Notes under the pieces: generated by a model
The model's database searches: none
What the model saw: only the letters and a program-made list of their open reading frames with translations
What the model was told of the DNA's origin: nothing
Position numbers and translations under genes: made by a program
Source of the DNA: Antitrichia curtipendula
Lineage: Eukaryota > Streptophyta > Bryopsida > Hypnales > Leucodontaceae
Direction: 5' to 3'
Assembly (NCBI GenBank): GCA_951230915.1
Contig: OX579635.1
Coordinates: 37,262,001-37,326,000 of the forward strand
Length of the DNA stretch: 64,000 bases
In this document: piece after piece, positions 1 to 64,000 of the stretch
Position numbering within the stretch: the first letter of the stretch is position 1
Layout of the letters: each line of letters starts with the position of its first letter

Positions 1-2194
1 AAATATGTTTTGGTTGCGAATGTGAAAAACTGGTAGTCCTTCCTACGTGGCAAAAATTCAAATAATTACAATTTTTTGGGTGTAAAAGCATGATGACGTG
101 TATCTTTGTCTGAAATGACAGCCAAATTGACAGAATTCTATCAATTCAATGTCCTAATCAAGTACTCCTAATCTACAGCAAAGTTGATAGAATTCTGTCA
201 AATTTATTGCCAAATAGGACACTATTTCCCTTGTAGTGTGGTATAAAGCCTTTGTGTTGACAAGATTTGTGTATGTTGTAAGAACTTCAAATATAATATT
301 ATAGTTATGAGGCGAAGAATTCATGATTTTGAAATGACAAATTTTGATAGATTATATTGTAGATAATATAATTTAATTGGAAAATCAAAAGACTACGTTA
401 AAAACAATCTATAGATTGGTTTAAAAAATGATTATTATATAAACCACCAAATATGAGCCACCAAATGAACTCTTCAAAGTTGCTAAAAAAACATGAGATC
501 AAACAATGGGTTTCTTTGTCCTTAAAGAATTAAAAGGTGATGTTAATTCACTATAATATACAATAGATTCATATTATGAAGGTCTTGTTTTGAATGTATT
601 ACAACTTAACATTGATTTAAAAGGTCCTTGACCATGTTTGATTGAGCCTTGCAAAAAATTTAAATTCTCATATAATCTAGATTTGTGCAACTGTGCATTG
701 TGGAAATCTTTTTTTATTGCTTCCAATGGAAGTTAAGTTTGAATGTTCTTGGAATATTAGACTAAACTGGAAGACATGAAAATAGATATTAAAGGTCAAA
801 TTAGACTTAGAATATGGCTTCAAATAATGCATATATTGGAAAAAGAGGATATGAAGTCTCGTGAGGAAGCTTGTCTTCTTCACTACACTAAGTTAATATG
901 AGTGTCAATTATGTGCAAGTTCTTCTATGATCATTTCTATGCATAAATTTGTGTTCTTGTTTACTTGGTTGTAGTTTTCACTCTTTGAATGCTTGCATTT
1001 GTGTTTGTTTAATGTATGTCTAAGAAGGAGATTTTGTGCTATCACTCAAGTGAGTATTCATGTGAATTTTGAATAACTTGCTTTACTTGGTCTCGTTGTA
1101 TTTGTTGCTTGATTAAATATAGAAAGTAGTTAAGTTGACCCCCAAGGAATTCATATCTATAGACTTGTTTTGTTAAATGGTTATATGTGAAGATGATAAG
1201 AATCAAGGTAGTCTACTCAAAAAGTTATTATACTCGAAAAGTTGATCGCGACTTAAAGGAATATCTTGCGTTTCTTCAATATACAAACAATGTACATTTC
1301 ATGAGGACTGGTGCTCACTTGTAGTGACCACTTCATTTCAACTTCAAAAAATTGTACCTAATTCCATGAAGGTTCCAAAACTATGAATCGACTTGAATTA
1401 GATGCTAATTCTATTTTTATAAAAACCCTACAAAAGTTTACTAAAAATTATTTCCAAGAGTTTAGCTTCCTCCAAAAGGCAATCGACTCTTAAATGGTTA
1501 GTAAATAAATAGATGTATAGATGACTATGAAATAAATATATCAACTATAGATGTCTGAAGTAGATATTGAGTATATTCAAGTGGATAGAGCATGTGAAGA
1601 ATTTTCAATTATTTAAGGCTTGGAATTTGTGTATAATTTTATTCATTCTTTTGTTTTATGTGTACATAGAAGTTAATATTGGAATCTTGCACAATGATAA
1701 TAGTTTGTCTTATAAGAATGATGTAAGAAAATTGAAAGTTAAATATGTCAAATTAGAAACATATGTATGTATAGAATACCCAAATTGAGAAATGACATGG
1801 TGTAAATCTATTTGACATATAATGTTAGATTAACCCCTGAAGTTCTTTCATGTTTAGATACCCAAAATTGCTTCAAAATACTAGCGTTGAAGGATGAAAT
1901 CTTCATTTATATTTATTTTTTGACAAATTCAACCATAGGATTCTTTAGTTAACTTGTTAGAGTACATCCTCCTAATTTTTCAAAATAAGAAACCTTACCA
2001 ATTGTAAAATCATGATGCTTGTATTTCAAAAAGAAGTATTTTCAACTCTTTCCAAAAAACAAATTACATCTTTCAAACTTTTTACCCCCAAATGTATACG
2101 TCCTACAACTTTCAACTCTCAACTCTCCATGACATGATGAAGAAATAAGTTGGAAATACATATAAAAATTTCAAAAAAAAAAAATTCATATTTA
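1..2194. other. AT-rich spacer, no gene recognised
   Basis: I see no credible coding region, RNA gene or clear terminal repeat here. The longest open stretches are under 75 codons, lack ATG context and have the low-complexity composition of the surrounding AT-rich DNA. Confidence 0.6.
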
Positions 2195-2505
2195 TGCTTG
2201 AAAAAAATAATAAGTAGGAAGAAGTAGAGAATGATTTTAAATGCTAAATTGTTAAGAAATTAGTTATAAAATTAAAAAATGTCAATCCCAATGGTTGCAA
2301 TGTTGTAATGAACAATCTAAATCCAATGTTTTTATTTTTTTCAAAAATATTGGAAATTGAGTTAAATAAAGGACTTCAAAGTTTATTTTAGAGTAGAAAT
2401 TTTGTAAGTGCCTTCAAAAAAAAACTCGTCATAACTTTCATCTCATTAATCAAAATGGAATGAGTAAAAGCTTTCCATGTATATTTAATTCTAGAAAACC
2501 AAGTA
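2195..2505 (-). repeat. Inverted arm of dispersed AT-rich repeat
   Basis: This stretch is, read on the minus strand, similar to 5,145-5,440 and to about 57,360-57,570 on the plus strand. Shared landmarks are the 'ctaaattgttaagaa' / 'ttcttaacaatttag' block, the 'ccaatggttgcaatgttgtaa' type block and the 'aaggacttcaaagtttattt' block. A more diverged minus-strand copy is near 7,180-7,480. The arm faces the one at 5,145 and brackets the 123-codon ORF at 3,836-4,207. Confidence 0.65.
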
Positions 2506-3479
2506 CAAATTTTTATTTTTATTTTTCTTAGTTGCCCAGGGTCCAAAAAAACTATGTACATATAATAATTTTAAAGCATGTTGTCAATAGTTATAAAAAA
2601 TGGTGTGACTTAAAGCTACTCTTTTCACACATGTTGAGTGAAAATTTCAAAGGAAAAAAATAAAAATTCCACTTGTAAATAGACGACCAAAAATGTTATG
2701 TTGCCCAAAAAATGCCACTTGATCCTTTAGGGGTTAAGGCACAAAATGTGATCATGTAGAAGTGAATTTGCATAAGTCTAAAATGTAAGGATAAATCAAG
2801 TGAATATTGACTTGTTTGAAGAAAAGTTCAAATAGATACTACTTTCTCTTACATTATGATATGTCATGGAGTATCGGTTAATTGGATAAGTGCTTGACAA
2901 TCTATTAGACAATAATTGGAGTATTAAAAGAGAAATTTTATTGTAAGTTTAATAAATGAATTCATGAATGGTAGAAAATGATCAACGTACTTAATTGAGT
3001 AGAATAGCTTTACCCAAGGTGGAAATTAATGTCATATAAGTGTTTTAAGTGGATTGACCATTCAATTAAAATTAGTTTATAAATATTAGTTTTAAGGTAC
3101 GTTAGGCAATGTTGTTGTTCATTGATGAGAGCTGTATTATAAGTCTATGAATGGTTAAGGACTAAGGATAAATTTCTACACCTAATTAGACACTAGATTA
3201 TTATGTAACTCTGTTATAATTTTCAAACAAGAGCCTCGTTCTTTTGAAGACTAGTAGGATTGGAATTTAAATTTATATTCTAATATTCCAAAAATATCAC
3301 TAAATTGTTTCAAAACAATGATGAGATTTTTAAAAGTTGAAAATGAAGGCATTAAGAAACACCAAAAAAATTCTTACTTTCTAACTTATCCAAAGAGATA
3401 TTAAAATATTTTCTACTCATAAAATAATTACATGAACTGGAATTTTGAGATTAGAACAACTAACATAAGTTCAAACAAA
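2506..3479. other. AT-rich spacer inside the inverted arms
   Basis: Nothing coding is recognisable. The block lies between the inverted arm ending at 2,505 and the start of the repeat copy that contains the 123-codon ORF. Confidence 0.5.
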
Positions 3480-4860
3480 CCATATTTTCATAGCTCAAAA
3501 AACCTCTCGATTTGCACAAAAACTTACTCGTGGATGATTTAAAGGAATGCTCACTACGGTTTCTTTTGAGAGAAAGAGAAGTTGTATTAAGAAAAAACAT
3601 TACATAGGTAGTGCATGTAAGCAAGGGCTAATTGGTTGAAGTAAATGGTTGATGGGATTGGTTGATTTAACTCTTGTTTTCTTAGTGTATTTTCCTTGAC
3701 TACAAGACTTTGTAAGTAAGCTTCCATGCTCCAACACTTTTGATTTTAGAAAAACACCGCATCGGGTGTTTTGAGATTAAATGATGTCCAATTCAATGGA
3801 ATTTATTTGGTATTTCAAATACATTGAAGCAAAACTCATGCACTATCATAGAGATAAAATTTTGTATATATTTTTTCCCAATTCTCAGCAAAGAAATGAT
3901 ATAATGTATAATAGTCTTCATTATATGGTGGTGCTTGTCTAATCATCTCATATTGTGGATATTTAAATTGCAATATGTAATTGATATTATCTCTACATCC
4001 TAAAGCTTTTCTTTCATATTCACTTGTATCATCGTAAACTAATTCAAAAATCTTGGTTTCTTGATGGTCATCGTTGTTTTGCTTTGATTCTTTATGATTG
4101 TTTTTGTTAGGAACGTTGTTGTTTTGATTGCTCTCTGATTTGTCATGGTTTTCAATCTTCATCTTCATATTTTTATTTATATTTGTTTTTGAACAATTCT
4201 TTCCCATTGTGAGAGTAAAAGACCCACAAATAGAATACTACCAAACAAAATGTATATAAAATTATGAAAATAATTATATATACAATTACAAACATATTCA
4301 TTCAATCAAATAAAAAGATATATAATAATGTTGATAGTGACACATTTTATGCAATATTTTTGAATTTATAAGATTTTTAAAAATAAATAAAAGCTAAAGT
4401 AAAAGTGAAAATGTTAAAAAATAGAAGTCAAATATTGAAAGTCAACATCATGTTATTATTTACTTTAGATAGTTAAAGATGTAATTTCTACTCTACAAGA
4501 TGTAAGAAAGTCTTAAGAAAATTGTTGTTGCATCATAAATAGGCAAGAATTTGGTTTGACTAGTTGACTTGAGTTAGACATTGATACAAAATTATTAGAG
4601 ATTGCACACTAGACATCAAAGTTTATATTTGAGTGATAAAAGATGATATATAGACAAAAATTTGTTTTATTTCTAAATTAAAAAAATAATAAAAATATTT
4701 TCTAATCAAAATTTCACTACAGAAAACATAGAAATTTAGTCTAGAATCACTTTAACTTAACAAATACACACAATTAGGTACCTTAAAATGCACATAATCT
4801 ACTATGAACTAGATTTTGTTCGCCCTTATACTGTTGAAATCTTTGACTACATTGCTTATT
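3480..4860. repeat. Dispersed repeat, copy A
   Basis: About 1.4 kb aligns end to end with 55,060-56,540. Shared blocks include the 'gcaagggctaattggttgaag' type segment, 'tgtaagtaagcttccatgc', the whole 123-codon minus-strand ORF, and the downstream 'aggtaccttaaaatgcacataatc' type segment. Flanking DNA is clearly diverged between the copies, with substitutions and small indels, while the ORF is more conserved. Parts of the next kilobase (4,900-5,930) also recur at 56.6-59.1 kb but in a different order, so the region has been rearranged. Confidence 0.75.
3836..4207 (-). CDS. Uncharacterised 123-aa protein, repeat-borne (copy A)
   Basis: I do not recognise this protein. It starts at an ATG and has two parts: a low-complexity, Asn/Lys/Asp/Glu-rich hydrophilic region (residues about 1-50) and a more ordered part (about 52-123) rich in Tyr, Phe and acidic residues, with landmarks FELVYDDTSEYERKAL, LQFKYPQYEMIRQAPPYNED and YTLYHFFAEN. 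I see no signal peptide, membrane helix or known catalytic motif. A near-identical ORF lies at 55,413-55,784. The differences cluster in the first 17 residues and the Asn-rich part, and residues 72-108 are unchanged. The ORF lies between inverted arms at 2,195-2,505 and 5,145-5,440, which suggests it is carried by a transposable element. It could be a real small protein or a long chance ORF kept by recent duplication; its stronger conservation than the flanks mildly favours the former. Confidence 0.4.
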   Translation of the reverse strand: MGKNCSKTNINKNMKMKIENHDKSESNQNNNVPNKNNHKESKQNNDDHQETKIFELVYDDTSEYERKALGCRDNINYILQFKYPQYEMIRQAPPYNEDYYTLYHFFAENWEKIYTKFYLYDSA

Positions 4861-5144
4861 AGAATGGTCAGTGTTTTTTGTTTAATCGCTGAAGGACCAA
4901 TATGTGTTTTGGGGCAATATAGAATTTTGGGTAGGTATGTGTAACTGGAAATTTGCTTATTTTAGGCTAAAATTTTAATATGAGGATGAAGAATATCTTT
5001 CATATGCACTAAATTTTATGACATTTGGAAATGTGAGTCAAAAGTTATGACCCAACAAGTTTCTTCCCCATCCAAGCAATCTGGGCAGATAAAAAAAAAA
5101 AATCACTCTTTTCATATATAAAAAAATTTAATTGGTTTTCTAGA

Positions 5145-5440
5145 GTTATATATATGTATAAGGCTTTTAATCATTCCATTTTGATCAATGAATCAAAAGT
5201 TATAGAGAATTTTAGTTTGTGGGCAGTTATGGATTTTCTACTCCAGAATAAACTTTGAAGTCCTTTATCTTACTCAATTTTCAATATTTTTAAAAATAAT
5301 AAAAATTAAGGATGTATATTGTTTATTACAACATTGCAACCAGGCATTTTTCAACTCCATAACTAAATTCTTAACAATTTAGTATTTTGAATCATTATCT
5401 ACTTCTTTCTACTTATTATTTTTTTCCTTCATGTTGAATG
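5145..5440 (+). repeat. Inverted arm of dispersed AT-rich repeat
   Basis: Plus-strand partner of 2,195-2,505 and direct partner of about 57,360-57,570. It includes the 'tttcaactccataactaaattc' type block and the 'ttacaacattgcaacca' block. Confidence 0.65.
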
Positions 5441-5489
5441 TACAATTCCAAATGAATTAAACTTTTAAAGAATGTAGCCAACTTGTCTG

Positions 5490-6130
5490 AAAAAAGAACC
5501 CAAAGAAGTACCACCATCTTGAACATTTTTTCATAGAAAAATGAGCTTGTGAAGTGTAGCTGCCCTATTTTTTGAAGGGCCTAAAAAATAATTTTAGCAA
5601 ATTTGAATGTTTATACCTTGCAATCAATCCGGTGAAAATTTCTGAAATTTGTTTCACATCTTCTCAAGTCAGCATACTATAAGATTGTATGGTTACATGT
5701 GTCTTAAAATGATATTTTTCAAAAATTTGGTACTTATATTAGAAATGGCAATTTTAGAGCTTTTTTGGTGAAAACATAGTCAAGTAACTTATAGGATTGA
5801 CAAAACTAAAGACCTTATTAGAGAACAAATTTTTTAATTAAAGGCTTCACACAATTCAAACCTTGATAAGGATGTTATAGTACTTCAAAATATTACTTTG
5901 TCATCAAAATGTACAAAATATGGAAAAGAATAATTAAGTCAAAGTAATGAAATTTAATATGATTTAGATTATAAGGTAGACATGGTTGGCACTGTATTCT
6001 TGAAAATAGAGCCTATCATCAAGACTTAGAATTTATAAATATGAAGTTACACATTATTCAATAAAAAATGGAAAACAATTTATATATGTAAAAATTTGAA
6101 ATATATATATATATATATAAATTTATTTAT
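5490..6130 (+). repeat. Dispersed AT-rich repeat segment
   Basis: 5,490-5,800 recurs at 58,850-59,130 (shared 'gtgaagtgtagctgcc' and 'ttggtacttatattagaaatg' type blocks). 5,805-5,930 recurs at 56,575-56,700 (shared 'aaggcttcacacaattcaaa'). An (AT)n tract sits near 6,100-6,120. A fragment of the same family, with a 'caatccgcacggtgaaaa' type block, is near 18,890-18,930. Confidence 0.6.
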
Positions 6131-9100
6131 TTTAAATCTAGTTATGTACATAGACTTAGTTTTGATAAAACTTTGATAATTTTTGAATTTGACTATACAT
6201 TTATGAGTTTGATATTTTTAGAATTTATTGTAGAAATATCAAATTATTATAATATTTTAAAATCTAATATGAAGAAAAAATTGTATTGATTAGAATATAC
6301 GTTAGGAAAATTTGGGATTTTGAAAAAAATGAAGGCTAAAAGTAGAAATAATATTTTGTAATTTAGCTTGTGTTAGTAAGCTAAAATGCACTTCCAAAAT
6401 CTTTAAGTTCAAATGAAGAACTATCAAACTCATTATCCAACCCACCTTGCAATTGTTGAAATGCAATTTTTTTTATAAGTAGAAATCGCAAATAAATCCA
6501 AATCAATACTTGCATATTTATATTTCCAGTGGTGAAAATCATGAAACTACTTTACACTTTCCATTGTGACCATTTTCAAAATAAATGGATATGTACAATC
6601 TTTTAGATCTCAAATCAAGTGAAATTGGCAAACTTCACTCAGAGCCAAGAAATTAAGTAAAATTGGTAAGCTTTATACTTCACTAATGGTACATATATGC
6701 GTTTGAGGACCTCTCAAAAATCAAATGTTTACCTTTTTCAATGAAAAATGAAAGCTTCCAATAGTTAATCTTCAAAACTATTTGTAAAAACTTTTAAAAC
6801 GGTTAAAAGAATTAAACTGCCTGCACCAAAATAACCAAAAATTTTAGATTGACCATATATGGTTGATTAGGAAGTTAGGGGTTAAGTAAGGATAAAATCC
6901 CTAAATATCCAAGCGGTCCTCACTCCAAAATTATTTTTTGAACCCCTTAATTACTCCCTAAGAATGTTTGGAAGAAATTTTAGAAACTTTCACCCTGTAG
7001 ATTGCACAATATTTGCCTTTAAAGTGAAGAAAACAAGTTTTTGAGCACTTTTAGTGAATAAATTATTTGACTTTGAATCTTCTTTACTTAAAATTTTTGC
7101 ATTAAAATTTTTGAAATTATTTATTTTTAAGTTGAAGAATTGATTTGAAAGTCTAAGAAAAAAATTCCAAAAAAATATGTGATTTTCATTCTTTAAAAAT
7201 TGTTAAATAGAAGTAGGTACAAAATTGAAGGAAAAAATAAATGGTCAAATAGCTCTAAAATGGAATTGAAGCACACTAATCCCAATGGTAAGATTGTTCT
7301 AGCAAGCATGTTTAACCTCGTAGAACTTTTTTTTAGATTGTGAAAATTGAGTTAGAAAATGAATCCCATATATTATTTCCTCAAGAAATTTCTACAATTC
7401 CTTGCAAAACAAGAAAATCCAAAACTTTCACATCACTATTTCAAATGGAATAAATAAAAGTTTTTTTATAGACAAAGATATAATCTATAAAGAAAAAAAC
7501 AAAAATTAAATTTCAAATTTTGTGGGTTTTTTTGCTACCCGTTTTCTATTTTATTGTAACATAATTTTTTTTCCTAAGCACCAATCAAAATAAATTTTTT
7601 TTTTCCTAAAAGCTAATATATTTTTCTATCTTAAAAAATAGCTTCAAAAATGCATTTCAAAATTTGAGTTTACCTGAGCCTACCCAAAATCTATTCTTTC
7701 CCTTAAAGAGACATACGGACTTTATGGATAAAGAACCAATGGGTAATTCAAATTTCTAAAATTATGAAGGTTTATTATAAATGCAACCTAGAATTATAAT
7801 TTAATGATGATTTTCAATCAGTAGTTATAAAATGTGATCCATAGATCATATCCATAAGCTTAGATCAACCAATTTACAAACCAATATTTTTCAATCAAAT
7901 TTGAAGTCAAAATTGGAAATTCCTTCTATAGTCAATTGTTGATTGAATATTGTTGATTTCTCAAGAATTTTGTTCTAGTGAGTTCAAATTGTTAAGTTCT
8001 AGTAATCTAATTGTAGTGATTTTTGAAGATTATTATTTTACTTTTTCATTTAAATTCAAATTGAAAGGTCATTTTTTAAACTAAAAAAGTTATTTTTTGA
8101 GGCCATAACTATTGGTACCATTTGAATGATAGAATATTTGCAAATCTAAGTCTTCGGAATCTATACTCTATAAATGTTAAAGAACTGATCTATGAATCTT
8201 CAAAATATTGATGGAAGAAAAAATTCATTTTTGTGTATTTGAAATGTGTTTGCATTCAATCATTGTTCAAAATTTGAACTCCTAGTTCTTAAGGAGTTAA
8301 AGTGTTCCTTTTGAAATGAATATGTGATTTTTATTTTGAAATTACTTTTGAAAAATTTGTTTATAGGATATTTTGCATTACTATCAGATTTATTTGCCCT
8401 TTGAATTTCAAGGAATTAAATTTGTATTCTAAATTTTGCCTAACTCACAAAACACCCAAGACTATAATATAGGGGCTTCAATATAGGGAATGGTCAAATA
8501 GTCTAATGTATTGTTGCTAAAGTCACATGTAATTTAGAATAAAATGGATTTGGCACGCACTTAAAATATAGTTTTGCAAAAGAATTTTTTTCACTCTTAT
8601 TCCCAAGGGTATAAATTTCATGGCCCGTCCTTTATCAATGCTATGGACGCATGAGTGTTGTTCCAGTCTTAACTGGTAGGGGCTCATTTGACAAATCATC
8701 TAGGATAAACCACAATTTGTCTGACATGCATGCCCTAGAACTAGATTCATGTAGGTGAAAATATAAATATAAATATAGATAGAAAGATAGATATGTTAAT
8801 TGAATAGGGATATTGAGGGGACCAAAAAATAAAAGGGACTTATTGTGGAAAACTATAGATGTTTAAAACATGATATACAACCCCCAAAATAATTCAATAA
8901 CTATTGAAGTACAACAAAGGTAAGTATTATATAGTGTGTAATGTCAATTAATTAGTATTGATTATAATGTCAATTAAAACCCCTATTTAGTGTAGTTTGA
9001 TACACAATTCCTTAATTATTGGTGATATGCGTTACCATTGATAAATTGTCTCAATCACTACTTAGCTAGCCAAATTACTAATTAGAACGCTCAAAGAAAT

Positions 9101-9595
9101 CTGTCCCAGTCCTACAACAAATTGTCCCTAACGTAAATGCAGGACATTCATGAGTGTGTGTATGCAAGCTCCTTAGTGAGAAGGTAGCTATCACAAATGC
9201 ACAACAACTTGTCAATAACTCAAACACTTAAGATATATTCGCACTTGGTGTTAAAGGTGTTATTACTGAGGGTCTTAGAAATGCATTCAAACCTACTTTT
9301 GGACCACATTCACATTCCAAACAACACCTCTAACACCAAGTGCAAACAAACCTTTAGAAATAAGAAGCACAGTCCAACTTCCAATTTCCACAGATGGTTT
9401 TGATTTGTGGTGAGAGAACAGAGTTGAGACATTATAGAAGGTGATATGAAAGAGGTTTACTGTATTAACCCCACGGACATTGGCTCAATGTCAATACGAA
9501 CAGACACTTTATTCACGCCGGCCTTCTTTGAAAGACCGGAGTTTCTATCTATCTCTCATCTATTAACCCCACGGTTGTGAATAAGCGAATGTTCA
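6131..9595. other. AT-rich spacer with diverged repeat fragments
   Basis: No gene is recognised. About 7,180-7,480 is a diverged minus-strand copy of the arm at 5,145-5,440. Just upstream of the next gene a 14-bp direct repeat (tattaaccccacgg, near 9,463 and 9,562) flanks about 85 bp, which contains an imperfect CCGG...CCGG hairpin. Confidence 0.5.
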
Positions 9596-9783
9596 GAAGT
9601 AGGTGTGAACGGAGCCGTAGAAGCCCGCGTTAGGGTTTAAGCCCCAGTTAGGGTTTATCGCCATAGCCATCTCCACTGCTGCCTTACTCCACTGCTGCCT
9701 TTCTTCGTGGTTGCCAGTGCTCTTCTCGTCTCTTCCCGATTCCGTGACTCCGTCGTTTCCCTGCCACAACCAGTTCTGTAATC
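9596..9783 (+). promoter_or_regulatory. MRT4 leader with two telo-box motifs
   Basis: The DNA becomes GC-rich just before the gene and contains TTAGGGTTTA twice, at 9,630-9,639 and 9,648-9,657. This is the plant telo-box (AAACCCTAA read on the other strand), known from promoters and 5' leaders of plant ribosomal-protein and ribosome-biogenesis genes. That fits the product encoded downstream. No TATA box was assigned and the transcription start is unknown. Confidence 0.55.
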
Positions 9784-11572
9784 ATGCCGAAGTCAAAGCG
9801 TGACAAGCTCGGTGAGATTGCACAGCCCAGAATCTCTTGAAAGGAACTTCGTTGTTATTGTTTGTGTTGTGATTGAACTCAATTTTGTGTATCATTTCGG
9901 AATGGGGAGGTCAGCCCGAGGTGTGTGCGTGTGGTGATGACGCAGTGACTTTGTCGAAGACGAAGAAAAGGGGCAAGGAGCAGAAGGAGTCGCTCGTGAA
10001 GTCGGTTCGAGATTGTCTTGATGAGTATATGTCTCTGTACATTTTCTCTTTTGAGAATATGCGAAACACCAAGTTTAAAGAATTTAAAGACAAGCTTAAG
10101 TCTAGCTCCAGGTATTGTGTTCCTTCGCTGTCGCTCGTCTTCAGTGGAATTAGATTATGAACTTGTGTTATGGGCGTTTGCGACTGAAGTTCAAGTTCTC
10201 GACACTTATGCTGGTTGAATGTAATCACACGATCTTGTCAGATTTTAGGTTTGAAACGCTCGTATCTTCCTCAACGTTTAAAATACTAGCACGAAAGAAG
10301 TTTTAAAAAAAAATGTTTAGTGAATATGTACGAGAGTTTGCCTTGACTTAGATTAATACGTTGCTCAAGCAGGTTCTTCTTGGGAGGGAATAAGGTGCTT
10401 CAGATAGCCCTAGGCAAAACAGATGCTGAAGAGCAGAAGGAAGGATTGCATAAAGCCAGCGAGGTATGCTTGGAGGATAATTTATTGGGCATAGTGATAG
10501 TGAATTTTTATCTATTTGGAAGTTGTTGTGATGTGCAGATGCACTGTAGGTTGTTGCAATGAAACTGTGAATTGTAATGTCTGCGCTTTACTAGGCGTAT
10601 ATTCGATTCAAATTGAGAATTCGGCTTGTACTTTTGCAGTTAATTCATGGATTTTGCGGTCTATTCTTCACCAATCTTCCGGAGGCTGAGGTCCTCAGGG
10701 AATTCGAAGAGTTCGAGGAGATGGACTATGCGCGGACAGGCAGCGTTGCTACTGAAACGGTTGTTGCTTTATTCTATATACTTCCTGAGGGGTTTGTGCC
10801 TTTTTTGAGTGCATGTTCTTTTACTTTGCAATTACATTTAGAATGAACTTACCTAAACTAATAGTAGTAAGCGTCTTTAACGACAGGTTGAGCTGAAAGA
10901 AGGACCTCTAGAGCAATTCTCACATGACATGGAACCATTTCTTCGCAAGCAAGGCATGCCTGTGCGACTTAATATAGGTATGCTTTCCTTTCCTAGTGTT
11001 CAATTCCACCATTTTTTAGAGCTGCCTGCGGTTTCAAAAGTCTTACAATGTGAAATTGCTGCAAATCTTTAACTTACTGAATATATTTGACGACGGGTGT
11101 TCAAGTTATGTGGAACAACATGCTACACTCCGGTGTTGTGACGAATCCTCGCCTATCTTGTAGTGGAGATGTTTTTCTCATATTCATACTCGTCTTTGGT
11201 TCAGGTGTTGTGGAGCTAGTTGCGGACTATACAGTTTGTACTGAAGGAGAGAACATTTCACCTGAAGCCTCAAGAATATTGGTACTCCTCTTATCATGCC
11301 TTGCTGTAGCTTACATTTACCTTGTTCATCTAGACACGCACGTGTTGGTATTATAAATAACTTTTAGCAATCCCATTGCCAAATTTTGGACTACATCGCC
11401 ATATCTTGGTGTGAGGATTCTGAGTTTGTGCCTTGTCTGAATGCAGCGGTTGCTCGGTGTTCAAATGGCCGCTTTTAAGATGCACCTTCGATGTCGCTGG
11501 GCACCCGGAGCTTTTGAGGTTTTTGAAACGGAAGAAAACATGCAATCGGACAACCCTTCTGATGGTTCTTAG
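9784..11572 (+). CDS. MRT4: mRNA turnover protein 4 homologue, ribosome assembly factor
   Basis: MRT4/MRTO4 is the nucleolar paralogue of ribosomal stalk protein P0. It binds pre-60S subunits at the stalk base and is later exchanged for P0. I read seven exons: 9,784-9,811, 9,946-10,111, 10,373-10,463, 10,640-10,759, 10,887-10,977, 11,205-11,281 and 11,447-11,572. All introns are GT...AG, all phases agree, and the sum is 699 nt, or 232 aa, close to the roughly 236-240 aa of yeast and human MRT4. Family landmarks are the start MPKSKRDKLV, then VTLSKTKKRGKEQKE, FFLGGNKVLQIALGK, GLFFTNLPEAEV, the YARTGSVATETVELKEGPLE stretch, a VADYTVCTEGENISPE segment, and VQMAAFKMHLRCRW near the C-terminus. The start is the first ATG and matches the conserved N-terminus. 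The exon 4 donor (acg|gttgtt) is weak but required by frame and homology. The gene looks intact, and I am confident of its identity. Confidence 0.93.
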
Positions 11573-14235
11573 GGCTTGCTGGCATTATCGCAGCATTGCC
11601 ACTTGCTTCACAATCTGCAAGGTCGGGCTGCTAACTAGTTAATAGGTGGTGTGTTCATCATTCCTTGGACAACCTCGTATCAACGCAGCCTCCACTGTAT
11701 TATGAGTTCTTAAAGCTCCTAGTGTGTCTTTTTGACGAAGGAACTAGAATCTGTAGGAAATTTTTATGCTGAGTTTGGACTTCACCTAGATTGCACGCTG
11801 AGCACTACTTAACAGGGAAATTGAGATCTTCTCTCAACAAGAATGTAGCTTGAGTTTCAACTTACGACACGCCCATGAACGGGTTTTATCGAATCAAAAT
11901 GACTGATGATTGTCCATTTGCGCATTAGTTATACTTTTGCCTAACTGTTGTCCACTTACTGTCTAACCTAAACTTCTCACACCTGTTGATTGTACCATGT
12001 CCAACTCTACAACATGCTCGAGACCTTGGTAATGTGAAATCCAAATCACTGTAGAGGGCTTTGTGTTTTGTCGTTTCTACTCTGGGAACAAAATTTCCAT
12101 GTACGATTCAAGTGTCTCAAGCCAATGCTTTGTTGGAATACAGAGCCCCTCTACAATAGTGTACACATCTTGCACCTTTCTTGGTTGTAGACCAAATGGG
12201 AGGAGGCCTTGCATCAACAGAAACTATGGTAAGACCACCTATACCTAATCACTTAAGCTCCTGTGGCACAGATGGTGAGCAATTGAATGTGATGGAGTTT
12301 TTCCTGTGTAGGAAGATAAAAAATACTAAGATTGCGAAATTTTCAGAATTTTTTTTGCAAAACTGAAGTTTCTGTGAATTTTGGGAGCCAAAAAGTGTTA
12401 TGAACCAATTCCCAATCATTAGAGTCTTCCAATTCCGATCACTCAAGAACTAGCTTCCTACTATCTATTTTCTTGTTATTTTTTGCATACTTTAGGACAT
12501 ATGTCATGATCTTACTAGTTCCAAAGTTAAAAAAGAATAAAAAACACATTACAAGCCTTGATTGGAAATAGGGGCACTACCAGTTGGGAATTGGTCCCTG
12601 GTTGGAAATGGGTGGTCTTACTATATTGCCCTCGTCAAGCTGTTGAGTTAGAGTAAAGGTGCACATCACTTGCATTTATTGAAATTATTGAAATTTTGAA
12701 ACACATCCTCCATGTAGTTGAGTTGAAATCCAAAGTCAGTTGTTGGTTGATGTGGTTGAGTTGCGTCTTATGTAGGTCCTATGCATTGATGGTTGTCAAG
12801 GCTCATTTTCTTTTTAATCTAGTTGAGTTTTTCCAATTCAACCAAGGTTTGTAGAAAAATTCATTTGAATTTTGCATCTATACATATAAGGAGATTTTTT
12901 TAAATTCAACCAAAATTCTCAATTGAATTACGTGTGTGAGAGTGCCTACATAGAATATATATGGTATGCATATCCAATATGGACTTTCAAATCAATTGTG
13001 TCCCTACTTATGTTTGTCCAATGTTTCAAAGGTTGAAATGTTGAAAAAGTGTAGATCAAGATGCAATTAGGTTGAGGGTCTGTAATGATTATGCATACCT
13101 TAGAGCATTCTCAATACACTCCATCAACTGTCTCTCCAAATAAACTTCTAATTTTTTTCCTATTTATAATTAGAACTTGAATTTTTTATCATTAGAAGTG
13201 CAATTTAAAGTCCTTTGAATAGGTATAGAAAAACTCAAAATTAGACATTTGAGGATGAAAATATATTATTCAAAAGCAAGCTAAAAGACAAAAATTATAG
13301 AAGGCTTAACAAATCTTACTTACCAAAATAAATTGCATGACATTTTGTAATCAATATAATAATATAAATTTTTTATAGAAGAAAACAATAACAATTTTAG
13401 GTGTCTTTATCTTATTGACAAAAGATTCATTAAAAATTTCAAAGTCTCATAATATATATTTTTTGGAGATTGTATGAATAAAGTACAAACTTTTGAAATG
13501 TAATGTGATTACAAGTGCATCTAAAATTTGAATACTAGCTCTCATATTTCAAAGGTGTACATAATCAAAAGAATTTTTTTTTTTTTAAATAACCTTCATT
13601 GGCTAAAATTAGGAGGAATTTGCACGGACATACTAGAACATGTAAGATGAAGCACTACAACGGCTCTCAAAATGTTTCATATACTTATAGAAATTTCCAT
13701 AGATAATTAAAGAATTAGATTTTTTCAAAAAAATTTGAAATTTTATTTTATACAAGTGTGTTACTTATATTATTATGTGTCCAAAATTTTGTTTAGAAAT
13801 CCTAATTTCTCAATTAGCTATGCTACAATTTTTGCAAGCGTATGAAAACTTATGATAGCCATTGTATTATTGTCCAGAATAACATTAATGTGTCACTCTT
13901 TCTATTGGTTATTGTATGTATGCAACAATGTATGTATACCTATCTTTTGAACGCATAGTTGAGGCAGATGTTCTAGGTTACAATTAAATCCAATTTAAGT
14001 ATTTCTTAAAATTCCTCCAACCTCCCCCAACCATTCCTACCACCCAACCCTAGCCCTAACCCTAACCACCACCCCTATTTGTAATTTCAGAGATATGGGA
14101 TATGCAATCGATATAGGATATTCCCATATTGCCGTATTCATATTATGCATCTATACTTGTATTCATATCCATATGTATACCATATTAGTATTCATATCCC
14201 AAATCGACAAAGTGGGGACTGGTTTCAATTTTTTG
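11573..14235. other. Spacer downstream of MRT4
   Basis: 11,573-12,000 is probably the MRT4 3' untranslated region and flank. The rest is AT-rich without recognisable genes. A short run resembling telomere repeats on the minus strand (ccctagccctaaccctaacc) is near 14,048. 12,225-12,624 is listed separately as a candidate small inverted-repeat element. Confidence 0.5.
12225..12624. mobile_element. Candidate small inverted-repeat element (MITE-like)
   Basis: The ends pair as imperfect inverted repeats: ATGGTAAGACCACCTATACC at the left, and on the minus strand ATAGTAAGACCACCCATTTCC-like sequence at the right. A second internal inverted pair (accaattcccaa near 12,402 and ttgggaattggt near 12,582) supports a fold-back structure. 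No target-site duplication is clear. Confidence 0.35.
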
Positions 14236-15355
14236 TGAGTAGATCAATGGTCTGCAATTTTCGAGAATCCAAAGGGGGATTAATCAAAAACATGTTGTTC
14301 ACATCTTTTCACCGGATAGTATAATTATAGATAGTATAGGGGTAGGCAGTGATTGCCTCTTTTGGGTGCATTGGCATTGTGACAAAAGTGTTACAATGCA
14401 CCCAAAATCCAATTTTTTTTATTAATTTTCTTGTACCCCCCCTCGTATTTTTTGAAATTAATTTTCAAATTTTCAAAATTTCATACCCTCCCCCCTTCCC
14501 CCTGCCTTCTTGTAATTTTCAGAAAGGAATGCAATTGACAAACAATAAGGGATGCAATTGATAAACAACATCCCGTATCTTGCACTTGGACCCGTACCCG
14601 TACGTGTATTTGTATTCATATCCAGTATTGTATCATATTGTATTTGTATCTGTATTCACGTTCAGTATTTACTATGTATTCATATACAATACTATATTTG
14701 TACCCAATATTTCATTTTGGTATCCGTATCCATATTGATATTTGGACGGCTCAAGTTAAATCTCACAAAATCAACGGATTGTGATTTTTTGAGAAATCAA
14801 CAGCAATTTCGAAGGTAAACATTTAAAAAACAAAACAATCAACGGCCTTTAAATTTTTTCAGAAGGGAGGCAACTAATGCAAATCAAGGGTGACAACCTC
14901 TTTTCACTGGATTGTAATAATCTATAAGGGTCAAGATAGTAAACTATCTCTTTTGAGCTCATTGTCATTGTCATTGTGTGACAATAGGCAGTTTAAACTG
15001 AAATGGCAACAAGCAGTTTAAATTTTAAAATTAAAATTTTTTCATTCCTCCCTTTTGCTTTTGTAATTTTCAGAAATCAATTTATTTGACAATCAATATG
15101 GGACAATTCATCCCATATTTGTATCCGTATTCACTATTCAGTATGTATTTGTATGCGTAAGGTATCTTTATCCAATATTCATTTCATATCCGTATTTAGT
15201 ATATTTGGATGGCTCAGATTAAATCTCACAAGATCAACGGCTTGTGATTTTTTGAAAAATCAACGGTGATTTCGAGGATAAGCATTCTTTTTTAAAAACA
15301 ATCAACGACCTGTAAATTTTTTGAGATAGGGGGGGGACTAATGCAAACCAAGGGT
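14236..15355 (+). repeat. Diverged direct repeats, about 2.5 copies
   Basis: Two long units (about 14,290-14,890 and 14,890-15,350), preceded by a partial third, share ordered blocks. These are a 'cacatcttttcaccgga' type start, a stretch rich in variants of 'cgtatttgtattcatatcc', a 'ggctcagattaaatctcaca' type block, a 'tcaacggcttgtgatttttt' type block and an 'actaatgcaaatcaaggg' type end. The units are substantially diverged. No coding potential is seen. Confidence 0.6.
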
Positions 15356-15377
15356 GGTTTGCACACTTTTCAGTACA

Positions 15378-15755
15378 TTAGTGGTAGTCACAGCTTGTTC
15401 ACCGTGATGGTGAACAATGAACATTGAAGTGGTGGCGGCATAGGGGTGGCTTCCTTTCGACGGAATATTCTTAGCGGAACATTGATTGTTCACTCCCAAC
15501 ATCCACCTCCGGAGGTGGATGTTGGGAGTGAACAATCAATGTTCCGCTAAGATTATTCCTTTGTTTTCTTAACTTTCAATTACATCCGTCTATCTCGCCA
15601 TTATCCATCCTCCATTGTTCATTCTCAACATTTGAACAAAAAGGGTGGTCACAGCTTGTTCAATATTCGTCACTTCTCATTGGCCCCTCAAAGCACTTTC
15701 CATTGTTCATTGTTCAAAGTTCACACACCACTTGAACATGCCGTGACTACCCCTA
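15378..15755. mobile_element. Fold-back/MITE-like element upstream of RPL6
   Basis: The left end near 15,378 reads like AGTGGTAGTCACAGCTTGTTCA and the right end near 15,735-15,755 is its imperfect inverse (TGAACATGCCGTGACTACCCC type). A second copy of the end motif lies at about 15,643-15,662, so an end may be duplicated or two elements nested. The centre is a near-perfect palindrome (15,463-15,558). The element ends about 220 bp before the RPL6 start codon. Confidence 0.45.
15463..15558. repeat. Near-perfect spacerless palindrome, about 48-bp arms
   Basis: The sequence is its own reverse complement around the 15,510/15,511 junction (cacctcc|ggaggtg), with one mismatch near the outer end of the arms. 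Long spacerless palindromes are usually unstable, so it is probably recent or transposon-derived. Confidence 0.8.
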
Positions 15756-15976
15756 TTGTATAATCTGTTCATGTTCGTGAGACCCTCGACGTACCCGCCC
15801 TACACTGGTATCAACCACACACCCGCCCATTCAGGCTTTACGGATGAATGAGAATAGCCCAGAACTAGGATGAAAAATATGGATGAACCCCAGCAGCCAT
15901 ATCCACAAGGCAGAACCAAAGCCTGCAACGAGACCACCCCCTAGCTCGCACAATTCCATCTTCTCGCAGCGCAGCG

Positions 15977-17157
15977 ATGGCGTCGCTCGCGTGCTCCGTT
16001 TCCGCTCCCTGCAGCAGCTCCGCTCTCCGAAGCAGCTTCCATGGAGATTCACTTGTTGACAATGTCTCTTCCTCGTGCTCGTGTCAATTCCAGTCTCCGT
16101 CCAAGGGCGTGCTCCGCATCGAAGCGAAGGAGTCGCGCATTGGCAAGGCGCCCATTTCCGTCCCCAAGGGCGTCATCATCAACCTCAACGGACAGAACTT
16201 GACCGTCAAGGGCCCTCTTGGTGAGCTCGCCATTACGTACCCCAGGGAAGTGAAGCTCACCTCGGGCAGCGATGGAGTCATCACCGTGGAACGCGCCTTG
16301 GAGTCTCGGAAAGCTCGGCAAATGCACGGACTCTTCAGGTAACAAGGCGTATCTTCTTTTTGGTTCGAATTCGCATTCACTCGTTTGGAATTGGGTGGTG
16401 CTGTATTAGATTTGGAATTAGCTGTTTATTTATCAGTCTTGGTTTTGGGATTTGCAAATGGTGCCTAGATTAGGGATTTTGGTTAAATGTCGGTATAGTC
16501 CTTTGTTAAAAGGAGTGCACGGTCTCGTCAGGTAACAATGCGTTGCTTCTTTTCTTAAAACCCTAGTCGCATTTACTCGTTTGGAATTGAGTGGTGCTGT
16601 ATTAGATTTGGAATTAGGTGTTTATATATTCAATCTTGGTTTTGGAATTTGGAAATGGTGCTTAAATTAGGGATTTGGTTAAATGACGGTGTAAGGCTTC
16701 GTTAAAAGAGTGGTGTAAGGAGGTTACTTTATTGGTTCTTGACTATTTTGATTTCAGTGTGAAGAATTTTGGACCTGAGGAGGAGTCAGGGGTTTGAGAT
16801 TATTGGAATTTTGTTTGTAGGACGTTGACGGACAATATGGTCGTCGGCGTCAGCAAGGGTTTCGTGAAACGACTGCAGCTTATTGGTGTGGGTTACCGAG
16901 CGGCGGTGGAGAAGGACGAGCTCGCGCTAAATTTGGGATTCTCCCACCAAGTGCGGATGAAGATCCCCGAGTTCATTACCGTGAAGGTGGAGGAGAATAC
17001 GAGGTTGGTCGTGTCCGGGAAGGACAAGTGCGCCGTGGGCGATTTCTCGGCGGCGGTCAGGAAGTGGAGGCCCCCGGAACCCTACAAGGGCAAAGGTATC
17101 AAATACTCTGACGAGGTTATCCGTCGGAAGGAGGGCAAGGTCGGCAAGAAGAAGTAG
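15977..17157 (+). CDS. RPL6: Plastid 50S ribosomal protein L6 (bL6c), nucleus-encoded
   Basis: L6 is a large-subunit ribosomal protein near the sarcin-ricin loop. This copy is made in the cytosol and imported into the chloroplast. Exon 1 is 15,977-16,338 and exon 2 is 16,821-17,157, joined by a GT...AG intron. The sum is 699 nt, or 232 aa. Residues about 1-50 are Ser-rich, poor in acidic residues and start MASLACSVSAP, as expected of a plastid transit peptide. The mature part begins around KESRIGKAPI, aligning with the N-terminus of bacterial L6. Further L6 landmarks are the GQNLTVKGPLGEL strand, a TLTDNMVVGVSKGF segment, LQLIGVGYRAAV, LALNLGFSH and the signature RPPEPYKGKGIKY, ending in a Lys-rich tail. 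The ATG gives a sensible transit peptide. The gene looks intact, but its intron contains a tandem duplication with a copy of the splice donor. Confidence 0.95.
16323..16705 (+). repeat. 193-bp tandem duplication across RPL6 exon 1/intron border
   Basis: 16,323-16,515 and about 16,516-16,705 are similar, offset 193 bp. The duplicated unit begins inside exon 1 (tgcacggactcttcag|gtaac) and recurs as tgcacggtctcgtcag|gtaac, so a second, decoy donor GT lies at 16,532-16,533. The real donor is at 16,339. Use of the decoy would run into a stop codon directly after 16,338. Confidence 0.8.
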
Positions 17158-19189
17158 ACTGGCTCTTATTTCGTAGGGATAGGTTTAGAATGGGCATGCT
17201 CGCACTTAATGTGAATGTGGATTCCCAATTTGGTCTGGTTCCCTCCTCTTGTAGCGCTGCATTTTTGAAATCGTCATGTTGTCTTGGTCTATATTTAGGG
17301 CGGGTGGGATGAGGGCTCTCTGCCATTTCATTGATCATATTATGAAAAGCATAAACTCAATTTGAAATTTCACTGCAACTTTGTCTACACGTCATCGTGG
17401 AGTAGTGCGGGTCCTATACGTGACGTTGCTATTCCAGTAATTGTCCGCAATTAGTGTCCGCAGTTTTGTTGAAAACATTTGCTACCAATTTCATTGGTCA
17501 TGTTATGAAAAGCATAAATTCAAAAAGGGTTCAATTTTTTAGCAGCAGGGTCATGAAGAAAATTGCATCTGTTCTTTTTAACCTATGTAAAATTGGACAG
17601 AGAAAGGTCTCCATACGACATACTCAGAACTCACCTTAAAAAAACATGAGGTCCAAACACTTACTACGGGACGGAGGGAGTACATGCTAAGAATTGCAGT
17701 TGGGCTTGCACCCAGATTGCAAGAGGTAGGGCAATGTGAAAACCATTGCTCCTCTGATTATGTACTTGCAGACAAGGATACCGTTTCTCTCCTAGGCAAG
17801 GCCTTAGACTCTCCACCTGGGCACCAAGAAAGGGAGAAGTCAGACATATCCGCCAGAAAGTGAATGCGAGAACACGAACGATATTAAGCCTCATACATGC
17901 CAACATTCTTCTCCAGGCTTATTTCCTCTGTTTTGTTCTTCCTCTGTTTCACAAGTAGTAATAGTAAAGTTATCAGTTTCTCAGAGTCCACGAGAAAGAA
18001 ACAGTGCATTAAGGTTCCCCTATCTAAGAGACGAGCAAGTCTGAGACATCAAATCACCCGTATATATTTTTGCTTTCACTAGCATCAGTAATATGGAAAC
18101 AATAGTAGCGAATCCCAAATTTCCTAGAGTGCTTTACCTTATTATCACCATTCGATGTTCAAGTTCACAGAATTGATAAGAAGTTCACAAATCCGGAACC
18201 GAAAAGGAGCAAGAACAAGTCTCACCTTCAGCGGCGCCACAACCGTTCCCCGTTTCCAAGTCAGACACACAATTCGCATGAGCAGCAACATCACTTTCAG
18301 GGAGGGACTGATTGTGAGCACTTTCCCCAACTGTGCAAGAAGGAAGATAAACATGTCATCATTTTGCACAAAGAAAGTCAGAGTAGCCAAATTTAGATCG
18401 ATGCTCATAAGTTTTCGAGTCTCCAATCTTTCAAGCTAGCCCACTCACCAACAATTCTAGGATTAATTTTGAGGAAGAATTGAAATTCAGAAAGGAGGCA
18501 TCAGATCGACCTGCTGTCTGTGTATTGATAAGTCTCATCAAGCAGTTCCAAAATGACTTTGACTGCAAATCTGCAATCAGTGAAGTCAAAGTTCTTGACA
18601 TTTTTTCCACATATTTCAAATGTTTGTCTTTAGTTTTTCACCGTTTGAACTTCAAATAAAATATTTCCTCATTCCACAAAAAAATGACTAGTGTATTGTC
18701 AATTCACTTAACCTCCTTTAATTTAGACTCCATATTTTCTTCTAAATTTTTTTTTGAGTGAACCTAATATCATATACTTATGAACGGTCAGAAATCTCAT
18801 GTTCGAGTAGAACAAAAATTTACTCCAAATGAGCCCGAAGTCTGCTGACACTGTTTCACAGGATTGGAAAAAAGGTTTTTTTCTCACTTCAAATGCTATT
18901 ATCTTTCAATCCGCACGGTGAAAAGGGTTGCAATTTTTTCCTTACTTTAGTAAAATACTTTACTTTAGTTTTGTACGATTGAAGTTAAAAAAAAATTTTA
19001 AGATTTTATTTTTTGAGTAACATACTAACATACCCAAAAATCGCAATTTTTGGAATGTCTCCCTGAACACCCCCCGTCCTTTAGGGGTTAAAACAGAAAG
19101 TTTGGGGTGGGTGCGGGTGGGGGTGGGGTGGTTGTCAAGTTACACCCCCATATAATACCGGGGTGTAACGCCCCGCTGGTTTCCCTGTG
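17158..19189. other. Spacer downstream of RPL6
   Basis: 17,158-17,350 is probably the RPL6 3' untranslated region. 17,650-18,620 is less AT-rich and has open stretches up to 94 codons on both strands, but I recognise no protein. 18,840-18,960 resembles the repeat family at 5,600 and 58,950. A G-rich run (about 19,098-19,131, at least five runs of three or more G) could form a quadruplex. Confidence 0.45.
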
Positions 19190-19661
19190 AATCTGGCTCC
19201 CATCGCGTCTATCGACCAGTGCACAATATAAATACCAGCCGTACCAACTGAATCGCACAATAAATCAAGGCGTGCAGTGAGAAACCAGCACGCAGATGAG
19301 GAAGCGGCATTAGCTAGATCGATGCATCACATAGGACAACTTAATATATAATTGAGAAAACATTGAAGCTCTGATTGCGAAAATGGCACCACGAACTGAA
19401 GAGGGTGAACCCCTCAGGTAAACTAGACAGAGTAGTGCACATTCTAGCTAGCTAGCTAGAGCATTTGCGGTAGAAACTACGACCGAAAGTGGATAACTAC
19501 CAGTACTGACGGGTGCGAAGCATGAATGCTCGGCCTTGATCGAGTCAACGTAGTTCCCGGAACACGAGCTGGCTCCCATCGCGTCTATCAACCAATGCAC
19601 AATAGAATGCGAACCGTACCAGCTCGAACCGGGGCTCAAACTGCGCACAATCAATCAAGGC
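19190..19661 (+). repeat. Tandem-duplicated ~370-bp sequence, left part
   Basis: The first unit (about 19,190-19,560) matches a second unit that starts near 19,565, is interrupted by the copia element at 19,661, and resumes at 25,324-25,622. Shared blocks are 'ggctcccatcgcgtctatc', 'catcgcataggacaactt' type, 'gaaaacattgaagctctgat', and 'gaatgctcggccttga'. The retrotransposon therefore landed in the second unit of an existing duplication. Confidence 0.75.
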
Positions 19662-19843
19662 TGTTAGCGTTAGCTTTCACTTAAGGTCTCATCCTCCTCC
19701 CCTGTACAATCATTCATCCATGGAGGCTAATTAGGTTTAGTTTTAGGTTTAGGAAATTTGTACTTAAACCAGGGTTAACCCCCTTTTTATCTATCTGAGT
19801 TTACACTCCGAAAAACACTGTTAGCTTACAGTGTTTCACAATA
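19662..19843 (+). repeat. 5' LTR of copia element, 182 bp
   Basis: It begins TGTTAGCGTTAGC and ends CACAATA. The same 182 bp recurs at 25,142-25,323 with one difference (A at 19,709 versus G). The AAGGC target duplication places the boundary after ATA rather than after the preceding CA, though CA is the commoner LTR terminus. Confidence 0.93.
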
Positions 19844-19855
19844 TGGTATCAGAGC
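19844..19855 (+). promoter_or_regulatory. Primer binding site for minus-strand synthesis
   Basis: TGGTATCAGAGC directly follows the LTR. It is complementary to the 3' end of plant initiator tRNA-Met, the usual copia primer. Confidence 0.92.
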
Positions 19856-20075
19856 GGGTAGTGTGATCCTTGTAGCTTGTCCTAGATCGATCAACTTGTA
19901 GTTTACTCCTCTCTTTCGCAGAAGCGTTAGATTTGCAGAACTCAGTACCTAGCCACCACAGACAAGTACTTCTTTTAGGAGTCTATTTTTTGCAGAAGCG
20001 ATAGAATAGCAAAACACGGTACAGTACTACTCTCGAGTCTACAGGAACCTTAGGTTCTAGACAAACACGAGCGAA

Positions 20076-23000
20076 ATGGATCCGAGCGTGAAAGATGTCC
20101 CCGAATCCATGAAGCTGACCGGACCTGCCAACTACGTCATTTGGAGCTACAAGGCACGTATGACTCTGATGCAAGAAGGTCTCTGGCGTTTTATCGAACC
20201 TCCAGAAGAAGACACGTCCAACACAAGCACCGCAACAAGCGCTATGATCACCGAAATTACCAACGCAGCTCTCTCCGAAACACCAGCGGTAGCTGCTACG
20301 ACTCAAGCACGCGAAACGGAGCTAAAATACCGAGCTGGACGCATTATTATTTCTATGGTACGAGACTCTCTCCTGCTAAGTGTTATTCATCTCACAGACC
20401 CACAAGCAATTTGACTTAGGTTGAGAAACATTTGCAATGTTAGGAGCTCTTCCAGAAGACTGTCGCTCAAGGAGCAATTCTATTCCCTACGCCTTTTAGA
20501 AGGAAAAGCTATCTCAGATCACCTCCAGGAGATCAACCTTCTCGTTACTCAGCTTGCTAACCTCGGAATCCCTATACTAGACGAAGATCTCGTCGATCTA
20601 ACTCTCAACAGCCTTCCCAAAAGCTGGTCCACGTTTAGACAGATTCAGAAAGGCTGTGAGCAAGTCCCACTTTTTCCAGAATTAGAAGGACTACTACTCC
20701 AGGAAGAACTAAGCCGCAATCTAGAGAAACAACGCGATGACAGCGAGGAGATCAACTTTGTTCGCCAAGGCAGAGGCGGCTCGAGGGGTGGACGCTACCC
20801 TAATCGCGGTCGTAACAACCAGGGTCGTGGTCAATCTTACAACACCACCGTCCCTTCATCGAACACAACTCAGCGCTCACCAAACTTACAACAAACGACA
20901 GCTCCAGCACAACGCCAAGTATTCTGCCACCAGTGCGGAAAAGCGGGCCACTACGCCCGGGATTGCGCACAAGCCACGCTCGAAGACCAAATTCGAACTA
21001 TGTAACTCCAACTGACGAATATCAAACAAAGGAAATCGAGGTCATCTGGGCATCAGGTAAATCTTACCGAAACTGAAAACGAAGAGCCCACGGACCCCAG
21101 CTCCGACAATCCGTCTCCTCACCTTCGCGCTTGTATTGACGCATTCGAAGACGACACTGATGACCCCGAAGAAGTTGTCAACGCCTGTGTCACAGGCAAC
21201 GTTGAAGAAGATTGGTTTTTAGACTCTGGGGCCTCATCTCATGTCACTGGTAACTACCACCTGCTTAGCAATATTAGTCATTCAAAAATCCCGCATATTA
21301 GAATGGCCGGAGGCCAGGTCATGCCCGTTGAGGGTCAAGGCACTGTACACATTACCGATCCATCGAGTGCAATAAAACCTATCAATCAAGTCTTATATGT
21401 TCCCGGAGTTAAAACCAATTTATTTTCTGTTGGGAAACTTACTGATATTGGCTATCGAGTTCTTTTTGAATCCACCAAATGCCTTATCTACGACAAAGAC
21501 AAACCTACCAGCATTCTTATGCAAGGCACTAGATACCCCAAGAACAAGCTTTACAGAGTGGAGAATATCTCAGGCCTTATTAGCCTCGCATCAACGGAAT
21601 TACCTTATTCCTCTTCCCCGCCATTACCTTCACAGATCAGCACGACCTTAGCCAGCTCTTCCATTGCTATTAAACCGCTCCCCGATCCTTCTCCGCATCC
21701 ACGACTATCTGCATCAACAATACATCTATGGCACAAACGTCTCGGTCATGTCAATTATCAAAGCATGTACCACATGACTACAAAAAACTTGGTTGCAGGA
21801 ATCCCAAACATTCCTCTCATCAAGCATATCTGCCCTTCTTATATGCTTGGAAAATTACCTAGGGAACCTATTCCTACACAACGCCATACTTACACCGACT
21901 GGCCTCTCTAACTCATACATTCAGATATATGTGGCCCTATGCCTACCACATCCCGAGCTGGACATCGCTACATCCTCACCTTTATCGATGACTTCTCAAG
22001 GAAGTCTTGGATCTACCTGCTATCAGAAAAATCACAAACCTTGGATCAGTTCAAACAATTCTGTAGCCTAGTCGAGAATCCTATGCTACGTATCGACACC
22101 CTTCGCACTGATCGAGGCGGAGAATATCTTTCCTCAGACTTTGTCTCATACTGCGCAAAACAGGGGATCAAACGACAACTGACCGCAGGATATTCACCTC
22201 ACCAGAATGGAGTCGCGGAGCGCAAGAATCGCACACTCCTTGAAGGGATTCGCAGCATTGTCACAGGCACAAAAATTCCAAGGACATTATGGCACGAACT
22301 TGCAAAGACAGTCAACTATATTCAAAATCGACTACCAACCAAGGCCCTCAAGCTCCTTACACCTGAAGAAGCATTCACAGGTACAAAACCACACCTTGGT
22401 CACCTCCGCACTATTGGATGTATAGCTTACTGCCATATATCGGATCAAAAGCGCCACAAGTTTGACCCTAAAGCAATTTCAACTATTTTACTAGGATATG
22501 ATGAGCACAGTAAGGCTTACAGATGTTACGACCCTAGCAGTAGGAAAATTCTTGTAAGCAGGGACGTGCGTTTTGACGAAACAAACCTGGGCTTACCAAC
22601 TCCCGAAACAACCGAACCCATTCAAGATAGCTCATACTTAGACAACCTTCTATCTCCACCACTTCCCAACTCCAGTCCACCCGCTCTCAAAAACCAACTT
22701 CAACAGCCTCCGACCTCGGTTCCCACTTCCCCACCTCTCACTTGTCCGCCCATATCACCAAACCCACCCTCCTTTCCAAATACCCCAGATTCTCCAATTC
22801 CAGTTACTCACCCCACCTTAGTTCCCCCCAGTCCGCTTCCACTACACTTAACAGAACCTCCAACCCCGATTATCAACACCCCAGTCCCTCGCCGATCCCA
22901 ACGACCAAAGCACCAAAACGTTCGTCTCGACGGCTATGACCTGTGTGTTTCTACAGATGACTTCGATACTTGTCTTCTTACCTCTGCTTCTACCGCACCT

Positions 23001-24605
23001 GATTCGGATCTCTCATCGTCTACCCCTGTAGAACCAGACACCACCAATATCACATTCAAACAAGCCAAGTCCGACCCAGGCTGGCGCCAAGCCATGCAGC
23101 AAGAGATGGAATCTATCTGGAAGAACAACACTTGGGACCTTCAATCCCTACCTACCGGAAAGAAAGCCATTACATGTAAATGGGTTTTCAAGATAAAACC
23201 AGGTACAAACGGCAGCCCCCCAGTCAAGAAAGCTCGCCTTGTGGCGCGTGGATTTGAACAGCGCCCTGGAATCGACTTCACCGAGACTTTTGCCCCGGTC
23301 ATCAAATGGGCTACTATACGAACTGCTATCGCTTTAGCTACTGCCAAGAGATGGAATATTCACCATATGGATGTTAGAACTGCATTCTTACACGGCTTAC
23401 TCAAAGAAAGAGTCTTTATGCACCAACCTCCTGGATTTCACGCACGAGGTCAAGAACGATTAGTCTGCAAACTCAATAAATCTCTTTATGGGCTAAAACA
23501 AAGTCCCCGCGCTTGGTACGACCGAATTGACGCTGCTCTTCGGCGTATTGGACTTATATGCAGCAAATCTGACGGAAACATGTATTACATGCATTACAAT
23601 GGCGAAACACTTATCCTAATGCTCTACATTGACGATCTCTTCATCAGTGGCAGTTCCGACAAACTCATCTCCTGGCTAAAGAAATTCCTACACAAGGAAT
23701 TTGAAATGACTGACCTTGGCAAAATTAAACGCTATCTCGGGATCTCTTTTGAGCAGACGATATTAGGTATTCTCCTTCACCAACGGGACTACGCAGTCTC
23801 AATTCTCCAAGACTTTGGAATGGCAGACTGTAAACCTGCCACAACACCACTCCCCGAAGGTCAGCTCTTAGTCACAGATATGAAATCTCTTTACATTGAC
23901 TCCACTTACTATTGCCAACTCGTGGGGAAACTCATCTTCCTCACGGTCACACGACCAGACATCGCCTACGCTGTGAGCCGCCTCAGCAGTTATATGGCAA
24001 ATCCGCAATCAGCTCACTTAGAAGCAGCTAAGCATTTACTCCGCTATCTTAAGGGGACGCTTGACTTCGGCATTATGTATCACGCAACCGCTCCAACCAC
24101 CATCACAGGCTTCACCGATGCGGATTGGGGCTCCTATCCAGAAACAAGGCGATCCATGGGCGCTTATATCTTCACAATGGCCGGAGGACCCATAACATGG
24201 CAGAGTAAACGACAATTAACAGTCTCAAGGTCATCCACAGAATCAGAATATCGCGCCCTCAGCGACGGCGCCCAAGAAGCTGTATGGCTACATCGACTCC
24301 TTGGTGAACTTCTGCAACCAACACCAACCTCTGAAAATCCACTCTCCAGCATCACAATATACTGCGACAACCAAGGAGCTATGAAACTCGCCCACAACCC
24401 AGTTTTCCACGCACGATCGAAGCATATCGAAATACATTACCATTTCATTCGCGAGAGAGTACTAAGGGGGGAAATCAAATTACAATACATTCACACCAAT
24501 GCACAGCCAGCAGATGCTCTTACGAAGCCTTTAGGTCGTATTAAATTCGATCAGCACAGGAATGCACTGGGATTACATCGACTCACCGAATTCAACAAAC
24601 CCTAA
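20076..24605 (+). pseudogene. copia gag-pol polyprotein, interrupted by three stops
   Basis: One reading frame runs from ATG 20,076 to the stop at 24,603-24,605, about 1,510 codons. It is broken by TGA at 20,412-20,414, TAA at 21,003-21,005 and TAA at 21,909-21,911. No frameshift is needed. Gag has the ESMKLTGPANYVIW-type start and a CCHC zinc knuckle (CHQCGKAGHYARDC, 20,925-20,966). Protease has DSGAS (from 21,222). Integrase has the LWHKRLGH part of its zinc domain, a core Asp just after the third stop, the TDRGGEYLS Asp and the NGVAERKNRTL Glu. Its zinc domain reads ICPSYMLGK, where the last expected Cys is Tyr. Reverse transcriptase has VARGFEQRPGIDF, the MDVRTAFLHG Asp, YGLKQSPRAWYDR and YIDD (23,625-23,636). 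RNase H has DADW, a SSTESEYRAL segment, YCDNQGA and DALTKPLG. All three stops and the Tyr are each one transition from the expected codon. Confidence 0.93.
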
Positions 24606-24634
24606 TAGACCTCGACACTACAGCAACCTATAAC

Positions 24635-25123
24635 CTAGAAATCTACAGCTCTATACAAGTACTCCTCCGCTTCTATCAGGGTTCTGAAGCTCTTGTGCTC
24701 TGCCCCCTTGAAACCAGTAACTTCTCGCGAGCAATCTTCCCAAGTGAAATAGAGACCAGGAACTCTCCCTCGGCGCACCACGTAGAATTTCTCCTGAGGG
24801 CCTCTACCTCTCTGATTGCCACCTCGCCGCCGGGACTCCTCCAACGCTTGCGATCCCTGAGAAGCCACCGTCTCTTGTGGCTCATCTTCAACACTGGACG
24901 CACCACAGGCAAACTCCACCGAGTGAAACTGCTTCTCCAAAACTGATTCAACCCAGCAAGTACACCACGACACTGCCCGGCTCACCATTCCGCAACCGCA
25001 CCATATCAACAAACAAACGAAACCCAAGAATGAGAAATTCCCAACAAGCTCCCGCAAGTGATCTAGGCTCTGATCCCTAACCCGCACCATCTCTGTCCTC
25101 CCCAAGAAATCACACAATACCAA
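24635..25123 (-). CDS. Antisense ORF with RNase H1 hybrid-binding (viroplasmin-like) domain
   Basis: This ORF of 162 codons, if started at the ATG at 25,123, lies antisense between the pol stop and the purine tract of the copia element. Residues about 112-157 match the RNase HI N-terminal hybrid-binding domain, also called caulimovirus viroplasmin domain: KFYVVRRGR, VPGLYFTWEDC, EVTGFKGAEHKSF and TLIEAEEYL carry the conserved Lys-Phe-Tyr, Pro-Gly, Trp, Gly-Phe and Ala-Lys-Phe positions. In RNase H1 this small domain binds RNA/DNA hybrids. Residues 80-110 are Ser/Arg/Gly-rich, like a linker. The first 75 residues are Cys- and Trp-rich and may be leader or intron rather than protein. No RNase H catalytic domain follows. 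It may be a captured host gene fragment or an element accessory gene. The ATG lies 19 bp from the 3' LTR, so an antisense promoter in that LTR could drive it. Confidence 0.7.
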   Translation of the reverse strand: MVLCDFLGRTEMVRVRDQSLDHLRELVGNFSFLGFVCLLIWCGCGMVSRAVSWCTCWVESVLEKQFHSVEFACGASSVEDEPQETVASQGSQALEESRRRGGNQRGRGPQEKFYVVRRGRVPGLYFTWEDCSREVTGFKGAEHKSFRTLIEAEEYLYRAVDF

Positions 25124-25128
25124 TCTCC

Positions 25129-25141
25129 GATTGAGCGGGGG
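25129..25141 (+). promoter_or_regulatory. Polypurine tract
   Basis: A purine-rich run ending GAGCGGGGG (with one T/C-containing start) abuts the 3' LTR, the expected position of the plus-strand primer. Confidence 0.75.
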
Positions 25142-25323
25142 TGTTAGCGTTAGCTTTCACTTAAGGTCTCATCCTCCTCCCCTGTACAGTCATTCATCCA
25201 TGGAGGCTAATTAGGTTTAGTTTTAGGTTTAGGAAATTTGTACTTAAACCAGGGTTAACCCCCTTTTTATCTATCTGAGTTTACACTCCGAAAAACACTG
25301 TTAGCTTACAGTGTTTCACAATA
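25142..25323 (+). repeat. 3' LTR of copia element
   Basis: Identical to 19,662-19,843 except one base. It is followed by the target duplication AAGGC at 25,324-25,328. Confidence 0.93.
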
Positions 25324-26571
25324 AAGGCATGCACTCAAAATCAGCACGCAGATTAAGAACTGGTATGGCATTACAATAGCTATATGCATCGCATAGGACA
25401 ACTTCATTGAGAAAACATTGAAGCTCTGATTACGAAAATGTCACCACGAATTGAAGACGGTGAACCCCTCGGCCGGGTAAACCATACAGGACAGAGCAGT
25501 GCAAATTCTAGTCAGAGCATTTGCGGAAGGGAAAGAAACTACGACCGAATTTCGAAAGTGGGTAACTACCAATACTGCCGCGTGCGAAGCGTGAATGCTC
25601 GGCCTTGAGCTCGCAGTTCCCGGTTCACCAACTACTTCGAAAGGTCGACCATGAGGACTTGCACCGGAGCTCGGCTACACAAGGATGATACACACGGACG
25701 GACTCTAGCAAGCGCGAACTGAGGACGTCGATGGCGCCGACAGTCGCAGTTTGTGCACTGGTGAGATTCAGTTCGTGGTAGGAAACTGGTAGGAAACTTT
25801 CGTTGGGGCCAAGTTAGGGCCGGGCTCCCGTTGACTTGGGTGGAGAATTTTGGTAAGAATCCCAGGTTGTTCTACTGTAGTAGGATTTTTATCCAATACA
25901 ATTTTCTTACACAATAAACTTTAAAAAGATCACAATAAATTCATTTTTTACACCAAAGATTCTAAAAACAATTAGCATCCACAGAGAAACTTAAGCAATT
26001 ATTCACAAATATGAAAGTATTAGCACTGCATGAACCAATTATTTATAGTCTAGAATTAATGTATATAGTAAAAAAAATTGAAAATACAAGTTGAAGGTTA
26101 TTGCCTAGGGTGTGTTTTTTTTGTGTAAAAAATAAAACAAAAATCAGGATTTTTGTAACTCTATTCTTCAGTGATAGTTGTGTTGAGATTAAATTCTAAA
26201 TTAATTGAATTTTTCTATTACATTCAGCAATTACATTTCACTTTATGCAATGAAAATTACAAAAATAACATTCTTTCACCAAACCAAGAAAATTTCTTTA
26301 TAATGATAGACAATACATATTTCTACTGAAATAGAAATGTAAAATTGAAAGTTGAATGTTACTTAAAAATGTTGTTTGACAATGGAGAAATGGGATGGGT
26401 TTTTTAAGTTTTTTTTTATAGGTTAACCTTACATTACGTTAAAGACCTAATATATTTTCAATGGTTTTCATCTTATCACTTTAAACCATATATTTTCACA
26501 ACATACAATTTCATCCATCCATTTTTCTAAGGATTCTTGATTTTTAATTCCAAACACATGTACTTTTATAT
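25324..26571. other. Rest of duplicated unit, then AT-rich spacer
   Basis: 25,324-25,622 completes the second unit of the 370-bp duplication. 25,623-25,860 is GC-rich and includes an ATG at about 25,731 followed by a donor-like gtgaga, but no further exon is visible, so I do not call a gene. From 25,860 it is AT-rich without features. Confidence 0.5.
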
Positions 26572-26894
26572 ATGGGCAATTTCGTTAAAATGGCAAAAAA
26601 TTTGCAACTTTGGCAGTTTTTACAGTTTAGACCGTGCAGTTTGAAATGTACAATTGTCATAGATTTTTAAAATCTATATCATTCTTAGATGTTTGAAATC
26701 TACATGTGTCATAAATGTCAGTTTTCCAATTCAAACCACACGGTATAAAATCCATAACATTCTGAGATTTTTTAGATCTATATAAGACCCAGATTTCTAA
26801 AATCTATGATTGTCCTAGATGTCACTTTCACACTTCAAACCGGGCAGTCTGAAATGGACACATGGAATACCACCATTTTAACAAAATTTCCCAT
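26572..26894. mobile_element. MITE, family 1, copy 1 (323 bp)
   Basis: The left end ATGGGCAATTTCGTTAAAAT and the right end, read on the minus strand, ATGGGAAATTTTGTTAAAAT form an approximately 22-bp terminal inverted repeat. The interior has repeated 'ctagatgt...tgaaatct' motifs. A relative with the same ends and interior blocks is at 62,462-62,732. No coding capacity. Confidence 0.75.
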
Positions 26895-27030
26895 ATATTC
26901 ATTTTAAAGCATGACCATTCTAATTTTCAAGCTTCAATAACTAAGTTGTACAAAAATAGTTCAAAATCATCAAAGTTAATCAAATAAATTTTATATTGTA
27001 AATGCATGATACTTATCCATTTGAATCTTA

Positions 27031-27055
27031 TGCCATATTTAACTACTTTTGGACT
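27031..27055 (+). repeat. Left terminal inverted repeat of giant element
   Basis: 25 bp identical to the reverse complement of 49,699-49,723. A local hairpin (TTTTGGACT ... AAGTCCAAAA) spans 27,047-27,070. The same arrangement is seen at the left end of the small element at 54,223. Confidence 0.85.
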
Positions 27056-27262
27056 ATCGAAAGTCCAAAATTAATAAATGCACAAATCCCCCGATGGTGG
27101 AGGTTGCCTATTGATCGGGATTTTTCCAGATGTAATGTGGAATTTACACTTGTGTAAGGCACTATAGGGAGTCTATTTCCAGAGCTTAGAAATTAGGATA
27201 CAGAAAGTATCAAGATATCCCACGGTTTGAGGGTGAAACCTTTGTCTTAGCATTGGAAGTAG

Positions 27263-27715
27263 TACACCAAAGATGATATTTAGTGTTGAGTGACATTTAG
27301 TGTTTTTACCCCCCTACTAGCTACAACACTAAATCTGAACTTGTCCACAATTACTGTTAGACTTGAATGTGCCGGCTGCAAACTTCAGAGCCTTGTAACT
27401 TTTGTAAAAATTCTTCAAATCAGGAAAATGAGATGTTTTTCGGCATCTACAAAAACTGTAGATCCCGAAAAACATCTCATTTTCCTGATTTGAAGAATTT
27501 TTGCAAAAGTTACAAGGCTCTGAAGTTTGCAGCCGCCTAGCCCTAATCGGTCCGATTCTGTCCGTGAACAGTGATATTCCGTCTGATATGACAACTCTGG
27601 TTCACATTTAGTGTTTGAATTGACATTTAATGTTACTTACTTTCATAGGGTAATTGGCTTTTAGTGTATGCCTTCGTATTTAGTGTACAAGACACTAAAT
27701 ATCATCTTTTGTGTA
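27263..27715. mobile_element. Nested MITE with a 70-bp-armed hairpin
   Basis: Terminal inverted repeats of 24 bp (27,263-27,286 and 27,692-27,715, one mismatch, starting TACACCAAAGATGATATTTA) enclose a hairpin with arms 27,374-27,443 and 27,465-27,534 (about one mismatch) and a short loop that itself contains ATCTAC/GTAGAT. Copies of 'atttagtgt' cluster near both ends. No coding capacity. Confidence 0.8.
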
Positions 27716-28754
27716 GTGGATAGTTTTGATGTTCAAGAGAAGTTCACATAAGTCCCTCAAATGAATCCATGGCTGTGCTAAAGTTTACATATTGGCATCG
27801 TGGGAACTCCTGATGAACGTGGAACACGTGTGTCAACTTCTTTTAATACACGTATGACTCCAACCTGGGATTTGCTAATGTATTGAATGATGTAAAATGT
27901 TGAAGATAGTTAATTAATTTCCGCACTGTATAATAGTGGGAGAAACGTACCTAAAATCATCCATTCAGAAACATATGACCAATAAGACTTAAAACGTATT
28001 CTATACACTGTAGCCCATGGTAGTCAGACATGGTAGCCCAAGCGGTGAACAGAAGCACATGAAAGTGATTATGAGAAAACAGATCTACTTTGAATTATGA
28101 AGTGCATGCTACCTCATGGAATTGAGGATAAAGGGGGAAGTATGATCTGGATATCCCTTGATGGAGTGCTAACATCGTAAGGCAAGCGGGGACAATCGCA
28201 TGATGGAAAAAATTAATGCCAGCAAGAATGCATCTTATGCCTTATTTAGTTCTTGACTTCATAGAGTGTAGATAAACAATACCTAATAGTCTATATTAAA
28301 GTACTTTGGTGCATATTTCAGAACAATTAGCAAGCAGAATCCCAGATGACCACAAGTACAGGAGTTATTGAAGGAGTGATGAAACAAATGAAGAGTCATA
28401 ATCATAATATTGCATTCAACAGAACTATCTCGCAACATTGTAAATAGCCCTTAAGAAATCAAGTGCAACAAAGGCAAAAATAAAGAAGCCAAGCATGCCT
28501 ACGCATCAACTACAGCTGTGACATCAAAATCGGTGGTTGTCATGATAGAATAGGAGTAACATCAAATAGCGGACTTCATTTCATGAATTTACAGATCCAA
28601 TATACGACAACTTCAACAGCCTACTCTAATAGTTAGTCTAAGAATTTCATACAGAACCATGTACAATGAAAACAACTATTGCCAATGACAGTGAGGATTG
28701 ACAAGGCATCGTGACATCTCACGATAACCACGACGAACTGGATACAGTACTCGA
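27716..28754. other. Non-coding DNA downstream of the transposase-like gene
   Basis: No ORF is recognised. It contains a palindrome of the element family at 28,707-28,726 (CATCGTGACATCTCACGATA), just past the stop codon of the transposase-like gene, so it probably includes that gene's 3' untranslated region. Confidence 0.5.
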
Positions 28755-31700
28755 TCAAGGATCCGCCTTGTTGGACCTATTCAAATTTGCTAAGGCAGCC
28801 TCTCTACATTTCTTACTAATAGTCCGTGACTTTGGATCCACTATCTTGGACCAATTAGCGTACACTGCAGCATCTGCGTCCACCCAGATCGGGGGACGAT
28901 TTTCAACAACCCATTTTCCGTACCAACAATTACGGTACCTACATGCCATTGTAGTTTCTGAATTATCCGGTTGCCAATACTGTATTAAAAACTTCCCGTT
29001 GTTCACATCTCCTACCAATCTGCATACGGTGGACAATGCTCTTCCTTGCCAAACAGCACAAATATTTGGATCTTCAAGTCTGAGAAGAACCCATGAACCT
29101 GGGCGGATGTCAAGCCAAGGATTGAAGCTTTCTAATGGTGCTTCATTTGCAAGGCCGCAATAAGGTTCCGGGTCTTCTTCCTCCGGATTGACATCGAGCG
29201 GATTGACTCTCGCCCCTAGGTTGGATACATCATTATATACCACCCTCCAATCATGTTGTGGCCAAAAGCCTTCTTGCAATTCAGCAGGACACTCCAGGAG
29301 TGGTTCCTTTAGCTCATCCAACACACGTTTCCAATAATCGACGTATGGACCAAATGCAGTTGCGAATCCCTCGCACCTGGACATTCCGTTTTGCCAATAC
29401 TGAATATACTTCTCTAGTCCTACCATCATGAAACCCTTGTTCAAGGTAGCTTTCCTCGCCATTTCAAGAGCCTTATCTTGATTTCGCATTGACGCTTGGG
29501 GGACTTCGCTGCCCCACATGGGCTTGAATGGAACAGGCTTTGGACAACCGGAAGGGAGCATTGGCCGACCATTCCGGTCTGTCCTCCACAGGGATTGGGA
29601 AGGTTTATTTGATGGCAACCACTTCGAATCAACTGCTGATTTTTTGAAGTTCATAACGGGGACCCCATCGCTGTCCACATAGAACTTAAAAAGGTGCATC
29701 TCCCCTAACCCAATTAATCTTTCTCCACGATCGCACTGGTAACCCTTCACGAACGACTTGAAATCCCCCACCTCTTGTATAAACTCCGGCATAAATGAGA
29801 GTTCTTGGGACTGCATGAACGCTTTCATGAGATCAGCCACCACAAAAGTGTTCTTTGTCTTCAGTGCCTTAGACAAGTGGCTGAAATATGCATCAATGTC
29901 CTCATGAGTGTGTCCGACTAGTAGAAAGCCAACCTGAATTTCCTTGAAGACACCTCGTGCAGTGAGCAAGGACAAGAACGCCATTAGATATTTGTTCTTG
30001 TTATCCTTAGCGGAGTTGTCAAGTTGCAGATACAATTTCCTAGGAAGGGGGACGAATCCAATCCGAGCTTCTAGGTCAGTGAGCTTCAAGATGTCCATAC
30101 ACCTAGACTTTCCTCTAAATAGAGCCTCGAACATAGGGTTAGTCGGCGGATAGGGAAAAATGTCTCCAGTCTCTCGAATCGGTGGACCCTCTAATCGGCG
30201 AAACAATCTCACCAATGACGAGATTGTAAAGTTTGAATCTCCAGGCCAGCAGGACGGAGCATAGTGAGCATATGCACAATCACCGTGACCATGAGCTACC
30301 ATTCCAGTAACGCTCATCGGAAGCTGACCGAGTCTTGCCGTGGCCTTTGCTGTCACCCGCATTCTTGGGAGAGCTGTTTTAGATGTATCCATTTTATCGT
30401 GAATGATGCACATAATATCCTTCGGATTTCGTTTCAATTCCTCACGCCATGAGGCGTATAGCCGACGGCATGATGCTTGATGATTGAGATGTTGAGTTCG
30501 TTGCTTCATGAACTCCACGTACTCCGGGCTTCCTTTCGGTGACTTCAGCAGGAACTGCTGATACTGGTCGCACAAACTACATTTTGCAAAGGAACTTCCA
30601 ACAGGCTTTATGGACACATTATTAAAGTGCTCCTTCTTAAGTCTACTAATAGTTGACTGGCTGACGGTGGGGAGCCCGTAATCCGCATTCAACTGCAAAA
30701 AAAATTAAAAATTGATTGAGTGTACAAGGCAAGAAAACTATAGGACTTCAGGAGAGAGAAAGATAATAAGAAATAGACTTGAAAACCTGATGAATGACAG
30801 AAGAGAGCAGGCATCGTGATATATCATGATGATAGAGTCAATGAAGATATGTCAGGGAGATGAAACCCGACAAGAAGGATATAGATTAGTACCTCATTGG
30901 TTTCAAGTTGAACGCGTTTCCAGTTGTTTCCAGCAGGCAGGAACTTTAAAGTGTCCATTCTCCCGTTTCCTATGCCGCGCATTTGGTGCGGCATTTGGTC
31001 AGTATTATCATCAATGATTGATCTCATGGTTCCAGTGGCCTGAACCGTTCCAATCCTTGGGCGCTTGACCCCTTTGTTCCCATGTGTCCCTGAAACCCTA
31101 CCTTCTTTGTACTTGTCAATGTAATTATGGAATGTGGACTTCGGAATTCCATGAATAATATACCAAGCAGTGCCACAAACTTCAGCACCTTCCAGTGTGA
31201 CAAATTTCCGCTTGCGAGTCCCGTCCAAGGTGTGTAATTGTCCGCCGACAGCAATTCCGTATTCGCGCCGCTCATCAAAGGACTTCAAGTAGAACCTCTG
31301 CTTGACTAGAAGTGTCTTCTCTTGGAGAAAGAATTGGCAACACCTACTTCTGCAGCACTTTTCGGAACTGACCTTCCGGATTTCTTCTTCCGCAATTTTC
31401 CTGACGTACTGTGAATCCTTCTCATGAAGACTGGGCTTACGAACAATGAAGCGGTAAGGGGCCTTCAGTCTTCCACCAAGATAAGCGAGCGGGTCCTCAG
31501 CAACGGGAATAGCTATGAAATGGTTCAAGGTTTCTTTCAACGACCGGCCGTTGGGGAACCAACAGTCCGACAAGGGCCACCGAGCATGAGTCATAATGTC
31601 TTCAGAATTTCCCACAAAAACGTCCAAGACAGTAACACCAACACACTCATCACCAAGTGTTCCATCTTAGAAGTGATCGTCTGGCCTCCAGCAGTTTATG

Positions 31701-32176
31701 CGCCCCGACGAGAGAAGCACACCTGAAGAGTCCATTCGATGCACCTCAAGCCCATACCACAATTCCTGACAAATAAAACAGGATGTATTCAGGGGAACAT
31801 GCTCTTCTACCGACTTTACAACATCTACGGCTCTCCATAGTATTGTCCGGTCAAGCACATCAGACAGTGTTCGAAAACCCCTTTGCCCGGGGTTCAGGCG
31901 CAAACCACGAGCATCCTCAAAGAAACAACGAGGCCTCAACAAAACGAAAATCCACGGCTCAACCGGAATGGCCACACCAAGCCACTGCCCCTCCGGACGA
32001 ACCTCTACAATACAACCTTCTCCCACTTCTCCGAATCCAGGAACAAAGAGCTTCACTGAATCGCCCTTGTCAAATGGAGACGATCCAGCAGTGGATTCCT
32101 GTGAGTCCTCCTCGGATCCTGATACATTACCGACTGCGATAATTGCATCATCGACAGAATGTGTAGTCGAATCCAT
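28755..32176 (-). pseudogene. Transposase-like gene, DUF7869-type, one in-frame stop
   Basis: Coding exons are 32,176-30,893 and 30,692-28,755, about 1,073 codons, with a clean GT...AG intron (phase 0; acceptor ttttttttgcag). A single TAA at 31,669-31,667 interrupts exon 1; the frame continues on both sides. Order of parts: acidic Ser-rich start; residues about 38-115 resembling the plant DUF8039 domain of CACTA-type elements (GFRTLSDVLDRTILW); a basic, Cys-rich block (CCRSRCC); a helix-turn-helix-like VCGTAWYIIHGIPKSTF stretch followed by HGNKG; then in exon 2 a zinc-knuckle-like CSLC...H...C, and three acidic motifs IIHDKMD, LQLDNSAKDNKNKY and VGHTHEDIDAYF. From memory this C-terminal part matches the family catalogued as DUF7869. 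The spaced Asp/Asp/Glu-Asp motifs suggest an RNase H-fold (DDE-type) transposase, which is my inference. The intron holds a palindrome (30,812-30,831), and another sits just upstream of the start (about 32,204-32,224). Confidence 0.7.
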
Positions 32177-32203
32177 TACGAGCGTTCCCGTCTCTTCTCA
32201 GCC

Positions 32204-32633
32204 GATATCGTGATAAATCACGGTGCTCAGATCTCCTGCGAACAACAAAGGGCAACGTAGAGTTAGGGGAGTTGTGGTGTGAACACCCTTCCTTTGACAG
32301 ATATCAGCACTAATCAGAAACTAACATGGCACGAACTCAACCTAAACCGACTTGGAAGTTGGCCATAAAAGGTAATCCCCGAATTTGCTAATAATGCGAC
32401 CATGACATATCACGATGTCTTGAGGAAGAGTTCCTCCAAAGGATCCAGCAGACGACCAGATAGACCAGGGACCGTGAGATCTCACGGTGTAGCCATTGCA
32501 AGACCTATTCATAAAGACATCACGGGATATCACGATGTTAACATCGTGAGATCTCACGGTGTTGCCGCGGTGATATCAGTTCATGCAAGTTCCCAAAACT
32601 ATCTCGACTCAAACATCATGAGATATCACGATG
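32204..32633. repeat. Cluster of palindromes upstream of transposase-like gene
   Basis: Six copies of the palindrome family occur: about 32,204-32,224, 32,399-32,417, 32,471-32,488 (perfect, ACCGTGAGATCTCACGGT), 32,517-32,536, 32,541-32,562 and 32,614-32,633. They lie within 460 bp of the start codon, where promoter or leader sequence would be. Confidence 0.8.
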
Positions 32634-33560
32634 GCTATATCGGATCCACACGTGCCATCGTATTTCCTCTTCAATACGTAGGATTGGACGATACGCGTAT
32701 TATACTAGCATCTGACAGCCTACTAAAACGTCTGCTTTCAGCACTGAACTTCACAGACGTCTTACGGTATCCTTGCCTGGACCGGTCTCCAATAGAAACA
32801 TGAGCCCCGGTACGAGCCAGTCATCTGGCGTGTGGAAGAACCGACTGCGCCTAGTTGTGTATGCGGAAGCCTGTGCTGTCCTTCACTCTACGAATGTGCA
32901 AATCATGATAGACTACTGCCTATGGTTCCTAATTCTGAAGGTGGAACGCATGCACAGCACGACATGTAGAAACACTAAAAGTCTATGAACTCCTCTTAGG
33001 CTGCGAATTCTCAATTATACTTGAAACACAGCGTACTCCATCAGCTGCTGTATGCCGCTGCAATCTCAGTATCCTTAGTACCATTTGATTATGATGTGCA
33101 ACTTGTGGATGACGGCTAATGGAAACTGAAACTTTACAACTGACATGCAATGCACAGTGATGAGATCATACGGAGAATGGTGATGGGCACTGATAATCTT
33201 GTCACTCCACCTGAGAGCGCTGGGAAGAACAGAATGCACGGCCTCAAAAATCTGGAGCTTCACAGCGTCTTCACGTGTGCAAAAGAGCGTGCTCGACAAA
33301 CCTCTGGGACTATGACAGAAGTTAGTTTGGATCCGCGAGCTCCACTTTCCCGCCTTGATTTTGAGAGGGATGTGCGGTCTTGGTTTTTGAATTTCAGGTG
33401 CTTTCTTCAAGCGTGCGCTTCTTTGACCACCGGAAGGATCTGAAGATGCGATCTTCCGGACACAATATGCACTGCATCCTACAAGATCGACCAGCACTGG
33501 CACTGGGAGGTCGTGCGTGCGGTACTTTATTCCGAATTTTGACTACAATCTAGAATTCCG
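32634..33560. other. Mixed-composition DNA with possible upstream exon
   Basis: 33,240-33,440 is GC-richer. On the minus strand it gives a basic stretch (SGGQRSARLKKAPE, PRPHIPLKIKAGKW) that might be a 5' exon of the transposase-like gene. I found no convincing splice pair to 32,176, so it is only a possibility. The remainder shows nothing recognisable. Confidence 0.3.
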
Positions 33561-33979
33561 TGCACCACTGCGAAGCTGAAGGAGGTGCATGCTGTCATTT
33601 ATATTGAATCTTCTCTGGACTAAGGAAATTCGTTGCATTAACACATTGCATCGTTGCACCGTCACCTGCCACCCATTTTATGCTTCCTAGGGATAGGAAT
33701 AATCACTTAATGCCATGCTGAAGCGGAGTTGTCAACGATCCATTTCCGATGTTCACGTCATTTAACTAGTCTTGCTTACGATACTGTAATTCTGTTTTAC
33801 AATTCAAGGCCGGGTTTCAAGTAATTATATTTATATTTACGGTTGGCCATTCCCATCGATAAACCAGGGATCGGGGTTCTCTGTTACCAATGCTTGTGGT
33901 TTTAAAGAGGGTATTGGAGTCTACAGTCTGTGGTATTCGAGTTTTCAATTCCATGTACACAAAGTACAGAGTTCACAGG

Positions 33980-34170
33980 AATAGGGTGTACAACTCAACG
34001 GTTTAGGGTACAGGTTTGACGTTTCAGGGATTACAATATTATTCTGGGTTTAGGGTTTAGGATTCACGATATTAGGGTTTAGGGTTTAGGGTTTAGGGTC
34101 AACACATTAGGGAAAGACAACTTAGGGTACACGGGTTTAGGGTTTTAGGGTTTAGGGTTCACGGTAATAG
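33980..34170 (+). repeat. Interstitial telomere-like repeats (TTTAGGG type)
   Basis: Several exact TTTAGGG/TTAGGG units are interspersed with degenerate ones, for example about four units in 34,070-34,100 and three in 34,133-34,158. Degenerate 'ggttcacgg' and 'aggattcacgat' spacers separate the blocks. A further short piece is near 35,087. This is the canonical plant telomere unit but far from a chromosome end. Confidence 0.8.
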
Positions 34171-34462
34171 GATCCAGGGTCATGGTATTAACCAAAGTAA
34201 TAACCCAAGTATTGAATCTGGTTCGGAAATGCCTTATTGTATTGGTCAGCGACTAGGATACACAAATTATACGAGTAATTCCACTACCAAAGACAAACAT
34301 GTAGTTGAATTCATTATATCAAATGATGATGAATTTAAGAATATAACAAACGTTCATCCCAAGTAGTTACTTAGTGTGTAGAACATCTTTTGTAATTGTG
34401 GATCCAAATGTTTGCATTTCCATTCCAAATGTTTGTCCCAAAAAAGTGCTATCTTTCTAGAA

Positions 34463-34697
34463 GTTTGGAGATCCCTACAAACTTTTGTAAAAGAAAATGT
34501 GCTATTCGCCCCAAACATTAGGAAATGCCTCCAAACTTTTGTGAAAAAAATATGATATTCACGCCAAAGGTTAGGAGATCCCTCCAAACTTTTGTACAAA
34601 AAAATGTACTAATGGCCCCAAACGTTTGGAGATCCCTCCAAACTTTTTTTAAAAAAAATGTGCTATTTGCCCCAAACGTTTGGAGATCCCTCTGTCT
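34463..34697 (+). repeat. 54-bp tandem repeat, about 4.3 units
   Basis: Units start at 34,463, 34,517, 34,570, 34,624 and 34,678 (spacings 54, 53, 54 and 54). Each begins like gtttggagatccctccaaac and ends like ccccaaac. A-rich stretches give the open frames seen here; no protein is recognised. Confidence 0.85.
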
Positions 34698-34699
34698 AT

Positions 34700-37600
34700 T
34701 AAACTTCTATTCAAAAAATAGATATATCCAGAAATGGGCCTAAGTATTTTACCATATATACATATATTTTTATATAAAAAAAATATATTAATAAATTCAT
34801 TTCAGTCATATTAACCTCTTTTAGAAAGAATTACAGCTAATTGTGTTATACAACATTCGTTGGGGTTCGGAGGAGGGTTCAGGCTTTAGGTTTTACAGTG
34901 TTATAGGCCAACCACGTTCATAGAATTTTTAAATTTATATTGAATGATTATTTCTACATAAGAAGATAATTGGTGATTAACTTGTAGGCAAACTGTAGCA
35001 AACCCTGTGTTTTAAATTGATTGGAGAAGGATTAATATTTTCTAATTTTATGTACGAGCTAAGGTAAGAGGTGGCTGAGGGTTTAGGGTTCAAGGAGCCT
35101 TGCATTCAAAAATGGCCCTACATACAGCTGCGAAATGTATAGGAAGTACTCCTTAAATTGACCTTCTACAGTTAGCGAATGAATCCAGTCAAAATACTTC
35201 ATTGATTTTGAGAGCCATGTCTCATTTTCTTACCTATCCTCATCTATGTAGAGAAGTTCAAAGTAAACGGTTCATGGAAGCCCGGCCCGGGGCCATAAAC
35301 AAGTGCATATAATAGTAAACTGATTGAAAATAGATTCAATAAATAATTCAGTTTAGACTTTACTGAGTTCCTTTATGTGGAAAAATTCCTTTTTTTATTT
35401 TGGAAGATAGCTACAAATCTTTTAATGTTAATATGATTGTGTAGAAATCCAATTTTTTGAAAAAACTTCTAATACTATCCAAAGATCTTCCGATGTTTTG
35501 CAAAGATCTAGTGTCACATTTAAGGAATTTCGTTGTTAAGTGAATTATTCACTGAACATCCCAAGAATTTTAGATAAATAACGACATCAACAGCTCTTCC
35601 AACATTTGTATAGGTCTCTTGATATTTTACAATGGACTTTTTTGGAATTCCCTGTTCTAAAACTGATTTGGAGTTTTTCTTGTTTATTCCTATTAGTTTT
35701 TTTCATTTTATGTGTTTTTAGGTGTTCTAATTTCATTGAGGAGGGATCTTCAAAGAACCTGCCATTGTACATAAGGAAATTGTTGTACATAAGGAAGTTG
35801 TCGTTTTTTTGTGAACTCAAGGGATTTTTCATCAATTTTCTCTAAATCACCCTTATGCAATCCAAAGTGGTAGAATTTTCGCACGTCTCACATTTCATAG
35901 TTCTTTCCATGAGTCCTAATATTTGGTAGAATACAGAAGATGCAATTGTCCTATATGGATTGTTAAGAGTACCATAAGAAAGGACACATAAGACTTGTAA
36001 GATAGTTGTCAATCATTCAATTCTTAAGACAATGATTGCATTCTATTCACATAAATCTAGGACCGTTAAATTTGTATACTAACTGTCTTTAGATTATAAT
36101 CTAAGAAATTGAGAGGACTTCAAAATTGTTGAAACAAATGCGGCCAATCTATGTATTACTAGTATTTTGAACTCATGCAATCTAGAAAGGATATTGATAA
36201 AAAAAATTCAAAATTATGTACAAATGAATGAGATATATATTTAAAATCTTCATCTTAGTTAGATTGAAGCCTCCAAAATCTAGAAATACTATTCATTTTG
36301 CATAGTAAAATCTATCTTAAAGTTAGATTTCAGAGGCATAAATCTACATTCTAGAATATTGGATTTCAGATATTCAATTGATTTGGAGGTTGGGTCATCT
36401 TCTAATAACACTAAAAAATGCATGGATTATCTCCTAATCACCTTTTTTTCCCCCAATGACCATTATGAATTATGTGATATTCAAAAGTCTAGCAGTCGAC
36501 GTAAAATGTGGCTTGCAATTTTTAAATTTGGAGTGATTGAATACATTTAAGATTGTTCAATAAACTTTCATTATTTCATCATAGTAAGGATCCAAAAGAT
36601 ATAATTTTCAAATGAATGTTAAATAATATTATTGAATATACAATATAGATCATGTATTCATTCCATAATATATTGCATTATTGTTTTAGACCTACATATT
36701 AATGATATACGATGTACAAATGATTACAAGCAATGTTTGATTTAAAAGTAATATGATTGGACCATGAATACCACTTGAAACAAATTAGTATGTTCAAATT
36801 AAAAACTTCAAGTGAACCCCTCAATGTGAGCTAAGTGTAAATCCCTAAGAGTGTTTTTAAAACCCCTAGTGCCTCACAAACTGTGTTTTTAAAACCCCTC
36901 AGTATGAAAGACTTAGTCGTGAGTTCTCGCTTTCTGAAAATTATAATTGTAATATTGTCTAACTCGAGACATTCAATTCTTTTTCTCCCCGTTATTTTCC
37001 TATTTGTTTTACATATTTGTTGGTTTTGCAAATCAGAAATGATGAAGTCATTATGCATTTACATCCAAAAATTAATGTCAACATTGAGCAAGTCATGTTA
37101 GCAGGGTTACACGTTTAAGAGAGCAACAATTTAAACTGAATGTGGTCTCTCAAATGGATCATGACATAATGTTTTTATTTCTGCTTAATATGTGTTTTTA
37201 TTATTATTTTTCTTCTCAAATTTTTAAAATTAATTAATTAATTTTTTTTTTCTTTTTGGGCATTCTGTTTATTTTATTTTATTTTATTTTATTTCATTTT
37301 TAAAAAAAATTTAAAATTAAATTTTTTTTTTTAATTTTTAAATTTCTTTTTTTCTTTTTGGGCATTCTGTTTATTTTATTTTATTTTATTTCATTTTTAA
37401 ATATATATTAATTTTTTTTAAATTTTTTTTTTTTAAATTTTTTTAAATTTTTTTCTTTTGGGGCATTCTGTTTGTTTAATTTAATTTAATTTTTAAAATT
37501 TTAAAATTTTTTTCCATTTATCCAAATTATAAATATGAATATACAAAATAGATCACGTATTCATTTGATAGGATACGACATCATGATTTGAGGCCCACAT

Positions 37601-38320
37601 GATTGTAAATGATGTACAATTGGTTACTTGCAATGTTTTGAGTTGACACATGGACCATGAATACCATTTTTCACCCTAAAAATTTAAATAACATGTTTAA
37701 ATTAAATTAGTTTATTCACTTTAGTTAGTGTGAGCTAAGTGTAAGCCCCTTAGTGTGTTTATAATCCTCCTAAGTGTGAAGGACTTAATTTATATGAGTC
37801 CTTACTTTCTAGAAATTATAATTTCATTTACTTGAGACATACATATTTTTTACTCCCCATTTTTTTTCTCTTTGTCTGACAAATTTTTTTCGTGCCATTC
37901 ATTACAAATGACAAATTTCTTATGCTTTGAGTGACTTCTCTATTTATAAGATTTTGGAAGTTTGTCATTTTAAAGGTGCATAATAAACTAAGCCCCAGAC
38001 TAAGTTTAATTTTTTGGTCGGCATCTTCTTTTTAATTTTTAAATTTATCAAAATTCTTGTTATTCTTTTAAGTTTTTCTAAATCGAAGAATTTTAGAAAT
38101 TATTCCCTTCAAGTTTTGAATTTCTTCTTGAATTTTTTTTCCCTCGGCTTGCTTTTATATTTTTAATTTTTTTTTTCCTTTTTTCAGATTTCTCTTTCTC
38201 TAAGTTTCTTGTTCTCTTTTATCAATTTCATTTTTTCATTAATTTATCCCATTTTTATTTTAACAAATGCCCTACAAATTGTGTTAAGATCATAAAAGAA
38301 TTAAAAAAATGCGGCCTCGC
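34700..38320. repeat. AT-rich repeat block inside the giant element
   Basis: Two similar segments of about 350 bp (36,640-37,000 and 37,540-37,880) share 'tgtgagctaagtgtaa' and 'ctttctgaaaattataattg' type blocks. Between them a T-rich tract has three units (near 37,254, 37,358 and 37,459) of 'tttttgggcattctgttt' followed by (TTTTA)n. 35,400-36,370 is similar in inverse orientation to 63,200-63,740. No gene is recognised. The lack of element palindromes suggests that this is a later insertion. Confidence 0.55.
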
Positions 38321-38399
38321 TGCCAACAAGGGGGACATTGGCAAAATTAAGGAGACCTACACTTAACCGAATCTCTAATAAACATCTACTTAACCTCTA

Positions 38400-38930
38400 C
38401 TTAACACCTACTTAATCATGACCTCTATACCCCTACTTGTCTCATCAACCCAGACTGACATAGCATTCAATATCCCTGGTGGAGCGGCGCAGTATTGAGT
38501 GGTTCTGCTCCACCTGGCAAACTTTAACCACGAGGTCGCCCGTTGCCCCCGGATGGCCTTCACTTGTTTTCTTCGGCTGCTGCTCCGTTGTTCTTCCTGA
38601 CTCGCCGCTCCGCTACCGATTCTCGTAGCTGTAGCTGGAGTTTTGAAATCAATAAAGGGGCGTTCTCGATTGAGTCGGTGTAACTTTCTGATATCTTCGT
38701 TAGTTTCATCGTGCGCATCAGTTTGGGAGGCGCTCCACCATTGCGCGCTGTCCGCTGCAACTCGGAGGCAAGTTGGAGAAGAAGGTTTCTGTTTTGCCGA
38801 GGAAGAGGGAGAGCGGGAGCGGGATCCCTCACAGGTACTGTGAAGTCGGATGTCTTCACTTATCCCCGTGAGGCGCAGGCGGAGGCGCAAGGTAGCACTT
38901 CAATCATCAAGCATTATTCAAACACAATCT
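38400..38930. other. GC-rich island before the right-hand gene module
   Basis: Composition rises sharply from AT-rich to GC-rich with many CpG. Open frames on both strands (up to 160 codons on the minus strand) are Arg/Ser-rich and typical of chance ORFs in GC-rich DNA. It could be a promoter and 5' leader for the plus-strand genes downstream, but I see no direct promoter motif. Confidence 0.35.
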
Positions 38931-40067
38931 AAGTAAGTCCCCCCCTCTACGGTCCTGCCTCGATTAGTTTTCTTCAATTCGTAGTTCACGGTAGACCTCA
39001 GTTCCATGACGTAACTATGATTGTATTTTTTCAACTTTACATGTCGCAACTGCACTGCCTTGAGTGAATCACATTCAATTAGTTTGGAACTAGGCAGTCA
39101 CAGGGAGGGAGTATCGCTGCTTGTTACTGGAAAGGGAACTGCAGAAATTACAGACAAACGGGGTTGTCGCCATATTCAATCTTTAGTATTCTTGGCATTG
39201 TAGTTCAATCTAGTGTACAATGAAAGTTAACTTTCTTCAATCACCAGTAACGTTAACTCTCTTCTCCTACCAAATGAATCCATTAAATGAGTTTGACGCT
39301 TGGAATGAATGCAAATATTAATCCTTGAATGTGAGCGCGTTCTTGATGTCATTTTGCACTAGGCATGAGCGCATACCTGTAGAACTATGGGTCTCACTGG
39401 AATTAGACACCTCAAATGAATTCTTACAATTGCTGTCATTTTGATTCTATCTACGTTGAGTACCCGCTTGAAGGCAGGGTTTACGTTTGTATAGAGTTGC
39501 GGGCGTGTATTGCGAACTGTGTAATTGCTCACTGTCTGTCTTGGTCACTGCCCATGTTCAATTGTCTCACTTAACTTAACACACTTTCAGTGCCGATTAA
39601 GGCTCACCGTGATGGAGAAATCAAGCACTTACCATGTCGTTTTATAACTGAAATTTTACAGGAAGTAGTCGACTGTCTCCCACTGTTCCAAGGCGTACAC
39701 TCGTGTGGAATTTCAATCCAGGGCAATGGCATCATCCTCGGGGCGCGCAAAAGTCCCAGCAGAAGTCCTCCGATTCTGGAACAACCCATAAGTATCTGAC
39801 TCAGTTTTCGTACTTGTAATTCAAGACATTTCATTCGTATGAATGGCTCTCAACTGTTATTGGGGTGAATGCAAATCAATGTACGAATCTGTGGATGCCC
39901 TAATTTAGACTAACAGGAGATCCCCCGGTACTAGTGACCTAGAGCTTCAAAGTAGTTCCACCGCAGCCATGTACAATTATCAGATTCATAAGAGTATCAG
40001 GAGATTTCCCGATGTCCTTAAGTGATGTACGACTTCCATGGACGCTTCGTAGCTTCAGTTGTAAGAG
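38931..40067 (+). other. Spacer with possible first exon of the ParB-motif gene
   Basis: No clear gene. An ATG near 39,726 opens MASSSGRAKVPAEVLRFWNN, ending at a TAA directly followed by a donor-like gtatct. It might be a decayed first exon of the downstream gene, but phase does not obviously fit the acceptor at 41,617. Degenerate palindromes occur near 39,914 and at 39,996-40,016. Confidence 0.3.
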
Positions 40068-41490
40068 ATTATCGTGAGATATCAGAATGGTTAATATCAT
40101 TATACAACGGCAAGCATGCTTGGCAGCTTTACGTCGAAACGAGCTCCGTAATATTTCACGTTGAAAGTGTAGTCCCAGTTTCGACACATATTAGCCTCAG
40201 CTCCGAAATAGAATGTCGAAATCCCACGGTCACTTATACTAACAAACCATTAAAGAGTAGAGAGTGTGACTACTATCACAAGTTCGGACCGTCATATCTC
40301 ACGGTCGCTGGAATTGATATCCTCCCAGCCATAGCAAGTAGTACCTTCACCTACGAATTTGGATCGAGATATCTCATGGTCGCTGATACGGATATCCTAT
40401 CAGCAGAGGTCGTAGTACCGGCACTTTCCAAGTATGACCGTGATATCCCACGGTCCCTCATGTAAGTGCACATCCAACCATCACACAGAGTACCTGTCAG
40501 TCTAACAGAGGACCGTGATATATCACGATCACCTAAATAAGTGTCAGACCAACCTCGTAACATAGTACCATCAACTGCAACAGAGGACCGTGATATCTCA
40601 TGATCCCTCATGTAATTCTACCAACCGATTAAGAGAGTACCTTGAACTCCAGTAAAGGATCGTGATATCTCACGGTCCCACATGTAAGTGCACATCCAAC
40701 CCTTACACAGAGTACCTGCCACTCTAACAGAGGACCGTGATATCTCACGGTCTCTCATATAATTCTAGCAACGTCCTCACAGAGTACCTATGACTATAAT
40801 AGTCGATCGTGAGATATCACGGTCTCTCATTAAATTCCACCAACCTTTTAAGAGAGTACCTTGAACACCTGTAGAGGATCGTGATATCTCACGGTCCCTC
40901 ATGTAATTGTCCTACCAACCATCATACAAAGTACCTGTCAGTCTAACAGAGGACCGTAATATATCACAATCACCTAAATGAGTATCAGACCAACCTCGTC
41001 ACATAGTACCATCAACTGTAACAGAGGACCGTGATATCTCACGGTCCCTCATGTAATTCTACCAACCCATTATGAGAGTACCTTGAACTGAAGTAGGGGA
41101 TCGTGATATCTCACGGTCCCTCATGTAAGTGCACATCCAACCATCACACAGAGTACCTGTCATTCAAACAGAGGACCGTGATATCTCACGGTCTCTCATA
41201 TAATTCTAGCAACCTCCTCACAGAGTACCTATGACTATAATTGATGACCGTGAGATATCACGGTCCCTCATTAAATTCCACCAACCTTCTGAGAGAGTAC
41301 CTTGAACTGCAGTACTTGATCGTGATATGTCACGGTCCCTCATATAATTGTCCTACCAACCTTCACATAGGAAACCTTTGACACGAACAAAGGACCGTGA
41401 TATCTCACGATCCTTCATATAATTGTCCTGCCGAATTCCTGACAAACTACCTTTCACTATAACTGAGGACCGTGATATGTCACGTTCCAT
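40068..41490. repeat. Palindrome array, ~73.5-bp period with 441-bp higher-order repeat
   Basis: Fifteen regular monomers start at about 40,436, 40,510, 40,585, 40,657, 40,732, 40,804, 40,876, 40,951, 41,026, 41,098, 41,173, 41,245, 41,317, 41,392 and 41,466, preceded by degenerate ones. Each has a hairpin-forming core with arms GGACCGTGA and TCACGGTCC around TATC (GATC and inverted-centre variants occur), then a spacer with a conserved 'agtacc'. From 40,510 the spacings run 75, 72, 75, 72, 72, 75 and then repeat. Spacer sequences also recur every sixth monomer, so the higher-order unit is 441 bp. No frame stays open across the array. Confidence 0.93.
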
Positions 41491-41617
41491 CTTCGTCGCA
41501 GTCATTATGCCCTGTCACGTAGTACCATCGTTAAATGCTATCACAACTTCTGATAAATAGATTTTCAGGATAGTATTGCATTGCAGTAGTGCTAACCAAT
41601 AAAACCGACATGCTGCA

Positions 41618-44600
41618 GGGAGAACGTCTTACGTGAATGGTCCGACGACTATGCGCCTAAAAAACTCGCAATTTTCATCGACAACTGGGTGCATATGTTC
41701 CGTTACACTGGAAATCATCGGCCAGGAGCAGTTTTCCGTTGCGACAGTAAAATTACAGCTTGGGGTATTGAGCGGAAAGTGGGGCAGGATGGACTTACTT
41801 CGATCCTTCCCAAACTAGAGTACAACGATAAGATTCACCCTACGGCGGGGTTGGACATCGTAGAGATGCAGGGACTGGATAACTGCACTGCTCTCCTTGT
41901 GATTGTTGAGAAGGTACCAAAGTCCGACGAGTCGAAGACATATGGGCTCATCCTAGATTACGAGAAGCTGCGTCTGGACATGTGCGAGAGCATCACTCAG
42001 AGGGGAATGCTCAACTCCAAGGACGATTCGCATTTCTTCACCCCCGCTGAATTGAAGACGGAATGGAACATTATCGATGAGGACCGCCACGAATCCAATC
42101 CCTCTAAAGCAATTGTTGTGATTGCGCCTCCAGCTCCGTCCCCGAAGAAAAGAGCGCAGAAGCGAAAATCGATTGTCGGAGCGCCAGGGGACGATGTGGT
42201 AGTTGAAGCACCCGGGATAGCCAAGAGGGTGAGAGGGCCAAACCTTAGTATTCACAAATGCGTGAACATGACGGAAAATGAAGTGAACAGGCTCACGCCG
42301 GATCAAATGAAGGCAATGAACGCCCTGTACAAGTCAGTGTTCAAGCCAATGTACGCTTGGGGGAAGAAGCCACTGGTGGATGCTTTGGGTGATCCGATAC
42401 GTGTGCACTACAAGTACCTGCACGAAGCGCCAGCATGAAGATTTGTCTACAGAGGAGTGAATAAAGACCGGCAGGTTGGAATTGAGAACCGAATCCGCAT
42501 CGATTCGGACTATGAGTCTGCAAACAGATTCATTACCGTTCTTCCCCTAAAGCGCGGTCCTTACGGGGAAATGAAGGTGGTGGACTACTATCACGCCTGC
42601 CCAAAACGAGAACTCCTTACGAGTACAACGCACTATTGGATAATTGGCGGTCAACATACTGTGGCGGCGCACAGGAAACTGGTTGAGAATGGTGAAATTC
42701 CAGACTGTGACAAGAACATGACCTCCACCTTCAACATTATTCCAATGTGGTCACCCGAAGATAAGTCCCTAGACATTATGCACCTCTCCAAGGCACTGAA
42801 CCAGAACATTGCTGGAGAGCAGAAGGAACAGACCTTTCTAACGCAGCTTGTGCACGCACGCCTGAAATGGAGGGATATGGGTAGCCCGCAGCCATCCCTT
42901 ATGGGAAGAGCACACTCGAAAGAGTATCTTGTAAGTATTTCTCCAAACTGTTTCACTTCGTGCTTTTACTTCAATTTCTGTTCGCCGCGAGGGAGACCGT
43001 GACATATCACGATCGATCTAAGTGCACATACACCAAAACTATAACCGTGATATCTTACGATGCTGACATGAAGCACCATGAAATTGTTTCCATATCTATC
43101 GATTGCATCTGACAGATTCAGTGTTAATGAACAGGACTATATTCCAGTGATGGCAACTATCTTCACTAGTGTGAAGGGCAATGACTCTCCCGATTTGAGG
43201 ATTCCGCTTGTCTTCATGGAGAATGATTCCGATGGACAAATGGGTTAAAATCGAGAAGAAGTTCCTCGATTATGGCCTACCAGACGGCACTCCTTTCGAT
43301 TCGAAGAAGAAGAGGAAACCTCTCGCGCAAAATGATTTCAAGCCGCTGTATGGGCTCCGGACGGAGGACATTAACTATCTGGCTGACCTGGTGGATAAGA
43401 AGAAGGTATGCATGAAGAATTCCAAGGCAAAGGCCGGGCTGAACATGACCAGCCTCGTCGCCGCAGGTGTTAGACTTTGACTAGTGAGGGGCATTCAGAA
43501 CGAGCTTATGTTTGTTTATCGCCAGCATCCGTTGCCTAGCAAGGCAAAGGAGTACGTCCCTTACACATCAGTGGAATGGGATAAGTTTGCGGAGGAAAAA
43601 AAGATCACCAGATCGCAACTTGAATTCTGGGTGGACAAAACCAACGACACCGAACTGGGAAAGAAATGGTTGATAGGGCGCACAAAAAATCTTAACAAGT
43701 CGACCGACCCAGACCAGTGCCCACAGTCGGTGAAGGCGATGTGGTCGTCTTTCTTCAATGCCCATGCCAAAGCAGCTGTGGAAGAGGTACTTGACCAGAA
43801 ATTTGCAGATAATTACTTTTGCGCGGTTATGGACGAGAGGAGCTGGAATATCAGCACTATTCTAGCTGACCCTGCCGTCAAATCATGGCGGGGCCAAGAC
43901 AAACCGCATATATATTTTTGGTTTTTGTTCGAGGTCATGACTGGTGGGCCTCGGGCAAAATTGTTGGAGAATTATAAGCTCAAGAGACTATTTGATGCTA
44001 TCGAATACAAGGACGCAACTCGGAATATCTTGAGGGCCCGATCTCCAGCAGTGCTCATCACGGATGCTCAAGGATTCCACGACATTCTCTGTCATTTGCA
44101 GAGGCGGGTGGAGGATAGCAAGGTCCGGGTCTGGGACTGGCACCTCATAACCTACGTTCCGAAACTTGGACACGGCTTCCCGGCCTCTGCTACCGGAAAT
44201 GCATACAGCGTGTTCCTCGTCTTCCTATTTGGATACAACGAGGGCCAGGATAAGCAGAGTTGCTTCAACAGTTTCTTCACCGGCCAAACTGCACCCATGG
44301 AAGCAGTCTACAGAGCCCAAGACTTGTCCGATGATAATGCTTTCTATAGGCGACGTCCAAGGCCTTGGCTAATGATCTCCACTGCGCTAGTGATATTCGG
44401 TGATCCCATGATTGATAACATGGTGGTCGTGAATGTTAATGGCGGTGCGGAGTTCACGTTTCTGGGAGTGGTAAGTTCTATATCATTCTTCTTTTCCTGA
44501 ATTACGAGGATTTATAGTGCAACCTTTATCAGCCATTCTCATTTGTGCTCTGCTTTGTGTTTCATCAGTGGGCCGGTGCAAAGGTACTGGAATTGGTGGA

Positions 44601-44826
44601 TTCTTTGGACGCCAAGGAGTCGACTCTTCTGGTCGCCAGATCGATTTGGGACACACATCATCCGGCACCCCCACCCGCTGGTTACGTCGATGAAGTACCC
44701 TTAGACGACAACATCGACATCCATAGCGCAAATTCTAAAGAGACCGACAATGATCCGGATCAGGAGTACTCCTCGTACAGCAAAGAAGATACAATTCAAC
44801 CGCCCGTCGTGAAGAAGGTTGGCTAA
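41618..44826 (+). pseudogene. Large gene with ParB/DGQHR-like motif, broken
   Basis: Exons: 41,618-42,930 (acceptor tgctgcag, donor ctt|gtaagt), 43,135-44,470 (acceptor gaacag, donor gtg|gtaagt) and 44,569 to about 44,820. Breaks: TGA at 42,436-42,438, a frame change between 43,199 and 43,248, and TGA at 43,478-43,480. Each stop lies in an otherwise continuous frame. The segment 42,590-42,900 reads YYHACPKRELL, then HYWIIGGQHTVAAHRKL (42,637-42,687) and LNQNIAGEQKEQTFL. The GGQHT...A..K core resembles the ParB/DGQHR fold, in which this loop binds nucleotide or DNA. 43,900-44,470 contains VRVWDWHLITYVPK and NAYSVFLVFLFGYNEG, followed in the next exon by VWAGAKVLELVD. That order is reminiscent of a permuted amino-methyltransferase, but no DPPY-type motif is visible, so this part stays unassigned. 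KRKS/KKRAQKR patches suggest nuclear localisation. Confidence 0.5.
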
Positions 44827-45504
44827 CTTGTAGTGAGACCATGAGATATCACGATGCAGCTAGGCAATGCAAAAGTAGCATGCCTCGTGAAGGGCCTCCA
44901 CAATTTCACAGTGCGAAACTATTTGTTGTGTAATGTAGGGGGCTACTAATGTACTGAATTGTTGACAAGAATATGTCTTCACCTAATGTGATTAGCCCGA
45001 GGGTAAGTTCGTTAGGGAATGGGGGATTATGTTATCTTCCAGCTCTGTTTAATAGCTTTCTATGGAGCCTGTCACACAGTTGGTGTCCAAAACCTGTGAC
45101 ATTTAGTTATTCAGAACGTGACTTCTATCAGGTGCTGAGGTATTATACTGGCAGTGTTATAGTGTGTGCTGAGTTTTATATTATGATTTAAGCTAAAGAA
45201 CCTGGCGAAGGAAGCACAAAGGACTGCTTGCTATCCTATTATAGATTTCCGGATTGCAGGGTTGATAAGGACTGCATTGTACGGTTTGCAACTAGAATGA
45301 GATGATCACACAGAGTGTCATCATTTCGAGTGCCCCAGTTGTAGAGCGGAAACAACTTATCCTAAAATAGAAAAGTATTAGTTTTACTTTCCTGAAGGGG
45401 TGTCTCCGAGTGGCATTAGGATTTCCCAGTTCTGTCCTAATGTTACATCTTCCCCGTTTTGATGGCATTATTTCTAACTCAGTGGAATTTGTGAATTGTC
45501 GCAG

Positions 45505-46377
45505 AAGAAGGTTCCTGAGCCGGAGAAGAGGGCCAAGAAGTTAAAGAATTCGAGCGCCGGAAAACGTCGTGACAATCCTCCCTCGGTAAAGAAAACGGGA
45601 AAAGAGAAATCTGCGAAGAAGCCGGATAAATTGATGAAGAAAAGGGGTTCCCCATTAGCGCAAAATCGACCAATGCCAATCCTTCAGGATGAGGAGAGAT
45701 CGGAGACAGCAGTGGATGCTTTAGTCGCGGTAGAGCGGATTCCGGATGCTACGGATGCTGCAGCCATATTAGACTCTCTTGCAGCGGGTATTGGCCCTTC
45801 TCAGGATTCGCAGACACTCGACCAGCCAGGACCCATGCTGGAGAAGGAGGCCAGGCCTGCGGAGGTTTTTGATCGTAATGAATCTCTCTCCCTCAGTTTG
45901 GGGACGGGAGAGCAACATGCGGGTACGAGCGACGCTGCATCAGGATATATCACGATGTCCCATGTTTCTGAACCCAAGCCGGGAGTCGACATGGCTGATG
46001 ACGTTGTGGGCGACACTTTGATTGATCTGAACCAAATGAGTCCGGAAGCAGGCACAACTAAGGTGACTCGTACAGAAGTTGCATTCCACTCTGGAATTCC
46101 GGATGTCGGGAGGGTCAGGATCAGGAATATGTTTAAGGATATAGCTAGTTTTCCAGGTGTGAGTGTCGGAACGAGTAGCACTTTAACTACTAAAATGTCT
46201 AATGAAATTCAGAACGTTTGGCTTGCACACCAGTTTATTTACAAGAGCATTTTTGAAATTGCATTGGACCAGGGTTCGCAGGCAGAAGTGGTCGATGACG
46301 TTGACGACAGGAGGCCCGAAGAGGAAGTTGTCGTTGAAGGGAAGGGGAGCGTGGAGGACGATGCCAAAGGTGCATGA
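45505..46377 (+). CDS. Probable last exon: Lys-rich then acidic C-terminal tail
   Basis: The acceptor gaattgtcgcag ends at 45,504, and the frame continues in phase 0 from a donor near 44,810-44,820, so this is probably the C-terminal exon of the ParB-motif gene. The first 60 residues are basic (KRAKKLKNSS, KKTGKEKSAKKPDKLMKKRG), and the rest is acidic and Ser/Gly-rich. Only one short segment near the end (NEIQNVWLAHQFIYKSIFEI) looks helical and ordered. Both introns flanking this gene part contain element palindromes, and one palindrome (45,938-45,957) lies inside this exon and is translated as SGYITM. I recognise no domain. It could also be a separate gene. Confidence 0.45.
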   Translation, partial: KKVPEPEKRAKKLKNSSAGKRRDNPPSVKKTGKEKSAKKPDKLMKKRGSPLAQNRPMPILQDEERSETAVDALVAVERIPDATDAAAILDSLAAGIGPSQDSQTLDQPGPMLEKEARPAEVFDRNESLSLSLGTGEQHAGTSDAASGYITMSHVSEPKPGVDMADDVVGDTLIDLNQMSPEAGTTKVTRTEVAFHSGIPDVGRVRIRNMFKDIASFPGVSVGTSSTLTTKMSNEIQNVWLAHQFIYKSIFEIALDQGSQAEVVDDVDDRRPEEEVVVEGKGSVEDDAKGA

Positions 46378-46451
46378 GGTGACATCATGCATTACTTGAG
46401 GGATGGGATTCCTGGGCTACCGTATACAGTGAACTTGTGTCTAAGAGGCTG

Positions 46452-47132
46452 ATGATCCCTTGGGCTGCAGATTCTGTCCGAGCTATGGCAACACTACCAG
46501 GTTCATCAGAAGAGGTACCTTGTCGGAAGTATACAGTGGTCCTTGACTTGAATGGACTACTTGTTCACAGGACGTATATACGCACAGAACTTCATGTTCA
46601 GCGTCGTCCAGCTCTTACGGACTTCCTGGATTGGCTACGTGAAAAGGCTGACATTGTATTCTGGAGCAGTGTTACTTCCAGGAACATGAGCAAATTGTTG
46701 GACGTTGTACTTGCTGATGCTTCGTTTGGTCCTAAAGATGTCACTTGCTTAACTCAAGCAGCATGCACGCGGTCGAGGTACAGATTCGCAAATGCGCCGG
46801 AGAAACCGATCTTCCTGAAAGATCTGGGTACACTAGCACGCATGGCTGGTCTTTTGTCTCTACAAGACGTTCTCCTAGTTGATGACAGTCTAGTTAAAAA
46901 CCTTCTCAATGATCCTCACAATGCTGTATTCCCTCAGTCCTGGTGCGGTGACAGGCATGACAACTACTTGGATGGCCACCTCCGTCCTTGGCTTGAAGGT
47001 CTCTTTAAATCTAATGTAGCTGTTCCGGTCTATGTGAAGAATAATCCATTGTATGGCGGTCAGTGCCCGATGGAAGCAATGTCCACTGAGGGCATGAACA
47101 TACTGAGGGGGGCCCTGGACAGCCCGCTCTAA
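46452..47132 (+). CDS. FCP1/NIF-type HAD-family protein (CTD-phosphatase-like)
   Basis: HAD proteins of the FCP1/SCP/NIF group dephosphorylate Ser/Thr on proteins such as the RNA polymerase II tail, using an Asp-x-Asp motif. This intact 226-aa ORF has motif I as VVLDLNGLLV (Asp32 kept, second Asp replaced by Asn34), motif II as VFWSSVTSRN (residues 69-78), a motif III Lys in EKPIFLKDL, and motif IV as VLLVDDSLVKNLLNDPHN (140-157). The NIF-like RPALTDFLDWLREKAD stretch precedes motif II. The Asn variant also occurs in plant members of the family, so activity is uncertain. Start choice: ATG at 46,452; a second Met at 46,485 is possible. It lies 75 bp after the stop of the preceding exon and is followed by a palindrome at 47,141-47,158. 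I am sure of the fold, not of the substrate. Confidence 0.75.
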   Translation: MIPWAADSVRAMATLPGSSEEVPCRKYTVVLDLNGLLVHRTYIRTELHVQRRPALTDFLDWLREKADIVFWSSVTSRNMSKLLDVVLADASFGPKDVTCLTQAACTRSRYRFANAPEKPIFLKDLGTLARMAGLLSLQDVLLVDDSLVKNLLNDPHNAVFPQSWCGDRHDNYLDGHLRPWLEGLFKSNVAVPVYVKNNPLYGGQCPMEAMSTEGMNILRGALDSPL

Positions 47133-47686
47133 AAGGTGCCACCGTGAGATATCACGATACTTGTAAGGGTGTGTCAAAGGTTCAGGGTGTTAGATGTACA
47201 TTATAGCGTACTGTTAACGTAATCTTCAATTTTCTATAAAGTTGATACATTGAAGTTTGAAGTTGATACATTTTGAGTAGGTCAGGCAGTCTTGAATACT
47301 TAGCTCTAGTATTCTCGTACTTGCGGAAAAATTGATTGTAAATTATCATTCGATAGTTATAAATTTGAAGTTCTATGTAAAGTGACACCCATTTTGTATT
47401 TCTTTTTTATGTTCCATCCAGAGATCTCACGGCACTTCATCATGCATGTGAATTACATCTTTTATTCTGTGGATTCACTTACGAAATTAGACATGATGAG
47501 TCAGTCACCTGTTTTGCTGTATGTAGTGTAACGTGATCCATATTCACTGGGAGAACTCTTGATGGTTGGTTCACGCAGAAAACGTTGCTTGTTGTATTGA
47601 GCGTTGAGTCAGTCACCTGTTTTGCTATATGTAGTGTAACGTGATCCATATTCACTGGGAGAACTCTTGATGGTTGGTTCACGCAG
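47133..47686 (+). other. Spacer between the two HAD ORFs
   Basis: It contains one palindrome (47,141-47,158), a partial one near 47,421, AT-rich DNA and the first unit of a 108-bp tandem duplication that runs into the second HAD ORF. Confidence 0.5.
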
Positions 47687-47712
47687 AAGGCGTTGCTTGT
47701 TGTACTGACCGG
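47497..47712 (+). repeat. 108-bp tandem duplication at the start of the second HAD ORF
   Basis: 47,497-47,604 and 47,605-47,712 differ at only a few positions. The unit ends with an acceptor-like ttggttcacgcag and the first codons of the HAD-like ORF (LLVVL), so both the putative splice site and the beginning of the exon are duplicated. Only the second copy stays open. Confidence 0.85.
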
Positions 47713-48175
47713 TGATCTATGCGTCCATGGCAATGTTGTGGATCTCCCTCAGAACATCAACATACCGATTGGCTTTCACGGTCTTTTTCAATCTTTCGTC
47801 GAACATACTCAGTGTGTGTTGTGGTCGTGCATGCATACTTCGACTTTGGCAGAACTTCTTCAACGTCTTCTTCCACCCGGAATTTTGAGTGGGTTCCTTT
47901 ATATTGCCGGTGTTGACAAACCCGACAAGAGCAAGCCCTATCTGAATCGTAGTCAATTTTTGAAGCATCTCTTAAGTTGTCCTAAACAGCATAGTGTTCT
48001 TTGGAATCGAACCCTTGTAGTGCTCGAGTTAGATCCCCTGAAGTGGCCTCGTGCGCGCGTATTACAACCCTCAATATGCGTGAGGGATGATGTAGATTCT
48101 ATTGAATTGCAACGTCCCTACTATGTCCAGAAGGTGTTAAATGTTAGTAAGAAACCTTTCCGGCGAGCGGACTAG
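47687..48175 (+). CDS. Second, degenerate FCP1/NIF-type HAD exon
   Basis: This 162-codon open exon starts after an acceptor-like ttcacgcag. It aligns with the HAD ORF 500 bp upstream: KALLVVLTGDLCVH against KYTVVLDLNGLLVH, then FVEHTQCVLWSCMHTSTL in place of motif II and TLVVLELDPLKW in place of motif IV (VDDS). Key residues are lost: motif I reads LTGD, without the nucleophilic Asp at its usual place, and motif IV has lost the paired Asp. KPYLNRSQFLKHL keeps the family pattern around the motif III Lys. It is therefore probably a catalytically dead paralogue, or one chain of a two-domain protein. No ATG precedes it in frame, so the true 5' exon is unknown. Confidence 0.5.
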   Translation, partial: KALLVVLTGDLCVHGNVVDLPQNINIPIGFHGLFQSFVEHTQCVLWSCMHTSTLAELLQRLLPPGILSGFLYIAGVDKPDKSKPYLNRSQFLKHLLSCPKQHSVLWNRTLVVLELDPLKWPRARVLQPSICVRDDVDSIELQRPYYVQKVLNVSKKPFRRAD

Positions 48176-48699
48176 TTTAAATATCGCAAAGAATGCCTTC
48201 AATTGAATCTGAAGGCTCTTCTTTGTTTGTCTTGTATGAGCATCAATGAAATGTCATGAATCCAAGTTCAATGTTTATTGGAAACTAATTGCATTGTACA
48301 AAATACCTGTATGGTAATTGCTTTTGCCTTGTCATTTTGAATTTGCTGTTCTAATTAACATAGTAGGGATTACAGTCATCAAGAGATCTCCCGATCTCTA
48401 ATTCCGCACAAAAATCCAAACGGGCCAAAAGTTTTGGCTGTATCATCTGAGTTTGCATAAATCCCGTAGTGATTAGTTTCTTGCAAAGCGTAGAATCGTA
48501 ATTTCATGGGTTTCCAATACATCAAGAGATCTCCTGATGATTCATTTCAGTTACTACATCCCAATAAACATAGGAGTGCAATCCTCCAATGACAACGTTA
48601 CTTGGCATGTTCTCATATATGAGCCTGACATGTGCTACTTTGAATGGCATGGAGGGCTCTAAAATGTGAACATCTGAAGATCTCTTGATGAAGTGTACT
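48176..48699. other. Non-coding flank with palindromes
   Basis: Degenerate members of the palindrome family with AAGAGATCTC centres occur at 48,377-48,396, 48,519-48,540 and 48,671-48,690. Nothing coding is seen. Confidence 0.55.
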
Positions 48700-48719
48700 A
48701 GCATGACCTACTTCAAATT

Positions 48720-49650
48720 AGTCCCCTTCAAATTTTTCCCTTCCTACTTTGAACAACGTGGCAAACTCCAAAATGTTAACACCTCAAGAAGGCACATGAA
48801 ACTATACCATAACATACTTAGATCAAATTGGTCCCCCTCAATTGTTTCTCTTCCTACTTTAAATGACTTAGTCGTCTCCAAAATCCTAACACCATAAGAT
48901 CTCCCGATACATTGTATCATGAAATAGTTTCCATTGGTCCCCCTCGAATGTTTCCCTTCCTACTTTGAACAACGAGGCAAACTCCAAAATGTTAACACCT
49001 CAAGAAGGCACATGAAACTATACCATAACATACTTAGATCAAATTGGTCCCCCTCAATTGTTTCTCTTCCTACTTTAAACGACTTAGTCGTCTCCAAAAT
49101 CCTAACACCATAAGATTTCCCAATACATTGTATCATGAAATAGTTCCCATTGGTCCCCCTCGAATGTTTCCCTTCCTACTTTGAACAACGTGGCAAACTC
49201 CAAAATGTTAACACCTCAAGAAGGCACATGAAACTATACCATAACATACTTAGATCAAATTGGTCCCCCTCAATTGTTTCTCTTCCTACTTTAAACGACT
49301 TAGTCGTCTCCAAAATCCTAACACCATAAGATCTCCCGATACATTGTATCATGAAATAGTTTCCATTGGTCCCCCTCGAATGTTTCCCTTCCTACTTTGA
49401 ACAACGAGGCAAACTCCAAAATGTTAACACCTCAAGAAGGCACATGAAGCTATACCATAACATCCTTAGATCAAATTGGTCCTCCTCAATTGTTTCTCTT
49501 CCTACTTTAAACGACTTAGTCGTCTCCAAAATCCTAACACCATAAGATCTCCCGATACATTGTATCATGAAATAATTCCCATTGGTCCCCCTCGAATGTT
49601 TCCCTTCCTACTTTGAACAACGTGGCAAACTCCAAAATGTTAACATCAAA
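48720..49650 (+). repeat. 216-bp tandem repeat built of two ~108-bp halves
   Basis: The block 'ggtccccctcaattgtttctc' type recurs at 48,830, 49,046, 49,262 and 49,478, exactly 216 bp apart. A related half-unit ('ggtccccctcgaatgtttccc' type) recurs at 48,936, 49,152, 49,368 and 49,584. There are about nine monomers in all. One half carries a palindrome relic (cataagatctcccgatac). The array ends about 70 bp before the right terminal inverted repeat. Confidence 0.92.
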
Positions 49651-49698
49651 AGATATACTGATGAACTGCACCTTGAAAAAGTCCAAATTTGACCCTAA

Positions 49699-49723
49699 AG
49701 TCCAAAAGTAGTTAAATATGGCA
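49699..49723 (-). repeat. Right terminal inverted repeat of giant element
   Basis: Reverse complement of 27,031-27,055, 25 of 25 bases. The inner flank has two direct copies of AAAGTCCAAA, as at the right end of the small element at 54,462. Confidence 0.85.
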
Positions 49724-52700
49724 TTCTTGTATTCAAATTTATGTACGGTCAATACACAATCATCATTTTGTTATATTCAAGTCATATTAATTTTTTTTTT
49801 TTTTTGTATCATCAAGACTAATGATAATGAAAACAATATGTATGGTATATTTTGGCTCTTTAATTTGAGTTTTGGCTCATAAACTTGATTTTTCTTAAGT
49901 TTATGTAATACATTTTAATCTAAATTTTCCAAATTAAAGTTTTTGAACTCTAGTTTCCAGTCTTTCTACCTACCTTGAAGAGTTTAACAAGGATTACATA
50001 GTAGTTTGCAATTATGAAAATATGATTATGTTTATAAATAAGTAATAATACAATAATTCAATTCACCCTATAATATTGTATACCACAACGTACATTCATG
50101 GCAAAACTTTGAGATATTAAAAAATCTTGTATTTGGCATGAATTTTCTTACACTTCTGTTTTATAATTCAAGATAATTTCAAATCTTTACAAATAAATAT
50201 CTCAAAACCATATAAGTAACAATAAACACTAAAAAAAATAAAATTCTCATCAATGAGGTGTTGAAGATATGAGGTTTTATCTTTGAAAAAGAATGCTTAA
50301 AAAAATTTCATTAATAGATATTAACAAATGAAACATAATTTATATAAAAGTATTGAGAATTTCAAATATATAGTCAGATACAAGCTTAGTCCTATAGTGT
50401 TAAACTCTAAAGGGCCAAGGCATATTTTGGGCACAAATTGTGAAAAATTACCACTTTTTGAGATAGTGAGAAAAAAATTAGAAAAAAAGTTAAAAAAAGA
50501 GTTCAACTGTACAAATTTGTACTAGACTACTGTAAGAATGTGTGAAAAAAATTCAGAAACTTTGATTGTATAGATACTAGAAGAAAATGAAGGGTTTTGC
50601 AACTATAAAGAAGAACTAGTTTTGAGTTGCATGAGACATTTGTGACTGGTGATAATCTAGAGGACCCCAATGAACAAGTTTTTAGTTGTATTGTAGTTGC
50701 AAGGCGAAATGGTATTGTTTCTCATTTAGTAGCTGATTTAGAACTTCATTGATGTGCTTCATGATGTAGGTGCTTATGTGGTATTTGCAAAATACGACTT
50801 GTCTGTGACTAGTTTGCAACTCATATGTCACTTTATTGCCATTCATCTGTGATTTGTTTTAAACTCATTTGTGATTTATTTGCAACTTATATGTGACTTA
50901 TTTGCAACTTGTAGAATTTGTAGATTTCAATATCTACAAAATGTAGAAATCTACAAAATATAAAAGTCTACAAACTATAGAAATCTTAGAATTATATCAA
51001 CAAAGTTCGTTACAAAAGTATACAACTACTTACAAGTCTTATATGTCCAACCTAATGATATTCTTGACAAGTGATATGGGACAATTGTTATTACACAATC
51101 GGAAAATGATTTGAAAACAACTAGAAAACAACTACTAAACAATTACAAAACAATTAGGAAACGACTTCTGTCATTTTATAGTTGTAATTGTTTCCTAATT
51201 ATTTTCTAGTCATAGACTGCTTGTAGACTAGTTGTTTTCAAGTTGAATCCTAGTTGTTTCCTAATCAAATTCTAGTTGTTTTCTAGTTGTAATTTAGTCT
51301 TTTTCAAGTCAAATTGTAGTCAAATTTAGATAATATGCAACTGGGTAGTTGCAAGAAATACTTTACGATTCTTGGCCAAAAACGCATTTTCGGGGCATAG
51401 GACTAGCAATACTATCAATACTACAAGTACTGCGTCGACGCGCTATAGTGGCAATCTCCACCGTTAGTTTTGAATTTCAGTCGGATTGTAATTTTGACAA
51501 TTGGCGGGTACAACAGTAAGCGCATTAAAGTAGGGTGGCATACAAGAATGAGGTCCCGCTGCGGAGCACTCACAAATACTCAGTAGTATTGTGGACTATT
51601 GCAGGGTACTACGATCTATCAAAGGCACTATTGTCCGAAAGGGCTAGAAAATAGCAGAAAAAAGGGTCTATGTCTTTTCTGTAAAAAATAGAAAAAGAAT
51701 TCAGAAAATTCCCTCCAAAATAGCCATTCTTATTGACAATAAAAGCCTCTCATTGCATCCAAAGTTTCTTTAGGAAATTGTTTTCCCTCTCTAGGACTTC
51801 TGTACAAAGGATGGTCACATTGAGCCCTGGTGAGCAACTCTAGTATTCTTTTTTTTACAAAATCTCCTCGTCAATCCTTGTAAGGACCCTAAACCTCCCT
51901 CATGTCCAATTTGTGTCTTCCAATTCACATTATTGGGTCGAAAATAGGACTAAAAGCCCCCTAAATGCCCAAGGTAGACACTCAATTGGGGGCAACTTAA
52001 AAATAGTAAACTAATTTTTGTTTAATTCAAAAAATTACAAAATATTTGAAATTTTTGTAACTACCTTCACTCTGAATTTCACGCCAACTGGACAAAGTAT
52101 GCAAAAGTTATGAGCCAAAAAGTATCCGTCTAAGGGCAAGGGGACAAAGAATAAGACAAGTGTTTCTTGCAACTACTAGACTGCAGAGTTGTCTACATCA
52201 ACAACTATGATGAATATTGAATGTAAAATACCTCACAATAATTCTAAATGACAACTCTATTACCCTTCTGTAATCCAACACTTCATTCTAGGACTACTTT
52301 GCAACTACAACAATATACACGTCAATGTCGGTGCAAATAGAGAGGAATTATAGTCGCAATGCAATTGTATAGGACACTTAGTCACAAAGTAGTTGTCAAA
52401 TACTAGTTGCGGCAAACATGTTTTTCTTCTAGTGAGATTAAAAGATCATAACATTTGAAGTTAGAAGAAAATGTGTATTTTTTTTTTATCTTGCTTGACA
52501 CAGCATCAAACTTTATCTCCTTTTAAAGTGAGATTTTTGCACTATACATGTTTGTTTTTATTTTACAATTTCATCTTATATCATGTATATTACATACCTA
52601 CCAAATTTCAAAATTATAGGAGGAGTTTTGCACAATTTGCTTGAAGCTGACAAGATTGCCCAAAAAGTTCAGGGCATCATAACTTTTTATCCAGGCACCC

Positions 52701-54222
52701 AATTGGAAAAAAAATTATATTTCCACTAAGGAGGTATGTGTTTACACTAGGTCCTTGTGTCAAAATTTGAAGAACATCATTAAGAAAAAGACTTCAAACG
52801 CACCTAAGGAAATTGCACACATAACCGTTAGTGTACCCATAATCATCACTTCTAAAATCTTGGGAAGTGAATAAATGTGATTACATGCCGATATACTACA
52901 TTTGAGTATCAGACCCTAATGCTGGTATTAGATGCATGTATAGTTGGCTTTTTAAAAATTTCACAACTTATTCTCACATTTTCTAAATAATATATTTGAA
53001 AGTGCACATGAAATGTTTATTCTCTTGCTAATAGGGTCCAACTATTTCTTGAAAAGATGCTAGTGGGGCTTGTTTTTGCAATTTTTTCTTTTCCCCTTTC
53101 GGAAAAATCCAAAGCCAGTAATGTGGTTTATAAAAATTAAGTCACCCTTCTCATGTTGATATAAACTGCACAAAAAAACTAAAACTAAATGAGATGTGAG
53201 TATTAAAGGACTTAGCCAAACAAAAGAAAGAAGGCGGCGGTTCATGTCTGGGTGAATGTGAAACATCGGCGGTAGACTAGCTCATTGTGCAATGATACCT
53301 ATGTGCCTACCTGCAAAATAATTGTATGGAAATTAAAGGAGGCTTCTTTCCCAATCATTTGACTTGTATGATCTTCTCCAAATAAACATTCTTGAATAGT
53401 TTATCTTTTTTTGCATGCAATATTTGAAGTTTTTTGTTTTTGGATGCCATTTTTAATGCAATATGTTGAGTCTTGTGATCTAATGTTTTTTCTTATTGTG
53501 TAGTACAACTAAGCTCTCTATGGAAGGAGATGAAGCAAAATATAGAAAGTGGTCCAAAGATGAAACAGAGCACTTTAAGGATTCTTGTAAGTCTTCTATA
53601 GGAGCCAATTGCCTGCTATTTTGTATTGTGCTTGAAATTCAATCATTTTGGTATTATTTTCAAAGGTAGTCAACTGGCTTAATGCATGTAGAGGAGGATT
53701 CTACAATGCAATATTTGATTAGTCAATTTGCACCATTGCGTGTAGTGTTTGGAAGTGAATTGGAAGATTTAGGATTTGGCAATTTGTATTTTAATTTGCA
53801 AGGGTGGTGATGCTTTGGATTGCAGTAGAATGATTGGGATGCTTGTGAATTTTAAGCAAGAAATTTAGTATTAGAGTGTGTTTGAAATTTTGAATGCTAA
53901 AATTTTATGATAGCTACATAATTATTATTTGGTGATCTTTGTTATTTGTATTGTTAATTAATGCTTTCTAATTCACATGTTTTTATATTTCTAAATGCTT
54001 TTCTCTTCCTTTGAGGATAATTTTAGGAGGCGAAAGGAGACAAAGAAGGAAACAAAGAAGGAAACAAAGAAGGAGATATATATGAGATTGAAGAAAAAGT
54101 TGTTGAACAAATTAGAGGTTAGGATTGAATGTAAAAATCTTACATTCAATAGAAAAATGGGTATTGTACCCCTTTCCTAATCTGTATAAATTTTTTACAA
54201 CCAATGGAAAATTGACACGTGT
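49724..54222. other. AT-rich spacer
   Basis: No firm gene. 50,770-50,930 has degenerate short repeats around 'tttgcaactcatatgtgac'. 51,100-51,330 is an imperfect inverted repeat of 'acaactagaaaacaact' motifs. 51,380-51,620 is a GC-richer patch without coding signal. 51,000-51,070 resembles 63,490-63,560. A 12-bp tandem repeat (about three units of aaagaaggaaac) is at about 54,034-54,072. Confidence 0.5.
53493..53592 (+). other. Possible isolated exon with SANT-like start
   Basis: Between an acceptor-like tgtgtag and a donor-like ttct|tgtaagt, an open stretch starting MEGDEAKYRKWSKDETEHFK resembles the beginning of a Myb/SANT-type DNA-binding domain (Trp followed by an acidic helix). No partner exon is recognisable, so it may be a relic. 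Confidence 0.2.
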
Positions 54223-54462
54223 ATGCCATATTTAACTATTTTTGGACTTTGCAAAGTCCAAAATTGATAAAGGGACATCTAAGACAATTGTAGACTTTGA
54301 CTTCTATAGATTTTATGAATCTAGAAATGATATAGATTTTGGACTAGGTGGCTTGAAAAATGTACAACATGTTTAGATTTTGGATATCTATGACATCGGG
54401 AGATCTCTCGATGGACAAAGTCCAAAATTCCCTTAAAAGTCCAAAAGTAGTTCAATATGGCA
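54223..54462. mobile_element. Small non-autonomous relative of the giant element (240 bp)
   Basis: The left end ATGCCATATTTAACTATTTTT is followed by the GGACTTT...AAAGTCC hairpin, and the right end has two AAAGTCCAAA copies followed by AGTAGTTCAATATGGCA. These match the left and right ends of 27,031-49,723 respectively, subterminal sequence included. It contains one palindrome, CATCGGGAGATCTCTCGATG (54,394-54,413). A GTGT target duplication is possible (54,219-54,222 and 54,463-54,466). Confidence 0.82.
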
Positions 54463-54515
54463 GTGTGTCTTTCTTGTAAATTATGTGTGGTTTTATTGTT
54501 TTTGGCATGGTTTGT

Positions 54516-54548
54516 CACTATGACTATGACTATGACTATGACCATGAC
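54516..54548 (+). repeat. Microsatellite (ATGACT)n
   Basis: About five units of 'actatg' type hexamer in a row. Nothing functional is inferred. Confidence 0.85.
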
Positions 54549-55059
54549 CTCAAAAGAGACAATAACTACCTATATAGTATAATTTGTTGGATATGTATTG
54601 GTAGACATCATGTCCAAATACCTTAAATTAACGGTTATAGGTGTTGCTACCTTACCCGAGATCACCTACATACGTTCAAGAGTCATTTGGTCCTTTAGGG
54701 TTAATCCTTCAAAGATGGACAAAGTGCAGCTAAGGGAAGTGGTTTTGATCATAAGCTTAACAATTCAGTGCAAAATCAGCAACAACTTGATCCTTGAGAA
54801 GAAAACAAACTGCTTCCATATTTGATTGCTGAGCAAACAAAACCGCACACTGACCAAATATTTGTTTACAAAAGAAATATTAAATTTTTTTTGCTAAAGT
54901 ACCAATTATATGAACTAAAGTTTTGAGACTAGAACAATCACAATTAACCCCTAAAGCCCAAGAAACCAGTTTTTGTTCACTTCCCTTTTAGACGGGATGC
55001 AAAAACCAAGAAATATTTGTTTTCAAACTAAAAATAAAATATCCCTTGTGGTTCAACAA
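54549..55059. other. Spacer between the small element and repeat copy B
   Basis: No gene or terminal repeat is recognised. An open stretch of 75 codons on the plus strand (54,598-54,825) has no recognisable domain. Confidence 0.4.
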
Positions 55060-56560
55060 GCTCTGTTTCCATAGCTCAAAAAAAACCTCTTGATTTGCAC
55101 AAAAACTTGCTCTTGGGTGATTAATTGATTTAAAGGAATGCTCACTACAATTTGTCTTTAGAGAGAGACAAAGGTTGTAGACAAAATATTTCATAAGTTG
55201 TGCATGTAGGCAAGGGCTATTTGGTTGAAGTAAATGGGTGATTCAAACTCTTGATTTCCTAGTGTATTTCCATTGATTGCAAGACTTTGTAAGTAAGCTT
55301 CCATGCTCCAACACTTTTGATTTTAGAAGAATACTACATCTGGTGTTTTGAGATTAAATGATGTTCAGTTCAATGGGATTTATTTGGTATTTCAAATACA
55401 TTGAAGCAAAACTCATGCACTATCATAGAGATAAAATTTTGTATGTATTTTTCCCGAATTCTCAGCAAAGAAATGATATAATGTATAATAGTCTTCATTA
55501 TATGGTGGTGCTTGTCTAATCATCTCATATTGTGGATATTTAAATTGCAATATGTAATTGATATTATCTCTATAGCCTAAAGCTTTTCTTTCATATTCAC
55601 TTGTATCATCATAAATTAATTCAAAAATCTTGGTTTCTTGATGGTCATCGTTGTTTTGCTTTGATTCTTTATGATTGTTTTTGTTAGGAATGTTGTTGTT
55701 TTGATTGCTCTCTGATTTGTCATGGTTTTCAATTTGCATCTTCTTTTGTTTATTTTTGTTTATTTTTGAACAATTATTTTTCATTGCGAGAAGAAAAGAC
55801 CCACAAATAGAATACTACCAAACAAAATGTATATAAAATTATGAAAATAATTATCTATACAATTACAAACATATTCATTCAATCAAATAAAAAGATGTAA
55901 TAATGTTGATACTGATACATTTTATGAACTATTTTTTAATTTATAAGATTAAAACAAGTAAATAAAAGCTAAAATAAAAGTAAAAATATTAAAAAATAGA
56001 AGTCATAATTTTGAAAGTAAACATTATATTATAAGGTAGAGTACTATTTATTTTAGATAATTAAAAATAAAAGCTAATATAAAAGTGAAAATGTTGAAAA
56101 ATAAAAGTCAAATGTTGAAAGTCAACATCATGTTATAATGCAAAATGTTACTATTTATTTTAGATAATTAAAGATATAATTTCTACTCTATAAGATGTAA
56201 GAAAGTCTTAAGAAAATTGTTGTTGCATCTTAAATAGGCAAGAATTTAGTTTGACTAGCTTGACTTGAGTTAGACACTGATACATAGTTAGTAAAGGTTG
56301 CACATTAGACATATCAGTGTATATATGAGTAATAAAAGATGATATATAGACAATAATTTGTTTTATTTTAAATAAACAAAGAATGAAAGGATTTTCTAAT
56401 AAGAATTTTTCTAAAAAAAACATAAAAATTTAGTCTAGAATCACTTTAACTTGACAAGTTCAAACAATTAGGTACCATAAAATGCACATAATCTACTATA
56501 AACTAGAGTTTGTTTGCCCTTATAATGTTGAAATCTTAGAGTGCTTACTACATTGGGTGG
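55060..56560. repeat. Dispersed repeat, copy B
   Basis: Counterpart of 3,480-4,860, in the same orientation, and includes the second 123-codon ORF. It continues as rearranged fragments to about 59,130. Confidence 0.75.
55413..55784 (-). CDS. Uncharacterised 123-aa protein, repeat-borne (copy B)
   Basis: Same length, same start and same stop as the ORF at 3,836-4,207. The first 17 residues differ at about seven positions. Beyond those, the only changes I see are two Val/Ile swaps, Cys to Tyr, and three changes near the C-terminus (Trp-Glu to Ser-Gly, Tyr to His). The N-terminal half is Asn/Lys-rich and hydrophilic; the C-terminal half has IFELIYDDTSEYERK and LYHFFAEN. No known domain. Both copies stay open although the surrounding repeat has diverged, which is the main reason to list it. 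Function unknown. Confidence 0.4.
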   Translation of the reverse strand: MKNNCSKINKNKQKKMQIENHDKSESNQNNNIPNKNNHKESKQNNDDHQETKIFELIYDDTSEYERKALGYRDNINYILQFKYPQYEMIRQAPPYNEDYYTLYHFFAENSGKIHTKFYLYDSA

Positions 56561-56574
56561 TGTGTTTTGTATAT

Positions 56575-59160
56575 TAGAACTAGAGACCTTATTAAAAAAA
56601 TAAAATTTTAAATTAAAGGCTTCACACAATTCAAACCTTGATAAGGGTGTTATGGTACTTCAAAGTATTACTTTTTCATCAAAAAGTAAAAAATATAGAA
56701 AAGAATATTTAAAGTTGAAATAATGAAACTTTCAATGATTTAGATTATAAGATAGAGAGGATATTTCAAAATAGAGTCTATCATCAAAAACTAAACATTA
56801 GATTAGAACTCATTAATTAGAAGTGATCAAAACCAAAAACTTTGAACTCTAAAGTTATAAAATTTGAAGTTATATATTATTCAATAAAAAATAGAAAATT
56901 ATTAGTATTATAAAAAGTTGAAATACATATCTTTTAAATTTTGATTATGTATATAAACTTAGTTTTTGTTGCTCTTTTGAGAAAACACTCAATATTCTAC
57001 AAAATCATTTTTCCAAGACGCAACATCTTTGATGGCATTTTCTTTAAAGATGAATATCAATTAATAAGATCTATACTATGAGAAATTTCTTTTAGATGCA
57101 ATTACGGGTTTTTTTAAAAGTAAGTAAGAAAATATAATATAATAAAAATCCAACCACCTATAACTTTTGTTTTCTTTCTAAGCAAATCTTTTTGGAGATC
57201 AATTACGTCCTAAAACTTTTGCACCAATATGTAGAATTAAACTAGTTTTAATTAGCCATTGGTTGTGGTTTTTTTGGCAACATAGAGATTTTAGGCAGCT
57301 TACTATGAATGGAAACTTTGATTTTAATTTTGGGCAGCTTACTATGAATGAAAGTTATGAGGATTTCTAATTTGCAGGCAATTATGAATTTTCTACTATA
57401 AAATAAACTTTGGAGTCCTTTATTTAACTCAATTTTCAGTATTTTTTGAAAAAAAAGAAAAACATTGGATGTAGATTGTTGATTACAACATTACAACCAT
57501 TGGAATTGGTATTTTTCAATTCCATAACTAAATTCTTAACAATTTAGTGTTTTGAAACATTTAGCAGTCATCAATGGGATTGACTGTTTAATATCCAACG
57601 AAATGATGTGGAATATTCCACACTCCAATCTATAACTAAAGACATGCGTGCTGAAAACTATTAAGATTGAAGTACATTGCGTTGGGTGTCTAGGTCGAAA
57701 TTCTAAACTACGGTTAGTACAAAGATATGTGCTTTTAAATTAAACTATCATAAAAATAGCAATTGCAAACAATAGAGTCAATAGAAAAATAAGTACTTTT
57801 AAATTGAACTTTCAATAAAATTAGCATTCAATTCATTAAAATCAATGATTTTAACAATTGTATTACCTCACTTTATCATAGAAGCCATTCATGATTTGTA
57901 TATTGAATGGAGAAAACAACTCTTTACATATATATATATAGGGTGGTAGGAGGTAAAACAAACAATGTGGGGTTTGTAAATTAGAATTAGTAGGAGCTCA
58001 ACTGTTCATAGCTAAGTCAAATTAAAGTAGGAATTATATTTGAAGTAGAATTTCAAACCTCATTTAGGCATAATTTAATAATTTATTTTCTTAAACTTTG
58101 AACTAGAAAAAGTTGGAAAATCAAGCTAAATTTCATCTCCAAAAATCCGTTTGAGATTTTGAGCCTCCAATAAAAAAAAAAATTTGGAACAAATTTTAAG
58201 GAAGGATTGGAAGGGACAACTTTTTAGCATTTTCAAACATCCTTTATAAATTCTATCCAAAACTTTTATTTGGAGGCTTAAAATTTCAAACAGATTTAGA
58301 GATGAAATTTAACTTGATTTCACAACTTTCGCTAGTTCAAAGTTTTTTGAAAAAAGTTATTATACTATGCCTTTATAAGGTTTAAAATTCTATTCCAAAC
58401 ATAATTTTGACATTTTGACAAGGAATAGACAAGCTCTCCTCTTCACATGATCCCATATCCTTTGAGGACTCATGGTGGACAATGGATTTCAATATGAAAA
58501 TGACGTTTCCATCCTCCATTCCTACAAATGTCATTCATCTTATCAACAAAATTTGTTTTTGATGATTGATGGTTTAATTGCATTGATATATTATTCAATG
58601 GTTTTTTTGGATTTTTGGCAAACCATCCTTCTTAGTATTATTTGTTGATTTGTATGTCTTATCTTAGAATTAGAAAAAAAACTGGAGCCCACCATAAATA
58701 TATTGTCACTATTCTAATACCTGAGCTGACATTAATGATGTCAATGAATTTCATAGATGAAGACTTTAGAAAGGAAAAGACAATGTCTTTGAAGGCTATT
58801 GAATGTTATGTAGCCTAATTGCCTTGAAGAATAAATCCAAAGAAGCACCACCAAACTAAACATTTTTTCATACAAATGTGACCTTGTGAAGTGTAGCTAC
58901 CATGTTTTTTGCAGGGCCAAAAAATAAGATTTTTGTCAATTCAAACGCTAATATCTTGCAATTTACATAGTGAAAATTTTTGAAATTTTTTCCACATCTT
59001 TTCAAATTAGCATGCTACAAGATTCTACAGTTACATGTGTTCAACAATGGATTTTTTTCTAAAATTTGGTACTTCTACTAGAAATGGCAGTTTCGGAGCA
59101 TTTTTGATAAAAACATAGTCAAGAAACTTAGGGATTTAACAAAAATTATAGCATTTTAAC
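56575..59160 (+). repeat. Rearranged fragments of the copy A repeat
   Basis: 56,575-56,930 corresponds to 5,805-6,130, about 57,290-57,570 to 4,900-5,440, and 58,850-59,130 to 5,490-5,800. The order differs from copy A, with unrelated AT-rich DNA between. An inverted pair of 'ggaggcttaaaatttcaaa' type blocks lies around 58,140-58,300. No gene is seen. Confidence 0.6.
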
Positions 59161-62100
59161 TCTAGTGTAAAGGACATTCCATGCTCTTGTCTTGTCAAAC
59201 TTCATGTTAAACCTCATTAGTTTTCTATATTAAAAAATCCTTTAAAAATTTTACACTTTCCAAAATTTAACTTCATTTTCTCATAATTAAAAATATTAAA
59301 TCGAATTTTATAAGATTTTTAAAAGTAATTTTTAAGAAAAGATTATAGAAACTATTAAAATGCTTTAAATAATACAGTTTTTAATGAAATCACTATGCAA
59401 TAGTAATAAATATCATAGTGTAACTTGTGTATTTCTTGTGATTAGTGTATAAAAAATTTGATAGAAAAGTTCAAATTGGTGTATTTTAAGCTTTTGAGAT
59501 GCTTCCTTCAAAGTGTCACAAAAATTACAATTTTAGCAATTTTGGAAAAAAAAAGAATTAAAATTAGATTCTTCGAATTACATTTTTTTAGAGGCACTTC
59601 ACATTGTGACTAAAGGTTGAGAAGCCATCAATTTCCACCAATCAAATTGGTGAAATATTGGGCTTTTGCAATCTAATTGATGAAAATTGACAGCCTCTCA
59701 CCCTTTGGCCATAGTGTAAAATGCCCCTTAGTCAAGCTCCAAGACATTTAAAATCAAGAACTATGTGAAATTTAAATTTGTTCTTTTAAGGGTTAAAGGG
59801 TTGATCTTGCAAAGGAATCTATGACAAAGTGTGTCACATATTGGTAGTACGTGTCAACTAGACTTAAACCGTTAAACAATCTAGGAAGCCAATTATAAAT
59901 GCAACATGGTATTGTATGTATATTTGACACAGAAGGTACATAAATTGAGGTGTATATTAGTGGCAAAAGTTTATATTCATGTTGGGTCAAATTCAATGAC
60001 ACACAATAATTCCAACTTGAATCCAAATTTAGATCATTAGTATACCTCCCTACATGTCTTGGAAAACTATCAAATGGTCACGTATTCTACATGTATGGTA
60101 TTTTATTTGAACATGATAAGGATTAAATGTTCAAAAGAGATCCAAATGAATGGTGCTAATTGATGAAATATCATTCAAATGGTGTATGTCTTGCAATATA
60201 TTTTGGTCATAATCCATATTCTAGAAATCTAATTGAGTATTGACTATACCATGTACACAACTCTGTATAGACCTTTTCGAGTTTTGAATCTAGAATTTGA
60301 TCCTCTTGGTTTTCCCAAATGGGTTGCAGACATAGAAGCATGATACGACGAGCTATATATTAGATAATCAACAAGTCACAATAGCGACAAGTTGGTTATC
60401 ATACTTAATTGGTTGTTTACTTTTAATAAGAACCTTTGATCTTTATGATCCAAGGGCATAAGGTGCAAGTTGAAAAGAGAGAAGGTTATGAGTTGCAACT
60501 TGTGAATTTGTGATGGCGATGGCGACAGGTTGCCAATGGCATAGAGCCACAATAGTCTTGAAAAGTCAACAATCAGTTATGAACTTAAACTTTCTCTTGT
60601 TGGGCATGTGGAATGTCCACCAAGGTAGTGTGCTCTTAAAGTGACCATTTAAGAAGTGGTCCACCTTTTTTTTTTATAGGTTTCCATAGACAAAAATATT
60701 TTTAGATCATTTTTCAAAGACATAAAAATAGATGTGGAATTTAACACAAGTGGTTTTTGTATTTTTCCACACATTTTTGAATTATGTATAAATTTCCAAA
60801 GATTTGGGGCATAGGCTCTCATTTGTGACTATAGGAGACTTCCCAAAATCCGTCCACTTGCAACTTGTAAAGAAATGTGAGGAAATCAAAGACAATGATT
60901 GGCTCTTGCAATAAAAAATATCAAATTTTTCTCAATTCATTCAATGGTTAAAGTGGTCCATTTAAGGATCACCTCATCTCCATTCTCCAACTAATAGCAA
61001 GAGCAATTTGAAGGACGCATGGGGATTTAGAGCAATGTACCTTACAACAGGCACACTGAAGACTCATTAGATGTTTTTTGGGGGGTTTGGAGGGCCGTTT
61101 CAGGCTTGTTCTTGGTGTTGTTCCCCCAAAAGTTAAAGAATGGCCGATGTCAAAAAAGAAAATTTGAAAATTTTGAAAAAAGTAAATCTTCAACTGAAAA
61201 AAAAAGATGAAAAAATAATTAAATTTATATGACGTGGCAGTCTCTCTGCCATGTTAGGCAGCTGCTGCAGCGCAGTTCTAGACGGTTTCAGAGTCTTGGA
61301 ACCCTAGGTGAACTCGCAACCATCCATAGGGGTTGAAAAACATGTAATGCCTCTTGTTGCACCTTTGGTGACCTAAGCACTTGCTCCAAACTGGGTCTTG
61401 GGTGCAACTGCAACCCCATGTCCCAAACTCCAGACTCTCAAACATCAAAAATGTAAAACATCAGACGGCAATTTGCCCATAATCATGGACTAATTACGTT
61501 ATTTAGTACTTAATTCACAGTGAACTAACCGCATAACTAGTGGTTCTATTCTAACATGATAGTCCTGTATATGAAATTCTGACCGCGACAAACTATGGTT
61601 TGGATACCAACTTAGTTAGGAGATCAAGTCTCTTGAACAGCTTGAAACTTGGTATGAATTTTATAAAGAATCACAAATATGGACATTAATCAGGTCTGAA
61701 TGGGGAGTTCTGGAGGCTGGCAACTGAAATCACGTACGTACTTGCATTGTCAGAGAAAATTTGATTACTGGAGTATGGGCCACTGGACCTCTTGATCGCT
61801 GGCTCTCTCATCCCTGGGGTGTTCATAAGTCGCCCACGTAATAGCTGAAACTGAATATTTTTTCAGTAAATTTTCCTTGAAAGACAAGTGGAATTAGCAT
61901 ATAACCCCAAGTCATTTCATATTTTTTGGAGCTTTTTGGATTTAGTTGAAATGGCATAGGGCTCTAAAATCGCCCACCCCTTAAAATATACATTGTTTGG
62001 ACATTGGTGAAGGCTGTGAAAAAGGAATATAGGAGGTGGACAATTTTTAGAGTCTGAGTGCTTTTAGAACCTCCTACCTTAATATATGAAATACTAGATT

Positions 62101-62461
62101 GAAATCAATTCATCTAAATTCTTCTCCTGTGTAAAGCTAGGATGACAGGAATGGATGCACAAAGTGGGCGCCAGCTATGCACAAGCATGATGTTTGGCTC
62201 CAAACAAAGCAAATCCCTCCCGAAGAATGCTAGAAGAATTTGTGACTATGCTCAGGAGTGGAGGGTGTTCAATATTAGCACATCCAACCATCAAATGATT
62301 TCAACCAAATTTTTGTTATTAAAATGATGGTATTCTGTTAAAATGGCGTGGAAGGGGAAGGACGAAACTGGACAATTTTGTTAAATAGGCACAAGTCAGG
62401 GCTCCAAAAATTGTAATTCATCTGCACAAAAGCTTTAAAATCTAGGATAGGTATCATGGAT
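59161..62461. other. Spacer without recognised genes
   Basis: AT-rich DNA. 59,590-59,730 contains a short inverted pair (tcaccaatcaaattggtgaa region and its near inverse). 61,240-61,440 is GC-richer, with 'gacgtggcagtctctctgcc', but gives no recognisable protein. No RNA gene was identified. Confidence 0.45.
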
Positions 62462-62732
62462 ATGGGAAATTTCATTAAAATGGTGCCATTCCGCTACTTT
62501 GATAGTTTTTATAGTTCAGACTGAGTGGTCTGTACTATACAATTGTCCTAGATGTCTGAAATCTTCATTTGTCCTAGATGTCACTTATATAGTTCAATCT
62601 GCACGATCTGAATTCTATACCTTTCTGAGATTTCTGAAATCTATACCAATCCTAGACGACAATTTCATCGATTAAACTGAACGGTCTGAAAATGGCACAT
62701 GGAATACTGCCATTTTAAATAAAATTCCCCAT
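62462..62732. mobile_element. MITE, family 1, copy 2 (271 bp)
   Basis: The ends ATGGGAAATTTCATTAAAAT and, on the minus strand, ATGGGGAATTTTATTTAAAA match the ends of 26,572-26,894. The interiors share 'gtcctagatgtcac' and 'tggaatac' blocks. Confidence 0.75.
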
Positions 62733-64000
62733 GGTTTCAAAACAAATGGTCTGAACATAAAAGTGGCAAGTTTGTGGAAATATGCCAATTTGACAAAATT
62801 GACTTTGAAAGATAGGAATGGCATTTGGAAGGCGGCCATCTTAACGAAATTTCCCGTTTTCTTAAAACAGAGGCTCTGCACAAAGAATTGACCGCCTTGC
62901 AGCACGCAGAGTCTGAGGTGAAGGGAAGGACAAGATCTCTCACCTTCACCACCTTTCAGCGTTACCATTTCCAAATCAAACGCAGCCATGGACTCTCCAC
63001 CTGTGCATCAAGGAATGAAGAAGTCAAGCAAATCCCACATCAAACATTCTCAATGTTCCCTGTATGCACTATAACAAAAATCCCCTCCGAGAATTTAGTT
63101 TTTTGGCCTTTTTTCAAGTACACAGGGAATGCAGCTCTCACAAGGAAATGTGAGACAGGGAATTTTGTGCATTTTTTAGGGGGTAATTTGTGCATTTTTC
63201 AGTAATGTCCCCACCTCCAAATCTATTGAATTTGTGAAATTTAATATTTCAGAATGTAGATTTATGCCTCCAAAATCTAAGCTTAATGTAGATTTTAGCT
63301 TGCATAGTCAATACAATTTACAGATTTTGAAAGCTGAAATCTGACGGAAATGTAGATATTGAATTTCCAATCTTATTGGTTTGTACATTTCAGATTTGCA
63401 CGTTTCAAAATTTCTTAGATAGTACAAACTCTAAAAAAAAGTTAGATTATTGTGAAATCAATGGAGTTCATTGCTTTGGAGATTACATGACAATTTACAA
63501 GTCTTATGTGTCCAACCTCACCGTACCCTTGACAATTGATATGGGACAATTGCATCTTCTAAAATCTACCAAATATCAGGTGGAAAAAACATTGAAATGT
63601 AAAATGTATACAAAGTCTACCAATTTGAATTTTACAGAGGGAATTTGGAGAGAATTTATGAAATACTTGCAAAGAAAATCCATGGTTTTTTCCTTGTATA
63701 GGAATTCTTTGAAGATCCCTCCATGGTGACATTAGAACACAGGGGAAACATGAAAACTAGGAGAAACTTGCAGGGAAAAACTGCAGAATCTCCAAATTAG
63801 TCGGAGGGAATTCCAAGAAAGTCCGGTGTGATTGTTGTCGCTGCTCTCTGTTTCCTGAGCGTTCGAATTTGGAACTGCTTGATGCAACAGATCACGACAC
63901 ATACAGCAGGTCTGATGCCTCCTTTCTGAATTCCAATTCTTTCTCAAATTCTAGAATTGCTATCAGCGCACTCCTCGGCGTTTCTGTCTAAGTGTTTCTC
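62733..64000. other. Spacer to window end, with repeat fragment
   Basis: 63,200-63,740 is similar in inverse orientation to 35,400-36,370 (shared 'agatttatgcctccaaaatc' and 'gaagatccctcc' type blocks). An open stretch of 117 codons (63,376-63,729) lies in that repeat and has no recognisable domain. 62,800-63,060 and 63,800-63,990 are GC-richer, but I could not assign a gene. Confidence 0.4.

Follow-up and report, generated by a model that had tools for sequence, protein, structure and literature searches.

A giant inverted-repeat transposon of the moss Antitrichia curtipendula carries an unusual set of cargo genes and palindromic sites whose code appears to evolve along with it

No plant DNA transposon of around 20 kb with a conserved multi-gene module is known to us. 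In the portions available of the literature on giant plant transposons with cargo, on ParB and eukaryotic transposons, on new moss and liverwort superfamilies, and on palindromes and giant bryophyte transposons, no such element is described. By analogy, the best-matching known system is VANC of the Arabidopsis VANDAL transposons. VANC is a transposon-encoded protein that relieves silencing and whose short binding motifs form arrays in introns and upstream sequence; these motifs are mainly non-coding, differ in type between related subfamilies and co-evolve (PMC5735166, in the excerpts available). VANDALs are of the MuDR type (PMC12730594, in part). The same partial source describes fungal DNA transposons with TET/JBP dioxygenases, whose cargo may act on epigenetic marks (PMC12730594). 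Sola transposons make 4-bp duplications, have a DDD-type transposase, are known from the moss Physcomitrella and in some cases exceed 15 kb (PMC10741241; PMC9033089, both in part).

The element described here resembles VANDAL in having non-coding, arrayed and subfamily-specific motifs. It differs in that Pfam gives only DUF7869, and no Mutator-type transposase, for its transposase exon. Moreover the VANC21 motif is directional and has nine bases, whereas the motifs here are palindromes of 14-20 bp, and the profiles tested reveal no relation between VANC and our candidate reader protein. With Sola it shares the 4-bp target duplication. Published Sola elements are mostly 2-9 kb compared with about 18-24 kb here, and the available parts of the Sola descriptions make no mention of palindromes or of a ParB/methyltransferase-like and HAD cargo. 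Compared with Sola by description only, the family is perhaps Sola-like. The fungal TET/JBP elements are likewise DNA transposons with a possible epigenetic cargo, with different enzymes and hosts.

The window analyzed is a stretch of 64,000 bp (C3:37262001-37326000) in a genome of 400.2 Mb and 303 contigs. Positions 27030-49724 of the window are one DNA transposon of 22,695 bp, a member of a large family, and its features are collected in Table 1. An earlier note, made from the letters of the window alone, had described a perfect 25-bp inverted repeat at its bounds. The perfect pairing stands, while the length becomes 26 bp, the limits having been one base off at each end; plain arithmetic gives a chance expectation of about 1e-6 for such a pair in 64 kb. 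The note's reading of some 22.7 kb as a single element bounded by inverted ends is virtually certain, with TCTT on both sides and full-length paired relatives elsewhere. It had also seen a small element at 54.2 kb with both end structures, and this proves right: the small element matches 50 bp of the left end at 90% and 50 bp of the right end at 86%, which places both ends in a single family. It is flanked by GTGT, provided that its right end has lost one base.

Table 1. Features of the element and of its miniature relative, in window positions
Feature	Position	Strand	Remarks
TCTT target-site duplication, left	27026-27029		Adjoins 26-bp end
Terminal inverted repeat, left, 26 bp	27030-27055	+	Perfect pairing with right end
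Palindrome just 3' of transposase gene	28710-28723		
Transposase main exon, DUF7869 (PF25273)	28755-30704	-	Pfam; predicted RNase H-like domain and C-terminal BAH/SH3-like barrel
Palindrome at transposase intron	30815-30828		
Transposase 5' coding region	30827-32197	-	Putative limits; carries TAA
Palindrome array upstream of transposase	32209-32630		Spacings 192, 72, 72, 72; extra 3-mismatch site at 32521
Telomere-like TTTAGGG cluster	34002-34157	+	Similar clusters in E1, E3, E4, E6
Palindrome array upstream of cargo genes	40073-41484		Spacing mostly 72/75 bp
Cargo gene 1, first coding stretch	41596-42930	+	N-terminal region and ParB-like motif (42439-42930)
Two palindromes in cargo gene 1 intron	42998-43059		48 bp apart
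Cargo gene 1, second coding stretch	43135-44473	+	Methyltransferase-like fold; putative splice sites
Cargo gene 1, last coding stretch	44572-44826	+	Putative exon
Palindrome soon after cargo gene 1 stop codon	44840-44853		
ORF45	45478-46377	+	No family match; least conserved cargo ORF
HAD1, FCP1/NIF-like HAD protein (PF03031)	46383-47132	+	Motif DLNG in 7/7 loci
Palindrome soon after HAD1 stop codon	47143-47156		
HAD2, conserved ORF	47645-48175	+	Possibly degenerate HAD paralogue
216-bp tandem repeats inside right end	48713-49653		About 4 units in window, about 10 in E4
Terminal inverted repeat, right, 26 bp	49699-49724	-	Perfect pairing with left end
TCTT target-site duplication, right	49725-49728		Adjoins right end
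Miniature non-autonomous relative	54223-54463	+	Carries both end structures and one B-type palindrome (54397)

With up to three mismatches allowed, the genome contains the 26-bp end at 1060 places in forward and 1068 in reverse orientation, and the reversed control gives 0 and 0. The first 100 of these 2128 matches listed are all perfect and lie on C1 and about half of C2. They comprise 42 ends forming 21 miniature pairs of 241 bp, 12 forming six large pairs (E1 to E6), and 46 others, four of which had already been read as miniatures. Forty of the 42 left were fetched at 630 bp, with up to four mismatches allowed in the partner; 38 are miniatures with a partner at 145-268 bp and two have none in reach. 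A second miniature group of 259-268 bp (L001, L030, L039, L053, L056, L059) has several palindromes each of the B-like kind described below.

Five loci among the first 100 ends listed are full-length, with exact duplications: E2 (18.4 kb, TCAT), E3 (21.0 kb, ACAA), E4 (24.1 kb, TCAT), E5 (23.1 kb, TGTT) and E6 (22.1 kb, TAGT). Paired ends at about 20-25 kb, which the earlier note had proposed to look for, are thus present elsewhere, at 18.4-24.1 kb. Each of the five has the full gene set and no extra end inside within five mismatches, and one gene order is common to all six complete loci. Exact 4-bp duplications flank the window element, five of the six large pairs and 29 of the 38 sampled miniatures, with a sequence that varies from place to place. 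Inverted ends, a duplication of constant length in independent copies and an encoded transposase with an RNase H-like fold are the marks of class II terminal-inverted-repeat transposons, and the family shows them, the fold being a predicted one. The nearest copy read, E4 (C2:5558376-5582482), is 95-98% identical to the window element in long blocks, and the homology ends within 4 bp of the element ends. We considered whether the AT-rich middle (34-40 kb) had been inserted from elsewhere into just the window copy, and rejected this on finding the same in E4 in blocks of 95-98%. E1 was discarded as a full-length element; it has no transposase, and a 241-bp miniature flanked by a separate TCAT/TCAT duplication makes up its left end. 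This locus consists of a truncated element next to a miniature, and is retained as such in the palindrome and dN/dS comparisons.

Two structural features lie inside the element. Clusters of the plant telomere repeat TTTAGGG are found in five of the seven loci, E2 having none and E5 one pair elsewhere. Near the left end there is a long inverted repeat capable of forming a hairpin (27373-27535, 163 bp, 94%), seen also between the window and E4.

The earlier note had placed a transposase-like gene on one strand and a module including an HAD-type gene on the other. Both assignments are borne out by Pfam, the minus-strand exon matching DUF7869 (E 4.4e-44) and HAD1 matching PF03031 (E 1.6e-18). The transposase is predicted to have an RNase H-like fold. 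Foldseek alone gave no match to the model at E of 0.001 or below, the best being Mos1 at 0.019, and there were no meaningful sequence relatives in the PDB. In 42 transposase sequences D229 and D269 are invariant and D103 and D106 are at least 90% conserved, the assignment of the triad being putative. We infer that the protein is a DDE/D enzyme acting on the ends. DUF7869, a family without a name and one whose designation we found in none of the literature searched, would gain a transposase role, which the predicted fold, the ends and the duplications support.

A protein search of the genome found 68 transposase exons at 80% identity or above, that of the window included, 17 of them free of stops. 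As 68 of 1726 first-look candidates were scored, and about 8000 in each of two further searches, these counts are lower bounds. Transposase relatives bearing an organism name come from two mosses and one liverwort (Physcomitrium, Ceratodon and Riccia). Relatives of the transposase and of the cargo occur twice in public protein data on contigs of equal size (136,455 and 292,341), which suggests that they are linked in other genomes.

In cargo gene 1 the earlier note's ParB motif is visible by eye, as IIGGQHTVxAHxxL ... LNQNIAGEQ. Neither the profiles of Pfam, NCBIfam and PHROG nor the sequences of the PDB give a match that names ParB, and the sole profile match on this stretch is PHROG 3650, of unknown function (E 0.15). 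The following stretch has a methyltransferase-like predicted fold, in a model of middling quality (mean pLDDT 71.8, pTM 0.47); the PDB holds no meaningful sequence relative of the protein. Proteins joining ParB to a methyltransferase exist in bacteria and phages, and (D/N/S)PP(Y/F/W) is the catalytic motif of N6-adenine and N4-cytosine DNA methyltransferases. Whereas those enzymes have this motif, it is not seen here; a TDAxGF-like sequence is present instead in the window and in the six relatives that cover the place, which is assigned from strand order. In P0122, a relative from another assembly, the last residues could be read-through of an intron with a similar palindrome, to judge from the residues.

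The remaining cargo is HAD1, HAD2 and ORF45. FCP1/NIF-type HAD phosphatases are defined by a DxD catalytic motif, in place of which HAD1 has DLN in all seven loci read. HAD2 may be a degenerate paralogue of HAD1, with hhalign giving the pair a probability of 4.7 and an E of 0.0085. The cargo is part of the element, a conserved module with one gene order in the complete loci. The position of cargo gene 1 was predicted at 11 further transposase places, namely every other copy of the window subfamily except E4, which was already known (six of seven), and five of the 16 other stop-free copies. The gene is present at eight (L065, L067-L070, L073-L075) and absent from the predicted place at L066 and L071, and L072 gives only a weak HAD1-like match.

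In comparisons between subfamilies, with dS of roughly 0.7 upward, the transposase has a dN/dS of 0.09-0.27, HAD1 of 0.17-0.39, HAD2 of 0.29-0.42 and ORF45 of 0.43-0.86, calculated by Nei-Gojobori over aligned stretches only and with dS saturated in four pair values. The three parts of cargo gene 1 give 0.18-0.30, 0.11-0.19 and 0.09-0.12, two of four pair values being saturated in each of the last two. These values point to a cargo mostly under purifying selection. Within subfamilies dN/dS is mostly higher (0.14-2.11), and none of the seven loci is free of stops or frame breaks within its matched stretches and the intervals separating them, though some stops counted in the other loci may fall outside true exons. 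Both are as expected of decaying copies. In the window the transposase has a TAA at 31664-31666 where five other copies read have Q, and cargo gene 1 has a TGA at 42436-42438 where six other loci have G. Judged against the relative P0121, there is also a frameshift near 43230 and an in-frame TGA at 43478-43480. With these lesions the window copy is probably not autonomous.

The earlier note's observation of an internal palindrome family absent from the rest of the window is confirmed. At up to two mismatches there are 29 sites of the A type (CGTGATATCTCACG), all inside the element and none outside, against 0.1 expected in the element from 40 Markov shuffles. The 54.2-kb miniature has one site of a related type, CGGGAGATCTCCCG, as in sister subfamilies. 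In E1, E2, E3, E5 and E6 the sites are instead of the B type (CATCGGGAGATCTCCCGATG). Over the seven loci there are 173 sites, of which four fall within coding matches, all in ORF45. Corresponding sites recur across loci at the transposase intron, upstream of the transposase, upstream of and within the intron of cargo gene 1, and on either side of HAD1, toward cargo gene 1 and toward HAD2. The site 3' of the transposase is present in the window, E3, E4 and E6 and not in E2 or E5. The arrays differ in spacing: those of the window have 72 bp upstream of the transposase and 72/75 bp upstream of cargo gene 1, compared with 48 in E3 for the former and about 96 in E6 for the latter. We considered multiples of 24 (48, 72, 96) as a signal and set this aside, equal spacing being explained by tandem duplication.

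At corresponding places the window and E4 have A-type sites and the other loci B-type, with exceptions. The window has two B-like sites upstream of cargo gene 1 and E4 has one, and each has another 3' of HAD2; there is one A-like site in the HAD1-HAD2 gap of each of E1, E3 and E6; and five sites are ties between A and B (one each in E2, E3 and E6, two in E5). The fetched stretches of two diverged copies, L073 and L074 (44% identical in the methyltransferase part of cargo gene 1), have neither type. A palindrome ATCTGGA-5/6-TCCAGAT recurs there upstream of cargo gene 1, three times in L073 and twice in L074. As near-palindromes number 5 and 6 in these stretches against 2.6 and 2.3 expected, we take a third type as a lead and not as a result.

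Dispersed non-coding sites that are kept in place while their type changes together argue for a factor that recognizes DNA by sequence and moves along with the element. On this sequence pattern it is likely that the palindromes are read by a factor the element encodes. We propose that a DNA-binding protein of the element would bind the palindromes in its gene gaps, introns and promoters. The candidate is cargo gene 1, with its ParB-like motif and its methyltransferase-like fold without the catalytic motif; by analogy, the chances that it is the reader are about even. The reader could also be the transposase, some other protein of the element or a factor of the host. Once bound, the reader would keep the chromatin or promoters of the element active, in self-regulation or anti-silencing, as VANC does for VANDAL. 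If the protein of one lineage changed its specificity, the sites of that lineage would change together. A role of this kind, rather than in partition or transposition, falls a little short of an even chance. The best explanation as a whole, in which a reader on the palindromes, plausibly the product of cargo gene 1, holds the genes of the element open, is one that we judge equally prone to prove right or wrong.

Several observations count against this explanation. ORF45 evolves fast, cargo gene 1 is missing from three of the 11 predicted places, the switch between A and B is incomplete, and both the missing ParB profile and the middling methyltransferase model tell against the proposed reader. 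In addition, 36 of the 38 partnered miniatures keep a B-type site within three mismatches, usually 53-55 bp from one end. Because of these miniatures, the main rival is that the palindromes serve the machinery of transposition, with the transposase or an accessory factor joining the distant ends through them and the cargo helping to move a long element. B-like half sites, found by eye at the ends of all seven loci including the window, are consistent with this. The 241-bp miniatures are, however, mostly one amplified family and thus not independent evidence, and the bulk of the sites are distant from the ends, within introns or next to genes. Moreover the window and E4 have A-type internal sites and B-like ends, where the type seems to have stayed as it was. 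We consider a role in transposition unlikely, if still a serious contender.

In a true ParB/parS-like system the protein would spread outward from the palindromes and thereby mark the element or compact it, for instance so that a form undergoing replication or excised from the chromosome is maintained. Such a system would fit the ParB-like motif with 14-20-bp palindromes, and the joined methyltransferase-like fold is reminiscent of the bacterial ParB-methyltransferase proteins. The failure of Pfam, NCBIfam and PHROG to match ParB speaks against it, as does the lack of any ParA-like match among the ten ORFs scanned. Among viral contigs, bacterial and archaeal genomes, phages and plasmids no relative was confirmed, the weak matches having E of 4 or worse, with none convincing from phages or plasmids. 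We regard such a system as improbable.

The palindromes might also have no function, being debris of tandem duplication and of gene conversion within each copy that homogenizes the type as well. The arrays do expand by tandem duplication. Yet single dispersed sites are kept at corresponding gaps and introns across subfamilies and avoid coding matches, despite there being no DNA match above 150 bp outside the coding stretches, and this makes the idea very doubtful. That the two ends are separate short elements, which the earlier note had named as fatal to its reading, with unrelated genes between them, is true once, at E1, and so improbable for the window element as to be dismissed, given its duplications, the limits of its homology with E4, its lack of internal ends, and five other pairs with matched duplications and one gene order.

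Subfamilies with common ends and genes and a different site code are natural replicate experiments, in which co-evolution, self-recognition and anti-silencing could be tested by swapping proteins and sites. We suggest, tentatively and against our own leaning, that a protein built of prokaryote-type parts (a ParB-like region and a retired DNA methyltransferase) forms with the element-wide palindromes, which would be rewritten together as its specificity shifts, an independently evolved, DNA-coded identity system by which the giant element would know its own DNA and escape silencing.

The surrounding window contains other repeats and a gene. A copia-type retrotransposon at 19193-25668 has an 888-residue ORF matching RVT_2 and integrase, and a 185-bp direct repeat (19659-19843 and 25139-25323, 98.9% identical) may belong to its LTRs. 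Each side of the element has a copy of a repeat roughly 1.4 kb long (3469-4843 and 55051-56537, 87-89% identity), and the first 6 kb has further matches to 56.5-59.1 kb. An intron-split gene for ribosomal protein L6, of the plastid type by eye, lies at about 15.9-17.1 kb (within 15700-17200; Pfam E 1.6e-9), and its region has near-duplicates at 16323-16517 and 16516-16712 that are 83% identical.
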